Source of the DNA: Rhodobacter capsulatus
GTDB lineage: Bacteria > Pseudomonadota > Alphaproteobacteria > Rhodobacterales > Rhodobacteraceae
Direction of reading: 5' to 3'
Length of the DNA: 50,515 nucleotides
Assembly (NCBI RefSeq): GCF_005144475.1
Contig: NZ_SWJZ01000044.1
Location: 1 to 50,515, forward strand
Position numbers and translations under genes: made by a program. The notes under the pieces are model-generated. The model was not told the DNA's origin and made no database searches. It saw only the letters and a program-made list of their open reading frames with translations. Positions 1 through 50,515 of the stretch are shown piece by piece (the stretch's first letter is position 1; each line of letters starts with the position of its first letter).

Positions 1-57
1 TGGCCGACGGGCGGAGCCCCCGGCGGGTCGCCCCGGGCGCAAGCCCGAGGCGAAATC
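1..57 (-). terminator. Hairpin downstream of gabD (family B palindrome)
   Basis: Read on the minus strand, this segment begins 11 nt after the gabD stop and carries GATTTCGCCTCGG followed by a stem of about 9 bp (GCCTCGGGC, loop TTGC, GCCCGGGGC with one G-T pair). A second G/C-rich hairpin follows near positions 8-25. It has no T-tract, so a classical intrinsic terminator is uncertain. The same 13-mer and stem recur after trmD at the other end of the window, so this is a short repeat family at gene 3' ends. Confidence 0.5.
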
Positions 58-68
58 CAGAGCCGCCC

Positions 69-1547
69 TCAGATCGACAGGCAGATGTATTTCAGTTCCA
101 GATAATCCTCGACGCCATGATGGCTGCCCTCGCGGCCCAGGCCCGATTGCTTGACCCCGCCAAACGGCGCCACTTCGGTCGAGATGATCCCGGTGTTCAC
201 GCCGACGATGCCGTATTCCAGCCCTTCCTGCACCCGGGTGATCCGGCCGACGTCGCGGGCATAGAAATAGGAGGCCAGACCGAAGATCGTGGCATTGGCC
301 TTTTCGATCACCTCGGCCTCGGTCTCGAATTTGAACAAGGGCGCGACCGGGCCGAAGGTTTCCTCGGTCGCGACTTTCATCTCCTGCGTGACGCCGGTGA
401 CCACGGTCGGCTGGAAGAAGGTGCCGCCCAGTTCGTGCCGGGCGCCGCCGGTGACGATGGTGCCGCCGCCCGCCACCACATCGGCGATATGGTCCTCGAC
501 CTTTTCGACCGCCTCGGCCGAGATCAGCGGCCCGGTGGTCACGCCGTCCTTCAGCCCGTCGCCCACGTTCAGTTTGCGCACCGCCGCCGCCAGCTTCTCG
601 GCAAAGGCGTCATAAACCCCCGCCTGCACATAGATCCGGTTCGCGCAGACGCAGGTCTGGCCGTTGTTGCGGAACTTCGACATCATCGCGCCCTCGATCG
701 CCGCATCCAGATCGGCGTCGTCAAAGACGATGAAGGGCGCGTTGCCGCCCAGCTCCATCGAGCATTTCATCACCTGCTCCGCCGCCTGCCGCATCAGGAT
801 GCGCCCGACTTCGGTGGAGCCGGTGAAGGTCAGTTTCCGCACCGCGGGATTTTCGCAGAATTCCTTGCCGATGTCGGACGCCCGCGAGGAGGTGATGACC
901 GAGAGGATCCCCTTCGGCAGACCGGCACGCTCGCCCAGAAGGCCCATCGCCAGCGCCGAAAGCGGCGTTTCCGACGCCGGACGGCAGACAAAGCCGCAGC
1001 CCACGGCGATCGCCGGGCCGGCCTTGCGGGCGATCATCGCATTCGGGAAGTTCCAGGGCGTGATCGAGCCCACGACGCCGATCGGCTGTTTCAGCACGGT
1101 GATGCGCTTGTCGCGCATGTGGCCCGGGATCGTCTCGCCATAGATGCGCTTGGCTTCCTCGCCGAACCATTCGATGAAGGAGGCGCCATAGGCGATCTCG
1201 CCGCGGGCTTCGGGCAGGGGCTTGCCCATTTCGGCGGTCAGGATCAGCGCCAGATCCTCCTGGTTCGCCATCATCAGCTCGAACCATTTGCGCATCACCG
1301 CGGCGCGTTCCTTGCCGGTGCGGGCGGCCCAGTCCTTCATCGCGGCCTCGGCGGCCTTGATGGCGCGGGCGGTTTCGGCACGGCTCAGGTCAGGCACGGT
1401 GCAGATCACGTCGCCGCGGGCCGGGTTCGTCACCGCGAAGGTCTTGCCGTCTTCGGCATCGACCCACTCCCCGGCGACAAGCGCCCGGGTGCACAGAAGG
1501 CTCGGATCCTTGAGCAGCGATTTCAGATTGGTGGCGGTGTCGAGCAT
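69..1547 (-). CDS. gabD: NAD(P)-dependent succinate-semialdehyde dehydrogenase
   Basis: Oxidises succinate semialdehyde to succinate in the cytosol, the last step of GABA degradation, and may accept related aldehydes. The 492-residue protein spans the whole aldehyde dehydrogenase fold. The NAD(P) site motif PWNFPNA is near residue 165, FTGSTEVGR near 241, the general-base Glu265 lies in MELGG, and the nucleophile Cys299 lies in GQTC. The usual Lys of the cofactor-binding KPA motif is Arg here (CRPASETPLSAL). I chose the ATG at 1547, which begins MLDTATNL; ATGs 12 and 39 nt upstream are possible but add residues unlike the family. It is divergent from the hydrolase gene at 1636 and followed by a hairpin. 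GabD is the best fit; a close ALDH paralogue remains possible. Confidence 0.88.
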   Translation of the reverse strand: MLDTATNLKSLLKDPSLLCTRALVAGEWVDAEDGKTFAVTNPARGDVICTVPDLSRAETARAIKAAEAAMKDWAARTGKERAAVMRKWFELMMANQEDLALILTAEMGKPLPEARGEIAYGASFIEWFGEEAKRIYGETIPGHMRDKRITVLKQPIGVVGSITPWNFPNAMIARKAGPAIAVGCGFVCRPASETPLSALAMGLLGERAGLPKGILSVITSSRASDIGKEFCENPAVRKLTFTGSTEVGRILMRQAAEQVMKCSMELGGNAPFIVFDDADLDAAIEGAMMSKFRNNGQTCVCANRIYVQAGVYDAFAEKLAAAVRKLNVGDGLKDGVTTGPLISAEAVEKVEDHIADVVAGGGTIVTGGARHELGGTFFQPTVVTGVTQEMKVATEETFGPVAPLFKFETEAEVIEKANATIFGLASYFYARDVGRITRVQEGLEYGIVGVNTGIISTEVAPFGGVKQSGLGREGSHHGVEDYLELKYICLSI

Positions 1548-1635
1548 GGCGCATCTCATGGTTTGAGGGATATGAGAGGGAAACACGGGGCGGCGCGGAT
1601 GTAAATTGGCCGCCGTGGAAAGAAAGGGTGAGGAA

Positions 1636-2409
1636 GTGACCGATCTGGACGATGCCTATGCCAATATGCCTTACATCCCGGGGGGGGCCGACTATCCGGC
1701 CCGCTGGGCCAAGGCCGCGGCCGCCTATCGCGACGAGGCGATGATGGTGCAGGTGGGCTATGGCCCCGGGGTGCGGCGGCAGATCGACCTGTTCCTGCCG
1801 ATGGGCGGGCAGAAGGGGCTGATCATCTTCGTGCATGGCGGCTACTGGATGAAGTTTTCCCCGCAGGATTTCTCGCATCTGGCCAAGGGCGCGGTCGAGG
1901 CGGGCTGGGTCGTGGCGATGCCCGGCTATGATCTGGCGCCCGAAATGCGGATCGAGCAGATCACCGGGCTGATCGCGATGGCGGTGGCGGAACTGGCACG
2001 CCGCTTCAGCGGGCCGATCCGGCTTGTCGGTCATTCCGCGGGCGGGCATCTGGTGGCGCGGATGCTGGCGCCGGGGATGCTGCCCGAGGAGGTGGCGAAG
2101 CGGATCGAAAAGGTGGTGCCGATCTCGCCGGTGTCCGATCTGACGCCGCTGCTGCGGACCTCGATGAACGAGACCCTGCGGCTGGATGCGGCCGAGGCCG
2201 GGCGCGAAAGCCCGGTGCATCAGCCGGTGCCCGGGGTGCCGGTGCATGTCTGGGTCGGCGCCGACGAGCGTCCGGCGTTCCTTGAGCAGGCGCGGGGGCT
2301 GGCCGAGGCCTGGGCCTGTCCGCTGACGATTGACCCCGGGCGGCACCATTTCGACGTCATCGAGGGGCTGGAAGGCGAAAGCCCGTTGCTGGCTGCCGTG
2401 ATCGCGTAG
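1636..2409 (+). CDS. Alpha/beta-hydrolase of arylformamidase (Afmid) type
   Basis: A cytosolic serine hydrolase of 257 residues. The oxyanion-hole motif HGGYW is the form seen in N-formylkynurenine formamidases (Afmid type). The nucleophile elbow is GHSAGGH, and a late Asp and His (GADERP, GRHHFD) complete the triad. I start at GTG 1636 because AAAGGGTGAGG sits just upstream; a TTG at 1606 would add ten residues without a ribosome site. The substrate is unproven: no tryptophan 2,3-dioxygenase or kynureninase gene is nearby, so esterase or lactonase activity is equally open. A 3'-end repeat module follows the stop directly. Confidence 0.75.
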   Translation: MTDLDDAYANMPYIPGGADYPARWAKAAAAYRDEAMMVQVGYGPGVRRQIDLFLPMGGQKGLIIFVHGGYWMKFSPQDFSHLAKGAVEAGWVVAMPGYDLAPEMRIEQITGLIAMAVAELARRFSGPIRLVGHSAGGHLVARMLAPGMLPEEVAKRIEKVVPISPVSDLTPLLRTSMNETLRLDAAEAGRESPVHQPVPGVPVHVWVGADERPAFLEQARGLAEAWACPLTIDPGRHHFDVIEGLEGESPLLAAVIA

Positions 2410-2411
2410 CA

Positions 2412-2460
2412 GGGGGGCGCTGCCCCCCTGACCCCCCGGGATATTTGAGGCAAGATAAAG
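2412..2460 (+). repeat. 3'-end repeat module, copy 1
   Basis: A perfect hairpin (GGGGGGC, loop GCT, GCCCCCC, 2412-2428) is followed by the core CCCCCCGGGATATTTGAGG and CAAGATAAAGG (2432-2460). It starts 3 nt after the hydrolase stop and runs up to the stop of the convergent peptidase gene. It is one of seven copies in the window, all oriented hairpin then core relative to the gene that has just ended. Confidence 0.85.
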
Positions 2461-2464
2461 GGGA

Positions 2465-3451
2465 TCAGCGCAGGTCTTGCCAGCAGGGTTGCCGGTCGCC
2501 CGGATGGGGCGTGGCGGCGAAGACCGCGCGGGCGATGGCACGGGCAAGGCAGGCGCTGGCGGCATGGCCAAGCTGGAACGGATCGGCGATCGGGTCCGTC
2601 AGCGGCCTGGCGCCCGTGGCCGCGGCAAAGACCAGATCGCCATCAAGCGGCGTGTGGCTGGGCACCAGCGCCCGGGCCATGCCGTCATGCGCCGCGACCG
2701 CCAGCCGATGCGCCTGTGCCTTGCTCAGCGCCGCATCGGTGGCGACGATGGCGATGGTCGTGGCCTCGCCCATGCGTTTCATCGGCACCGGCTCGGCCGC
2801 GGCCGGATAGCGCGGCGCGGCGCCAAGGCCGCCGAATTCGGCGCCCATTTCCCAGGGCGCGGCCCAGAAATGCCGCGTCTCGCCCACGGTGGCCGAGCCG
2901 AGCGCATTCACCGCCACCAGCGCGCCGACGGTGAAGCCGCTCTCCAGCACCGCCGAGGCCGAGCCGAGCCCGCCCTTGAGCTGGCCCGTAAGTGCGCCGA
3001 ACCCCGCCCCCGCGCTGCCGATGGCGAAATCTGCCGCCGCCGCGGCAAGGGCCTTGCGGCCCAGCCCCGCATAGGGGTTTTCCGCCCAGTCCTTGTCGCC
3101 GCCATTCAACAGATCGAAAAGGATCGCCGCGGGCACGATCGGCACCCGCACCGGGCCCACGGCAAAGCCGCGCCCCATCGCCTGCAGCCCCGCCATCACC
3201 CCCGACGCCGCGTCCAGACCAAAGGCCGAGCCGCCCGAGAGCACCAGCGCATCGACGCTTTCCACCAGCTTGTCGGGGGCGAGCAGGTCGGTTTCCCGCG
3301 TCCCCGGGGCGCCGCCCATCACATGCACGGCGGCGGTGAAGGGGCGCTCCGCCGTCAGCACGGTGACGCCCGAACGCAGCGCGGCGTCATGGGCAGTGCC
3401 GACCCGCAGCCCGGCGACATCGGTGATCAGATTGCGCGGTCCGGGTTTCAT
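2465..3451 (-). CDS. P1 (S58/DmpA-NylC) family peptidase
   Basis: An N-terminal-nucleophile hydrolase of 328 residues, related to the aminopeptidase DmpA and the 6-aminohexanoate-oligomer hydrolase NylC. Family hallmarks are GGSAFGLDAA near residue 73, GAGFGALTGQLKGGLG near 148, and TTIAIVATD-(n)-LSKAQAHRLA-(n)-HDG near 231. Family members cleave themselves just before the Thr nucleophile. Here the Thr is kept (Thr231) but the preceding residue is Ala rather than the Asn of NylC. A cytosolic location is inferred because no signal peptide is visible. Substrates in this family range from D-amino-acid peptides to nylon oligomers, so the role here is unknown. It lies convergent to the Afmid-type gene. 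Confidence 0.82.
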   Translation of the reverse strand: MKPGPRNLITDVAGLRVGTAHDAALRSGVTVLTAERPFTAAVHVMGGAPGTRETDLLAPDKLVESVDALVLSGGSAFGLDAASGVMAGLQAMGRGFAVGPVRVPIVPAAILFDLLNGGDKDWAENPYAGLGRKALAAAAADFAIGSAGAGFGALTGQLKGGLGSASAVLESGFTVGALVAVNALGSATVGETRHFWAAPWEMGAEFGGLGAAPRYPAAAEPVPMKRMGEATTIAIVATDAALSKAQAHRLAVAAHDGMARALVPSHTPLDGDLVFAAATGARPLTDPIADPFQLGHAASACLARAIARAVFAATPHPGDRQPCWQDLR

Positions 3452-3547
3452 GCGGGGCCCCCTTGTTCATCCTGGCCCGAGTATCAGCACAGCCCGGCCC
3501 CTGCCGCCAGAGACGATTACCCCCGGGGATGCGTCACAGGTGCCGCG

Positions 3548-4132
3548 TCAAAGCGGCCGCTCCATCGCCACCGTCGTCCGGTAGCCGAAGATCGCCGCCG
3601 TCAGCCAGCGATCCACGCGCCCGGTCACCGCAAAGCCGAGCCGGTCGTAAAGCGCCTTCGCGCGCAGGTTCTCGTGCACCACATCGAGCCGCAGCACGCG
3701 GTAGCCGCGGGCCTGCGCCTCGGCACAAAGCGCCTCGATCAGCGCCGCGCCGAGCCCCCTGCCCCGCATCGGCTCGGTCACGGCAAGACCGTCGACGCAA
3801 AGCGTGCCCTGCGCCAGATCCTGCGCCAGCGCCTGCAGCGCAAGGCCGCGCCAGAACGCGCCGAACCGGCCGTAGACCGCGCGCAGATCGGCGCGGTCGC
3901 CGCCGACAAAGGCGCCGTCGCGGGTGCGAAAGCCGATCACCCCCAGCACATGGCCCCGCGCATCCACCGCCGCGATCATGTGGGCGGGGTCGATCACCCG
4001 CTCGATGAAGGCCACCGCCTTGAGCTCGGGCCCCATCACCCGGCCCAGCTTCGCCCCGAAGGCCCGCCAGTACAGCGCCGCCGCCTCGGCCCGCTGATCC
4101 GCCGTCAACCCCTGATGCAGCCGAACCTTCAT
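3548..4132 (-). CDS. GNAT-family N-acetyltransferase
   Basis: A 194-residue acetyl-CoA-dependent acetyltransferase. The C-terminal half carries the GNAT core: a beta4 strand with CVDGLAV, the acetyl-CoA pyrophosphate loop RGRGLGAAL, and the late motif NLRAKALYDRLGF. The first 60 residues are family-specific. The ATG at 4132 begins MKVRLHQG; longer upstream reading is antisense to azlC and not credible. The acceptor is unknown. It is divergent from azlC and followed, 96 bp later, by the peptidase gene on the same strand. A weak, diverged relative of the 3'-end module can be seen about 65-85 nt after its stop. Confidence 0.8.
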   Translation of the reverse strand: MKVRLHQGLTADQRAEAAALYWRAFGAKLGRVMGPELKAVAFIERVIDPAHMIAAVDARGHVLGVIGFRTRDGAFVGGDRADLRAVYGRFGAFWRGLALQALAQDLAQGTLCVDGLAVTEPMRGRGLGAALIEALCAEAQARGYRVLRLDVVHENLRAKALYDRLGFAVTGRVDRWLTAAIFGYRTTVAMERPL

Positions 4133-4226
4133 GCCCCCGCCTCCCGGTCCGAGAATTGCGCCCGATACAATCGCCCGCTTGGTGCCTTGCGGCGTGACCC
4201 CTAGAACTCGCGCATCCCTTCCCCCC

Positions 4227-4254
4227 AGACAAGCCCCCCAAGACAAGCCCCCCC
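4227..4254. repeat. Tandem 14-bp duplication upstream of azlC
   Basis: AGACAAGCCCCCC occurs twice head to tail (4227-4240 and 4241-4254), ending 13 bp before the azlC ATG. The C-run after each copy could allow slippage. A small local duplication in the azlC leader; no function is known. Confidence 0.6.
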
Positions 4255-4267
4255 GAGAAACACCTCG

Positions 4268-4987
4268 ATGACCGCCCCAAGCCCCCTGTCCTCCGCCTAT
4301 TGGCGCGGCTGCCGCCAAGGTCTGCCCTTCATCCTGGTCATCCTGCCCTTCGGCCTGCTGTTCGGCGTCGCGGGCACCGAAGCCGGGTTGTCGCTGGCCG
4401 AGGTGATGGGCTTTTCGATCCTTGTCATCGCCGGGGCCTCGCAATTCACCGCGGTGCAGCTGATGACCGATCACGCCAGCACGGTGATGGTGATCCTCGC
4501 CTCGCTCGCGGTGAACCTGCGGATGGCGATGTATTCCGCCTCGCTCGCGCCGCATCTGGGGACGGCGCCGACCTGGGCCCGGGCGCTGGTGGCCTATTTC
4601 ATGGTCGATCAGGTCTTTGCGCTGGCGAATGCCGAGTATGAGCGCGCACCGCAACAGAGCCTGGCCGAAAAGCTGGCCTATTACGCCGGGGCCTGCACGC
4701 CGGTCTGTCCGCTCTGGTATGTCGCCACGCTGGCCGGGGCCTGGCTGGGCAAGGCGATCCCGCCCGCCTTCGCGCTGGATTTCGCCGTGCCGGTGACATT
4801 CCTTGCGATGATCGCGCCGATGCTGCGGTCGCTGCCGCATCTGGTCGCCGCGGCGGTCTCGATCGGGATGGCGCTGGCGTTCTCGGTCCTGCCCGCGGGC
4901 ACCGGGCTGATCCTGGCCGCGCTTTGCGCGATGGCGGCGGGGGCGCAGACCGAGCTGTGGCTGATCCGCCGGAGGGCCGCGCAATGA
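4268..4987 (+). CDS. azlC: AzlC-family branched-chain amino acid exporter, large subunit
   Basis: Inner-membrane protein of 239 residues that pairs with the small AzlD protein to export branched-chain amino acids or analogues (known for AzlCD and YgaZH). The family hallmark FGLLFGVAGTEAGLS is in the first helix, and GASQFTAVQLM and NLRMAMYSASLAPHL follow. Five to seven hydrophobic segments span the rest. The partner azlD follows with an ATGA overlap, so the two are translationally coupled. The upstream leader contains a tandem duplication. A divergent GNAT gene shares the intergenic region. Confidence 0.85.
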   Translation: MTAPSPLSSAYWRGCRQGLPFILVILPFGLLFGVAGTEAGLSLAEVMGFSILVIAGASQFTAVQLMTDHASTVMVILASLAVNLRMAMYSASLAPHLGTAPTWARALVAYFMVDQVFALANAEYERAPQQSLAEKLAYYAGACTPVCPLWYVATLAGAWLGKAIPPAFALDFAVPVTFLAMIAPMLRSLPHLVAAAVSIGMALAFSVLPAGTGLILAALCAMAAGAQTELWLIRRRAAQ

Positions 4988-5325
4988 CCGTTGCAGAACT
5001 TTACGGCAGCCCGACGATCTGGCTGATCATCCTGGCGCTGGGGCTTGGCACCTTCGTGCTGCGCTATTCCTTTCTGGGCTGGATCGGCAGCAGGCCGCTG
5101 CCGGAATGGGCGTTGCGGCATCTGCGCTATACCGCCGTCGCGGTGCTGCCCGGCCTTGTCGCGCCGCTGGTGCTGTGGCCCGCGGCAACCGGCGGGCAGC
5201 CCGATCCGGCGCGGCTGATCGCGGCCGGGGCGACGCTGGCCGTGGGGCTGGCCAGCCGCAACACGCTGGCCGCGATCCTCGGCGGCCTGACGTCGCTTTA
5301 TCTGGCGCTGTGGCTGCTGGGCTGA
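4984..5325 (+). CDS. azlD: AzlD-family small exporter subunit
   Basis: A 113-residue inner-membrane protein with three to four hydrophobic segments. The AzlD hallmarks are TFVLRYSFL near residue 24 and GLASRNTLAAILGG near 87. It is the obligatory small partner of AzlC in the known AzlCD/YgaZH exporters. The start codon overlaps the azlC stop by four bases (ATGA). It ends only 6 bp before the stop of the convergent lipoprotein gene, so transcripts probably overlap. Confidence 0.82.
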   Translation: MTVAELYGSPTIWLIILALGLGTFVLRYSFLGWIGSRPLPEWALRHLRYTAVAVLPGLVAPLVLWPAATGGQPDPARLIAAGATLAVGLASRNTLAAILGGLTSLYLALWLLG

Positions 5326-5331
5326 GCCCGG

Positions 5332-5961
5332 TCACTCGGACTTGCCGAACCCCGTGCCGTGCTGCGCCGGCGCCTGCTGGATCATCAGCACGCCGGAATT
5401 GTCGTCGGGATCATTGTCGAAATGATCCTCGGTCACCACGCCCGGCAGCTGCCCGAAGGCCTTCGAGAGCTTCAAGGGCGAGCTGGTCGCCGGGATGCTT
5501 TCAAAGCCCGGGATCGCGCGCAGCACCGAGGAAGTGTCATTGGCGCACATCATCTTGGCCACCGCGCCGTTCGACTGCACCCGCGCCAGAAGCGCCGCGG
5601 CCTGCTGCGGGGTCACGGGCAGGCGCTGTTCGCGCACATACCAGGATTCCCGGGCGTGATAATCGATGTAGAACTTGTACATCCGCTCGGTGATGCCGAA
5701 ATCGACATCGTTCCGTTCCGGCACCGAGGGGTGATACCAGGTCCCGGCCGGATCGAAGATCACCCGCTCCTGCGCGTCGATCATCAGCGCCGAATGACCG
5801 CCCGCCCCGGTGTTGGTGGAAATCACCGTGAACAGCGTCACCGAGGGCGGATTGCCGGTCGAAAACCGCGCGGCATTCACCGCCTCGTCCGGGGCCCATT
5901 TCGGTTCGGCACAGGCGGCCAGCGCAAGCGGCAGGACCAGACAGGAAAGAAGGCGGCGCAT
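5332..5961 (-). CDS. Predicted lipoprotein, possible permuted papain-like (NlpC/DUF4105-like) fold
   Basis: A 209-residue exported lipoprotein. The signal peptide ends in the lipobox LAAC with Cys17. The mature part has a strand with GGHSALMID (His56), then VIFDPAGTWYHP, and later a Cys at position 139 in MMCANDTSSVL. His first and Cys second is the order seen in circularly permuted NlpC/P60-like proteins (LRAT, YiiX, DUF4105 type). This fold assignment is my inference from motif order alone. A ribosome site GAGGGG precedes the ATG. It lies downstream of the metallo-hydrolase gene at 6090 on the same strand but across a 128-bp gap. Function unknown. Confidence 0.7.
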   Translation of the reverse strand: MRRLLSCLVLPLALAACAEPKWAPDEAVNAARFSTGNPPSVTLFTVISTNTGAGGHSALMIDAQERVIFDPAGTWYHPSVPERNDVDFGITERMYKFYIDYHARESWYVREQRLPVTPQQAAALLARVQSNGAVAKMMCANDTSSVLRAIPGFESIPATSSPLKLSKAFGQLPGVVTEDHFDNDPDDNSGVLMIQQAPAQHGTGFGKSE

Positions 5962-6089
5962 CCGGGGACCCCTCGGCGGCAGGAAGTGAATGTCGAAAGG
6001 GGGTTAAGCACGCCCCGCGGGCAGGGGCAACCGGCCGCGCGGACCGCGGGCGCGTTTTCCCGAAAAGTGTCTATTCGGCGCCACGGGCC

Positions 6090-7121
6090 TCAGGCGGACC
6101 AGAGCCAGACGCCGTCGCGGGCCTGCCGGGTGATCTCGCCGCGCAGGAACAGGTGGTTGAGATGCGCCACCGCCTCGACCAGCGCCATGCCGTAGTCCGC
6201 CTCGCCCACCGGGCGCTTGAAGAGCACGGGGAAACAGTCGGTGGCGCTGCGCGGGGCTTCGGCCAGAACCGCGCGCAAGCGGGAAAGCGCGCCCTCGTGG
6301 TTCTCGATCATCTGGTGCAGGCGCAGCGGCAGACCAAGGAAGGGCAGCTTGTGGCCGGGCAGGATCAGCTGATCTTCGCGCGCGAGCGGTTGAAACGCCC
6401 GGCAGGCGGCCAGCCAGTCGGCGACCGGATCGGCGAGCGGCTCGGTCGCATAGCTGCCCAGATTGGCGGAAATCCCCGGCAAAAGCTGATCGCCCCCCAG
6501 GATCAGCCCGTCATCCTCGCTCCACAGGGTCGCGTGATCGGGCGCATGGCCCTGGCCGATCCGCACCCGCCAGCGCCGCCCGGCGGAACGGATCAGATCG
6601 CCCTCGACCATGTTGCGAAAGCCAAGCGGCAGCGGATGCACGCAATCGGCAAAGTTGAAGGGCCGTTCCTGCGACCGCCGCGCCAGCAGATCCGGGTCCA
6701 TCCCCGCGGCTTTCCAGAAGGCGCGCGTTTCGGGCACCGGCAGGGGCTGTTCGTCCAGCATCAGCATGCGGGCGAAGAGCCAGCTTGTCCGGGTTGTCCA
6801 CAGTTCCGCGCCGCGGGCCTGCAGCCAGCCCGCCAGCCCGATGTGATCGGGGTGGTAATGGGTGACGATGACGCGCGTGACCGGCTTGCCCGACAGCGGC
6901 CCATCGAGCGCCTGTTGCAAGGCCGCACGGCAGGCGCGGCTGTCGATGCCGGGATCGACCAGCGTCCAGCCGTCGCCATCATCCAGCGCATAGGCATTGA
7001 CGTGATCAAGCGCCATCGGCAGCGGCAGGCGCAGCCAAAGCACGCCCTCGGCGACCGCGAGGGTCTCGCCGAAGGCGGGGGCGGTGTCAAAGGGGAAGCT
7101 CAGACCGGATCGTTGTTTCAT
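6090..7121 (-). CDS. MBL-fold metallo-hydrolase (LACTB2/glyoxalase-II-like)
   Basis: A 343-residue cytosolic dinuclear-metal hydrolase. The metal motif THYHPDHIG lies near residue 90. Later ligands are in GHAPDHATLW near 199, the Asp of LGGDQL near 215, and LPGHKLP near 266. The C-terminal 80 residues resemble the winged-helix domain of LACTB2-like enzymes, ending in HLNHLFLRGEITR. Its ATG overlaps the stop of the upstream acyl-CoA dehydrogenase (ATGA), so the two are co-translated. That suggests a thioester- or ester-hydrolysing role next to acyl-CoA oxidation, which is an inference. Confidence 0.82.
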   Translation of the reverse strand: MKQRSGLSFPFDTAPAFGETLAVAEGVLWLRLPLPMALDHVNAYALDDGDGWTLVDPGIDSRACRAALQQALDGPLSGKPVTRVIVTHYHPDHIGLAGWLQARGAELWTTRTSWLFARMLMLDEQPLPVPETRAFWKAAGMDPDLLARRSQERPFNFADCVHPLPLGFRNMVEGDLIRSAGRRWRVRIGQGHAPDHATLWSEDDGLILGGDQLLPGISANLGSYATEPLADPVADWLAACRAFQPLAREDQLILPGHKLPFLGLPLRLHQMIENHEGALSRLRAVLAEAPRSATDCFPVLFKRPVGEADYGMALVEAVAHLNHLFLRGEITRQARDGVWLWSA

Positions 7122-8800
7122 GCCCCAAGGTCTTCGGGGGAAAGCGCGAAAAGGTCAACCGCCCCCGCCCGTGCCGCCGCCAGAGCCGCCTCGGCCTGCG
7201 GCAGAAGACGGCGGATGTAGACGGCTGCCAGTTTCTCATGCGCCCCGCCTTCAAGTGCCGCGCGCAGGTGGTAATGCGCCCCCAGCACCCGGGCAAAGGC
7301 GCGCAGATAGGGCACGGCGCCGGCGAAACGGTCCTGCGTGCCCTGGGCGATCATCCATTCGGTCTGCTCGCGCAGGGTCTCGGCCGATTGCCAGACCGCT
7401 TCGGCCAGATCGGGCAAGGCCTCGCGCGCGGCCCTTGCGGCATCCTCGATTTCCTGCAGCAGGCGGAAGGCGGCGCGGCCGTCATCGGCCATCTTGCGGC
7501 CGACAAGATCCATCGCCTGAATGCCGTTCGTGCCCTCGTAGATCGCCGTCACCCGCACGTCGCGGCAATATTGCGCCGCGCCGGTCTGTTCGATGAAGCC
7601 CATGCCGCCATGCACCTGCACGCCCTGTTCGGCGACCCAGATCCCGGTATCGGTGCCGTAGGCCTTGGCGATCGGCGTCAGCAGCGCGGCGCGGGCCAGC
7701 CAGTGCTCCTCGCCCGTCGCGCGTCCCAGATCCAGCGCGACGGCGCAAGCCAGCGCGATCGAGCGCGCGGCAAAGATCTCGGCCCGCATCTCGGCCAGCA
7801 TGCGCCGGACATCGGCATGCTGGATGATCTGCGAGAATTGCACCCGGTCCTGCGCATAAGCCAGCGCCTGCTGGAACGCGGCTTCCGCCACGCCGATCCC
7901 CTGCACGCCGACGGCCAGACGGGCGTTGTTCATCATCGTGAACATCGCCGCCATGCCCTTGCCGGGTTCGCCCACCAGCCAGCCTTTCGCGCCCTCGAAG
8001 CTCATCACGCAGGTGGGCGAGCCATGCAGGCCCATCTTGTGTTCGAGCGACACGACGCCAAGGCTGTTCGCCACCCCGGGCTTGCCCGCCGCATCGGGGA
8101 TATATTTCGGCACCATGAAGAGGCTGATCCCCTTCGTGCCCGGCGCCGCATCGGGCAGCCGCGCCAGCACCAGGTGACAGATGTTTTCCGTCACATCGGA
8201 ATCGCCCCAGGAAATGAAGATCTTCTGCCCGGTGATCGCATGGGTGCCATCGCCCAGCGGCTCGGCCCGGCTGCGCAGCGCGCCGACGTCGGACCCCGCC
8301 TGCGGCTCGGTCAGGTTCATCGTCCCCGACCATTCGCCCGAAATCAGCTTCGGAATGTAAAGCGCCTTGAGCGCGTCGCTGGCGTGATGTTCGAGCGCCT
8401 CGATCTGGCCCTGCGTCAGAAGCGGGTTCAGCTGCAGCGCCAGATTGGCCCCCGACATCATGTCGTTCACCGCGACGCAGATCGTCTGCGGCAGGCCCAT
8501 ACCGCCAAACTCCTGCGGCGCGGCAACGGCGACCCAGCCGCCCTCGGCGATCTGCTGGTAAGCTTCCCTGAACCCCGGCGAGGTCCGCACGACGCCGTTT
8601 TCCAGCCGCGCCGGATGCAGGTCGCCCGCGCGAAGAAGCGGCGCCATCACCTCGTCGCAGAGCTTTCCAGCCTCGGTCAGCACAGCTTCGACGGTCTCGG
8701 GCGTGGCTTCGGCGAAGCGCTCGGTCGCCGCCACCGGGGCCAAAGGCACCACCTTGTCCAGGATGAAGCGGATATCGGCAACGGGCGAGCGATAGGCCAT
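7118..8800 (-). CDS. Acyl-CoA dehydrogenase, long DmdC/FadE-type
   Basis: An FAD enzyme of 560 residues that desaturates an acyl-CoA thioester. It is longer than the usual 380-400 residues and matches the long class with an extra C-terminal domain, which includes 3-methylmercaptopropionyl-CoA dehydrogenases (DmdC). Visible motifs are LTEPQAGSDVGALRS and ITGQKIFISWGDSD in the flavin-binding middle domain, QGVQVHGGMGFIEQ, and the catalytic Glu in AIYEGTNGIQAMDL. The ATG at 8800 follows GGAGACCGTC. It is divergent from sua5 and coupled to the metallo-hydrolase. DmdC function is plausible for this order, but close long-chain paralogues cannot be excluded by eye. Confidence 0.85.
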   Translation of the reverse strand: MAYRSPVADIRFILDKVVPLAPVAATERFAEATPETVEAVLTEAGKLCDEVMAPLLRAGDLHPARLENGVVRTSPGFREAYQQIAEGGWVAVAAPQEFGGMGLPQTICVAVNDMMSGANLALQLNPLLTQGQIEALEHHASDALKALYIPKLISGEWSGTMNLTEPQAGSDVGALRSRAEPLGDGTHAITGQKIFISWGDSDVTENICHLVLARLPDAAPGTKGISLFMVPKYIPDAAGKPGVANSLGVVSLEHKMGLHGSPTCVMSFEGAKGWLVGEPGKGMAAMFTMMNNARLAVGVQGIGVAEAAFQQALAYAQDRVQFSQIIQHADVRRMLAEMRAEIFAARSIALACAVALDLGRATGEEHWLARAALLTPIAKAYGTDTGIWVAEQGVQVHGGMGFIEQTGAAQYCRDVRVTAIYEGTNGIQAMDLVGRKMADDGRAAFRLLQEIEDAARAAREALPDLAEAVWQSAETLREQTEWMIAQGTQDRFAGAVPYLRAFARVLGAHYHLRAALEGGAHEKLAAVYIRRLLPQAEAALAAARAGAVDLFALSPEDLGA

Positions 8801-8932
8801 GACGGTCTCCTGTGGTGCGCTTGGCAAACGGGGCCGGGGCGCGTATGCGTGGGGCAAATTCGGGTCGGTTTCGGGGAAAGGTTACCGCAAGGGAAGCCCC
8901 CGTCCACCGCAACGCAGCGTCACGAGGGTGGG

Positions 8933-9892
8933 ATGCAGGAAATGACCGAACGTCTTGGGACGGATGCCGCGGGGCTGGCCCGCGCGGCCGCGCTTTTGCG
9001 GGCAGGTCAGCTGGTCGCCTTCCCGACCGAGACGGTCTATGGCCTGGGCGGCGATGCGCGTCAGGGCGCGGCCGTCGCGGCGATCTATGCCGCCAAGGGC
9101 CGCCCGCAGTTCAACCCCTTGATCGTGCATGTGGCCGACATGGCGATGGCGGAACAGGTCGCGATCTTCTCGGATCAGGCCCGCGATCTGGCCGCAAGGT
9201 TCTGGCCCGGCCCGCTGACGCTGGTTCTGCCCGCGCGCCCCGAGGCCGGGATCTCCGATCTGGTCACCGCGGGGCTGGCCACGGTGGCGGTGCGGATGCC
9301 CGCGCATCCGGTCGCCCGTGCGCTGCTCGCCGCCTTTGGCGGGCCGCTCGCCGCGCCTTCGGCCAACCCGTCGGGCAAGGTCAGCCCAACCGAGGCGGAT
9401 CACGTGCTCGAGGGGCTCTCGGGCCGGATCGCGGCCGTGGTCGATGGCGGCGCCTGCGCGGTGGGGGTCGAATCGACGATCCTCGGGCTGGAACCGCCGG
9501 TGCTGCTGCGCCCCGGCGGGGTCGATGTCGAAACGCTGGAAAAGGCTCTGGGCCAGCCGCTCGCCTTTGGCGGCGATGCGGTGAAACCGAACGCGCCGGG
9601 ACAGCTGGTCTCGCATTACGCCCCCGGCGCGGCGGTCCGGCTGGAAGCGACCGAGAAACGCCCGGGGGAAATCTATCTTGGCTTCGGCCCCGGCCCCGCG
9701 GCGGATCTGACGCTTTCGGCGCGCGGCGATGCGGTCGAGGCGGCGACGAAGCTTTTCGCGATGCTGCGGGTGGCCGACAAGCTTGCCACCGCGCGCGGCG
9801 CCGCCACCATCGCGATCGCGCCGATCCCGGAAACCGGCCTTGGCCGCGCGATCAACGACCGGCTGCGCCGCGCCGCCGCGCCGCGGGGATAG
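8933..9892 (+). CDS. L-threonylcarbamoyladenylate synthase, Sua5 type
   Basis: Makes threonylcarbamoyl-AMP from threonine, bicarbonate and ATP, the first step of the t6A37 tRNA modification. The YrdC domain shows FPTETVYGLGGDA, KGRPQFNPLIVHV, and SANPSGKVSPT. About 319 residues, with a C-terminal Sua5 domain after the linker motif PGQLVSHYAP, so it is the two-domain Sua5 rather than single-domain TsaC. I prefer the ATG at 8933 because GAGGG sits 4 nt upstream; the ATG at 8942 is an alternative. A repeat module follows the stop. The gene is divergent from the acyl-CoA dehydrogenase. Confidence 0.9.
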   Translation: MQEMTERLGTDAAGLARAAALLRAGQLVAFPTETVYGLGGDARQGAAVAAIYAAKGRPQFNPLIVHVADMAMAEQVAIFSDQARDLAARFWPGPLTLVLPARPEAGISDLVTAGLATVAVRMPAHPVARALLAAFGGPLAAPSANPSGKVSPTEADHVLEGLSGRIAAVVDGGACAVGVESTILGLEPPVLLRPGGVDVETLEKALGQPLAFGGDAVKPNAPGQLVSHYAPGAAVRLEATEKRPGEIYLGFGPGPAADLTLSARGDAVEAATKLFAMLRVADKLATARGAATIAIAPIPETGLGRAINDRLRRAAAPRG

Positions 9893-9963
9893 GGGGCGCT
9901 GCCCCCTCTTTTGGCTGCGCCAAAATTCACCCCCGGGATATTTCGGCCAAGGTGAAACAAGAC
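9892..9963 (+). repeat. 3'-end repeat module, copy 2 (after sua5)
   Basis: It begins at the sua5 stop. Hairpin 1 is GGGGGC GCT GCCCCC (9892-9906 region) and hairpin 2 is TTTTGGC TGC GCCAAAA (9909-9925). The core CCCCCGGGATATTT starts at 9930, and GGCCAAGGTGAAA replaces the usual GCAAGATAAA. Its core is inverted with respect to copy 3, so together they form a long stem in the convergent gap. Confidence 0.85.
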
Positions 9964-9969
9964 CCGGAT

Positions 9970-10031
9970 CGGCTTTCACCTTGGCGCAAATATCCCGGGG
10001 GGAGTCCGCAGGACGGGGGGCAGCGCCCCCC
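9970..10031 (-). repeat. 3'-end repeat module, copy 3 (after UPF0301 gene)
   Basis: On the minus strand: the hairpin GGGGGGC GCT GCCCCCC (10015-10031), then CCCCCCGGGATATTTG and GCCAAGGTGAAA (9974-10002). It is the mirror copy of the module following sua5; arms 9946-9957/9974-9985 and 9930-9943/9988-10001 pair. Confidence 0.85.
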
Positions 10032-10040
10032 TGCCCGGTC

Positions 10041-10592
10041 TCAGGCATGGCCCGCCGCGGCGGACAGGGTGCGCGGGTCGATCCCCATCGTGCCAAGCGC
10101 GCGGGTCCATTTCGTCGCGTGATCGCCATCGAGCGCCAGCGCCGCATTGCCCTCGGCCACCAGCCAGCCGTTGTCGAGGATCTCGCGTTCGATCTGCCCC
10201 GGCCCCCAGCCCGCATAGCCCAGCGCCAGAATCGCCCGCGACGGGCCGCGCCCGGCGGCGATTTCCTCAAGGATGTCGCGCGTCGCCGTCATCGCCAGCC
10301 CTTCGCCCACCGGCATCGTCGCGGCGAACCAATCGGCCGAATGCAGCACGAAGCCGCGCCCGGTCTCGACCGGGCCGCCAAAGAACAGCGGCGCCGAGCT
10401 GCGGTCGGACGCCGTCACCGGAATGCCGAGCTGATCCAGCAGATCCTCCATCGGCGGTTTCGGCAGCGGCTTGTTGACGATGATCCCCATCGCCCCCTCG
10501 GCCGAATGCGAGCACATCGCCACCACCGAATGCTCGAACCGCGGATCGCCCATGCCCGGCATTGCGATCAGAAGTTTGCCGCTCAGATCCAT
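10041..10592 (-). CDS. UPF0301 (AlgH/YqgE) family protein
   Basis: A 183-residue cytosolic protein of the widely conserved AlgH/YqgE family, whose biochemical role is not settled. Family hallmarks are LSGKLLIAMPGMGDPRFEHSV at the N-terminus, GAMGIIVNKPL near residue 33, FFGGPVETGRGFVLH near 70, and LGYAGWGPGQIEREI near 125. The start at 10592 fits the family's N-terminus; an extension to 10649 would be arginine-rich and foreign. It is divergent from the DsbD-like gene and convergent with sua5. Confidence 0.88.
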   Translation of the reverse strand: MDLSGKLLIAMPGMGDPRFEHSVVAMCSHSAEGAMGIIVNKPLPKPPMEDLLDQLGIPVTASDRSSAPLFFGGPVETGRGFVLHSADWFAATMPVGEGLAMTATRDILEEIAAGRGPSRAILALGYAGWGPGQIEREILDNGWLVAEGNAALALDGDHATKWTRALGTMGIDPRTLSAAAGHA

Positions 10593-10732
10593 GCTGCTCT
10601 CCCGCTTGCGCCCCGCCCGGCTCAAAGGTGGACCCGGGCGGCGTTGCAATCAAGCCCCGGCGACACCCTGTCCGCGGGCTCCTGTCGCGTTTGTGACTTG
10701 GCCGATCTTTGGGCCGCGGCTATCGCAGGCGC

Positions 10733-11530
10733 ATGCGACTGCCTCTTTTCGCCCTTGTCCTGTGCCAGAGCCTTGCCGTCGTCGCCGCGGCCGAGGAGGC
10801 CCCGGCGTTGGGACAGGGGCTTTTGTCCGCCGCGCTGTTGCCGGGCTGGCAGGAAAAGGACGGCAGCCGCATCGCCGCGATCCGGATCGTTCTGGCGCCG
10901 GGCTGGAAGACCTACTGGCGCGTGCCGGGCGATGTCGGCGTGCCGCCGCAGTTCGATTTCTCTGCCTCGGGCAATGTCGCGGCGCTGCAGGTGATCTGGC
11001 CCGCGCCCGAGGTTTTCGAAAGCGACGGGATGAACACCGTCGGCTATCACGACACGCTGGTGCTGCCGCTGCGGATCATCCCGACGGCCGCCGCGGCGCC
11101 GGTCTCGCTGACCGCCAGCCTGGATTTCGGCATCTGCGACGAGGTCTGTGTGCCGGTGAGCGTCGCGCTGACGCAGGATCTGTCCGGCCCCGGCGCCGAG
11201 GATCCCGAAATCGCGGCGGCACTGGCGGCGGTGCCGCGCCCCGGCCCGGGGCTGGCCCGCTGCACCGTCACGCCGATCCGCGATGGCATGCGCGTCGCCG
11301 CGCGGATCGACCTGCCGCAGGCGGCGGGGGAAACCGCGCTTTTCGAGCTGCGCACGCGGCCGATGTGGGTGTCGGACCCCGAGATCGACCGGCAGGGCGC
11401 GGCGCTTCTGGCCAGCGTCGATTTCGTGCCCGAGGACGCGCAGCCCTTCGATCTGGACGCGTCCGATCTGCGCATCACGGTGGTCAGCCACGGCGATGCG
11501 GTCGAGATCGACGGCTGCCCGGCCCCCTGA
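10733..11530 (+). CDS. Periplasmic DsbD-alpha/ScsB-like thiol domain protein
   Basis: A 265-residue secreted protein whose signal peptide ends near Ala20. It resembles the N-terminal alpha domain of DsbD and ScsB, which passes electrons to periplasmic thiol proteins. Visible family features are LAPGWKTYWRVPGDVG near residue 54, a GYHDTLVLPL strand near 104, and the redox pair in DFGICDEVCVP (Cys135, Cys139). The transmembrane and thioredoxin domains of full DsbD are absent, so a membrane electron donor would have to come from another locus. It ends 7 bp from the convergent uracil-DNA glycosylase stop. The start follows from the signal peptide. Confidence 0.8.
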   Translation: MRLPLFALVLCQSLAVVAAAEEAPALGQGLLSAALLPGWQEKDGSRIAAIRIVLAPGWKTYWRVPGDVGVPPQFDFSASGNVAALQVIWPAPEVFESDGMNTVGYHDTLVLPLRIIPTAAAAPVSLTASLDFGICDEVCVPVSVALTQDLSGPGAEDPEIAAALAAVPRPGPGLARCTVTPIRDGMRVAARIDLPQAAGETALFELRTRPMWVSDPEIDRQGAALLASVDFVPEDAQPFDLDASDLRITVVSHGDAVEIDGCPAP

Positions 11531-11537
11531 CCGGCCC

Positions 11538-12353
11538 CTAAAGCGCGTTCAGCTTCGCGCGCAATTCCAGCAGATCGGCCCAGACCAGCCGCTTGTTGAT
11601 CGGCGTGCGCAGAAGGTTCGCCGGATGCAGCGTCGGCAGCGCCGGGCGGCCGAAAGCCTGCGCCCAGGTGCCACGCAGCCGGGTGATGCCGCGCGCATTC
11701 AGCGCCGCCGCGCAGGCGGTGTTGCCCATCAGAACGATCAGATCGGGATCGACCAGCTCGACATGCCGGGCCAGAAACGGCCCCATCATCGCGATTTCCG
11801 CCGCTTCCGGCTCGCGGTTGCCGGGCGGCCGCCAGGGCATGACATTGGTGATATAGACCGCCGTCGCCGGATCGGGCGCGGCACGGTCCAGCCCCACCGC
11901 CGCCAGCATCCGATCAAGCAGCTGCCCGGCGCGGCCGACGAAGGGCTTGCCCTGCGCATCTTCATCCTTGCCCGGGGCCTCGCCGATCAGCATCACCCGG
12001 GCCTTCGGATTGCCATCCGAAAAGACCGTGTTGCGGGCGCCCAGTTTCAGCGGGCAATGATCAAAGCCGAGGATCGCCGCGCGCAGATCCTCAAGCGTCA
12101 TCGCCCGCGCGGCAAGCCCGCGCGCCACCGCCACCGGATCGACCGTGTCCACCGGCACCAGCACCGGCGCGGGGCGCGGCGCGCGGGTCTCGGCCGGGGG
12201 CGGGGGGGCCGCGGGGGCGGGTTCGGGGGTCACCAGATCGTAACGGTTCACCGGCGCATCGCCGATCGGGTCGGTGGCGCCAAGCTCGATCAGCCACTCG
12301 AAAGCGGCCAGGGCGGCGTCGTAGCTGATCTCGGGGGCGGGGCGAGTCTCCAT
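11538..12353 (-). CDS. Uracil-DNA glycosylase, family-4-like, lacking Fe-S cysteines
   Basis: Removes uracil from DNA to start base-excision repair. In the 271-residue protein the catalytic core starts near residue 90. Motif A is [20 protein letters not shown] (124-143), followed by [11 protein letters not shown] near 170 and motif [10 protein letters not shown] near 243. Residues 44-70 form a Pro/Ala-rich linker. Classical family-4 enzymes hold a [4Fe-4S] cluster with four Cys; only Cys100 and Cys214 exist here, and Cys100 is the only one near a ligand position. I start at ATG 12353; an ATG 15 nt upstream is possible. It is divergent from pyrB. Confidence 0.85.
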
Positions 12354-12446
12354 GGCTTTCCATGGCATGCCGGGCCACGGGGGTAAAGCCGCTGGACGCA
12401 GCCCCCCCCATTTGCCATAAGCAGCCCGACAACATCGGAGGACGTC

Positions 12447-13412
12447 ATGGCTTTTCGCGCCCGCCATCTTCTGGGGATCGAGCATCTCTCGCCGGAAGAC
12501 ATCCGTTCCGTTCTTGATCTTGCAGACAGCTATGTCGATCTGAACCGCCGCACCGTGAAGCGCACCGATGCGCTGGCGGGGCTGACGCAGATCAACATGT
12601 TCTTCGAGAATTCGACGCGGACGCAATCCAGTTTCGAGCTGGCCGGAAAGCGGCTGGGCGCCGACGTGATGAACATGTCGATGCAGACTTCCAGCGTGAA
12701 AAAGGGGGAAACCCTGATCGACACCGCGCTGACGCTGAACGCGATGCATCCCGATCTGCTGGTGGTGCGGCATCCCTCGTCCGGGGCCGTCGATCTTCTG
12801 GCGCAAAAGGTGAATTGCGCGGTGATCAACGCGGGCGACGGGCGGCATGAACACCCGACGCAGGCGCTTTTGGACGCGCTGACGATCCGCCGCGCCAAGG
12901 GCCGGATCCAGCGGCTGACGGTGGCGATTTGCGGCGATGTCGCGCATAGCCGGGTGGCGCGGTCGAACCTGCTGTTGCTCGGCAAGATGGAAAACCGGGT
13001 GCGGCTGGTCGGGCCGCCGACGCTGATGCCCGCGGGCTTTGGCGATATCGGCGCCGAGATCTGCGACGACATGCGCGAAGGCCTGCGCGATGCCGATGTG
13101 GTGATGATGCTGCGGCTGCAAAAGGAGCGGATGGACGGCGGGTTCATCCCGTCGGAACGCGAATATTTCCACCGCTACGGGCTGGATGCGGAAAAGCTCG
13201 CCTATGCGAAGCCCGATGCGATCGTGATGCACCCCGGACCGATGAACCGCGGCGTGGAGATCGACGGCACGATCGCCGATGACATCAACCGCTCCGTGAT
13301 TCAGGAACAGGTCGAGATGGGCGTCGCCGTGCGGATGGCGGTGATGGATCTGCTGGCGCAGAACCTGCGCGCCGAACGCGGTCGCGCCGCGCTGGAGGCC
13401 GCCAATGTCTGA
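12447..13412 (+). CDS. pyrB: Aspartate carbamoyltransferase catalytic chain
   Basis: Condenses carbamoyl phosphate with aspartate in pyrimidine synthesis. The 321-residue protein has the carbamoyl-phosphate motif [13 protein letters not shown] near residue 51, KKGET near 84, HPTQALLD near 135, and the aspartate-site motif [13 protein letters not shown] near 217. A ribosome site CGGAGGACG precedes the ATG. No pyrI regulatory gene is seen. An inactive dihydroorotase homologue lies downstream, as in dodecameric PyrB-PyrC' complexes of pseudomonads. The next gene overlaps its end by 8 bp, so the cluster is probably one operon. Confidence 0.95.
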
Positions 13413-13890
13413 GATGAAACGCGACAGCGTCCTCAATTACCGCCCCGGCACCGAAAGCGAACTGGCCCTCGAACCGGGCGAGAAGGTCTCGCAGGTGTTC
13501 CTGCCCGATCTGCGCCGCTACTGGATGGACCATCTGGTTCTGGGCGGGCTGGGCGGCGTGCTGGTGTCTGCGGTGCTGGTCTGGCTGGGCAAGACCGACC
13601 AGATCCCGGTGGCGATCCTCGCGATCCTGATCGGCATGGCGGCGCGGGCGGCGTGGTTCCGATCCGAGGCCTTCGCGCGGCGCTGGCAGCTGACCGACCG
13701 CCGCCTGATCGGGCCGCAGGGCAAGCAGGCGATGCTTTTGGAAATCGAGAGGGTGCGGTCCCTGATCGGCGATGTGCAGATCGTGACGAAAGCGGGCGAC
13801 AAGCACCTGATCCGGCATCTGGCCGAGGCGGCGCCGGTGGTGAGCGCGATCGAGTCGGCCAAGGCACGCCGGGCCCGGGAGGTCCGATGA
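13405..13890 (+). CDS. Small membrane protein with PH-like soluble part (pyr cluster, 1)
   Basis: A 161-residue protein of unknown function. Two hydrophobic segments lie near residues 44-60 and 68-80, flanked by a charged N-terminal part. The C-terminal half ([15 protein letters not shown], then a strand-rich stretch) is like bacterial PH-type domains of membrane proteins; this is a fold guess. It overlaps pyrB by 8 bp and its own stop overlaps the next start (ATGA), so it is made with the pyrimidine enzymes. Its companion at 13887 has the same two-helix plus strand-rich design, which suggests they pair. Confidence 0.7.
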
Positions 13891-14501
13891 GACCGCCGCG
13901 CGCGACCCCGCGCGGAACCGAAGCGGCCCCCCGCCCGACCGGACCGCGGGCCTTGACCGAGACGCCGCATGACCCGACCTCGGTCCCCGAAGGCTGGGAC
14001 GGCATCATGGTTCCGGGCGAACGGATCTTGTGGCGCGGCCGCCCCATCGCGCGGGTCAAATGGCTGCGCGTCGGGATCATGGCCGCCTTCGGTCTGGCCT
14101 TTGCGGGCTTTGCGGTGTTCTGGATGGTGATGGCCGCGCGCTCAGGCGCCTGGTTCTGGGCCTTCGGGCTGATCCATTTCAGCGTCGGCCTCGGCCTTGC
14201 CGTGGTCAGCATCCTCGAAGAGCGGATGCGGCTGCAAGACACCTTCTACACGCTGAGCGACCGCGCCGCCTATGTCGCAAGCCGGACGCTGCTGAAGGGA
14301 CGCAGACTCGACACCTATCCGATCACCGCCGGGCTCGAACTTGGGCTGCGGGGCGGCGACAAGGCGGGCGACGTGGTATTCGGCACCCGGTCCCGCTGGA
14401 CGATCAGCGGCCTGCGCGCCGTGGAAGTGGGCTTTCTCGACATCACCGGCGCGCCCGAGGTGTTCGCGATCCTGAGAAACGCGCGGGAGGCGCTGCGATG
14501 A
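13887..14501 (+). CDS. Small membrane protein with PH-like soluble part (pyr cluster, 2)
   Basis: A 204-residue protein of unknown function. After about 35 Pro/Arg/Thr-rich residues comes GERILWRGRP, a hallmark of bacterial PH-like membrane proteins. Two hydrophobic segments follow (about 63-83 and 88-108), then a strand-rich part with YTLSDRAAYVAS and a C-terminal helix. Start and stop both overlap neighbours through ATGA, placing it between the first small membrane protein and pyrC'. A membrane platform near the pyrimidine complex is one reading of the context, but nothing in the sequence proves it. Confidence 0.7.
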   Translation: MRPPRATPRGTEAAPRPTGPRALTETPHDPTSVPEGWDGIMVPGERILWRGRPIARVKWLRVGIMAAFGLAFAGFAVFWMVMAARSGAWFWAFGLIHFSVGLGLAVVSILEERMRLQDTFYTLSDRAAYVASRTLLKGRRLDTYPITAGLELGLRGGDKAGDVVFGTRSRWTISGLRAVEVGFLDITGAPEVFAILRNAREALR

Positions 14502-15772
14502 CCCTTTTCTTCGAAAACGCCCGGCTGATCGACCCCGAAGCCGGCACCGAGACGCTGGGCAATCTGGTGGTGGATGGCGGCATCATCGCGGCCATCGGGC
14601 AGATGCAGGCGCCCTCTGACGCCCAGGTGATCGACTGCGGCGGCAAATGCCTGGCGCCGGGGATCGTCGATATCGGCGTGAAGATCGGCGAGCCCGGGGA
14701 ACGGCACAAGGAAAGCTTCCGCACCGCGGGGCTGGCGGCCGCACGCGGCGGCGTGACCACGATCATCGCCCGTCCCGACACCAGCCCGGCCATCGACACG
14801 CCCGAGACGCTGGAATTCGTCACCCGCCGCGCGGCCGAGGCCCCGGTCCGCATCCGCCACATGGCGGCGCTGACCAAGGGCCGCGCGGGCCGCGAGATGA
14901 CCGAGATCGGCTTTCTGATGGATGCGGGCGCCATCGCCTTCACCGATGCCGATCATGTCTGCGCCGATACCAAGGTGCTGTCGCGCGCCTTCACCTATGC
15001 CCGCAGTCTGGGGGCGCTGGTGCTGTGCCACCCGCAGGATCCCGGTCTGTCGAAAGGCGCCGCCGTGACCTCGGGCAAATTCGCCTCCCTGCGCGGCCTG
15101 CCCGCGGTCAGCCCGGTGGCGGAACGGATGGGGCTGGACCGCGATCTGGCCTTGGTCGAGATGACCGGGGTGCGCTATCATGCCGATCAGATCACCACCG
15201 CCCGCGCCCTGCCCGCGCTGGCGCGCGCCAAGGCCGACGGGCTGCCGGTGACGGCGGGGGTCTCGGTGCATCACCTGACGCTGAACGAATTCGACGTCGG
15301 CAATTACCGCACCTTCTTCAAGCTGACGCCGCCGCTGCGGTCCGAAGACGACCGTCTGGCGATGGTGCAGGCGCTGGCCGAGGGCGTGATCGACATCCTG
15401 TGTTCGATGCACACCCCCGCCGATGAGGAATCAAAACGCCTGCCCTATGAGGAAGCGGCGGCGGGCGCGGTCGGGCTGGAAACGCTTCTGCCCGCGGCGC
15501 TGCGGCTTTATCACGCAGGAAGCCTTGACCTGCCGGGGCTGTTCCGCGCGCTTGCGCTCAATCCGGCGCGGCTGATGGGGCTGCCGCAGGGCCGACTTTC
15601 CGAGGGAAGTCCGGCCGATCTGGTGCTTTTCGACCCGGAGGCGCCGTTCGTGCTTGACCGCTTCAAACTGGCGTCGAAATCGAAGAACACGCCTTTTGAC
15701 GGCGCCAGGCTGACGGGCAAGGTGCTTGCCACTTTCGTCGGCGGGGTGCAGGTTCACGGGCAGGCAGAATAA
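14498..15772 (+). CDS. pyrC': Dihydroorotase homologue lacking metal ligands (PyrC'-like)
   Basis: A 424-residue amidohydrolase-fold protein of the class I dihydroorotase family. In active enzymes the first metal motif is D-x-H-x-H-L-R-E-P-G. Here it is DIGVKIGEPG, so both His are lost (Gly60, Lys62). The substrate motif MPNT reads RPDT. The catalytic Asp in the late TDHAP motif is Met304 (CSMHTP). VHHL and the C-terminal GAVGLET are kept. Such non-catalytic PyrC' proteins hold ATCase together in pseudomonads. I infer a structural role with PyrB, and that an active dihydroorotase is encoded elsewhere. The ATGA overlap ties it to the preceding gene. Confidence 0.88.
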   Translation: MTLFFENARLIDPEAGTETLGNLVVDGGIIAAIGQMQAPSDAQVIDCGGKCLAPGIVDIGVKIGEPGERHKESFRTAGLAAARGGVTTIIARPDTSPAIDTPETLEFVTRRAAEAPVRIRHMAALTKGRAGREMTEIGFLMDAGAIAFTDADHVCADTKVLSRAFTYARSLGALVLCHPQDPGLSKGAAVTSGKFASLRGLPAVSPVAERMGLDRDLALVEMTGVRYHADQITTARALPALARAKADGLPVTAGVSVHHLTLNEFDVGNYRTFFKLTPPLRSEDDRLAMVQALAEGVIDILCSMHTPADEESKRLPYEEAAAGAVGLETLLPAALRLYHAGSLDLPGLFRALALNPARLMGLPQGRLSEGSPADLVLFDPEAPFVLDRFKLASKSKNTPFDGARLTGKVLATFVGGVQVHGQAE

Positions 15773-15790
15773 GAACGGACGGGGGCAAGG

Positions 15791-16405
15791 ATGGCGGATC
15801 TGCATGCGGGGGCAATGCTGCTTCTGGCGGTGGCGGGGCTTGGCTACCTGCTGGGCTCGGTGCCTTTTGGCGTCGTGATCACCAAGGCGTTCGGTCTGGG
15901 CGATCTGCGCAAGATCGGCTCGGGCAATATCGGCGCGACGAATGTGCTGCGCACCGGCAACAAGGCGGCGGCGGCGGCGACGCTGATCCTCGATGGCGCC
16001 AAGGGCGCGGTGGCGGTGCTGATCGCCCGCGCGCTCCTGGAGGGCAACGACACCGCGGCCGTTGTGGCGGGGGGCGCGGCCTTCATCGGGCATCTTTACC
16101 CGGTCTGGCTGAAGTTCAAGGGCGGCAAGGGGGTTGCGACCTTCCTTGGCACGCTGATCGCGCTGCATTGGGCGCTGGGGCTTGCCGCCTGCGCGACCTG
16201 GCTGATTGCCGCCGCGGTGGGGCGGATTTCCTCGCTCTCGGCGCTGGTCGCGGCGGCGGGGGCGGTGCCGCTGGCGTATCTGCTGGGCGATCAGGCCTAT
16301 ATGCCGGTGACGGCGCTGATGGCGGTGCTGATCTTCGTGCGCCACCGCGCCAATATCGAGCGGATTCTGGCAGGCACCGAACCGCGGATCGGCAAGAAGG
16401 CTTGA
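15791..16405 (+). CDS. plsY: Acyl-phosphate:glycerol-3-phosphate acyltransferase
   Basis: Inner-membrane enzyme of 204 residues that acylates glycerol 3-phosphate from acyl-phosphate, the first step of phospholipid synthesis. All three PlsY motifs are present: GSVPFGVVI near residue 22, GSGNIGATNVLR near 44, and KGGKGVATFLG near 112. Five hydrophobic segments match the family. It lies 18 bp after pyrC' and probably belongs to the same transcript. This gives a link from the pyrimidine cluster to membrane lipid synthesis that may be only positional. Confidence 0.93.
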   Translation: MADLHAGAMLLLAVAGLGYLLGSVPFGVVITKAFGLGDLRKIGSGNIGATNVLRTGNKAAAAATLILDGAKGAVAVLIARALLEGNDTAAVVAGGAAFIGHLYPVWLKFKGGKGVATFLGTLIALHWALGLAACATWLIAAAVGRISSLSALVAAAGAVPLAYLLGDQAYMPVTALMAVLIFVRHRANIERILAGTEPRIGKKA

Positions 16406-16458
16406 TTTCGGCGCGGCGCGGGCGCTCCATGTGACAGATGCTGTCTCAGGAGGCCCGC

Positions 16459-16878
16459 ATGAATCTGCCCACCGCCGTCCGCACCTGTTTCTCGAAATAT
16501 GTCACCTTTTCGGGCCGCGCCAGCCGCCCGGAATACTGGTGGTTCGTCCTTTTCACACTGATCTGTTTCGTCGTTCTCAGCGTGATCGAGACCCGATTCC
16601 TTGGCTACGGCACGGTCAGCCGCGGCGAGGGGTCCTGGGCCTGGCAATCGAATGGCGGGCCGCTGTCGGGGCTCTTTGCGCTGGGGATCTTTCTGCCCAC
16701 GCTGGCGGTCGCGGTGCGTCGGCTGCATGACAGCGGCAAGTCGGGCTGGTGGCTGCTGATCCAGCTTGTGCCGCTGATCGGGGCGCTGGTGCTGCTTTAT
16801 CACTTCGTGCAGCCCTCGCAGGTCGGGCCGAACCGGTTCGGCGCCGCGCCGCGTCGGACACCGCCGTCGCTGCTCTGA
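16459..16878 (+). CDS. DUF805 inner-membrane protein
   Basis: A 139-residue membrane protein. The DUF805 signature is visible as FSGRASRPEYWWFVLF near residue 16 and VRRLHDSGKSGWWLL near 88, with three to four hydrophobic helices. Its function is unknown in general. The ATG at 16459 is chosen because AGGAGG lies about 6 nt upstream; the ATG at 16438 has none. It ends 6 bp before the stop of the convergent pgsA. Confidence 0.85.
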   Translation: MNLPTAVRTCFSKYVTFSGRASRPEYWWFVLFTLICFVVLSVIETRFLGYGTVSRGEGSWAWQSNGGPLSGLFALGIFLPTLAVAVRRLHDSGKSGWWLLIQLVPLIGALVLLYHFVQPSQVGPNRFGAAPRRTPPSLL

Positions 16879-16884
16879 GGGGGC

Positions 16885-17514
16885 TCAGCTGTCCTTGTGA
16901 TCGCGCAGGAACGGCAGCGCCTTGCGGAAATAATCCCAGCCGGTGATCGCGGTCAGCACCGCGGCCACCCAGATCAGCGCCAGACCGACGTGATTGGCCA
17001 GATCGGCCAGCGAGGCGAAATTCGGCAGATTGCCCTCGCCCGCGCGCGGCGCCCGGCCGGTTTCCAGATAATTCAGCCCGGTGCCGAGGAACAGGATGGC
17101 AATCGCCACCATCTGCGCCGTGGTCTTCCATTTCGCCAGCTTCGTGACCTTGAGCTTGCCCGCATCGGCGCCGATGAATTCGCGCAGGCCGGACACGAAG
17201 ACCTCGCGGAACAGGATCACCGTCGCGGGCAGGATGAGCCAGGGGTTCATCCCGGAATAGCCGGTGATGACGACCAGCGCGATCACCACCATCGCCTTGT
17301 CGGCAATCGGGTCCAGCATGGCGCCGAACTTGCTTTCCTGTTTCCAGGCCCGCGCCAGATAGCCGTCGAACCAGTCGGTGACGGCGGCGCCGATGAACAG
17401 CGTCAGGGCGAACCAATCCGCCCAGGGCCGGGCGAAATAGAGGAACATCACCGCGACGCCGGGGGCGGCGATCAGGCGCAAAACGGTCAGCGTGTTGGGC
17501 AGGTTCCATCTCAT
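16885..17514 (-). CDS. pgsA: CDP-diacylglycerol-glycerol-3-phosphate 3-phosphatidyltransferase
   Basis: Inner-membrane enzyme of 209 residues that makes phosphatidylglycerol phosphate from CDP-diacylglycerol. The CDP-alcohol phosphotransferase motif D-G-x2-A-R-x8-G-x3-D-x3-D is seen as TDWFDGYLARAWKQESKFG followed by AMLDPIADK (about residues 46-73). The N-terminus NLPNTLTVLRL is typical of PgsA. About five hydrophobic segments follow. The next gene upstream on this strand is the aminomutase at 17564, across a 49-bp gap. Confidence 0.93.
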   Translation of the reverse strand: MRWNLPNTLTVLRLIAAPGVAVMFLYFARPWADWFALTLFIGAAVTDWFDGYLARAWKQESKFGAMLDPIADKAMVVIALVVITGYSGMNPWLILPATVILFREVFVSGLREFIGADAGKLKVTKLAKWKTTAQMVAIAILFLGTGLNYLETGRAPRAGEGNLPNFASLADLANHVGLALIWVAAVLTAITGWDYFRKALPFLRDHKDS

Positions 17515-17563
17515 GCCCGCACCCTAGACCCGGGCGGGGTCAAGGAAAAGGGGGGTGCGACAC

Positions 17564-18616
17564 TCAGCTTGCGGGGTCGGCGTAATCGTGAACGCCGCCC
17601 TGCCAGTCGGTGACCCGCCACAGCCCGGGCCGCGCCCCCGGGGCGAAATGATCCGCGGTGATCGGCACCTTGCCGAAGCCCCCCGGGATATCAAGCACAT
17701 AGGTCGGGATTGCCGCGCCACTCAGGGGCCCGCGCAGCCCGGCCATCAGCGCCCGGCCCGCGGCGATCGTGGTGCGGAAATGGCTGGTGCCCTGGGCCAG
17801 GTCGCAATGGTGCAGGTAATAGGGCTTCACCCGGCAATCCTGCAAGGCGCGGAAAAGATCGCGCAGCGCGTCATGGCTGTCGTTCACGCCTTTGAGCAGC
17901 ACCGATTGCGACAGAAGCGGCACGCCCGCATCGACCAGCCGCGCAAGCGCGGCGCGGGCGGGCGCGGTCAGTTCCTGCGCGTGGTTCGTATGCACCACGA
18001 CCCAGACCGCCGGGCGTTGGCGGCGCAGCAGATCGACAAGACCCGCGGTGATCCGCTCGGGCGCCACCACCGGCACGCGGGAATGAAAGCGCAAGGTGGT
18101 GATGTGGGGGATGGCCGAAAGCCGGGTCAGCACGTCTTCGAGCCTGCGGGGCGAGAGCGTCAGCGGATCCCCCCCGGTCAGGATGATCTCGCGCAAGCCA
18201 CGGGTCGCGGCGATGTAGTCCAGCGCCTGCGCCAGATCGGGTTCCGGCAGCGGGCCGGTCTCGCCCACGGTTTCGCGGCGAAAGCAGAAGCGGCAATAGA
18301 CATCGCAGGTCTTGGTGATGTGCAAGATCGCCCGGTCGGGGTAGCGATGCGTCAGGCCGGGCGCCGGGGAATGCACGGCGTCGCCGATCGGATCGGCGCG
18401 CTCCTCGGGCCGGGTGATCAGCTCGGCCGCGGTGGGCACGAATTGCATGGCCACCGGGTCCACGGGCGCGGTGATCGCCGCGCGCATCGCGGGGGTGACG
18501 CGGATGCGGAAATCCTGCGCCACCTGCGCCAGCGCGGGCATCTGCGCGGGCGTCACCAGACCCTCGGCCAGAAGGTCTTCGGGGCGGGTCAGGGCGGTGG
18601 TCACGGGCGCGGTCAT
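17564..18616 (-). CDS. epmB: Radical-SAM lysine 2,3-aminomutase-like protein (EpmB type)
   Basis: Radical-SAM, PLP-dependent enzyme of 350 residues. The Fe-S motif is CDVYCRFCF (Cys104, Cys108, Cys111). GGDPL near residue 178 is part of the SAM site, and the PLP Lys lies in PGGFGK (Lys316). The length fits EpmB, which converts lysine to (R)-beta-lysine for modification of elongation factor P, rather than full-length KamA of about 410-460 residues. Neither efp nor epmA is in this window, so the pathway cannot be confirmed here. A lysine-fermentation-type KamA is less likely by size. Confidence 0.75.
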   Translation of the reverse strand: MTAPVTTALTRPEDLLAEGLVTPAQMPALAQVAQDFRIRVTPAMRAAITAPVDPVAMQFVPTAAELITRPEERADPIGDAVHSPAPGLTHRYPDRAILHITKTCDVYCRFCFRRETVGETGPLPEPDLAQALDYIAATRGLREIILTGGDPLTLSPRRLEDVLTRLSAIPHITTLRFHSRVPVVAPERITAGLVDLLRRQRPAVWVVVHTNHAQELTAPARAALARLVDAGVPLLSQSVLLKGVNDSHDALRDLFRALQDCRVKPYYLHHCDLAQGTSHFRTTIAAGRALMAGLRGPLSGAAIPTYVLDIPGGFGKVPITADHFAPGARPGLWRVTDWQGGVHDYADPAS

Positions 18617-18649
18617 GGGCGGGGCGCTACGACGCGGGCGGGTCCCCCG

Positions 18650-20545
18650 TCAACCCCGATCGTTGAAGAAGTTCCAGATCGTCTCGGCCATGGCCGCGGA
18701 AATCCCCGGAACCTCCATCAGATCGTTCTGACCGGCACGGGACACCGCCTTGGCCGAGCCGAAATGCTGCAGCAGCGCCCGTTTGCGCGTCGCCCCGATG
18801 CCGGGGATCTCATCGAGCGGATTGGCCATCGTGGCTTTCGCCCGCTTCGCCCGATGCGCGCCGATCGCCCAGCGGTGGGCCTCGTCGCGCAGCCGCTGGA
18901 TGTAGTAAAGCACCGGATCCTGCCGCGGCAGCGCCATCGGGCGATGGCCGATGCGGTGGAATTCCTCCTTGCCCAGATCGCGGTCGATGCCCTTCGCCAC
19001 CCCCACCATCGCGATGTCGGCCACCCCAAGCGCGACCATGATTTCCTGCACGGCAGAGACCTGCCCCGCGCCGCCATCGATCAGCAAAAGATCGGGCCAG
19101 AGGTCGGTCTTGCGCTCGGGATCCTCGCGCAAGAGCCGCTCGAAGCGGCGGGTCAGAACCTCCTTCATCATGCCGAAGTCATCGCCCGGGGTCAGATCCT
19201 CGCCCTTGATGTTGAACTTGCGGTAAGACGACTTCATCAGCCCCTCGGGCCCCGCGACGATCATGCCGCCGACCGCATGGGCGCCCTGAATATGCGAGTT
19301 GTCGTAAACCTCGATCCGCGCGGGCGGTTTTTCCAGCCCGAAGGCCTGCGCCACCCCCAGCAGCAATTTCGCCTGCGCCGCCGATTCCGACATCTTGCGG
19401 CCCAGGCTTTCGCGCGCGTTGCGCAGCGCGTTTTCAACCAGTTCCGCCTTTTCGCCGCGCTTCGGCACCGCCAATTCCACCTTGCGCCCCGCGCGGGTGG
19501 AGAGCAGATCGACCATCAGATCGGCATCCTCGATCTCGTGCGACAGAAGGATGGTCTTCGGCGGTTCCTTCGCATCGTAGAACTGCGCCAGAAAGGCCTC
19601 CAGCACCTCGGCCTCCTCGGCGCCCGCCCCGGTGCGCGGGTAGAAATCGTGGTTGCCCCAACTTTGATGCGCGCGGATGAAAAAGACCTGCACGCAGGCT
19701 TGGCCCCCCTCCAGATGCACCGCGACCACATCGGCCTCGGCCACCGAGCGCGGGTTGATGCCCTGACTTTGCTGCACCGTCGTCAAGGCGCCGATCCGGT
19801 CGCGCAGCGCCGCCGCGCGTTCATATTCCATCGCCTCGGACGCCGCCCGCATCTCGGCCGCCAGATCCTGCTGGATGCTCGACGATTTCCCCTCAAGGAA
19901 CCGTTGTGCGTCAGCCACCGTGCGGCGGTAATCGTCTTCGCTGATCTTGCCGACGCAGGGGCCGGAACAGCGCTTGATCTGATATTGCAGACAGGCCCGC
20001 GTGCGCGACGAAAACATCGCATCCGAGCAGTTGCGCAGCTGAAACGCCCGTTCCAGATGGTTGAGCGTGCGGTTCACCGCCGAGGCACTGGCGAAGGGCC
20101 CGAAATAGGCGCCCTTCACGTTGCGCGCGCCGCGATGCTTGCGGATCATCGGAAACGGGTGGTCCGCGGCGATCAGGATATAGGGAAAGCTCTTGTCGTC
20201 GCGCAACAGCACGTTGTAGCGCGGCTTCAGCTGCTTGATCAGGTTTTGCTCCAGCAGCAGCGCCTCGGTCTCGGTGCGCGTGGTCAGGAACATCATGTGC
20301 GTGGTTTCGGAAATCATCCGCGCGATCCGGCCCGAATGCCCGGTGGTGCGCGCATAATTCGACACCCGCGCCTTCAGGTTGCGCGCCTTGCCGACGTAGA
20401 GCACCTCCTGCGCCGCGTTGAGCATGCGATAGACGCCCGGAGATCCGTCAAGACGGCTGACATAATCCGCGATCAGCGCATGGCCTTTCAACCGCACGCC
20501 CTGCTGCGTCGCAGCAGCCTCGGGAAGATCAACTTCGTCCGTCAT
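18650..20545 (-). CDS. uvrC: Excinuclease ABC subunit C
   Basis: Dual-incision nuclease of nucleotide excision repair, 631 residues. The GIY-YIG domain is near residues 33-75 (GVYRML then [14 protein letters not shown]). Cys-containing [17 protein letters not shown] follows, then a UVR segment near 190-225, the RNase-H-like nuclease domain with [15 protein letters not shown] near 400, LLIDGGAGQ near 475, and a C-terminal helix-hairpin-helix pair ([25 protein letters not shown]). The ATG at 20545 follows AGGGGGCC. Upstream lies an AT-rich gap with DnaA- and CtrA-type sites, unlike the other promoters in this window. Confidence 0.96.
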
Positions 20546-20874
20546 TCTGGCCCCCTGATTCTGTGTCTGGGTTGCAACCATGCTTCGCCAAATACAAGGG
20601 GAAAGCTTTCCACCGTTTCTGTGGATAAGTTCGTGGGAAAGATTTGGCGATCTGCAGATTTCCCTTGAATCCAGCCCCTTTCACAAGGTTGCCCAAAAAA
20701 GAGGCGATCAGGCAAGATATTGATTTTCAAGGACAATTATTTTCATCAAAAGCAAGTCTCTGAAAGGATTGAGAGAATTGTAACCCTTTGTTTACACCTG
20801 CGCGAAAAGTGGACAACTTGCCGCTGAGTAAGCCGGTGCCCCCCTGTTTCGGCGGCGAAAGGATTAAGGATGTG
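20546..20874. promoter_or_regulatory. AT-rich gap with DnaA box and CtrA-type site (uvrC promoter, possible origin)
   Basis: This 329-bp gap is markedly AT-richer than the rest, especially 20690-20800. It holds a perfect DnaA box (TTATCCACA on the minus strand, 20620-20628) and a 7/9 match (TTGTCCACT, 20808-20816). There is also a 12-bp palindrome GGAAAGCTTTCC (20600-20611) and an inverted repeat TCGCCAAAT/ATTTGGCGA (20585-20593, 20642-20650) bracketing the DnaA box. A perfect CtrA-type full site TTAA-N7-TTAAC sits at 20864-20879, with TTAACCA at 20894-20900. It must include the uvrC promoter. A role in replication initiation is a hypothesis; one perfect DnaA box is few for an oriC. Confidence 0.5.
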
Positions 20875-21363
20875 TTAACGGTGCGCCGCAACGTTAACCA
20901 CTTGCCCGGTCAGCGCAGGCCCCTGCAGAAGCAGCGCCAGCGCCTGCGCCAAGGCCTGCGGCAGCGGTGGCGGCCCCGGATGCTGCGCCGCGGCAGTCCA
21001 GGCCGCCTGCCAGGGCGCGGGGGCCGGACGGCGCGGCGCAAGATGGATCGCATTCACCCGCAGTTGCGGCGCATGGCGCAACGCCGCCCGCGCCAGCGCC
21101 CCCCGCAGCAGATCCGCCTGCCCCTCGGGCAGCAGCCAGACCACCTGACCGCTGGCAATCCGGTCGGCCCCCGCCCAGCCGGCCTCGGGACGGCTTGCGG
21201 CGAAATCGGCGATCCGCGCCAGAGCCTGCGCCGGGTCTTCGGCCGCAAGCAGCAGCACCGACGCCTCGGCCTGAACGGGCACAAGACCGCACAGCGCCAG
21301 CGCCTCGGCCAGCGGCGCCTGCAAGGACGGCGGGATATCGCGGGCACTCACCTCCATCGTCAC
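20875..21363 (-). CDS. Eroded short-chain dehydrogenase-like protein
   Basis: A 162-residue protein that looks like the remains of an SDR oxidoreductase. The C-terminal half keeps RVNAIHLAP and the final TGQVVNV of the SDR fold. The first half has no TGxxxGxG cofactor motif, and neither a Ser-Tyr-xxx-Lys catalytic set nor an NNA motif is visible. The start is a GTG at 21363 that overlaps the stop of the microprotein gene (GTGA). The frame is open and codon use matches its neighbours, so it may still be expressed for a non-catalytic role. Its stop codon lies inside the CtrA-type site. Confidence 0.6.
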   Translation of the reverse strand: MTMEVSARDIPPSLQAPLAEALALCGLVPVQAEASVLLLAAEDPAQALARIADFAASRPEAGWAGADRIASGQVVWLLPEGQADLLRGALARAALRHAPQLRVNAIHLAPRRPAPAPWQAAWTAAAQHPGPPPLPQALAQALALLLQGPALTGQVVNVAAHR

Positions 21364-21527
21364 GCCTTTCCGCAGGGACAGGGCCCCGCCCCGATCCGTG
21401 GCCTGCCGCAGTGCGGGCAGGTCTTGCGCAAGAGCATCGGCGCCTTGCGGCCGGGCAGGCGCAAGCGGCCGAAAAAGGCCAGCCCGACCATCACCAGCAC
21501 GAACAGGATCGCGGCCTTGATCAGCAT
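21360..21527 (-). CDS. Zinc-ribbon microprotein with one membrane helix
   Basis: A 55-residue protein. Residues 3-20 are a single hydrophobic helix (AAILFVLVMVGLAFFG), a basic stretch follows, and the C-terminus has Cys37-x2-Cys40-x9-Cys50-x-Cys52, a small zinc-ribbon-like pattern. It starts 1 nt after the S49 protease stop (TGA C ATG) and its own stop overlaps the start of the SDR remnant, so it is translationally tied to both. Function unknown. It could be a membrane-bound adaptor or a partner of the protease; both ideas come only from context. Confidence 0.65.
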   Translation of the reverse strand: MLIKAAILFVLVMVGLAFFGRLRLPGRKAPMLLRKTCPHCGRPRIGAGPCPCGKA

Positions 21528-21528
21528 G

Positions 21529-22356
21529 TCAAAGCCCGACCCGGGCCCAAAGCGCCCGTTCCTCGGCCGCGTCCAGCACCGAGACCGCCGCCTCGGCCGC
21601 CATGCTGGCGCCGAAACGGCGCAGCAAGGACCGGCGTTGGCCATAGGGCACCAGTTTCACCTTGTCGCCGTAAAGCGCGCGCAGCTTCGGCCCCGGATGC
21701 GCCAGCCCGTCGATCAGCCCGGTCTGCAACGCCTGCGCCCCGGTCCAGATCTCGCCGGTGAACAGATCCGCCCCGACAGCCAGTTTCGCGCCGCGCCGTT
21801 CGGTGACCCAAGCCTGGAAAGCCCGGTGCATGTCTTCCAGAAGGCGGGTCAGCCGCGCCACATCCTCGGGTTTTTCCGGCCGGAACGGATCGAGGAAACT
21901 TTTCGAGCCGCCCGCCGTATGCACCCGCCGCTCGACCCCGTAACGACCGATCAGATCGGCAAAACCGAAGCCCGACGAAATCACCCCGATCGAGCCGACG
22001 ATCGAGGTCGCATCGGCCCAGATGTCATCGGCAGCGCAGGCCAGCCAATAGCCGCCCGAGGCCGCCACATCCTCGATGAAGGCATGCACGGGCAGGCCGG
22101 TCTCCGCGGCCAAAGCCCGGATCCGCGCCGCGATCAGCGAGGATTGCACCGGCGAGCCGCCGGGGGAATTGACGATCAGCGCCACCGCCACCGGCTTGCC
22201 CTTGCGGAAGGCGCGTTCCAGCGTCTCGGCCAGCGCGGCATCCGACAGGCCCGGCGCGCCGGGACGGCTGAGGCCGATGGCGCCTTGCAGCCGGACCACG
22301 GCCACGCGCGGCGGACGGCGGAAGAACGGGGCGGGAAGGTATCGGGTGATGTCCAT
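21529..22356 (-). CDS. S49 family serine protease (SohB/SppA-like)
   Basis: A single-domain member of the signal-peptide-peptidase A family, 275 residues. The Ser-Lys dyad is clear: nucleophile Ser100 in VAASGGYWLA and general base Lys152 exactly 52 residues later, the spacing known from bacterial SppA. NSPGG (63-67) and TSIVGSIGVISSG support the call. No strong N-terminal membrane helix is seen, unlike E. coli SohB, so membrane association may come through the co-translated microprotein, which is an inference. The ATG at 22356 is the first that gives a family-like N-terminus. Confidence 0.88.
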   Translation of the reverse strand: MDITRYLPAPFFRRPPRVAVVRLQGAIGLSRPGAPGLSDAALAETLERAFRKGKPVAVALIVNSPGGSPVQSSLIAARIRALAAETGLPVHAFIEDVAASGGYWLACAADDIWADATSIVGSIGVISSGFGFADLIGRYGVERRVHTAGGSKSFLDPFRPEKPEDVARLTRLLEDMHRAFQAWVTERRGAKLAVGADLFTGEIWTGAQALQTGLIDGLAHPGPKLRALYGDKVKLVPYGQRRSLLRRFGASMAAEAAVSVLDAAEERALWARVGL

Positions 22357-22414
22357 GCCCCCGATGTAGGCCCGGGCGGCCGCGCAGACAAGCGGGCGGC
22401 GGCGAAATCCGCCG

Positions 22415-22744
22415 TTACCGCTCGGCTTGCAGGCGCTCGATATAGGCGCGCAATTCCTCGGCCTCGTGGCGGGCATCGCGCAGACCGTCCATCGCGGCGC
22501 GCAGCTCCGCCTCGGTCTGGTTGATCTGGTTCGTCAGCTCCGCCTCGCGGCTTTCGACATAGGCGACGGCCTGATCGCGCTGTTCCTCGGCCTCGTGCAG
22601 CGCCTGCGCCATCTGTTCCAGCTCGCCCATGTCGGCCGCGGTGACCCGGGTCAGGCGGTGGATCAGCCAGGAGGCGAACCAGCCCAGGCAGAAGGCCAGA
22701 AACAGGATGATCGCCGTGGCGATGACGAATTCGGTTCTGTTCAT
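22415..22744 (-). CDS. Membrane-anchored coiled-coil protein
   Basis: A 109-residue protein of unknown function. Residues 7-29 form one membrane helix (IATAIILFLAFCLGWFASWLI). The rest, rich in Glu, Ala and Arg with heptad-like spacing, is a predicted coiled coil from about residue 38 to the end. It is 12 bp downstream of the OmpA-family gene on the same strand, so the two are probably co-transcribed and may act together at the envelope. No enzymatic motif is seen. Confidence 0.7.
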   Translation of the reverse strand: MNRTEFVIATAIILFLAFCLGWFASWLIHRLTRVTAADMGELEQMAQALHEAEEQRDQAVAYVESREAELTNQINQTEAELRAAMDGLRDARHEAEELRAYIERLQAER

Positions 22745-22756
22745 CTGCGGCTCTCC

Positions 22757-24964
22757 TCAGTTGTCCCGCCCGCCCAGTTTCTTCGGGCGCGGTTTCGGGT
22801 GGCCGGGCGACTGCGCGGCGGGGTTGACCGGAATGACGAGGGCCGCGTCTGCCCCATCGGTCGCCCCGGCCTCCGGCGTCGGGGCTTCCGGGCCCGGGGC
22901 TTCCGGGGCGGCCACGCCGGGCGCAGGCGCCGCAGGATCCGCAGACCCGGGGGCCGTCGCGACCGGGTCTGCCGGAAGTTGCGTCTCGGGCGGGTTCGGC
23001 ATTGGCTCGCCCTGCGCGTCTTCCATCGGGGCGGCGCCATCGACGGCGCTTTCATCCAGCACCAGATCGGGCATCGCCTCGATCGGGGCGACGGGCGCGG
23101 GCGGCGGCGGTTCCGGCGCCGTCACCGGCAGATCGATCTGCCCGGCCCCGCCCACCGGCTTGGCATCAAGCAGCACGAATTCGATCCGCCGGTTCGCTTC
23201 GCGGCCCTTGTCGGTGTCATTCCCGGCGATGGGCTGGCTTTCGCCATAGCCCTTGGGGGTCAGGTTGCGCGTCAGCACCCGGCGCCCGGAAAGCGCGGTG
23301 ATCACCGCCTCGGCCCGGGCCTGCGACAGCCTGCGGTTGCCCTCGTCGCTGCCCTGGCTGTCGGTGTGGCCCGCCACTTCCATGCGGAAATCCTGACATT
23401 GCGCCATCGCCTTGGCCAGCGCGTCAAGCTTCGGCCCGTCCTCGGGCTTGATCGTCGCCGAACTGGGCTCAAAGCCGATCTTGTCGCGCGCCAGCACGCC
23501 GTTCAGCCGCGCCACGCAGTCGTTGCCATCGGGCAGCGCCAGCGTCGCATCCAGCCGGCGGTCGTATTTCACCGAAAGCGCGATCGGCGCCGCCTCGCCC
23601 AGCCGCCGCGCGAACAGCCGCGCCGCCTTGTCCGAGGCCTGCCGGTCGCCGGTCACGCCGGTCAGCCGCACCAGATCGGGCGTCACCGTCACCGCGCCGT
23701 CATGCATCAGCCGCAGCGCCTCGAGCGCGGTCAGCGTGCGCAGCGGCCAGCCCTCGGGCAGGCCGGTGTCGACCCGCGTCGCGCCGTAAACCGCTTTCGC
23801 GCCGAACTGCGCATGGGCGAAGCTTTCCAGCGCCGCGCGCGAGCGGTCCGAGGTGACACGGCCGCGCAGCTCCACCTGTCCATCCTCGCGCAAAAGCGCC
23901 GAGAATTCGGGCACGGCATCCTTCGCCTCGGCCTTCTTCGCCAGCTCGGCCTTGAGCGAAAACACCTCGGGCAGGTTCGATTCGAGATCGCCCACCACCC
24001 GGTCATAGATCGCGGGGTCGGTCGTGTCGGCCGCCACCAGCGCGATATCGGCATCGGAAAAGGTCAGCGTGCCAGAGCCCAGCTGCCCCAGCGCGGCCAC
24101 GCCCATCGCCACCGCCTCTGCCCATTGCGGCGAGGGCACGCCCATGCCGACGGTGCAATCCAGCTCGCCCTTGGCCCCGGCCTTGCGCGCCGCCGCCATG
24201 ATCCGCCCCGCGGCGCGGTCGGTATCGGCGGAACAGGCGTCGAAACGGGCGCCCTCGGCATCGATCAGGAAGCGCAGCGTGAAGGGGGTGATCACCGGGC
24301 GGGGCGCGGAAATCTTCGCCTCGAGCTTCACCTCGGTCGGGCGGCGCCGGTTCAGCAGCGCCTCGGCCTCGGCCTTCTGTTCGGGGCTGTCGGTGATCGC
24401 CTCGACGCCGACCTTGCCGGGCAGGATCGAGACCTTGGCGCGGGGCAGTTCCGTCAGCGCCGCGATGCCGAAATCCAGCGCCGATTTCCAGCCGCCCGGC
24501 ACCGGATAATCGGCGCTTTCGAGCATGTCGGTGACCGCCCCCTCGCCCGCGATTTTCGTCAGCCGCTCCAGCAGCGCCTTGCGGTCGGTGCCCGAGGGCA
24601 CCAGCCCGATCAGCGAGATCCCCTCGTCATTGCGCAGCATCTGCAGCGAGAAATCGGGGGGCGCGATCGCCTTTTGCACCTCGGCATCGGTGTTGTCGAC
24701 GATGCGGGAATTGTCGACCACGGTCGAAACAAGGGTGACGGCGCGGAACCGCGCCGCCTCGGAGGGCGCGGTGCCGAGCAAGATCACCTGCAGCCCGTCG
24801 GTTTCGACCTGGACCCAGGAATGGCTGGCGGTTTCCAGCGCCAGTTTCACCGCCTTGCGCGAGCGCTGCTCGATGATCGTCGCCGAGCCGCCCGCGATGA
24901 AGGACGAGAGCACGAGGGCGCCGACGAAAGCCGTCGTCGTCAGGACTGTGATGCGGCCACGCAT
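22757..24964 (-). CDS. Large OmpA-family envelope protein with BON-like repeats
   Basis: A 735-residue protein with an N-terminal membrane or signal helix (about residues 8-28). Several repeated alpha/beta segments of BON-like character follow (VTLVSTVVDNSRIVDN, VELRGRVTSDRSRAALESFA and similar). An OmpA C-terminal peptidoglycan-binding domain near 490-610 shows GHTDSQGSDEGNRRLSQARA and NRRIEF. The last about 120 residues are Pro/Ala/Glu-rich, ending in a basic tail. OmpA domains bind diaminopimelate in peptidoglycan, so an anchor between membrane and wall is expected. The ATG at 24964 is preferred over 25024 because it leads straight into the hydrophobic helix. The coiled-coil gene follows. 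Confidence 0.82.
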   Translation of the reverse strand: MRGRITVLTTTAFVGALVLSSFIAGGSATIIEQRSRKAVKLALETASHSWVQVETDGLQVILLGTAPSEAARFRAVTLVSTVVDNSRIVDNTDAEVQKAIAPPDFSLQMLRNDEGISLIGLVPSGTDRKALLERLTKIAGEGAVTDMLESADYPVPGGWKSALDFGIAALTELPRAKVSILPGKVGVEAITDSPEQKAEAEALLNRRRPTEVKLEAKISAPRPVITPFTLRFLIDAEGARFDACSADTDRAAGRIMAAARKAGAKGELDCTVGMGVPSPQWAEAVAMGVAALGQLGSGTLTFSDADIALVAADTTDPAIYDRVVGDLESNLPEVFSLKAELAKKAEAKDAVPEFSALLREDGQVELRGRVTSDRSRAALESFAHAQFGAKAVYGATRVDTGLPEGWPLRTLTALEALRLMHDGAVTVTPDLVRLTGVTGDRQASDKAARLFARRLGEAAPIALSVKYDRRLDATLALPDGNDCVARLNGVLARDKIGFEPSSATIKPEDGPKLDALAKAMAQCQDFRMEVAGHTDSQGSDEGNRRLSQARAEAVITALSGRRVLTRNLTPKGYGESQPIAGNDTDKGREANRRIEFVLLDAKPVGGAGQIDLPVTAPEPPPPAPVAPIEAMPDLVLDESAVDGAAPMEDAQGEPMPNPPETQLPADPVATAPGSADPAAPAPGVAAPEAPGPEAPTPEAGATDGADAALVIPVNPAAQSPGHPKPRPKKLGGRDN

Positions 24965-25024
24965 GGGCTTCCGTTCCTCGCCTTGGGTTCGAACCGTCTT
25001 AAGGGGCACGACCTTGGCGATCAA

Positions 25025-25996
25025 TCACAGGATTGCGGCACCGGCAAGAAACAGCGCAGCCCAAAGCCCGGTGTCGCGGCTTTTGCGAAAGAGCATCAGG
25101 CAGGTGTCGGCATCGTCGATATCCAGCCTGCGGATCTGCCAGGCCATGTGCCAGCCCATCGCCCAGGGCGCGCAAAGACCCAGCGCCAGCACCGCCGGAT
25201 TGCCCAGCGGCAACAGCGCCAGCAGCACCGCCGCGGTCATCAGGACGACGGTCAGGACCAGAAACAGCCCCAGCCAGCGGCTCGTGTTGGCGCCAAACAG
25301 CCGCGCCGTCGATTTCACCCCGATCAGCGCATCGTCTTCCTTGTCCTGATGCGCGTAGATCGTGTCGTAAAACAGCGTCCAGGCGATCCCCGAAGCGAAC
25401 AGAAGCACCGGCGCCAGGTCCAGACTGCCCCTGTGCGCGACCCAGCCCAGCAGCGCCCCCCAGTTGAAGGCGACGCCCAGAAAGGCTTGCGGCCACCAGG
25501 TGAAGCGTTTGGCAAAGGGATAGATGGCGGCCGGGACAAGGGCCAGAACGCCCATGCCGATCGCCGCCCAGTTGAAGCTGAACAGGATCGCCGCCGCGAC
25601 AAAGGTCTGCGCGATCATCCAGAAAAGTGCCTGCCGCACGCTGACCTGTCCCGAGGGAATCGGGCGCGACCGCGTCCGCGCCACCTGGCCGTCGAAATCG
25701 CGGTCGGTGATGTCATTCCAGGTGCAACCCGCGCCGCGCATCAGGAAGGCGCCAAGGCCGCAGCCCAGCGCCAGCCACAGATCGACCGGGCGCAGCCCGT
25801 CGCTCGCCGCGGCCAGCGCGATCGACCACCAGCAGGGCAACAGCAAAAGCCAGGTGCCGATCGGCCGATCGGCGCGGGACAGCCGCAGATAGGGGCGGCT
25901 GAAGGCGGGGGCGGTATGGTCCACCCAGTTGCCGCGATAGGCGTCGGCCACCTGTCCCGTCACCTGAGCCTCTGGCATTTCGGTTTTGCCGGTCAT
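25025..25996 (-). CDS. ubiA: 4-hydroxybenzoate octaprenyltransferase
   Basis: Inner-membrane prenyltransferase of about 323 residues in ubiquinone synthesis. The two Asp-rich motifs are NDITDRDFD near residue 94 and YAHQDKEDD near 219, and RPIGTWLLLLPCWW matches UbiA. Seven to nine hydrophobic helices follow. Starts at 25996 (MTGKTEM) or 25978 (MPEAQV) are both possible and neither has a clear ribosome site. The first puts only 12 bp between this ATG and the divergent rsmE ATG. That is too little for two promoters, so at least one start or transcript must overlap the other gene. Confidence 0.92.
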   Translation of the reverse strand: MTGKTEMPEAQVTGQVADAYRGNWVDHTAPAFSRPYLRLSRADRPIGTWLLLLPCWWSIALAAASDGLRPVDLWLALGCGLGAFLMRGAGCTWNDITDRDFDGQVARTRSRPIPSGQVSVRQALFWMIAQTFVAAAILFSFNWAAIGMGVLALVPAAIYPFAKRFTWWPQAFLGVAFNWGALLGWVAHRGSLDLAPVLLFASGIAWTLFYDTIYAHQDKEDDALIGVKSTARLFGANTSRWLGLFLVLTVVLMTAAVLLALLPLGNPAVLALGLCAPWAMGWHMAWQIRRLDIDDADTCLMLFRKSRDTGLWAALFLAGAAIL

Positions 25997-26008
25997 AAGT
26001 TTCGCCTC

Positions 26009-26734
26009 ATGGAACGCGCCAAGATACGACTCTGTGTTACTCACCCGCTCTCGCCGGGGCAAGCCGTGCCCCTGACCGCCGATCAGGCGAATTATCTGTT
26101 TGCGGTGATGCGGCTGGGCCCGGGCGACCGGGTCGCGCTGTTCAACGGGCAGGACGGCGAATGGACCGCCGAGGTGGTCGAGGGGTCGAAACGCGCTGGC
26201 GTGCTGGCCTGTCTGGGCCTCGCCGCGCCGCAACTGAACCCGCCCGACCTGTGGCTGCTCTTCGCGCCGATCAAGAAGGAACGCACCGATTTCATCGTCG
26301 AGAAGGCGGCGGAACTCGGTTGCGCGAAAATCCTGCCGGTGCAGACCGAATTCACCAATGCCGGGCGGATCAAACAGGACCGGCTGCAGGCGCATGCTTT
26401 GGAAGCGGCCGAGCAATGTCTGGGCACTTATGTCCCAGAAGTTAGTGACTTGCAGCCTTTACAGAAAATTCTGAAATCCTGGAACCCGGCGCGGCGCATT
26501 CTTTGGGGCGATGAATCGCTGGTCGGTCCGGCGCAGACCTTGGCCGGTCTCACCCCCGGCCCCTGGGCGATTCTGGTCGGCCCCGAGGGTGGCTTTTCCG
26601 AAACGGAACGGCGGCAGTTGCGGGCCCTGCCCTTCGTCACGCCGGTGTCGCTTGGGCCGCGCATCCTGCGCGCCGATACCGCCGCCTGCGCGGCGATCAC
26701 GCTTTGGCAATCGGCTCTGGGGGACTGGACGTGA
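26009..26734 (+). CDS. rsmE: 16S rRNA m3U1498 methyltransferase
   Basis: SPOUT-fold SAM methyltransferase of 241 residues that methylates U1498 in the decoding region of the 30S subunit. The N-terminal PUA-like part contains HPLSPGQAVPLTADQANYL. The catalytic knot shows PIKKERTDFIVEKAAELG, LVGPEGGFSETE near 190, and LGPRILRADTA near 217. Its 5' end faces ubiA with a 12-bp gap. The next gene starts on a GTG overlapping its stop (GTGA). Confidence 0.93.
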   Translation: MERAKIRLCVTHPLSPGQAVPLTADQANYLFAVMRLGPGDRVALFNGQDGEWTAEVVEGSKRAGVLACLGLAAPQLNPPDLWLLFAPIKKERTDFIVEKAAELGCAKILPVQTEFTNAGRIKQDRLQAHALEAAEQCLGTYVPEVSDLQPLQKILKSWNPARRILWGDESLVGPAQTLAGLTPGPWAILVGPEGGFSETERRQLRALPFVTPVSLGPRILRADTAACAAITLWQSALGDWT

Positions 26735-27231
26735 TCCGACCCGAGCTGCGCGCGCATCTGATCCGGCAGCGCGAAGCTTATGTCGCAGGTCTGACGCTCG
26801 CCGCGAGCCTCTGGGTCGCGACGCGCGGCGGCTGGTTTCTGGCGGCGGTGGGACTGCCCCTTGCCGCGCTTGCCGCGGGGTGGCTCGTTCTCGCGCTGCG
26901 CCGGGCCCGCTTTGCCCGGCCGGTCTCCGATCCGGGGGTGGTCGATCTGGACGAAGGCCGGATCGGCTATTGGGGCACCGGCGGGGCGGTTCTGGGCGGC
27001 ACCATGGCGCTGGAGGATCTGACCGAAATCCGGCTGCTGATCCTGAAAGACAGCCAGTTCTGGCGGCTCAAGAGCCGCGACGGGCAGGCGCTTCTGGTGC
27101 CGGTGGCCGCTGTCGGCTCGGAAAAGCTCTTTGACGCCTTCGCCGGTCTGCCCGGCATCGACATGGGCGCACTGGCGGCCGCGCTGGATCGGCGCATCAC
27201 CGCACAAAGCCTGTGGCGCCGTCCCGGTTGA
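26731..27231 (+). CDS. Small membrane protein of unknown function
   Basis: A 166-residue protein with two hydrophobic segments near residues 18-35 and 37-56, then a soluble, strand-rich domain (VVDLDEGRIGYWG, TEIRLLIL, WRLKSRDGQALLVPV). This design recalls PH-like membrane proteins, as in the two at 13405 and 13887, though sequence similarity is not obvious by eye. GTG start at 26731 overlapping the rsmE stop. It lies between rsmE and gshA on the same strand, and 63 bp separate it from gshA. Function unknown. Confidence 0.7.
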   Translation: MIRPELRAHLIRQREAYVAGLTLAASLWVATRGGWFLAAVGLPLAALAAGWLVLALRRARFARPVSDPGVVDLDEGRIGYWGTGGAVLGGTMALEDLTEIRLLILKDSQFWRLKSRDGQALLVPVAAVGSEKLFDAFAGLPGIDMGALAAALDRRITAQSLWRRPG

Positions 27232-27294
27232 GGCGGCTTGACTTGGCGGCGCGGAAGAACCACCTGTTGTGTCCCAACGGAAAGAGAGGGTCCG

Positions 27295-28665
27295 ATGTCC
27301 ATTCCCCAGCAGGGCGGCGGCCCGATCGAAGATTTCAGCCAGCTTGCCGAATATCTGGCTTCGGGCGAGAAGCCGAAAAGCGACTGGCGCATCGGCACCG
27401 AGCACGAGAAATTCGGCTATTGCAAGGATGTGCTCAAGCCCCTGCCCTATGACGGGCCGCGCTCGATCCGGGCGATGCTGGAAGGGTTGCAGCAGGTCTT
27501 CGGCTGGGAACCGGTGCTGGAGGGCGGCAACATCATCGGCCTGACCCGCAACGGCGCCAATGTCAGCCTGGAACCGGGCGGGCAGCTGGAACTGTCGGGC
27601 GCGCCGCTCGAAACCCTGCACCAGACCTGCGAGGAAGTGAACGAACACCTGACCGAGGTGCACCGGATCGCCGACCGCATCGGGGCGCGGTTCATCGGCC
27701 TTGGCGCGGCGCCGGAATGGACGGCCGAGGAAATGCCGATGATGCCGAAGGGGCGCTATCGGCTGATGAACAGCTACATGGATCAGGTTGGCACCATGGG
27801 GAAAACCATGATGTATCGGACCTGCACCGTGCAGGTGAACCTCGACTTTTCCTCCGAGGCCGACATGGTGAAGAAGATGCGGGTGGCGCTGGCGCTGCAA
27901 CCCGTGGCGACCGCGCTTTTTGCCAATTCGCCCTTCCTCGACGGCAAGCCGAACGGGATGAAATCCTGGCGCGCGAACATCTGGCAAAACCTCGATCCGG
28001 CGCGGACCGGGATGCTGCCCTTCTTCTTCGAAGACGGCATGGGCTATGAACGTTACGTCGATTACGTCCTCGATGTGCCGATGTATTTCGTCTACCGCGA
28101 CGGGCAGTACATCAACGCGCTCGGCCAATCGTTCCGCGATTTCCTCAAGGGCGAATTGCCCGCCCTGCCCGGCGAGAAACCCACGCTGTCGGACTGGGCC
28201 GACCATCTGACCACCGTCTTCCCCGAGGCCCGGGTGAAGAAATACATCGAGATGCGCGGCGCCGATGGCGGCCCGTGGCGGCGTCTTTGCGCCCTGCCCG
28301 CGTTCTGGGTCGGGCTGATGTATGATCAGGGCGCGCTCGATGCCGCCTGGGATCTGGTCAAGGACTGGGATGCGGACACGCGCGACGGGCTGCGCATCGC
28401 GGCCGCCAAACACGCCCTGCAAGCCGAGGCGGGCGGCGTGAAGATGCACGATCTGGCCCGCGAAGTGGTGGCGATCTCGAAGACTGGCCTTGCCGCGCGC
28501 AAGATCCCGGGCGCCGGCGGGCTGATCCCGGACGAAACCTATTTCCTCAATGCGCTGGAGGAAAGCATCGACACCGGCCACGTTCCGGCCGACGAGCTTC
28601 TGGAAAAATACCACGGCGCCTGGAAGGGCGATCTCTCGCGCATCTACGGCGAATACAGCTACTGA
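27295..28665 (+). CDS. gshA: Glutamate-cysteine ligase, plant/alphaproteobacterial type
   Basis: Joins glutamate and cysteine with ATP, the first and limiting step of glutathione synthesis. The 456-residue protein belongs to the plant-like GCL class: GTEHEKFGY near residue 34, LEPGGQLELSGAPL near 89, PKGRYRLMNSYM near 148, MMYRTCTVQVNLDF near 170, and RTGMLPFFFEDGMGYERYV near 232. The ATG follows GAGAGG. The gene ends in a convergent gap containing a repeat module oriented to the neighbouring oxidoreductase. Confidence 0.94.
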   Translation: MSIPQQGGGPIEDFSQLAEYLASGEKPKSDWRIGTEHEKFGYCKDVLKPLPYDGPRSIRAMLEGLQQVFGWEPVLEGGNIIGLTRNGANVSLEPGGQLELSGAPLETLHQTCEEVNEHLTEVHRIADRIGARFIGLGAAPEWTAEEMPMMPKGRYRLMNSYMDQVGTMGKTMMYRTCTVQVNLDFSSEADMVKKMRVALALQPVATALFANSPFLDGKPNGMKSWRANIWQNLDPARTGMLPFFFEDGMGYERYVDYVLDVPMYFVYRDGQYINALGQSFRDFLKGELPALPGEKPTLSDWADHLTTVFPEARVKKYIEMRGADGGPWRRLCALPAFWVGLMYDQGALDAAWDLVKDWDADTRDGLRIAAAKHALQAEAGGVKMHDLAREVVAISKTGLAARKIPGAGGLIPDETYFLNALEESIDTGHVPADELLEKYHGAWKGDLSRIYGEYSY

Positions 28666-28684
28666 GCCGCCCCTGTGGGCCTGC

Positions 28685-28736
28685 TTTTATCTTGCCATAA
28701 ATATCCTGCGGGGGTGCGGGGGTGCAAAACCCCCGC
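28685..28736 (-). repeat. 3'-end repeat module, copy 4 (after FAD oxidoreductase)
   Basis: Minus strand: the hairpin GCGGGGGT, loop TTTGC, ACCCCCGC (28716-28736) is followed by CCCCCGCAGGATATTTATGG and CAAGATAAAA (28685-28714). It starts 23 nt after the oxidoreductase stop. It has one C/A difference in the GGGATATTT box but the same order and orientation as the other copies. Confidence 0.82.
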
Positions 28737-28759
28737 CTCCGCCTGTCGGCTCCAAAGCG

Positions 28760-29806
28760 TCAGAGGTTGTCCTCGACCCGGAACCCCGCCGGGATCGCAT
28801 CGACCCCGTCGAGCACCAGATCGGCCATCACCTGCGCGACTTTCGGCGCCATGCCGAAGCCGATCTTGAAGCCGCCATTGACAATGAAATGCCCCTCGCG
28901 CCCCGGCCAGGCGCCGAGCATCGGCGAGCGCGAAACCGAGCGCGGCCGCACATTCGCCCAGCGCTCGATCACCTCGGCCCCCGCAAGCGCGGGCACCAGG
29001 GCCCGGGCCCGCTCCAGCACCGCCTCCAGCTGCGCATCGGTCGCGGTCGGGTCGGTGTAGCTGCGCTCGGCGGTCGAGCCGACGCCCACGGTGCCATTCG
29101 CATGCGGCACCACCAGCACGCCATCGGCAAAGATCTGCGGCACCGGGCCGGGATCGAGCTTCAGGATCGCCGACTGCCCCTTGACGCCATTGCCGACCTC
29201 CTTGCCGAAGGCCTCGGACAATTCAACAAGCCCCGCAAGCCCGGTCGCATGCAGCACGATGCCTTCATCGGCCGCGTCGCCAAAGACGATCTCGCCGCCC
29301 AGGGCCTCGATCGCCGCCGCCAAGGCCGCCGCCGCGCCCCGCGGCGAGGCCCGGCCGGACAGCGTGTCATGAATGACCAGCCCGGTCGGCGTCACCGGCG
29401 CGAAGGCGCCGAACTCGTTCACCGGGGCAATGCGCCAAAGATACTCCGCCCCCCAGTTCGCCGCCGCATCCTTGGCCCGCAGCTCGGCCAAGGTCACCGC
29501 CGCCGGATCGGCCAAGGGCTGCAGCCGCCCGATCCGCGCAAAGCCCGCATCCTTGCCGCCGACCTCTTTCACCCCCGCCCAGAAGGCCTCCGACATCACC
29601 AGACTGTCGAACTGGAACTGCTTCTTCGGGTTCCACTGATCGGGCACATGCGGTGAAAGCATGCCGACCGTGCCGCCCGACGACCCCGCGCCGATTCGAT
29701 CCCGCTCGATCAGCCGCACCTTTGCCCCGCGACGCGCCAGCTCATAGGCACAGGCAAGGCCGAAAACCCCGCCACCGCGCACCGTCACCCGATCTGCTCT
29801 TGCCAT
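28760..29806 (-). CDS. FAD-dependent amine oxidase (DAO family, ThiO/MnmC-oxidase-like)
   Basis: An FAD enzyme of 348 residues. The dinucleotide-binding motif is GGGVFGLACAYELARRGA near residue 12 with Glu33-Arg (LIERDRIG). The DAO-family late motifs are NVRPRSVSRSPMLG near 286 and NGGFKIGFGMAPKVAQ near 315. It may oxidise the N-C bond of a glycine-like substrate, as ThiO and the MnmC C-terminal domain do. It is divergent from mnmD with 52 bp between starts, so it may supply the oxidase half of a split MnmC; a stand-alone D-amino-acid dehydrogenase is equally possible. The ATG at 29806 follows AAAGGGG. Confidence 0.78.
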   Translation of the reverse strand: MARADRVTVRGGGVFGLACAYELARRGAKVRLIERDRIGAGSSGGTVGMLSPHVPDQWNPKKQFQFDSLVMSEAFWAGVKEVGGKDAGFARIGRLQPLADPAAVTLAELRAKDAAANWGAEYLWRIAPVNEFGAFAPVTPTGLVIHDTLSGRASPRGAAAALAAAIEALGGEIVFGDAADEGIVLHATGLAGLVELSEAFGKEVGNGVKGQSAILKLDPGPVPQIFADGVLVVPHANGTVGVGSTAERSYTDPTATDAQLEAVLERARALVPALAGAEVIERWANVRPRSVSRSPMLGAWPGREGHFIVNGGFKIGFGMAPKVAQVMADLVLDGVDAIPAGFRVEDNL

Positions 29807-29858
29807 CGCCAGCCCCTTTCGCCACTCTCGCGTCACATCCCCACAGGCACTATCCCCG

Positions 29859-30524
29859 ATGACCTCCCCAGACCAGAGCCCGGCCGCGCTTGCGTGGCGC
29901 GACGGATCGACGCCCGTTTCGACCCGTTTCGACGATCCCTATTTCAGCCTGGCCGGAGGGTTGGCCGAAACCCGGCATGTCTTCCTGGCGGGCAACGACC
30001 TGCCCGCGCGGCTGCGCCCCGGCTTTCACGTCGCCGAACTGGGCTTCGGCACCGGCCTGAACCTTTTGGCCCTCGCGCTGTCGACCGAGCAGCCGATCCG
30101 CTTCACCAGCTTCGAGGCCTTCCCGATGTCGGCCGAAGAAATGGCCCGCGCCCATACCGCCTTTCCGGACATCGAACCCGTTGCCGAACCGCTGATTGCT
30201 GCGATGCAGCATGGAGAGACGCAGTTTTCGCTGCGCAGCATTTCCGTCACGCTGATCCTTGGCGATGTCCGCGAAACCCTGCCGAACTGGGCCGATCACG
30301 CCGACGCCTGGTTCCTGGACGGCTTTTCACCTGCGAAAAACCCCGAGATGTGGGGCGAGGATCTGATGGCCGAGGTCGGGCGTCACACCGCGCCCGGCGG
30401 CACCTTCGCCACCTACACCGCCGCGGGCTTCGTGCGCCGCGGTCTTGCGGCGGCGGGCTTCACCGTCACCCGCGCCCCGGGCCATGCCGGCAAACGCCAC
30501 ATGAGCCGCGGGGCGAGGCCATGA
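29859..30524 (+). CDS. mnmD: tRNA 5-aminomethyl-2-thiouridine methyltransferase
   Basis: SAM-dependent methyltransferase of 221 residues corresponding to the MnmC N-terminal domain (DUF752). It makes mnm5(s2)U34 in tRNA. The N-terminus has RFDDPYFS, the SAM motif is ELGFGTGLNLL near 60, the acidic loop FEAFPM follows, and DAWFLDGFSPAKNPEMWG near 148 is the family signature. It ends GKRHMSRG. The oxidase half of MnmC is not fused; a DAO-family FAD gene lies divergently next to it. Its stop overlaps the start of the DMT transporter. Confidence 0.88.
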   Translation: MTSPDQSPAALAWRDGSTPVSTRFDDPYFSLAGGLAETRHVFLAGNDLPARLRPGFHVAELGFGTGLNLLALALSTEQPIRFTSFEAFPMSAEEMARAHTAFPDIEPVAEPLIAAMQHGETQFSLRSISVTLILGDVRETLPNWADHADAWFLDGFSPAKNPEMWGEDLMAEVGRHTAPGGTFATYTAAGFVRRGLAAAGFTVTRAPGHAGKRHMSRGARP

Positions 30525-31399
30525 GAGCCACCCAGAACATCGGCCGCGGCATCTGGCTGATGGTGGCGGTCACGCTCATCTTCGCCATTCAGGACGGGAT
30601 CTCGCGCCATCTCTCGGGCGCCTACAACGTCTATATGGTGGTGACGATCCGCTACTGGTTCTTCGCGCTCTTCACCCTGACCCTCGCCGCGCGCTCCTCG
30701 GGCGGGCTGCGTGCGGCGCTCGCGACGAAACAACCGCTCGTGCAGACGATCCGCGCCCTGCTTCTGGTCCTTGAGATCGTGATCGTCATTCAGGCCTTCG
30801 TCCACCTGGGCCTGATCGAGACCCATGCGGTCTTTGCCGCCTATCCGCTGCTTGTCGCCGCCCTGTCGGGTCCGGTGCTGGGCGAGACCGTCGGCTGGCG
30901 GCGCTGGACCGCGATCGGCATCGGCTTTGCGGGGATCCTGATCATCCTGCAACCGGGCTATGGCGTCTTCCGCCCCGAGGCGATGATCCCGCTGTTCGGC
31001 GCCCTGCTGTTTGCGCTTTATTCGCTGCTGACCCGCTTCGCGGCGAAAAAGGACCCGGCCTCGGTCTCTTTCTACTGGACGGGGCTCGTCGGCGCGCTGG
31101 TGATGACGCCCTTGGGCCTGATCTTCTGGCAACCGATGATCGCCAGTGACTGGCTCTGGATGGCGGCGCTCTGCCTCACCGCCGTCACCGCGCATTTCCT
31201 GCTCATTCAGGCCTATGAAATCGCCGAGGCCTCGGCGATCCAGCCCTTCGCCTATCTGCAACTGGTCTGGGTCTCGGGCATCGGCATCTGGGCCTTTGGC
31301 GACATCTTGCGCCCCAACGTCGCCCTTGGCGCCGCCGTGGTGGTCTGCGCGGGCCTCTTCACGCTCTGGCGCGCGCAGGCCAAGGCGGAAAACCCCTGA
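30521..31399 (+). CDS. DMT-superfamily (EamA) transporter
   Basis: Inner-membrane transporter of 292 residues with about ten hydrophobic helices in two EamA repeats. The repeat motifs are seen as FAIQDGISRHLSG near 20 with RYWFFALFTL, GETVGWRRWTAIGIGFAGIL near 122, and GALLFALYSLLTRF near 160. Such proteins export or import metabolites; the substrate cannot be read from sequence. ATGA overlap with mnmD. The convergent gap after its stop holds a repeat module that belongs to slt by orientation. Confidence 0.85.
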   Translation: MRATQNIGRGIWLMVAVTLIFAIQDGISRHLSGAYNVYMVVTIRYWFFALFTLTLAARSSGGLRAALATKQPLVQTIRALLLVLEIVIVIQAFVHLGLIETHAVFAAYPLLVAALSGPVLGETVGWRRWTAIGIGFAGILIILQPGYGVFRPEAMIPLFGALLFALYSLLTRFAAKKDPASVSFYWTGLVGALVMTPLGLIFWQPMIASDWLWMAALCLTAVTAHFLLIQAYEIAEASAIQPFAYLQLVWVSGIGIWAFGDILRPNVALGAAVVVCAGLFTLWRAQAKAENP

Positions 31400-31403
31400 T
31401 GCC

Positions 31404-31455
31404 CTTTATCTTGCCGGAAATATCCCACGGGGGTGCGGGGGTGTGAAACCCCCGC
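31404..31455 (-). repeat. 3'-end repeat module, copy 5 (after slt)
   Basis: Minus strand: the hairpin GCGGGGGT, loop TTCAC, ACCCCCGC (31435-31455) is followed by CCCCCGTGGGATATTTCCGG and CAAGATAAAG (31404-31433). It begins 6 nt after the slt stop and runs to the stop of the convergent transporter gene. Confidence 0.85.
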
Positions 31456-31461
31456 CCTGCC

Positions 31462-33408
31462 TCACCAGGCCCCGCGCAATTCGTCGGTAAATCGCACCGC
31501 CCCCGCATCGGGCCGACCCAGCCGCGCGCGATAGACGGGCAGGCTCTCCGCCACCCGCATCACATAGGTCCGGGTCTCGGTGAACGGGATCATCTCCACC
31601 CAGTCGACGACATCGACCGACGGCGCGCGCGGATCGCCGCGCTCGGCGATCCAGCGCCGCGGCCGTCCGGGACCGGCATTGTAGCCCGCCGCCACCAGCA
31701 CCGGCGAGGTGCCGAATTCCTCCTGCAGCTTCGCCAGATATTCCGATCCCAGCCGCACGTTGTAAGACGGATCCGAGGTCAGCCGCCGCAATTCGTAAGG
31801 CTCGCCCAGCTTCTTCGCCATCATCTTCGCGGTCTCGGGCATCAGCTGCATCATCCCCCGCGCGCCGACCGGGCTGACGACGGCGGGATCAAACTCGCTT
31901 TCCCGCCGCGCGATCGACAGCGCCAGTTCCTCGGGCACGACCAGCCCCGCGGGGTTCAGATCGGGCAGCGGATAATAGGCCCGCGTCAACACCACCCCCT
32001 CGTTCGCCGCCCGTTTCGCCAGAAGCAGCATCAGATGCGCGTCGTGCCATTCCTCGGCCAACCGGGCCAGCGGGGCGATCTGCTCGGGCGGCAGGCTTTC
32101 TTCCAGATGCAACAGGAAGCGTTCCGCCAGATCCCGCGCGCCCGCCGCCTGCAACAGCTGCGCCGCCTGAAACACCGGATCCTGCACGAAGGGCGCCGCC
32201 CGCCAGTCGGGCAGCGCGGGCGGGGCGGCAAAGGCGGGGTCCAGCGGCGCACCGATCCGCTCGGCGCAGAGCAGCCCGTAATAGGCGGTCTGCCACTGCG
32301 CGCCTTCGACCCAGGCCTGATCGGCCTCGGCGACCCGGCCGATCGCCTCCAGCGCCCGGCCGCGCCAATAGGCGGCGCGGGATTTCGAAATCGGCCCGCT
32401 GACCGCGGCTTCCAGCGCCTCGAAATGCGCAAGCGCGGCGGGCGCATCGCCCAGTTTCAACGCCGCAAAGCCCGCCAGCCATTCCAGATCGGCCCAATCC
32501 GGATCGTCCGAGGGCAACCGATGCCGCGCCGCGATCTTGTAGGCCAGCCGCGCATCACCCTGCCGCAGGAAGAACCGCGCCAGCTGCCCGCGCAGATCCG
32601 ACCAAAGCTTCGGATCGCCAAGGCTTTCCGCGGTCTGCGAAAACGCCAGCACGATCTCGGCCGCGCCCGCTTCCAGATCGTTGCGCCAACGCCAGACCGC
32701 CCGGTCGCGGGCCAGCCCGCTTGATCCCGCCATCCGCTCCGGCACCGCCTGCAAAAGCTTGTCCACCCCCTCGGCCCGCGCCTGCAGGGCGATCCGCGCC
32801 TCGGCCACCGCCCGCGTGCCCGGGGTGACCAACGGCAGCATCGCGCGGGCCCGCGCAAGGCGGCCGCCATCCAGCGCCGCCTGCATCCGCCCGCCGTGGA
32901 AGGGCGCGACCAGATCGGCGTGACGGGCCAGAAACGCCGCCTGTTCTTCGGGCGTCAGGTCCAGACGGCGCCAGGCCGCCTCGGCCACGGCGGCGGCCTT
33001 GTCGGGCTGGCCCATCGCCTGCCGCGCCGCGATCAGCGCCAAGGCGCCGGTGCCGGTCTGCGGCGCGGCCGCCCCGAAATAGGCCACGGTCTCGACCGGA
33101 TTGGCGCCCGCCAGCTGCGCCTCGCCCTGCTTGCGCAGAAGCTCCATCCCCGGCCAATCGGCCCGCCGGGCGGCGAAATCGGCGTAATCGGCGAAACTGC
33201 CCTTGCCCGCGCGCAGCCGTTGCCATTCGATCAGATCGAAGGCGAGCGGTCCGGCCAGCCGGGCCTCGGCCGCGGCCTGATCCCAGTCGGTTTTCGCCGC
33301 CGCCGCCAGCGCGCGCGTCAGGGAAACGGGGTCGTCGGCCCGCCCGGCAAGGGGCAGAAACACCGCGGAAGCCGCCAGCAGAACGGCAAGGGAAAGAGGT
33401 TTGATCAT
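31462..33408 (-). CDS. slt: Soluble lytic murein transglycosylase
   Basis: Periplasmic enzyme of 648 residues that cleaves peptidoglycan glycan strands to 1,6-anhydro ends. A signal peptide occupies residues 1-25. The helical doughnut region follows to about residue 480. The SLT domain then shows the catalytic Glu in [10 protein letters not shown], the motif [13 protein letters not shown], a [12 protein letters not shown] helix and [13 protein letters not shown]. The ATG at 33408 starts MIKPLSLA, a proper signal peptide; an in-frame ATG 12 nt upstream is also possible. It is divergent from dapA. Confidence 0.92.
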
Positions 33409-33468
33409 GGGCCTGTGCATGCGTTTTCAACAGGCTGCGCGCAAGCCGTGATCGTTGCAATTCACAAG

Positions 33469-33497
33469 TTGGCAAGACCGAAAGCCTCGCCTATGGT
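33469..33497 (+). promoter_or_regulatory. Sigma-70-type promoter of dapA
   Basis: TTGGCA (33469-33474), a 17-bp spacer, and TATGGT (33492-33497) lie 50 bp before the dapA ATG. The -35 has 5/6 and the -10 has 4/6 matches to the housekeeping consensus with ideal spacing. A ribosome site CAGGAG follows at about 33536. Confidence 0.55.
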
Positions 33498-33546
33498 CCG
33501 CGCGACTTTCACTCAGGCGAATCCGCCTCAAGCTCAGGAGCGTGTC

Positions 33547-34419
33547 ATGTTCAAAGGGTCCTTCCCCGCACTCGTCACGCCGTTTTCAAACGGCGCCGTC
33601 GATTGGGACACGCTCAAGAAGCTGGTGAACTGGCACATCGACCAGGGCAGCCACGGTCTTGTGCCGGTCGGCACCACCGGCGAAAGCCCGACGCTGAGCC
33701 ATGAAGAACATAACGAAGTCGTGCGCGTCGTGGTGGAAACCGCGGCGAAACGCGTGCCGGTGATCGCGGGCGCGGGCTCCAATGCCACCGCCGAAGGGAT
33801 CGAGCTGATCCGCCACGCCGAGGCGAACGGCGCCGATGCGGCGCTCGTCGTGACGCCCTATTACAACAAGCCGACGCAGCGGGGCATGGTGGCGCATTTC
33901 ACCGCGATGCATGACGCCTGCACCCTGCCGATCATCATCTACAACATTCCCGGCCGCTCGGTCGTCGACATGATGCCCGAGACGATGGGCCAGCTGGCGC
34001 AGCTGCCGCGGATCGTCGGCGTGAAGGATGCGACGGGCGATCTGAGCCGGGTGGCGAAGCAGCGCATGACCTGCGGCGCCGATTTCCTGCAGCTTTCGGG
34101 CGAAGATGCGACGGCGGTCGGCTTCAACGCGATGGGCGGCGTCGGCTGCATCTCGGTGACGGCGAATGTCGCGCCGAAGCTTTGCGCCGAGATGCAGGAA
34201 GCCACCCTGCGCGGCGATTATGCGAAGGCGCTCGAATATCAGGATCTTCTGCTGCCGCTGCATATCGCGATCTTCCTCGAGCCGGGCGTGGCCGGGGCGA
34301 AATATGCGATGTCGAAGCTTGGGCTCTGCAGCCCCGAGGTGCGGCTGCCGCTGACCGAACTGACCGACGCGACCAAGGCCGCGCTTGACGCCGCAATGAA
34401 ACACGCCGGGCTGATCTGA
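33547..34419 (+). CDS. dapA: 4-hydroxy-tetrahydrodipicolinate synthase
   Basis: Condenses pyruvate with aspartate semialdehyde, the first committed step to lysine and diaminopimelate. The 290-residue protein is a full-length Dap[15 protein letters not shown] near 43 is the family signature, [11 protein letters not shown] near 131 holds the catalytic Tyr, [11 protein letters not shown] near 158 has the Schiff-base Lys, and [21 protein letters not shown] near 184 is the second signature. A good promoter and ribosome site precede it. Divergent slt also serves the wall, as diaminopimelate does. Confidence 0.95.
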
Positions 34420-34444
34420 GGTCGGTCCTTTTGGCGACCTGTGC

Positions 34445-34513
34445 GGGGGGCTTTGCCCCCCGTCTTGCTTTCAGCAAGCCTCCCCCCGGGATATTTGAAG
34501 CAAGATAAAAGGG
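34445..34513 (+). repeat. 3'-end repeat module, copy 6 (after dapA)
   Basis: After a small stem AGGTCG/CGACCT at the dapA stop come the hairpin GGGGGGC TTT GCCCCCC (34445-34461), the hairpin CTTGCT TTC AGCAAG (34464-34478), and the core CCCCCCGGGATATTTGAAG and CAAGATAAAAGGG (34482-34513). The core is inverted against copy 7 so the two can pair over about 27 bp. Confidence 0.87.
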
Positions 34514-34514
34514 A

Positions 34515-34566
34515 TGCTCTTTATCTTGCTCCAAATATCCCGGGGGTCTGGGGGCAGAGCCCCCAG
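34515..34566 (-). repeat. 3'-end repeat module, copy 7 (after glutamine-synthetase-like gene)
   Basis: Minus strand: the hairpin CTGGGGGC, loop TCT, GCCCCCAG (34548-34566) is followed by CCCCCGGGATATTTGGAG and CAAGATAAAGAG (34519-34546). It starts 4 nt after the stop of the 34571 gene and mirrors copy 6. Confidence 0.87.
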
Positions 34567-34570
34567 CGCC

Positions 34571-35950
34571 TCAGACGTTGTGCAGATAAAGCGCGTAATC
34601 GACATCCGCGATCCAGCGGGCGACGCGGCCGTGTTCCGCCGCCTTGATCGCGGTGAAGGTGCGGTGCATGTCTTCACCCAGCGCGTCCTTCAGGAACTGG
34701 GACGCCGTCGCCGCCTCGATCGCCTCGCGCCAGTCGCGCGGGATTTTCAGGCTGTCATCACCCGCATAGCCGTTGCCGGTGGTTTCCGGGCCCGGGTCGA
34801 TGCGATGCTTCAACCCGTGCCGGATGCCCGCCAGAACCGTCGCCGCGACCAGATAGGGGTTGGCGTCAACGCCCGAGGGCCGATGCTCGATCCGCCGCGC
34901 CTTGATGTCGCCCGCCGGGATCCGCAGCGCCACCGAGCGGTTGTTCACCCCCCAGCTGGGCGAGACCGGCGCATAGCTTTGACCAACGAAGCGGCGCCAG
35001 GAATTGCCATGCGGGGCAAAGACCAGCATCGATTCGCCCATCGTTTGCCGCAAGCCGCCGATGGCGTGGCGGATCGTGTCGGTCCATTGGCCCTCCACCT
35101 CCTCGGCGAAGATGTTCCGGCCGGTTTCGTCACACAGGCTGACGTGGAAATGCATCCCCGAGCCCGCGTATTTCTCGATCGGTTTCGCCATGAAACAGGC
35201 GGTGACGCCATGCCGCCGCGCCTGAAGCCGGACGATGCGTTTGAGCCGCACCAGATCATCGGCCGCCTGCATCACATCGGTCCGGTAATGCAGCGTGAGT
35301 TCATATTGCCCGGGCGCATATTCGGAAATCACCGTTTCGGCCTTGATCCCCATCGCTTCGGCAGCGCGGTAGATGTCACTGAACAGGGGCTCCATCCCGT
35401 GCAGGTGATCGACCGAATAGACCTCGGTCCAGTCGCTGCGCCGCCCGTCCAGAACTGCCGCCGCAGGCCGCACGCCCTGCGCGGTGTCGGGGTCCAGAAG
35501 GAAGAATTCAAGTTCGAACGCGCCCGCGGGATGAAGCCCTTCGTCCGCCATCGCCTGCACCTGCCGGGCCAGCGCGTGCCGCGGGTCCGAGGTCATTTCG
35601 GCGCCATCGAGATGATACATGCTCATCAAGACCTCGCCGCGCGGCGGGTTGGTGCCGTGCAGCGCCTTCAGCGTGCCGGGAATGGGCCAGGCACGCAGAT
35701 CGCCATCGCCCTGATCCCAGATGAGGCCGGTTTCGTGCACGTCTTCGCCCACGATATCAAGGCCAAGGATGGAAATCGGCAGGTGCCGCCCGCCCTTGTA
35801 AAGCCCGATCAGCTCGTGGCGGCGGATGATCTTGCCGCGACCGATGCCGTTCGCATCGTGCAGCACGATGTCGAAAGCCTCGATTTCGGGATGGGCGGCA
35901 AGGAAATCTTCGGCTTCTTGCAAGGTGGAGCCAGTCGGCGAATGGGTCAT
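34571..35950 (-). CDS. Glutamine-synthetase-family ligase (gamma-glutamylamide/PuuA-like)
   Basis: ATP-dependent ligase of 459 residues with a glutamine synthetase fold. Catalytic-domain motifs are FELEFFLLDPD near residue 123, SEYAPGQYELTL near 189, GSGMHFHVSL near 243, VNNRSVALRIPAGD near 313, and RIEHRPSGVDANPYL near 332. The N-terminal beta-grasp part is like PuuA and other gamma-glutamyl-amine synthetases rather than GlnA; the adenylylation loop of GlnA is absent. The substrate amine is unknown. It follows the aminotransferase gene by 1 nt, so both are co-translated, perhaps in use of a polyamine or other amine. Confidence 0.82.
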   Translation of the reverse strand: MTHSPTGSTLQEAEDFLAAHPEIEAFDIVLHDANGIGRGKIIRRHELIGLYKGGRHLPISILGLDIVGEDVHETGLIWDQGDGDLRAWPIPGTLKALHGTNPPRGEVLMSMYHLDGAEMTSDPRHALARQVQAMADEGLHPAGAFELEFFLLDPDTAQGVRPAAAVLDGRRSDWTEVYSVDHLHGMEPLFSDIYRAAEAMGIKAETVISEYAPGQYELTLHYRTDVMQAADDLVRLKRIVRLQARRHGVTACFMAKPIEKYAGSGMHFHVSLCDETGRNIFAEEVEGQWTDTIRHAIGGLRQTMGESMLVFAPHGNSWRRFVGQSYAPVSPSWGVNNRSVALRIPAGDIKARRIEHRPSGVDANPYLVAATVLAGIRHGLKHRIDPGPETTGNGYAGDDSLKIPRDWREAIEAATASQFLKDALGEDMHRTFTAIKAAEHGRVARWIADVDYALYLHNV

Positions 35951-35951
35951 G

Positions 35952-37322
35952 TCAGGTCTCGAACAATTGGGCCGTCACGGCGTCGAAAGCGGCGATCAGG
36001 CGGTCGATCTGCGCGCGCGTCGTGGCGGGCGAGATCAGCATCATGTTGTGGAACGGCGCGATCAGGCAGCCGCGGTTCAGAAGGCCGATGTGCAGCGCGG
36101 CTTCCAGCGCGGGGGCATGGGCACGGGCGGCGTCAAAGCCATTGCGCAGCGGGCCGGGGGCGCAGATGACCTCGACCCGGGCGCCGACGCGGACGACATG
36201 CCACGGCGCTTTGCGGCGCTTCACCACCTTCGACAGGCCAGCGCATAGCCGCGCTGCGCCCGCCTCCATCCGGGCGTAATTTGCGGGCGTCATCACCTCG
36301 CGCAGCGTGGCGACAAGGGCCGCGAATTGCAGCGGATTGGCGGAAAGCGTCGTGCCCATGCCGCTGTGCCCCGCAGGCCGGGTGGCGTCATAGGCGGCGA
36401 AACGCGCGGCCAGCTCGGGGGTCAGCCCCCAGACCGCGGTGGGCACGCCCCCCGCGACGCATTTGCCGACGACAAAGATATCGGGGCGCAGCCCATGCAC
36501 GCGGGTATAGCCGCCAAGACCCGAGGAAATCGTGTGGGTTTCATCGAGGATCAGCACCGCGCCGTGGCGGGTGGCAAGATCGCGCAGCCCGTCGTGAAAG
36601 CCCGGCGCGGGCAGGACCATGCAGGAATTGGTCATCACCGGCTCGGTGAGGATCGCGGCGACATCACCCGCCGCCAACGCCCGTTCCACCGCCGCCAGAT
36701 CGTTGAAGGGCACCGCGACGGCGACGCGCCGCAGATCCTCGACCTGGCCCACAAGCCCCGGGCGGGCCACGGTTTTCCCGCCCTCAAGGCAGACCATCGC
36801 GTCATCGACGGTGCCGTGATAGCAGCCGTCGAAGACCAGCACCTTCGGCCGTCCGGTCACCGCGCGGGCGACGCGCAGCGCAAAGCGGTTCGCATCGGTC
36901 GCGGTCGTCGCCACCTGCCAGCGCATCGGTCCGAAAACATCCGAGAGCAGCTGACCGGCCTGCAGCGCCGCCATCGTGGGCAGCATGTAAGTGAGCCCCG
37001 CCCCCGCCTGCGCGCGGATGGCGCGCGCGACGGGCGCAGGCGAATGGCCAAACATGGACCCGGTGTCGCCCAGACAGAAATCGTCGATCCGGTGGCCGTC
37101 GAGATCCTCGATCAGCGCGCCTTTCGCCGCCGTGACCAGCATCGGAAAGGGCTGCGGCCAGTCGCGCATCCAGTGCATCGGCACGCCCGCCAGCCAGGGG
37201 CTGGCGCCCGCCGCCAAAGCCGCGCGCGTGCGCGGACGGGCCGCGGCATAGGCCTCGGCCTCCTTGGCCGCAAAGGCGGCGATGCGGGCTGCGGCAACGC
37301 CGCCGATCTGGGTTTCGGACAT
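35952..37322 (-). CDS. Class-III aminotransferase, glutamate-1-semialdehyde-aminomutase-like
   Basis: PLP-dependent transaminase of 456 residues. GDTGSMFGHSPAPV near 94, FDGCYHGTVDD near 167, the PLP-binding Asp in LILDETHT near 251 and the Schiff-base Lys in VVGKCVAGGVP near 281 define the fold. The SMFGH and GGVP forms are closest to the glutamate-1-semialdehyde subgroup, but the protein is about 25 residues longer and sits with a glutamine-synthetase-like ligase, so it is unlikely to be HemL. A role in omega-amine or amino-acid catabolism is inferred. Start at 37322 precedes MSETQIGG and follows GGAGGG. Confidence 0.82.
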   Translation of the reverse strand: MSETQIGGVAAARIAAFAAKEAEAYAAARPRTRAALAAGASPWLAGVPMHWMRDWPQPFPMLVTAAKGALIEDLDGHRIDDFCLGDTGSMFGHSPAPVARAIRAQAGAGLTYMLPTMAALQAGQLLSDVFGPMRWQVATTATDANRFALRVARAVTGRPKVLVFDGCYHGTVDDAMVCLEGGKTVARPGLVGQVEDLRRVAVAVPFNDLAAVERALAAGDVAAILTEPVMTNSCMVLPAPGFHDGLRDLATRHGAVLILDETHTISSGLGGYTRVHGLRPDIFVVGKCVAGGVPTAVWGLTPELAARFAAYDATRPAGHSGMGTTLSANPLQFAALVATLREVMTPANYARMEAGAARLCAGLSKVVKRRKAPWHVVRVGARVEVICAPGPLRNGFDAARAHAPALEAALHIGLLNRGCLIAPFHNMMLISPATTRAQIDRLIAAFDAVTAQLFET

Positions 37323-37433
37323 GGCTCCCTCCGGCCTCACCTGACCATGCCCGAAGCGCCAAGGCAACGCCCGGGCTGCAGCCATTTCGACGCGCATCCA
37401 TGCATGGAGCGCATATGTTGCCACCGCTGCGCG

Positions 37434-37467
37434 CAAAGAAAAAGACCCGGGACGCGGGTCCCGGGCC
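37434..37467 (-). terminator. Intrinsic terminator of nhaD
   Basis: On the minus strand an 8-bp perfect stem CCCGGGAC, loop CCGC, GTCCCGGG (37446-37465) is followed by TCTTTTTCTTT. It lies about 20 nt after the nhaD stop. This is the one textbook rho-independent terminator with a T-tract in the window. Confidence 0.85.
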
Positions 37468-37486
37468 TTTCGCCTGTCGGTCAGGA

Positions 37487-38791
37487 TCAGAAGTGATGCG
37501 CGTTGATCAGCAGATGCGCGCCGATCGCCACGAAATAGCCCAGCGCGATCGCCCAGGCCCATTTCAGATGCCCCGAGAAAGTGTATTGCCCGCGCGCCTG
37601 CCCCATCAGCGCGACGCCCGCCGCCGAGCCGATCGACAGGATCGAGCCGCCGACGCCGCAGGTCAGCGTGATCAGGAGCCATTGCCCGTGGCTCATCTGC
37701 GGATCCATCGTCAAGACCGCGAACATCAGCGGAATATTGTCGACGACCGCGGACAGAAGGCCCAGGATCGTATTCGCCGCCGTCGCCCCAAGCCCTTGAT
37801 AAAGCGCGACAGAAACCATGTCGAGGTAGCCAAGCACGCCCAGACCGCCGACCGCGAAGATGATCCCGAAGAAGAACAAGAGCGTGTCCCATTCCACCCG
37901 TTCGAACTGCTTGAAGCTGTCCAGAACCAGTTCCTCGTCCTGCCGCTTGTGGCCGGTCATGGTGAGGAAATAGGAGAAGATCTGCAGATAGCCGAGGCCG
38001 AGCATCATCCCCATCGCGGGCGGCAGCGCCAGGAAGTTCTTGAAGCTGACGGCGGTGACGATGGTGGCGGCAAAGAGCCAGACCACCCCGGCGCCGCCCG
38101 GCTTCATCATGCCCCTGTCCTCGGTGGCGGCGGGGGAGTCGGTCGGGATCGCAAAGGACATGATCACCGCCGGAACCAGCCAGTTCAGCAGCGACGGGAT
38201 GAACAGGACGAAGAATTCGAAGAACTCGACCTTGCCCTTTTGCCAGACCATCAGGGTGGTGATGTCGCCAAAGGGGGTGAAGGCGCCGCCCGCATTCGCC
38301 GCAACCACGGTCGAGATGCAGGAGAGGGTGACGAATTTCGGCGAGGTCCGGCCCACGGCCATCACCACCGCCCCCATCACCAGCGCCGTCGTCAGGTTGT
38401 CGAGCACGCCCGACAGGATGAAGGACAGAAAGCCGGTCAGGAAAAACAGCTTGCGATAGCTCAGGCCAAGCCCCACCAGCTTCGCGCGCAGCGCGTCGAA
38501 GACCCGGCGCTCCTCCATCGTGTTGACGTAGGTGATGGCGACGAGCAGGAACAGCAGCAGTTCGCCATATTCCTCGACGACATGGACGGCCTTTTCATGC
38601 GCGACCTCGGACAGGCCGTGGCTGGCATAGCCGACGCCGATCAGCGTCCAGATCAGCCCCGCGGCCAGCATCACCGGCTTCGACTTGCGCATGTGGGTGG
38701 TCTCTTCCATCACCACCAGCGCATAGGCGCCAAGGAAGATCATCACCGACAAAATGCCGAAGATGCTTCCGGTCAGATCGAGTTGTTCCAT
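37487..38791 (-). CDS. nhaD: Sodium/proton antiporter of NhaD type
   Basis: Inner-membrane antiporter of 434 residues that expels Na+ or Li+ in exchange for protons. It has about twelve hydrophobic helices. Conserved parts of the NhaD/ArsB-like family are LSGVLDNLTTALVMG near residue 116, STVVAANAGGAFTPFGDITTLM near 147 and AVVDNIPLMFAVLTMDP near 344. The LDNLTT and VDNIPL loops carry the paired Asp-Asn motifs of the ion path. The ATG at 38791 follows GGAGGGACC. A strong terminator follows. Its upstream region is shared with the divergent opg operon. Confidence 0.9.
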   Translation of the reverse strand: MEQLDLTGSIFGILSVMIFLGAYALVVMEETTHMRKSKPVMLAAGLIWTLIGVGYASHGLSEVAHEKAVHVVEEYGELLLFLLVAITYVNTMEERRVFDALRAKLVGLGLSYRKLFFLTGFLSFILSGVLDNLTTALVMGAVVMAVGRTSPKFVTLSCISTVVAANAGGAFTPFGDITTLMVWQKGKVEFFEFFVLFIPSLLNWLVPAVIMSFAIPTDSPAATEDRGMMKPGGAGVVWLFAATIVTAVSFKNFLALPPAMGMMLGLGYLQIFSYFLTMTGHKRQDEELVLDSFKQFERVEWDTLLFFFGIIFAVGGLGVLGYLDMVSVALYQGLGATAANTILGLLSAVVDNIPLMFAVLTMDPQMSHGQWLLITLTCGVGGSILSIGSAAGVALMGQARGQYTFSGHLKWAWAIALGYFVAIGAHLLINAHHF

Positions 38792-39245
38792 GGTCCCTCC
38801 GGCTGTTTGCACCGGTTTATCCAGCCTGCCCCGGTGTCACAAGAGCGCCCGCGGCGCCGGGCGGCAGCTGGCACGCGGACTGCGGCAGGCGGCGCAATTC
38901 CCGGGCCGGGCGGCCGCGACTCACCCCCCGTCCGGGGCGGGAATGCCGCTGTTTGCAGCTGCGGAAAAACCGGCTCAAACCGGTTAAAACATGTATCGAA
39001 ATCGGGAAAAGCGGCTTTGCCCGCGCAGAAGGCGCAACTTCCTGACCGATGCGCGGAAACTTGCGCAACTTTGCGCCAAAACAGGCGGGACAGCGCCCAT
39101 TTGACACATCTGTTACGCAAACTCTCTTGCCAGTTTTTAAGCACTGTGGCTATAGAAACGGCAAACGGGGGCGCCCCTGAGCGGCCTCTGGAACTATCTG
39201 ACTTTGCATAGAAAACAGATGCCCTCCAGCCGGAACAAAGCCTCC
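38792..39245. promoter_or_regulatory. nhaD-opgG divergent intergenic region
   Basis: A 454-bp gap without a credible gene; open frames across it have no ribosome sites or family features. It contains an 8-bp palindrome AACCGGTT (38978-38985) preceded by a half site AACCGG, and a direct repeat GCGCAACTT at 39032-39040 and 39063-39071, spaced 31 bp (about three helical turns). The opgG promoter lies at 39127-39156. The GC content falls toward opgG. Regulator sites for osmotic or salt control of both operons would fit here, but that is inference. Confidence 0.5.
39127..39156 (+). promoter_or_regulatory. Sigma-70-type promoter of opgGIHC
   Basis: TTGCCA (39127-39132), an 18-bp spacer, and TATAGA (39151-39156) lie about 90 bp before the opgG start. 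The -35 matches 5/6 and the -10 matches 5/6 to the consensus. Confidence 0.5.
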
Positions 39246-40856
39246 ATGATGATGACCCGCCGCCACCTTCTGGTGACGCTCTCCTCGGCTGCGATCCTTG
39301 CCGGGACGGGGGCCGTGCCGCGCAGTGCCCATGCGCAGGAAACCACCCCGCCCGCACCGATCGACGTGCCCGCTGCGCCGCCGCAAAAACCCTTCAGCTT
39401 CGACACGCTCGCCGAAGAGATGCGCGCACTGGTCGGTGCCGGTCCCGATGCGCCGATGGTGCTGCCCGACAGCTTCCTCAACCAGCTCACCTATGACCTG
39501 TACCGGCTGATCCGCTTCGATCCGGCCAAGGCGCGCTTCGCCGATGTCGAGCGGACGCATTTCCAGCTGCATGCCTTCCACATGGGCTGGCTGTTCAAGG
39601 AACCGGTGCTGCTGAACGAGGTGATCGGCGGGCAGACCCTGCCGATGGGCTTCGACACCGACGATTTCATCTATGAACGCGAAAGCCGCGACAAGGTTCC
39701 GCTGCATGTGGCGTTGCCGGGCGTTGCGGGCTTCCGCCTGCACACGCCGCTCAACCGTCCCGATGTTTTCGATGAACTGGTGGCATTTCAGGGCGCGTCG
39801 TATTTCCGCGCCCTTGGCCGCAACTCGGCCTATGGTCTGTCGGCGCGCGGCCTTGCGGTGAACACCGGCCTGTCGGTGGCCGAGGAATTCCCGCGCTTCA
39901 CCCGCTTCTGGATCCAGCGCCCCGAACCGGGCGGCGAGACGATCACGATCTGGGCGGCGCTGGAAAGCGCCTCGCTGACCGGCGCCTATCAATTCGTCAT
40001 CCGCCCCGGCTTCGAGACGGTGGTGGATGTCACCGCGCGGCTCTTCTTCCGCGCCGACGTGCAGCAGCTGGGCATCGCGCCCCTGACCTCGATGTTCCTG
40101 TTCTCGGAACGCAACCGCAAGGATTTCGACGATTACCGGCCCAAGGTGCATGACAGCGACGGGCTGGGCATCGTGCGCGCCGATGGCGACATCCTATGGC
40201 GGCCGCTGGCGAACCCGTCGCGGCTGGCGTCGTCGTATTTCTCGGAAACCGCGCCGAAGTCCTTCGGGCTTTACCAGCGCGACCGCGAATTCGACCATTA
40301 TCAGGACGATGCCGCGCATTACGAAAAGCGCCCCTCCTGCGTGGTCGAACCGATCGGCGACTGGGGCAAGGGCGTGATCCGTCTGGTCGAGATCCCGTCG
40401 GATCTGGAAGTGAACGACAACATCGTCGCCTTCTGGATCCCGGATGCGCCCGCGAAGGCGGGCGAAAGCCGCGAGTTCAGCTATCGGCTGCGCTGGGGCG
40501 ATCTGGAATTCGACGATTTCGACGACCGCGCCCATGTCAAGGAAACCCGCACCGGCGAGGGCGGGGTTTCGGGCGTGCAGAATACCGACGGCACGCGCAA
40601 GTTCGTGATCGATTTCGTCGGCGGGCTGATGGACAGCCTTGGCCATGACGAGGCCGAGAACCTGACCATCGTCGCCAATGCCTGGAATGGCGAAATCGTG
40701 ACGAAAGTGCTGTCCCGCAACACCACCGACGGAATCTGGCGTCTTGTCATGGATGTGAAGCCGACCGGGGGTGACACTGTCGAACTGGCTGCCCATATCG
40801 CCGGATATGGTCGCAAGCTGACCGAAACCTGGCTCTATCAATGGATCCACGCATGA
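39246..40856 (+). CDS. opgG: Periplasmic glucan biosynthesis protein OpgG (MdoG)
   Basis: Periplasmic protein of 536 residues needed to build osmoregulated periplasmic glucans. A Tat signal (MTRRHLLVTLSSAAILAG) ends near residue 33 with AHA. The MdoG domain starts with FSFDTLAEEMRAL, then FKEPVLLNEV, SYFRALGRNSAYGLSARGLA near 199, and FFSERNR-like and SYEE-free late parts typical of the family. I chose the ATG at 39246, which begins the Tat signal; TTG at 39204 and ATG at 39219 would lengthen it. opgI overlaps its stop (ATGA). Confidence 0.92.
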   Translation: MMMTRRHLLVTLSSAAILAGTGAVPRSAHAQETTPPAPIDVPAAPPQKPFSFDTLAEEMRALVGAGPDAPMVLPDSFLNQLTYDLYRLIRFDPAKARFADVERTHFQLHAFHMGWLFKEPVLLNEVIGGQTLPMGFDTDDFIYERESRDKVPLHVALPGVAGFRLHTPLNRPDVFDELVAFQGASYFRALGRNSAYGLSARGLAVNTGLSVAEEFPRFTRFWIQRPEPGGETITIWAALESASLTGAYQFVIRPGFETVVDVTARLFFRADVQQLGIAPLTSMFLFSERNRKDFDDYRPKVHDSDGLGIVRADGDILWRPLANPSRLASSYFSETAPKSFGLYQRDREFDHYQDDAAHYEKRPSCVVEPIGDWGKGVIRLVEIPSDLEVNDNIVAFWIPDAPAKAGESREFSYRLRWGDLEFDDFDDRAHVKETRTGEGGVSGVQNTDGTRKFVIDFVGGLMDSLGHDEAENLTIVANAWNGEIVTKVLSRNTTDGIWRLVMDVKPTGGDTVELAAHIAGYGRKLTETWLYQWIHA

Positions 40857-41056
40857 CCGCGCATACCTCCTCTCTCACTGCGCTCGCGTCCGAAGCCGTT
40901 CTGACGCCCGATGCGCTGATTGCCGGGCCCTGTGCCCTGCCGGTGGCGCCGATGGCGATGCCGCATCAGGTGATCGAACCGCAAAGCGGGCTGATCCGGC
41001 GTCTGCTGACCGGTCTGCACCTGCAGGCGGCCCACACCGTCGGCACCGGCCACTGA
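40853..41056 (+). CDS. opgI: Small OpgI-like protein of the opg operon
   Basis: A 67-residue protein between opgG and opgH. Its ATG overlaps the opgG stop by four bases, and opgH follows after 4 bp, so position matches the small opgI gene described in the R. sphaeroides opgGIHC operon. The sequence is Ala/Pro/Leu-rich with AMPHQVIEPQSGLIRRLLTGL near the middle, part of which recalls the cytosolic N-terminus of longer OpgH proteins. It has no signal peptide or membrane helix. It could be a detached OpgH N-terminal segment, which is an inference. Function unknown. Confidence 0.7.
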   Translation: MTAHTSSLTALASEAVLTPDALIAGPCALPVAPMAMPHQVIEPQSGLIRRLLTGLHLQAAHTVGTGH

Positions 41057-41060
41057 GATC

Positions 41061-42866
41061 ATGGCGCGCTCGCTCGCATCGCTCGCAGGGCTCTATGCCC
41101 TGCGTTTTCTTGCCATCGCCTTCAGCCTGATCGCGGGGATTGGCGCCTTCATCCTGTTTCTGCAGTTCGGCTCGGTCGACGGGATCGACGCGCTCGATGT
41201 GACGCGCGCGGTGCTGATCCTGATTTCGACGCAATGGCTGGCGCTTGGCGCCACCGTCGCGATGATCGGCCTGCCCAGCCGCGCCCGGCCGCCGAAATAC
41301 GATCCGAAAGCGCCGATTGCGGGCCGCACGGTCGTTCTCGTCCCGGTCTACAACGAAGATCCGCTGGTGACCTTTGCCCGGATCGCCGCGATGGATGCCT
41401 CGCTGGCCGCCACGGGCGATGCGGCTTCGGTGCATTTCGCCGTTCTGTCCGACACCCGCAATGACCTGATCGCCGCGCGCGAGAAGTTGATCTTTGCCCG
41501 GCTGGTGGCGGAGCGCAACGCGGTCGGCCGCTTCTTCTATCGCCGTCGCGAGCTGAACACCGGCAAGAAAGCGGGCAATATCGAGGATTTCATCACCCGC
41601 TCGGGCGGGGCCTATGATTACGCCGTGATCCTGGATGCCGACAGTCTGATGGAAGGCGAGACCATCTTGCAGATGATCCGCCGGATGGAGGCTGAACCCC
41701 GTCTGGGCCTGTTGCAGACCCTGCCCAAGGTGATCCGCGCGCGGTCCCGCTTTGGCCGGGCAATGCAATTCGCCGCCGCCTTCTTCTCGCCCGTCTTCGC
41801 CCGGGGTCTCGCCATGGTGCAGGGCGAGACCGGCCCGTTCTGGGGCCACAATGCCATCGTCCGCACCCGCGCCTTTGCCGAAAGCTGCGGCCTGCCCGCG
41901 CTGAAGGGCAAGCCGCCGTTCGGCGGGCACGTCATGAGCCATGATTACGTCGAAGCCGCGCTGCTGGCGCGTGCGGGCTGGATCGTGCGGCTTGATGACG
42001 ATCTGGGCGGCAGCTACGAGGAAGGCCCGGAAAACATCGTCGATCACGCCAAACGCGACCGGCGCTGGTGTCAGGGCAACCTGCAGCACAGCCGGATCAT
42101 CGGCGCCCCCGGCCTGCGGCTGTGGTCGCGCTTCGTGTTTTCGCAAGGCATCATGGCCTATATCGCGCCCTTGTTCTGGGTCGGTTTCATCCTTGCGTCG
42201 ATCGCCGCGCCGCTGCTGGCGCCGCCGCCGGATTACTTCCCGACCCCCTACTGGCCGATTCCCTATTTCCCGCCGTCCGAAGCCTCCAAGGCGATCAGCC
42301 TTGCCATCGGTATCTTCGGTCTGCTGTTCCTGCCCAAGGTGCTGATCGCCACGCGGATGGCGCTGACGGGTGCGGCAAAAGGTTTCGGGGGCGCGGTGCT
42401 TGGCTTCGCCTCGACGCTGTCGGAACTGGCGCTGTCCTCGATCACCGCGCCGGTGCTGCTGATGTATTCGACCCGTTCGGTGCTGCAGGTGGTGATGGGG
42501 CGCGATGGCGGCTGGCCCACCAACAACCGCGGCGACGGCACGCTGAGCCTCAAGGACAGCTTCGCCGCCTCGCATTGGATCGTCACCATCGGCCTTGTCG
42601 GCCTTATGACGACGTGGTTTTTCGCCCCCGGCCTGCTGTTGTGGCTCTTGCCCGTCGGCCTGCCGATGGTCTTTGCGCCGCTGATCCTGTCCTGGTCCTC
42701 GCGGCCTTCGCGGTCGCGGCTGATGGGGGTTCCCAGCGAATATGCGAAACCGGCGGTGGTGAAGCTGCATGACGAAGTGCTCAATCGTTGGGCACTTGAC
42801 GCCGAGACCGAACAGGAACAAGACGCGCGACAACCAAAGAAAGAGTTGTCCGCGCATCATGGCTGA
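41061..42866 (+). CDS. opgH: Glucan glucosyltransferase OpgH (MdoH)
   Basis: Inner-membrane family-2 glycosyltransferase of 601 residues that polymerises UDP-glucose into the beta-glucan backbone and moves it to the periplasm. Two N-terminal helices precede the catalytic domain: LVPVYNEDPLVTFARI near 94, the DxD-type VILDADSLMEG near 190, GHNAIVRTRAF near 263, and RRWCQGNLQH near 334 as the Q-x-x-R-W-type motif. Several helices follow. It lacks the long cytosolic N-terminus of E. coli OpgH; part of that may be the separate OpgI. Overlaps opgC by 8 bp. Confidence 0.93.
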   Translation: MARSLASLAGLYALRFLAIAFSLIAGIGAFILFLQFGSVDGIDALDVTRAVLILISTQWLALGATVAMIGLPSRARPPKYDPKAPIAGRTVVLVPVYNEDPLVTFARIAAMDASLAATGDAASVHFAVLSDTRNDLIAAREKLIFARLVAERNAVGRFFYRRRELNTGKKAGNIEDFITRSGGAYDYAVILDADSLMEGETILQMIRRMEAEPRLGLLQTLPKVIRARSRFGRAMQFAAAFFSPVFARGLAMVQGETGPFWGHNAIVRTRAFAESCGLPALKGKPPFGGHVMSHDYVEAALLARAGWIVRLDDDLGGSYEEGPENIVDHAKRDRRWCQGNLQHSRIIGAPGLRLWSRFVFSQGIMAYIAPLFWVGFILASIAAPLLAPPPDYFPTPYWPIPYFPPSEASKAISLAIGIFGLLFLPKVLIATRMALTGAAKGFGGAVLGFASTLSELALSSITAPVLLMYSTRSVLQVVMGRDGGWPTNNRGDGTLSLKDSFAASHWIVTIGLVGLMTTWFFAPGLLLWLLPVGLPMVFAPLILSWSSRPSRSRLMGVPSEYAKPAVVKLHDEVLNRWALDAETEQEQDARQPKKELSAHHG

Positions 42867-44016
42867 TCACCCCCACGCACCGCTTGCCAGCGGCGCCCGC
42901 GACCCCCGGTTGGATTTCTTCCGGGGCGTCAGCCTCGTGATGATCTACATGAACCACGTGCCGGGGACGATCTACGAGAACTTCACCTCGCGCAATTACG
43001 GTCTGTCCGACGCGGCCGAGGGCTTCGTCTTCATGTCGGGCTGTGCCGCGGCGCTGGCTTACGGGCCGAAGATCAAGGACGGGCTGAACTGGCCCGGCAT
43101 CCGCAAATGCTGGGGCCGGGCGTGGCTTCTGTATCTCGTGCATATCTTCATCTCGGCCTGGGCGATCGCGATTGCTGCCGGGGCGACGCTGTGGTTCGGC
43201 GGCGGCGAGATGCTGAAACACAACGCCTTCGGCCCGCTGACCGAGACCCCCCTCGCCTTCCTTGTCGGCATCGCGACGCTCGGCCATCAGCTCGGCTACG
43301 TGAACATCCTGCCGATGTATGCGGTGCTGCTCTTGTGGGCGCCGTTCCTGATCCGATTGGGACAAAGAAAACCGATGGGGCTTTTGGCCTTCACCATCGG
43401 GCTTTGGGCCTTCGCGGGCTGGTTCGGGCTTGATCTGCCGAATTATCCCTTTGACGGCGGCTGGTTTTTCAACCCGTTCTCGTGGCAGCTGCTGTTTTCG
43501 CTGGGCATCCTGACCGGGCTGTTCCTGCGCCGGGGCGAGCGTTTCGTGCCGATCTGGAAGGCGCTGATCGTGCCCGCAACGATCTGGCTGGTGTTCAGCG
43601 CGTTCTGGGCGCAATCGCCGGAGCTGCAGGCGCAGTTCGGCCATGTGATCTGGACGATCCTGCAATATGACGTGCCGCGGTTTCTGGTCGATTTCGACAA
43701 GACCTATGTGTCCGGCCCGCGGCTGACGCATTTCCTGGCGGTGGCTTATATCCTGTCGCTGCCCTGGCTGGTGCCCTCGATCGCCGCCTCGCGGGTGATG
43801 AAGCCGATCCGCACCATGGGCAAGCAGGGGCTGCAGGTCTTTGCGCTTGGCACCGTGCTGGCGATCTTTTCGCAGGCGGTGAAGGCCTCGCATCCGGGCG
43901 GGTTCTGGCAGGATACCGTGCTGATCCTCGGCGGTCTGACGGTGCAATGGGCCCTTGCCGCCGTGCGCGAATACATCAAGCCGCATCCGACCGCGCCAAA
44001 GGCCGCGACCGCCTGA
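42859..44016 (+). CDS. opgC: OpgC succinyltransferase for periplasmic glucans
   Basis: Inner-membrane protein of 385 residues with about ten hydrophobic helices. DPRLDFFRGVSLVMIYMNHVPG near the N-terminus is the OpgC signature, where Arg and His line the acyl site; FGLSDAAEGFVFMSGCAAA-type sequence follows. OpgC adds succinyl groups to the glucan in R. sphaeroides, giving it negative charge. It is last in the operon; its start overlaps opgH by 8 bp. A 9-bp hairpin follows 10-45 nt after the stop. Confidence 0.9.
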   Translation: MADHPHAPLASGARDPRLDFFRGVSLVMIYMNHVPGTIYENFTSRNYGLSDAAEGFVFMSGCAAALAYGPKIKDGLNWPGIRKCWGRAWLLYLVHIFISAWAIAIAAGATLWFGGGEMLKHNAFGPLTETPLAFLVGIATLGHQLGYVNILPMYAVLLLWAPFLIRLGQRKPMGLLAFTIGLWAFAGWFGLDLPNYPFDGGWFFNPFSWQLLFSLGILTGLFLRRGERFVPIWKALIVPATIWLVFSAFWAQSPELQAQFGHVIWTILQYDVPRFLVDFDKTYVSGPRLTHFLAVAYILSLPWLVPSIAASRVMKPIRTMGKQGLQVFALGTVLAIFSQAVKASHPGGFWQDTVLILGGLTVQWALAAVREYIKPHPTAPKAATA

Positions 44017-44026
44017 GACGGCGGAC

Positions 44027-44061
44027 GGGCGGATCGGGAAAAGCACTGCTTTTCCCCGCCC
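44027..44061 (+). terminator. Hairpin terminator of opgGIHC
   Basis: GGGAAAAGC, loop ACT, GCTTTTCCC (44036-44056) forms a perfect 9-bp stem, and GGGCG/CGCCC (44027-44031, 44057-44061) can extend it. It begins 10 nt after the opgC stop. There is no T-tract afterwards, so termination efficiency is uncertain. Confidence 0.6.
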
Positions 44062-44108
44062 GCTGGGGCGACCGCGGGGACAGGACCGTTTCCACATGCC
44101 TGAACAGA

Positions 44109-44168
44109 GGGCAGCGCCCAGCCCCGGCGGGCGAGAAGCGCCCGCCATGGGCGGGGCGGGCGCTGCCC
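44109..44168. repeat. 60-nt near-perfect palindrome between opgC and LysR gene
   Basis: Arms: GGGCAGCGCCC with GGGCGCTGCCC (44109-44119, 44158-44168), GCCCC with GGGGC (44121-44125, 44153-44157), and GGCGGGCG with CGCCCGCC (44126-44133, 44139-44146) around the loop AGAAG. That is 24 paired bases with one bulged A and a 6-nt unpaired stretch. It could stop transcription from the LysR gene, act as an RNA stability element, or be a REP-type unit. Confidence 0.7.
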
Positions 44169-44249
44169 GAGGGCCTTGGGGCCCCCGGGGGGCAACGGGC
44201 AAATGCTGCGCGTGACCTCGGCAATGGCCTCGGTCAGATCGAGCCGCGC

Positions 44250-45140
44250 TTAGACCCCCGGGTCCAGCCGCACCGCCGCCGCGCGCAGGGCCTTGAGCGC
44301 CGCCTGCACCTTCGGCGTGCGGTGCAGATCGACATGGGTCACCAGCCAGAACGGGCTGTCCCAGTCCGTCATCGGCGCCACCACCTCGACCAGCCGCGGA
44401 ATCGCCCGGCCCTGCAGCACCGGCAGGAAGCCAAGACCCAGACCCGCCTCGATCGCCGCCTGCTGCGAGGCCATCTCGTTCGCCATGAACACCATCGCCT
44501 CGGGCGGCACCTGCCCCGCCAGCCAGCGGAAGTACGGCGCCCGGTTTTCGCGGCTGTCAGGCCCGACGAAGCGATGCCCCGCCAGATCCTGCGCCCCCTT
44601 CGGCCGTCCGTGCCGCTCGATATATTCCGGCGCCGCATAAAGCGCGGTGCGGTTCACGCCCAGCTGGCTGACCACATTGTCCGGCTCGGTCGGCCGTGCC
44701 CCCGCCCGGATCGCCACATGCGCCTCGCCATATTCCAGCCGGAACACCCGCGGATCGGTGATGTAGCGCAGCACCAGCGCCGGATGCGCCCGCATCAGCT
44801 CCGCCATCGCGGGCATCACCAGCGCGGCCAGCGCGGGCAGCGAGGTGATGATCAGCTCGCCCCGCATCTCCTCGCCCGCGCCGGCGATCCGCGCGGCCAG
44901 CTGCGCGAACTGATCCTCGGTCGCCTGACCGACGGCCAGCAATTGCTGCCCCGCCTCGGTCGGCGTGTATCCCCGCGGATGGCGTTGAAAAAGTTTCGTG
45001 CCAAGACGCGTTTCAAGCGCATCGACATGGCGGATGACGGTGGCGTGATGCACCCCCAGAACCTCCGCAGCCCCTGACACCGTTCCCATCCGGGCGACCT
45101 GATAGGCGGTCCGGATCTCGTCCCAGTTCTCGAAGCGCAT
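44250..45140 (-). CDS. LysR-family transcriptional regulator
   Basis: A 296-residue LTTR. The winged helix-turn-helix spans residues 6-65 (YQVARMGTVSGAAEVLGVHH, then ATVIRHVDALETRLGTKLF, then TEAGQQLL). The effector-binding domain follows, with ANEMASQQAAIEAGLGLGFLP near 215. The ATG at 45140 has GGGTG upstream; another in-frame ATG is at 45152. A 13-bp palindrome lies 21 bp upstream of the start, a likely auto-regulatory site. Its neighbour, ffh, is divergent and essential, so the target genes are probably elsewhere or are its own. Confidence 0.88.
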   Translation of the reverse strand: MRFENWDEIRTAYQVARMGTVSGAAEVLGVHHATVIRHVDALETRLGTKLFQRHPRGYTPTEAGQQLLAVGQATEDQFAQLAARIAGAGEEMRGELIITSLPALAALVMPAMAELMRAHPALVLRYITDPRVFRLEYGEAHVAIRAGARPTEPDNVVSQLGVNRTALYAAPEYIERHGRPKGAQDLAGHRFVGPDSRENRAPYFRWLAGQVPPEAMVFMANEMASQQAAIEAGLGLGFLPVLQGRAIPRLVEVVAPMTDWDSPFWLVTHVDLHRTPKVQAALKALRAAAVRLDPGV

Positions 45141-45160
45141 TTGTGCACCCATGAACAAAT

Positions 45161-45173
45161 ATGCTTGAAGCAT
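45161..45173. promoter_or_regulatory. Palindrome upstream of the LysR gene
   Basis: ATGCTT-G-AAGCAT, a perfect 13-bp palindrome that fits the LTTR T-N11-A rule. It lies just upstream of the LysR start and within an AT-rich stretch, a position typical of LTTR autoregulation. Confidence 0.5.
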
Positions 45174-45278
45174 GTGTATTTTGTTTGGATATGCAATTAC
45201 GCACTTCGCCGCGGGCAGGCAAGATCCCTGCTTGACGTTGACTCGCCCGGACATATCGCGTAGTGCACCCCAGATTCC

Positions 45279-45350
45279 CCGGAGGTTCGGTTCCTCCGGT
45301 CCTTGCGGGTGCAAGGATCGCCACCAGTCAGCGCGTTGCGCCCACTGGTG
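45279..45350 (+). ncRNA. Three-hairpin leader of ffh (structured 5' UTR candidate)
   Basis: Three adjacent stems: CCGGAGG/CCTCCGG (45279-45285, 45293-45299, loop TTCGGTT); CCTTGC/GCAAGG (45301-45306, 45311-45316, loop GGGT); and CACCAGT/ACTGGTG (45322-45328, 45344-45350) with an inner GCGC/GCGC stem and 2x2 internal loop. They end 43 nt before the ffh ATG. I recall an alphaproteobacterial 'ffh motif' RNA family in Rfam; whether this matches its covariance model needs a search. It does not resemble SRP (4.5S) RNA, which has one long hairpin with a GGAA loop. Confidence 0.55.
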
Positions 45351-45393
45351 CGCTTGTCGTTGATCGGCCGCAACCGCGGCGCAGGAGGGCACG

Positions 45394-46902
45394 ATGTTCG
45401 AGTCTCTTTCCGAACGCCTTGGCGGGGTGTTCGAGCGGCTGACGAAACAGGGCGCGCTGACGGCCGAGGACGTCAAGGTGGCGATGCGCGAAGTCCGCAC
45501 CGCCCTTCTGGAAGCTGACGTCTCGCTGCCCGTGGTGCGGGACTTCGTGAAGAAGGTCGAGGCCAAGGCCACCGGCGCGCAGGTGACGAAATCGATCACG
45601 CCGGGTCAGCAGGTCGTCAAGATCGTCCATGACGAGATCGTCGCGATGCTGTCGGGCGAGGATGCCGCCGACGCGCTGAAGATCGACAACCCGCCCGCGC
45701 CGATCCTGATGGTCGGCCTGCAGGGCGGCGGCAAGACCACCACCACGGCGAAACTCGCCCGCCGTCTGAAGGAGCGCGAGAAGAAGCGCGTTCTGATGGC
45801 GTCGCTCGACATTTACCGCCCGGCCGCGATGGAGCAGCTGGCGATTCTCGGCACGCAGATCGGCGTCGACACGCTGCCGATCGTGGCGGGCGAAACCGCG
45901 CTGCAGATCGCCAAACGCGCGAAGACCCAGGCCGCGATGGGCGGCTATGACGTCTACCTGCTCGATACCGCGGGCCGTCTGCATATCGACGAAACCCTGA
46001 TGGGCGAGGTGCAGCAGGTCCGCGACGCCGTCTCCCCGCGCGAGACGCTGCTGGTCGTCGACGGTCTGACCGGTCAGGTCGCCGTCGAGGTGGCGCAGGA
46101 ATTCGACGACAAGATCGGCATCACCGGCGTCGTGCTGACCCGGATGGACGGCGACGGCCGCGGCGGGGCGGCGCTTTCGATGCGCGCCACCACCGGCAAG
46201 CCGATTCGCTTCGTCGGCCTTGGCGAAAAGATGGACGCGCTCGAAACCTTCGAGGCGTCGCGGATCGCCGGTCGCATCCTCGGCATGGGCGACATCGTCT
46301 CGCTGGTCGAACGGGCGCAGGAAGTCTTTGAAAAGGAACAGGCCGAGCGCATGATGCGCCGGTTCCAGAAGGGCCTGTTCAACCTCAACGACATGAAATC
46401 CCAGCTCGAGCAGATGCAGAAGATGGGCGGCATGCAGGGCGTGATGAGCATGATGCCCGGCATGGGCAAGATGGCGAAACAGGCCGAGGAAGCCGGGTTC
46501 GACGACCGCACCATCCGCCGTCAGGTCGCGATGATCAATTCGATGACGAAAAAGGAACGCGCCCATCCGGAACTGCTGCAGGCCAGCCGCAAGCGCCGCA
46601 TCGCTGCGGGGGCGGGCGTCGATGTGGCCGATCTGAACAAGCTTCTGAAGATGCATCGGCAGATGGCCGACACGATGAAGAAGCTCGGCGGGATGAAGGG
46701 CGGCATGCTGAAACAGGCGATGGCCGCGATGCAGGGCAAGTTCGGCGGCCTGCCCGGCAAGGACGAGATCGACCCGGCGAAGATGGAAGAAGCCGCCAAG
46801 GCGATGGCCTCGATGAAGGGTCTGCCGGGGGCGATGCCGGGGCTGGGCGGGCTGAAACTGCCGCCGGGTCTGGCGGGCCTGAACATGGGCAAGAAGAAGT
46901 AA
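45394..46902 (+). CDS. ffh: Signal recognition particle protein Ffh
   Basis: SRP54 GTPase of 502 residues that binds signal sequences of nascent membrane proteins and delivers ribosomes to FtsY. The N domain is 1-95, the G domain has GLQGGGKTTTTAKLA near 109, DTAGRLHIDE near 190, LTRMDGDGRGGAALS near 248 and GLGEKMDALETF near 275, and the M domain from about 300 is rich in Met (QKMGGMQGVMSMMPGMGKM). The ATG follows a GGAGGG ribosome site. The leader holds three hairpins. Confidence 0.96.
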   Translation: MFESLSERLGGVFERLTKQGALTAEDVKVAMREVRTALLEADVSLPVVRDFVKKVEAKATGAQVTKSITPGQQVVKIVHDEIVAMLSGEDAADALKIDNPPAPILMVGLQGGGKTTTTAKLARRLKEREKKRVLMASLDIYRPAAMEQLAILGTQIGVDTLPIVAGETALQIAKRAKTQAAMGGYDVYLLDTAGRLHIDETLMGEVQQVRDAVSPRETLLVVDGLTGQVAVEVAQEFDDKIGITGVVLTRMDGDGRGGAALSMRATTGKPIRFVGLGEKMDALETFEASRIAGRILGMGDIVSLVERAQEVFEKEQAERMMRRFQKGLFNLNDMKSQLEQMQKMGGMQGVMSMMPGMGKMAKQAEEAGFDDRTIRRQVAMINSMTKKERAHPELLQASRKRRIAAGAGVDVADLNKLLKMHRQMADTMKKLGGMKGGMLKQAMAAMQGKFGGLPGKDEIDPAKMEEAAKAMASMKGLPGAMPGLGGLKLPPGLAGLNMGKKK

Positions 46903-46903
46903 C

Positions 46904-47437
46904 ATGGTCGCCCTTTCCCCCACGCCGGTGATCGAGACCTCGCGTCTGGTGCTGCGCGCGCCCGGCGGGCGGGATTTCGCTGCCTGGCGGAATTTCTTCC
47001 TGTCCGACCGCAGCCGCTTCATCCGCCCCGCCGCGGCCGACGAGGCCCTGGCCTGGCGGGCCTGGTCGGGGGTGATCGGCCATTGGGTGATGCGCGGCTG
47101 GGGCAGCTTCGTCGTCACCACGCATGACAGCGATGCGGCCCTTGGCATGACCGGCCCCTGGGCGCCGATCAACTGGCCGGAATATGAAATCGGCTGGACG
47201 CTCTGGTCGGAGGACCACGAGGGCAAGGGCCTGATGACCGAGGCGGCGCAGGCGACGCTTGAGCATGCCTTCCGCAGGCTGAAATGGTCGACCGCGGTCA
47301 GCTACATCGACCCCGAGAACCTGCGCTCGATCCGGCTGGCCGAACGTCTGGGCGCCGTCCTCGACCCCGAGGCGCGGCGCGTCGAGGACAAGCCCGTGCT
47401 GGTTTACCGCCACCGCAAACCGGAGGATCTGGCATGA
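46904..47437 (+). CDS. GNAT-family acetyltransferase (RimJ/RimL-like)
   Basis: A 177-residue acetyl-CoA-dependent acetyltransferase. TSRLVLRAPGGRDFAAWRNF near the N-terminus is the RimJ/RimL style start. YEIGWTLWSEDHEGKGLMTEA near 88 contains the acetyl-CoA loop, and PENLRSIRLAERLGA near 144 completes the fold. Protein N-terminal or small-molecule acetylation are both possible. It starts 1 nt after the ffh stop, and its stop overlaps the start of the chorismate mutase gene (ATGA). Confidence 0.82.
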   Translation: MVALSPTPVIETSRLVLRAPGGRDFAAWRNFFLSDRSRFIRPAAADEALAWRAWSGVIGHWVMRGWGSFVVTTHDSDAALGMTGPWAPINWPEYEIGWTLWSEDHEGKGLMTEAAQATLEHAFRRLKWSTAVSYIDPENLRSIRLAERLGAVLDPEARRVEDKPVLVYRHRKPEDLA

Positions 47438-47730
47438 GCGATGCCACCGCCCGCGCCGCCGAATTGCTGCGCGAACACCGCGCCTCGATCGACCGGCTGG
47501 ATGCGATCATCGTCTTCACGCTGGCCGAACGGTTCAAGCGCACGCAGGCGGTGGGCAAGCTCAAGGCCGAACATGACCTGCCGCCCTCGGACCCCGCGCG
47601 CGAGGCGCAGCAGATCGACCGTCTGCAACAACTGGCGACCGAGGCCGATCTCGACCCCGAATTCGCCCGCAAATTCCTGTCTTTCGTGATTTCGGAAGTG
47701 ATCCGGCATCACACGTCGTTCCAGAAATGA
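47434..47730 (+). CDS. Chorismate mutase, AroQ type
   Basis: A 98-residue all-helical enzyme that converts chorismate to prephenate for phenylalanine and tyrosine. LREHRASIDRLDAIIVFTLAERF and QAVGKLKA carry the Arg and Lys of the active site, and PPSDPAREAQQIDRL matches the second helix. It lacks a fused prephenate dehydratase. ATGA overlap with the GNAT gene. It lies between ffh/GNAT and rpsP, an order common in Rhodobacterales as far as I recall. Confidence 0.88.
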   Translation: MSDATARAAELLREHRASIDRLDAIIVFTLAERFKRTQAVGKLKAEHDLPPSDPAREAQQIDRLQQLATEADLDPEFARKFLSFVISEVIRHHTSFQK

Positions 47731-47731
47731 T

Positions 47732-47746
47732 GGGTCCGCAAGACCC
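47732..47746 (+). other. Short hairpin before rpsP
   Basis: GGGTC-CGCAA-GACCC lies between the chorismate mutase stop and the rpsP ATG (47775). A 5-bp stem with a ribosome site GAAGGAG 24 nt later. It could attenuate or protect the transcript; evidence is weak. Confidence 0.3.
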
Positions 47747-47774
47747 GCTCACAGCCATCTGAAGGAGAAATAGC

Positions 47775-48125
47775 ATGGCCATGAAAATCCGTCTCGCCCG
47801 TGGCGGCTCGAAAAAACGTCCGCATTATGCGATCGTTGCCTCGGACTCGCGCATGCCGCGCGACGGCCGCTTCCTTGAAAAGCTGGGCACCTACAACCCG
47901 CTGCTGGCCAAGGACAGCGAAGACCGCGTCAAGATGAACATGGAGCGCGTGCAATACTGGCTCGCCCAGGGCGCGCAGCCGACCGACCGCGTCGCCCGCT
48001 TCCTCGAAGCCTCGGGCGCGATGCCGAAAACCGAGCGCGCCAACCTGAAAAAGGCCGAGCCGGGCGCGAAAGCCAAGAAACGCGCCGAAGAAAAGGCCGC
48101 CAAAGCCGCCAAGACCGAAGAATAA
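47775..48125 (+). CDS. rpsP: 30S ribosomal protein S16
   Basis: Small-subunit ribosomal protein of 116 residues that binds 16S rRNA near h15/h17. [19 protein letters not shown] at the N-terminus is the S16 signature, and [13 protein letters not shown] follows near 34. The C-terminus is extended by a Lys/Ala/Glu tail, common in alphaproteobacteria. GAAGGAG lies 8 nt before the ATG. It begins the classic rpsP-rimM-trmD order. Confidence 0.96.
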
Positions 48126-48199
48126 TCTTCGATCTGCCGGTTTCGGGTTCCAACGCGGGCCGGGCAGCGATGTCCGGCCTGTCGTCTTCCGGAGGGATC

Positions 48200-48709
48200 A
48201 TGTCGAAAACCGATCGTGTCTGCGTCGGCGCCATCGCCGGCGGCTTCGGCGTCAAGGGCGAGGTGCGGCTGAAAAGCTTCTGCGCCGAGCCCACCGATAT
48301 CGCCGCCTATGGCCCGCTTTATTCCGAGGACGGCGCCCGCAGCTTCACCGTCAAGCTCACCCGTCCGGTCACCGGCGGTCTGGGGGCGCGGCTCTCGGGC
48401 ATCGCCACCAAGGAAGAGGCCGATGCGCTGAAAGGCGCGACGCTCTGGGCGGATCGGGACCGCCTGCCGCATCTGCCCGATGACGAATTCTACCACGCCG
48501 ATCTGATCGGCCTGCCGGTGCACGACACCGGCGGCGTGCTGATCGGCAAGGTCCGCGCCGTGCTGGATTTCGGCGCGGGCGACATTCTGGAAGTGCATGT
48601 GCCCGGGCGCAAGACGACGCTGATGCTGCCCTTCACCCGCGCCGTGGTGCCCACCGTCGATCTGACCGCGGGGCGCCTCATCGCCGACCCGCCCGAGGAA
48701 CTGGACTGA
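48200..48709 (+). CDS. rimM: Ribosome maturation factor RimM
   Basis: Assists 30S head assembly near S19; 169 residues. [21 protein letters not shown] (as two halves of the RimM start) is visible, then [22 protein letters not shown] near 70 and a PRC barrel with [17 protein letters not shown] near 103. The ATG at 48200 follows GGAGGG; the ATG at 48170 has no ribosome site. Its stop and the next start share one A (TGATG). Confidence 0.94.
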
Positions 48710-49524
48710 TGCAGGTCTTCCTGCATCTTGGCTTTCACAAGACCGGGACCTCCTCGGCACAGCTTTTCCTGCATGAAAACCGCGAGCTGATCTGGCCGCG
48801 GGCGGCCCTGGTCCTGCCCGGCCGGATCCGCGAGGTCGCCCATGCGGTCTTTGCGCATCACTATGACCGCGACAACGCCTCGCTGGCCGCGATCACCGCG
48901 GCGATGCGGGCGTTTCTGGGCACGATGACACTGGGGCCGAAACGACGGATCCTGATGTCGTCGGAAAACCTGCTGGGCCCGATGCCGCGGGGGCTGACGC
49001 CCGCCCCCTATCCCGATGCGGCGGCGATCCTGCGCGCGCTGATCGCGGGGTTCGACCGCTTCGACTGGCCGGTGCAGGTGACGCCCTATCTCTCCACCCG
49101 GGCCCAGGCTGCCTGGGTCGACAGCCTCTGGGCGCATCATGTCCGCAAGGATCAGCCGATCCCCTTCATCGAGGATCTGGAAAGCTTCCGCGCCCGCATG
49201 AGCCGGGTTTCGCAGGCGGAACAGCTGGATATCCTGCGCCGCGCTCTGGCGGGGGAGGGGCTGGTGACGCAGGATGTCGCGGACTTCGACGCGCTGCCCT
49301 TTGGCGCCGGGCAGCCGTTTCTCGATTTTCTGGGCCTGACGCCCGCGCAGCGCGCGGCCTTCCAGCCGGTCATGCGCCGCAACGTCGCGCCGCCGCGCAC
49401 GGTGACCGAGGCGCTGTTGCAGTTGAACCGGCAAGGCCTGGGCGAGGCGGAGCTGGCCGCGGCGAAACGGGCGCTTCTGGCCGAGGCTGGCCTTGAGCAA
49501 ACAAGCGAAAAGGACGAGGCATGA
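48709..49524 (+). CDS. Sulfotransferase-like protein within the rimM-trmD operon
   Basis: A 271-residue protein. The start FLHLGFHKTGTSSAQLFL carries a P-loop-like PAPS-binding motif of sulfotransferase-fold proteins. RILMSSENLLGP near 84 and PYLSTRAQAAWVDSLWA near 129 could be the later strands; a clear 3'-phosphate loop is less evident. It lies between rimM and trmD with overlaps at both ends (TGATG and ATGA), so it is translated with them. Role unknown; sulfotransferase activity is inference. It interrupts an order that in most bacteria is rimM-trmD directly. Confidence 0.65.
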   Translation: MQVFLHLGFHKTGTSSAQLFLHENRELIWPRAALVLPGRIREVAHAVFAHHYDRDNASLAAITAAMRAFLGTMTLGPKRRILMSSENLLGPMPRGLTPAPYPDAAAILRALIAGFDRFDWPVQVTPYLSTRAQAAWVDSLWAHHVRKDQPIPFIEDLESFRARMSRVSQAEQLDILRRALAGEGLVTQDVADFDALPFGAGQPFLDFLGLTPAQRAAFQPVMRRNVAPPRTVTEALLQLNRQGLGEAELAAAKRALLAEAGLEQTSEKDEA

Positions 49525-50412
49525 GCGATCCGGAAGACATCCCGCCGCCGCCGCGCAAGGGCGCGCTGAAGCTGACGACGGCGGCGCTGATCGAGGCCGA
49601 GACGCCCGAGGCCGCCCCCGCGCGCTCGCACGGGCGGCGGCAGGTGGTGACCGCGCTTTCGGGCAGGGTGACGCCGCGCGATCTGATGGCCGAGGTCGAT
49701 GCGATCGCGGGCGTCTGGACGGCGAAGATCGTGACGCTGTTTCCCGAGGCTTTTCCGGGCGTTCTGGGGCTGAGCCTGACCGGCAAGGCGCAGGACGCCG
49801 GGCTGTGGCGGCTCGAAACCATCGATCTGCGGCCCTTTGGTCTCGGCAAGCATCGCAATGTCGATGACACGCCCGCGGGCGGCGGCGCCGGGATGGTCTT
49901 GCGCGCCGATGTGGTGGCGGCGGCGCTGGATCATGCGGCGGCGGGCACGCCCGCGGACCGCGCGCATTGGCCGGTGCTTTACATGTCGCCGCGCGGCAAG
50001 CCCTTTACCCAATCCGACGCGCGGCGGCTGGCCGCGGCGCAGGGGGTGACGATCCTGTGCGGGCGGTTCGAGGGGGTGGATGAGCGGGTGCTGGAAGCCT
50101 ATGGCGTCGAGGAGGTCTCGATCGGGGATTTCGTGCTGACCGGCGGCGAAATCGCGGCGCAGGTGGTGATCGACGCCACGGTGCGGCTGCGCGACGGGGT
50201 CCTGGGCAATGCGGAAAGCGCGACCGAGGAAAGCCATTCGAACGGGCTTCTGGAGCATCCGCAATACACCCGCCCCGCGGACTGGCAGGGCCGGGCCATC
50301 CCCGAGGTGCTGATGTCGGGCAATCACAAGAAGATCGCCGAATGGCGCCGGGCACAGAGCGAGGCTTTGACGCGGGACCGGCGGCCGGATCTGTGGGAGA
50401 AGCTCGGCAAGT

Positions 50413-50414
<2 letters not shown>
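49521..50414 (+). CDS. trmD: tRNA (guanine37-N1)-methyltransferase with N-terminal extension
   Basis: SPOUT methyltransferase that makes m1G37 and prevents frameshifting. The core begins at Trp66 (WTAKIVTLFPE) and includes PAGGGAGMVLRADV near 114, GRFEGVDERV near 181, SIGDFVLTGGE near 201, ESHSNGLLEHPQYTRP near 235 and LMSGNHKKI near 262. Canonical TrmD starts at that Trp. Here 65 residues, rich in Pro and Ala early and with SHGRRQ near 36, precede it. The ATGA overlap with the preceding gene supports the long start. rplS would be expected next but the window ends. Confidence 0.94.

Positions 50415-50515
<101 letters not shown>

What the first reader, a model, noticed from the sequence alone, without database searches (positions are those of the whole stretch)
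2412..34566. A 3'-end module repeated seven times with one orientation rule
Seven copies (2412-2460, 9892-9963, 9970-10031, 28685-28736, 31404-31455, 34445-34513, 34515-34566) share one design: stop codon, then a G/C hairpin, then C(5-6)GGGATATTT, two or three bases, and (a)GCAAGATAAA or CCAAGGTGAAA. In 7 of 7 the hairpin-to-core order follows the transcription of the gene that has just ended, and all lie in convergent gaps of 55-151 bp. Such gaps occur five times with the module; the convergent gaps of 6-7 bp have none, and the opgC-LysR gap holds other structures. In the two paired cases the cores are inverted and can form a 27-bp-class stem between the two transcripts. This looks like a dedicated 3'-end element for termination, mRNA stability or transcript interference, or a REP-like mobile family that tolerates only 3' ends.
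Basis: seen in the sequence. Interest (0 to 1): 0.75.

Follow-up and report, generated by a model that had tools for sequence, protein, structure and literature searches.

The report
Self-rewriting repeat at gene ends
A short DNA repeat sits at the ends of many genes in a purple photosynthetic bacterium and its relatives, often as two mirror-image copies that can fold together; it stays in place over evolution while some of its letters change unusually fast, and it probably marks where messages from facing genes stop.

Summary
All seven copies are real. They belong to a genome-wide family in a Rhodobacter near R. capsulatus: 244 cores GGGATATTTNNNNCAAGRTRAA (up to 3 mismatches) and 104 of a third type (up to 2); at least 60 are in both sets, so at most 288 in all. 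Reversed-pattern controls: 0.

The repeat is tied to gene 3' ends: in 471.6 kb, gaps of 40 bp or more hold it in 21 of 47 convergent, 15 of 142 codirectional and 1 of 64 divergent cases. The 7-of-7 orientation rule is forced by convergent geometry; solo copies in codirectional gaps are 11 reversed, 5 not. The G/C hairpin belongs to types 1 and 2 (82 of 92), not type 3 (4 of 28).

Paired arms change together (54 two-sided changes, 7 expected; 66 one-sided). The central NNN changes 1.8 to 4.1 times faster than synonymous sites; fixed letters change in about 2%.

Best reading: a REP-like family working as a two-way 3'-end hairpin whose core is also read by an unknown factor. It meets neither the GTAG nor the CGTC REP definition. 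Ten literature searches showed no description.

The parts
2410..2430 (+). copy 1 G/C hairpin (CAG6CGCTGC6TG), C-tract 2432-2437
2438..2459 (+). copy 1 core, type 1, solo, NNN=GAG
   Evidence: present in three relatives
9892..9907 (+). copy 2 G/C hairpin; extra hairpin TTTTGGCTGCGCCAAAA at 9909-9925; C-tract 9930-9934
9935..9956 (+). copy 2 core, type 2, left arm of a pair, NNN=CGG
9975..9996 (-). copy 3 core, type 2, right arm of a pair, NNN=GCG
9997..10031 (-). copy 3 G-tract, small hairpin 10004-10014, G/C hairpin 10015-10031
28686..28707 (-). copy 4 core, type 1 (AGGATATTTATGGCAAGATAAA), solo; type 3 (G198, G209) or type 2 (G197) at the same place in relatives
28710..28736 (-). copy 4 G-tract 28710-28714 and G/C hairpin 28716-28736
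31405..31426 (-). copy 5 core, type 1, solo; type 3 in G197 beside the same hairpin, type 3 without hairpin in G209
31429..31455 (-). copy 5 G-tract 31429-31433 and G/C hairpin 31435-31455
34445..34461 (+). copy 6 G/C hairpin; extra hairpin CTTGCTTTCAGCAAG 34464-34478; C-tract 34482-34487
34488..34509 (+). copy 6 core, type 1, left arm of a pair, NNN=GAA
34520..34541 (-). copy 7 core, type 1, right arm of a pair, NNN=GGA
34542..34565 (-). copy 7 G-tract 34542-34546 and G/C hairpin 34549-34565
34482..34546 (.). whole palindrome C6-core-10 nt-core-G5 between dapA-like (33547-34419 +) and glutamine-synthetase-like (34571-35950 -) genes

Best explanation
A dispersed, palindrome-forming repeat family of Rhodobacteraceae that marks gene 3' ends. 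The unit is a non-palindromic 22-bp core, [left half: GGGATATTT, GAGGTATTT or GGCGTATTT]-NNN-[right half: GCAAGATRAA, CCAAGGTGAA or CCAAGAARAA]. In types 1 and 2 a C-tract and a G/C hairpin usually lie on its 5' side. About half of the sampled sites are two cores facing each other. Because the pair is a palindrome, both converging transcripts would carry the same long hairpin (two helices around an NNN/NNN internal loop), which I propose ends or caps both transcripts: a two-way 3' boundary that blocks read-through antisense RNA and 3' exonuclease. The core itself is also read sequence-specifically, since solo cores, in either orientation and sometimes with no hairpin, keep the same fixed letters. 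Shown by sequence: location, pairing geometry, paired change, conservation of the fixed letters, dialects, in-place turnover. Inferred: transcription through the element, termination or protection, and a trans-acting reader.
For: Location: convergent gaps of at least 40 bp 21/47, codirectional 15/142, divergent 1/64; 1 of 64 cores in a gene call; Fisher p 1e-6 convergent against codirectional, 9e-9 convergent against divergent. Geometry: of 86 sampled sites 44 are head-to-head pairs, 42 solo, none tail-to-tail or tandem; one tail-to-tail and one tandem-plus-pair site appear in the larger blocks. Long stems, z -10.3 and -8.0. Arms share the right-half type in 34 of the 40 pairs listed (one search counted 34 of 36 after dropping four pairs whose partner has another left half; about 47% mixed expected for types 1 and 2). 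Ten paired sites in up to four genomes: 54 two-sided changes among 1083 core cells, 7 expected if arms were independent, 52 of 54 keeping complementarity; NNN only 39 against 28.6 expected. Fixed letters change in 1.6-2.3% of cells, other intergenic DNA in 8-13%, fourfold sites in 12-22%. Positions persist in 32/34, 28/30 and 20/24 orthologous gaps.
Against: No transcript or 3'-end data. No U-tract follows the type 1/2 stem; terminator-like sites in the two window regions scanned are near the shuffled rate. Codirectional solo copies are 11 reversed, 5 same. One-sided changes in paired arms are as common as two-sided ones (66 against 54 of 1083 cells), and cells are pairwise comparisons, so one event counts several times. 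One mixed type 1/type 3 pair is kept in all four species, so perfect pairing is not needed. NNN matching between arms is slightly above chance in type 1 (22 of 36, p 0.04), at chance in type 2 and below chance in type 3. Quasi-palindrome correction could also create two-sided changes, although it would have to skip NNN. In codirectional reversed solos the element lies upstream of the next gene and may act there instead.
Confidence: 0.5

Rival explanations
1. Selfish or passive REP-like repeat: copies spread by some unknown transposase or by ectopic repair and survive only where they hurt least, in the 3' intergenic DNA of convergent and codirectional genes. Homogeneity within a genome comes from ectopic copying, not function.
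For: Avoidance of divergent (promoter) gaps, 1 of 64, is expected from tolerance alone. The location pattern matches published REPs (PMC3733652, passages and sections read). Types replace each other in place. NNN differ at 34-50% against 12-22% fourfold divergence, which suggests rewriting. One pair is present only in the window genome among four species (C64:47357).
Against: No Y1 transposase family member in this genome while 5 of 14 control genomes ring. Positions are stable, and no sampled site present in a relative is missing here. In own-against-G198 cores whose NNN is unchanged, fixed letters still change in only 5 of 228 cells (my count from the 19 such cores), so the fixed letters are kept even where the core seems not to have been rewritten; cores were only recognised with at most 3 mismatches, which biases this downward.
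Confidence: 0.25
2. DNA-level site: each core binds a sequence-specific protein (roadblock, nucleoid or topology factor) and inverted pairs arrest polymerase from both sides or absorb the supercoiling between convergent genes. RNA folding is incidental.
For: Solo cores without hairpin are kept in four species (C64:61217, C64:9163). Orientation relative to transcription is free. Fixed bipartite letters around a free 3-bp spacer look like a protein site. Genomes differ in dialect.
Against: No reader identified. The spacer between paired cores varies from 7 to 46 bp, against a rigid dimer site. Two-sided changes that keep complementarity are not required by two independent protein sites, though a shared dialect would also give them.
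Confidence: 0.2
3. DNA uptake signal of the Neisseria/Haemophilus kind, with dialects and inverted pairs reused as terminators.
For: Dialects, inverted pairs and 3'-end placement resemble DUS/USS (PMC3630211 passages; PMC1852404 abstract and passages).
Against: Only 1 of 64 cores in gene calls, whereas intragenic DUS positions are called common. At most 288 copies rather than the usual 1000 or more. Specific uptake in Rhodobacter is not known to me (recall).
Confidence: 0.03

Closest known systems
CGTC- and GTAG-tagged REPs (Di Nocera et al. 2013, PMC3733652; abstract, sections 6 and 14 and passages read)
   Same: Short high-copy repeats; CGTC elements mostly head-to-head dimers; homo- and heterodimers; lie between convergent and unidirectional ORFs close to 3' ends; [quoted passage not shown]
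   Different: The REP unit is itself a palindrome with a CGTC or GTAG tag; here the 22-bp core is not a palindrome, no such tag flanks the hairpin (0 of 86), no RAYT-type gene was found, and the hairpin is mostly missing from type 3. The words Rhodobacter and Rhodobacterales do not occur in that main text; its figures and supplements were not seen.
DNA uptake sequences DUS/USS (PMC3630211, PMC1852404; passages)
   Same: Lineage dialects; inverted pairs forming stem-loops at gene ends.
   Different: Far fewer copies, almost none in genes, bipartite with a hypervariable NNN.
Bidirectional intrinsic terminators (recalled)
   Same: Palindrome between convergent genes; some type 3 spacers hold a hairpin followed by TTTCTTCTTGG or TTTTTCTTGG (C64:20851).
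   Different: The type 1/2 stem is followed by G-runs, not T-runs; solo cores have no stem of their own.
E. coli BIMEs (recalled; start of the abstract of PMC2817692 in the listing)
   Same: Composite of REP units in alternating orientation.
   Different: Different sequence and unit; no RAYT gene here.

Membership tests
GTAG REP / RAYT system | A RAYT (Y1_Tnp) gene in the genome | tested here: not met
   PF01797: 0 matches in the window's genome (170 contigs, 99.98% complete); controls ring in 5 of 14 genomes
GTAG REP / RAYT system | Unpaired GTAG at one end of a 20-40 bp palindrome | tested here: not met
   0 of 86 G/C hairpins have GTAG before or CTAC after the stem
CGTC REP | CGTC/TGTC/CCTC tag at one end of the stem | tested here: not met
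   0 of 86 hairpins, either strand
CGTC REP | 8-9 bp stem starting with A-T pairs, 4-5 nt loop, CCA-like tail | tested here: not met
   The stem is a G-run/C-run with loops CGCTG, CTCTG and similar; definition read
REP-like in the wide sense | High-copy, intergenic, near 3' ends, often in inverted dimers | tested here: met
DNA uptake sequence | Common inside coding sequences as well as between genes | tested here: not met
   1 of 64 cores in a gene call
DNA uptake sequence | Promotes DNA uptake | not testable with these tools
   needs a transformation assay
Intrinsic terminator | GC-rich hairpin followed at once by a T-run | tested here: inconclusive
   In the window's two pairs the stem is followed by G-runs; two of the window's G/C hairpins have weak T-rich tails (9891, 34443), and site numbers in the two scanned regions are near the shuffled ones; type 3 was not scanned
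Described RNA families (Rfam 15) | Match above gathering score | tested here: not met
   Only ffh sRNA in the window; at 34400-34600 only sub-threshold matches, mostly microRNA hairpin models

The most novel reading that the evidence does not exclude
A dedicated, lineage-specific gene-end system: an unknown sequence-specific factor reads the bipartite core TATTT-N4-CAAG, and core dialects across the genome co-evolve with that factor. Many fixed sites are rewritten in place within the time in which synonymous sites change by 12-15%, while pairs largely keep arm-to-arm complementarity. Transcript ends of facing genes would thus be defined by a rapidly evolving site-factor pair.
Probability: 0.25. 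Interest if true: 0.85.

Novelty: new variant of a known kind. Interest (0 to 1): 0.6.

Why it matters
How transcription ends, and how facing genes are kept apart, is poorly known in GC-rich alpha-proteobacteria (my general knowledge). This family gives some 260 to 290 cores in a genome whose close relatives include R. capsulatus, with natural variants (pair or solo, with or without hairpin, three core types, orthologous type switches) that act as ready-made mutants. The NNN triplet changes 1.8 to 4.1 times faster than fourfold synonymous sites in positionally fixed elements, so the family is also a good subject for asking how repeats are rewritten in place.

Tried and rejected
Orientation rule: rejected as forced by convergent geometry. 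Convergent-only placement: rejected. Uniform gene conversion as the only source of dialects: not enough, because in several orthologous cores letters on both sides of NNN changed while NNN stayed (C111:20978 and C111:77139); yet wholesale rewriting is also likely, since in G197 NNN identity is not clearly above that of unrelated copies (62 of 123, shuffle mean 55.5, largest 72). Change in NNN and change in dialect letters are at most weakly linked (Fisher p 0.04 in G197, 1.0 in G198 and G209). RAYT origin: rejected here. Rfam: nothing. Phage origin: no match in 50,697 phage records (one pair as query), 5 contigs in IMG/VR (exact pattern). Plasmids: weak partial matches in 6 records of Rhodobacterales. 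RNase E site in AUAUUU: an idea only; PMC6238624 (passages) reports AU-rich cleavage sites and names no such repeat in the passages shown. My first gene finder chose wrong frames and was replaced. The 20 background stretches were chosen away from listed copies, so they serve only for gap composition. Dropped rows: one search left out four of 40 pairs (three with a type 3 partner, one with a GAGG partner).
Full report
WHAT IS THERE. The seven reported copies are real and unexpected by chance. The neighbours are ordinary genes: alpha/beta hydrolase and S58 peptidase; Sua5 and AlgH-like; GCS2 and FAD oxidoreductase; EamA and lytic transglycosylase; dapA-like and glutamine synthetase (Pfam).

ORGANISM. 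The closest named relatives of the glutamine synthetase are R. capsulatus DSM 1710 (98%) and R. viridis JA737 (97%). Contig lengths equate G197 with DSM 1710 (263,245) and G209 with R. viridis (344,167). G198, with a 3,738,958-base contig, is R. capsulatus SB1003 by recall.

COPY NUMBER AND TYPES. In the own genome GGGATATTTNNNNCAAGRTRAA with up to 3 mismatches occurs 114 + 130 times, and the reversed pattern 0 times. A third type, RGCGTATTTNNNCCAAGAARAA with up to 2 mismatches, occurs 57 + 47 times, control 0. The two sets overlap: by my count 60 of the 71 perfect type 3 cores listed begin with GGCG and therefore also fit the first pattern at 3 mismatches, so the union is at most 288. In the 471.6 kb of own blocks the numbers are 52, 29, 17 in both, 64 in all. 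A wider pattern without mismatches gives 261. Three cores lie within 12 bases of contig ends (C85, C93, C110), so the assembly may break at them and counts may be lower bounds.

ANATOMY. Of 100 perfect type 1/2 cores (the listed part of the 244), 60 have a perfect inverted partner within 100 bp, 10 one with 1-3 mismatches, and 30 only matches with 5-11; the same-strand control starts at 5 mismatches, and the upstream opposite-strand control has one match at 3 and the rest from 7 up. Partner letters are nearly invariant except NNN and the type letters. A G/C hairpin precedes 82 of 92 type 1/2 cores but 4 of 28 type 3 cores, and occurs in 7 of 153 gaps without a core.

PLACEMENT. In 86 sampled sites, 44 are head-to-head pairs and 42 are solo. 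Of 75 sites with both neighbours called, 34 are convergent, 35 codirectional, 5 divergent and 1 inside a gene call; 11 lie at contig or stretch edges. In 471.6 kb of five whole contigs (the window plus four contigs chosen because they hold copies, so occupancy may be somewhat high), 64 cores with at most 1 mismatch lie in 21 of 47 convergent, 15 of 142 codirectional and 1 of 64 divergent gaps of 40 bp or more, and in 1 of 189 shorter gaps; 1 core is inside a gene call.

ORIENTATION. In codirectional gaps, where it can, solo cores are 11 reversed and 5 same (binomial p 0.21). In reversed solos the core usually lies 1-28 bases after the stop codon (9 of 11) with the hairpin before the next start. 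A phage-like cluster boundary behind the terminase gene shows the same freedom: L249 has hairpin then core along transcription, before a portal gene; L247 has the reverse, before a gene that I did not scan.

EVOLUTION. Orthologous gaps in three relatives keep the element: 32 of 34 (G198), 28 of 30 (G197), 20 of 24 (G209); none of the 39 sampled gaps has it in a relative and not here. Losses can be clean: G024 and G205 lack sequence that lies between C- or G-tracts in G115 and G206. In the gap 9893-10040 the left hairpins are identical and the spacer nearly so in four species, while both arms differ in type together, and in G209 the left half is GAGGTATTT on both sides. Over ten paired sites, 54 of 1083 core cells show two-sided change against 7 expected, 52 of them keeping complementarity; 66 cells show one-sided change. 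Cells are comparisons between genomes, not independent events.

RATES. Own against G198/G197/G209: fixed letters 2.0/1.6/2.3% changed, type letters 13.9/29.7/22.3%, NNN 34/50/40%, hairpin region 5.8/6.8/6.5%, other intergenic 8.4/8.7/12.6%; fourfold synonymous sites 15.5/12.2/22.5%. So the fixed letters look to be under purifying selection while NNN turns over faster than synonymous sites. In G197, the closest by synonymous sites, NNN is near saturation, so most cores there seem to have been rewritten in place. In G198 NNN similarity is well above that of unrelated copies (99 of 153 against a shuffle mean of 69, largest 85), so many of those cores have not been replaced, yet type letters shifted in parallel (position 20: A to G in 11 of 17 type 1 cores, G to A in 11 of 21 type 3 cores).

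DISTRIBUTION. Counts with RSRTATTTNNNSCAAGRWRAA in 18 genus members run from 0 (G199, G203) to 269 (G210), controls 0. Across the order, 91 of 196 genomes have TATTTNNNNCAAGNNNAAA, many with only 1-2 matches, where single control hits also occur; genomes with many matches show their own dialects, such as GATATTTNNNGCAAGAAAAAA in G146 or TATTTNNNGCAAGAGGAAA in G195 (listings are capped).

MECHANISM. Folding gives one long stem for a pair, with the outer hairpins able to join it. Because the pair is a palindrome, either transcript would carry the same structure. I infer a two-way transcript-end element. That the fixed letters are also kept in solo cores without a G/C hairpin (C64:61217, C64:9163) argues that the core is read by sequence. 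I cannot tell an RNA reader from a DNA reader.

LITERATURE. The answered searches were made; their listings showed no description of this repeat, and the library lacks most subscription journals. Seen: PMC3733652 (abstract, sections 6 and 14, passages), PMC1852404, PMC3630211 and PMC6238624 (passages only).

Noticed in passing
L249:1711-1813, L247:8201-8338, L245 (match at 1739-1761): In phage-like (by recall GTA-like) clusters from IMG/VR the core and hairpin follow the terminase gene, in opposite orientations in L249 and L247, next to a terminator-like hairpin; in L249 the next gene is the portal gene. L245 has the match at the same place but its proteins were not scanned.
   Followed up: partly
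window:45307-45358 (+): Rfam ffh sRNA (RF01793) just before the gene at 45394.
   Followed up: no
G000 contigs C85, C93, C110 (right ends): Cores lie within 12 bases of contig ends, so the palindromes may break the assembly.
   Followed up: no
own contig C80 near 90702 and C111 near 104431: The one tail-to-tail type 3 arrangement seen in the blocks, and tandem type 3 cores (++-); the first also in G198, the second also in G198 and G209.
   Followed up: partly
own contig C64:47357-47525: A complete type 2 pair present only in the window genome; three relatives keep a single hairpin there: a recent gain or repeated loss.
   Followed up: partly
own contig C64:42777-43174: The gap with a solo core also holds a stretch that looks, from memory, like a glycine riboswitch.
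   Followed up: no
type 3 pairs of the own genome: NNN of the two arms match less often than by chance (27 of 87, shuffle mean 37; 29 pairs read by hand from the capped list), as if an open internal loop were preferred.
   Followed up: partly
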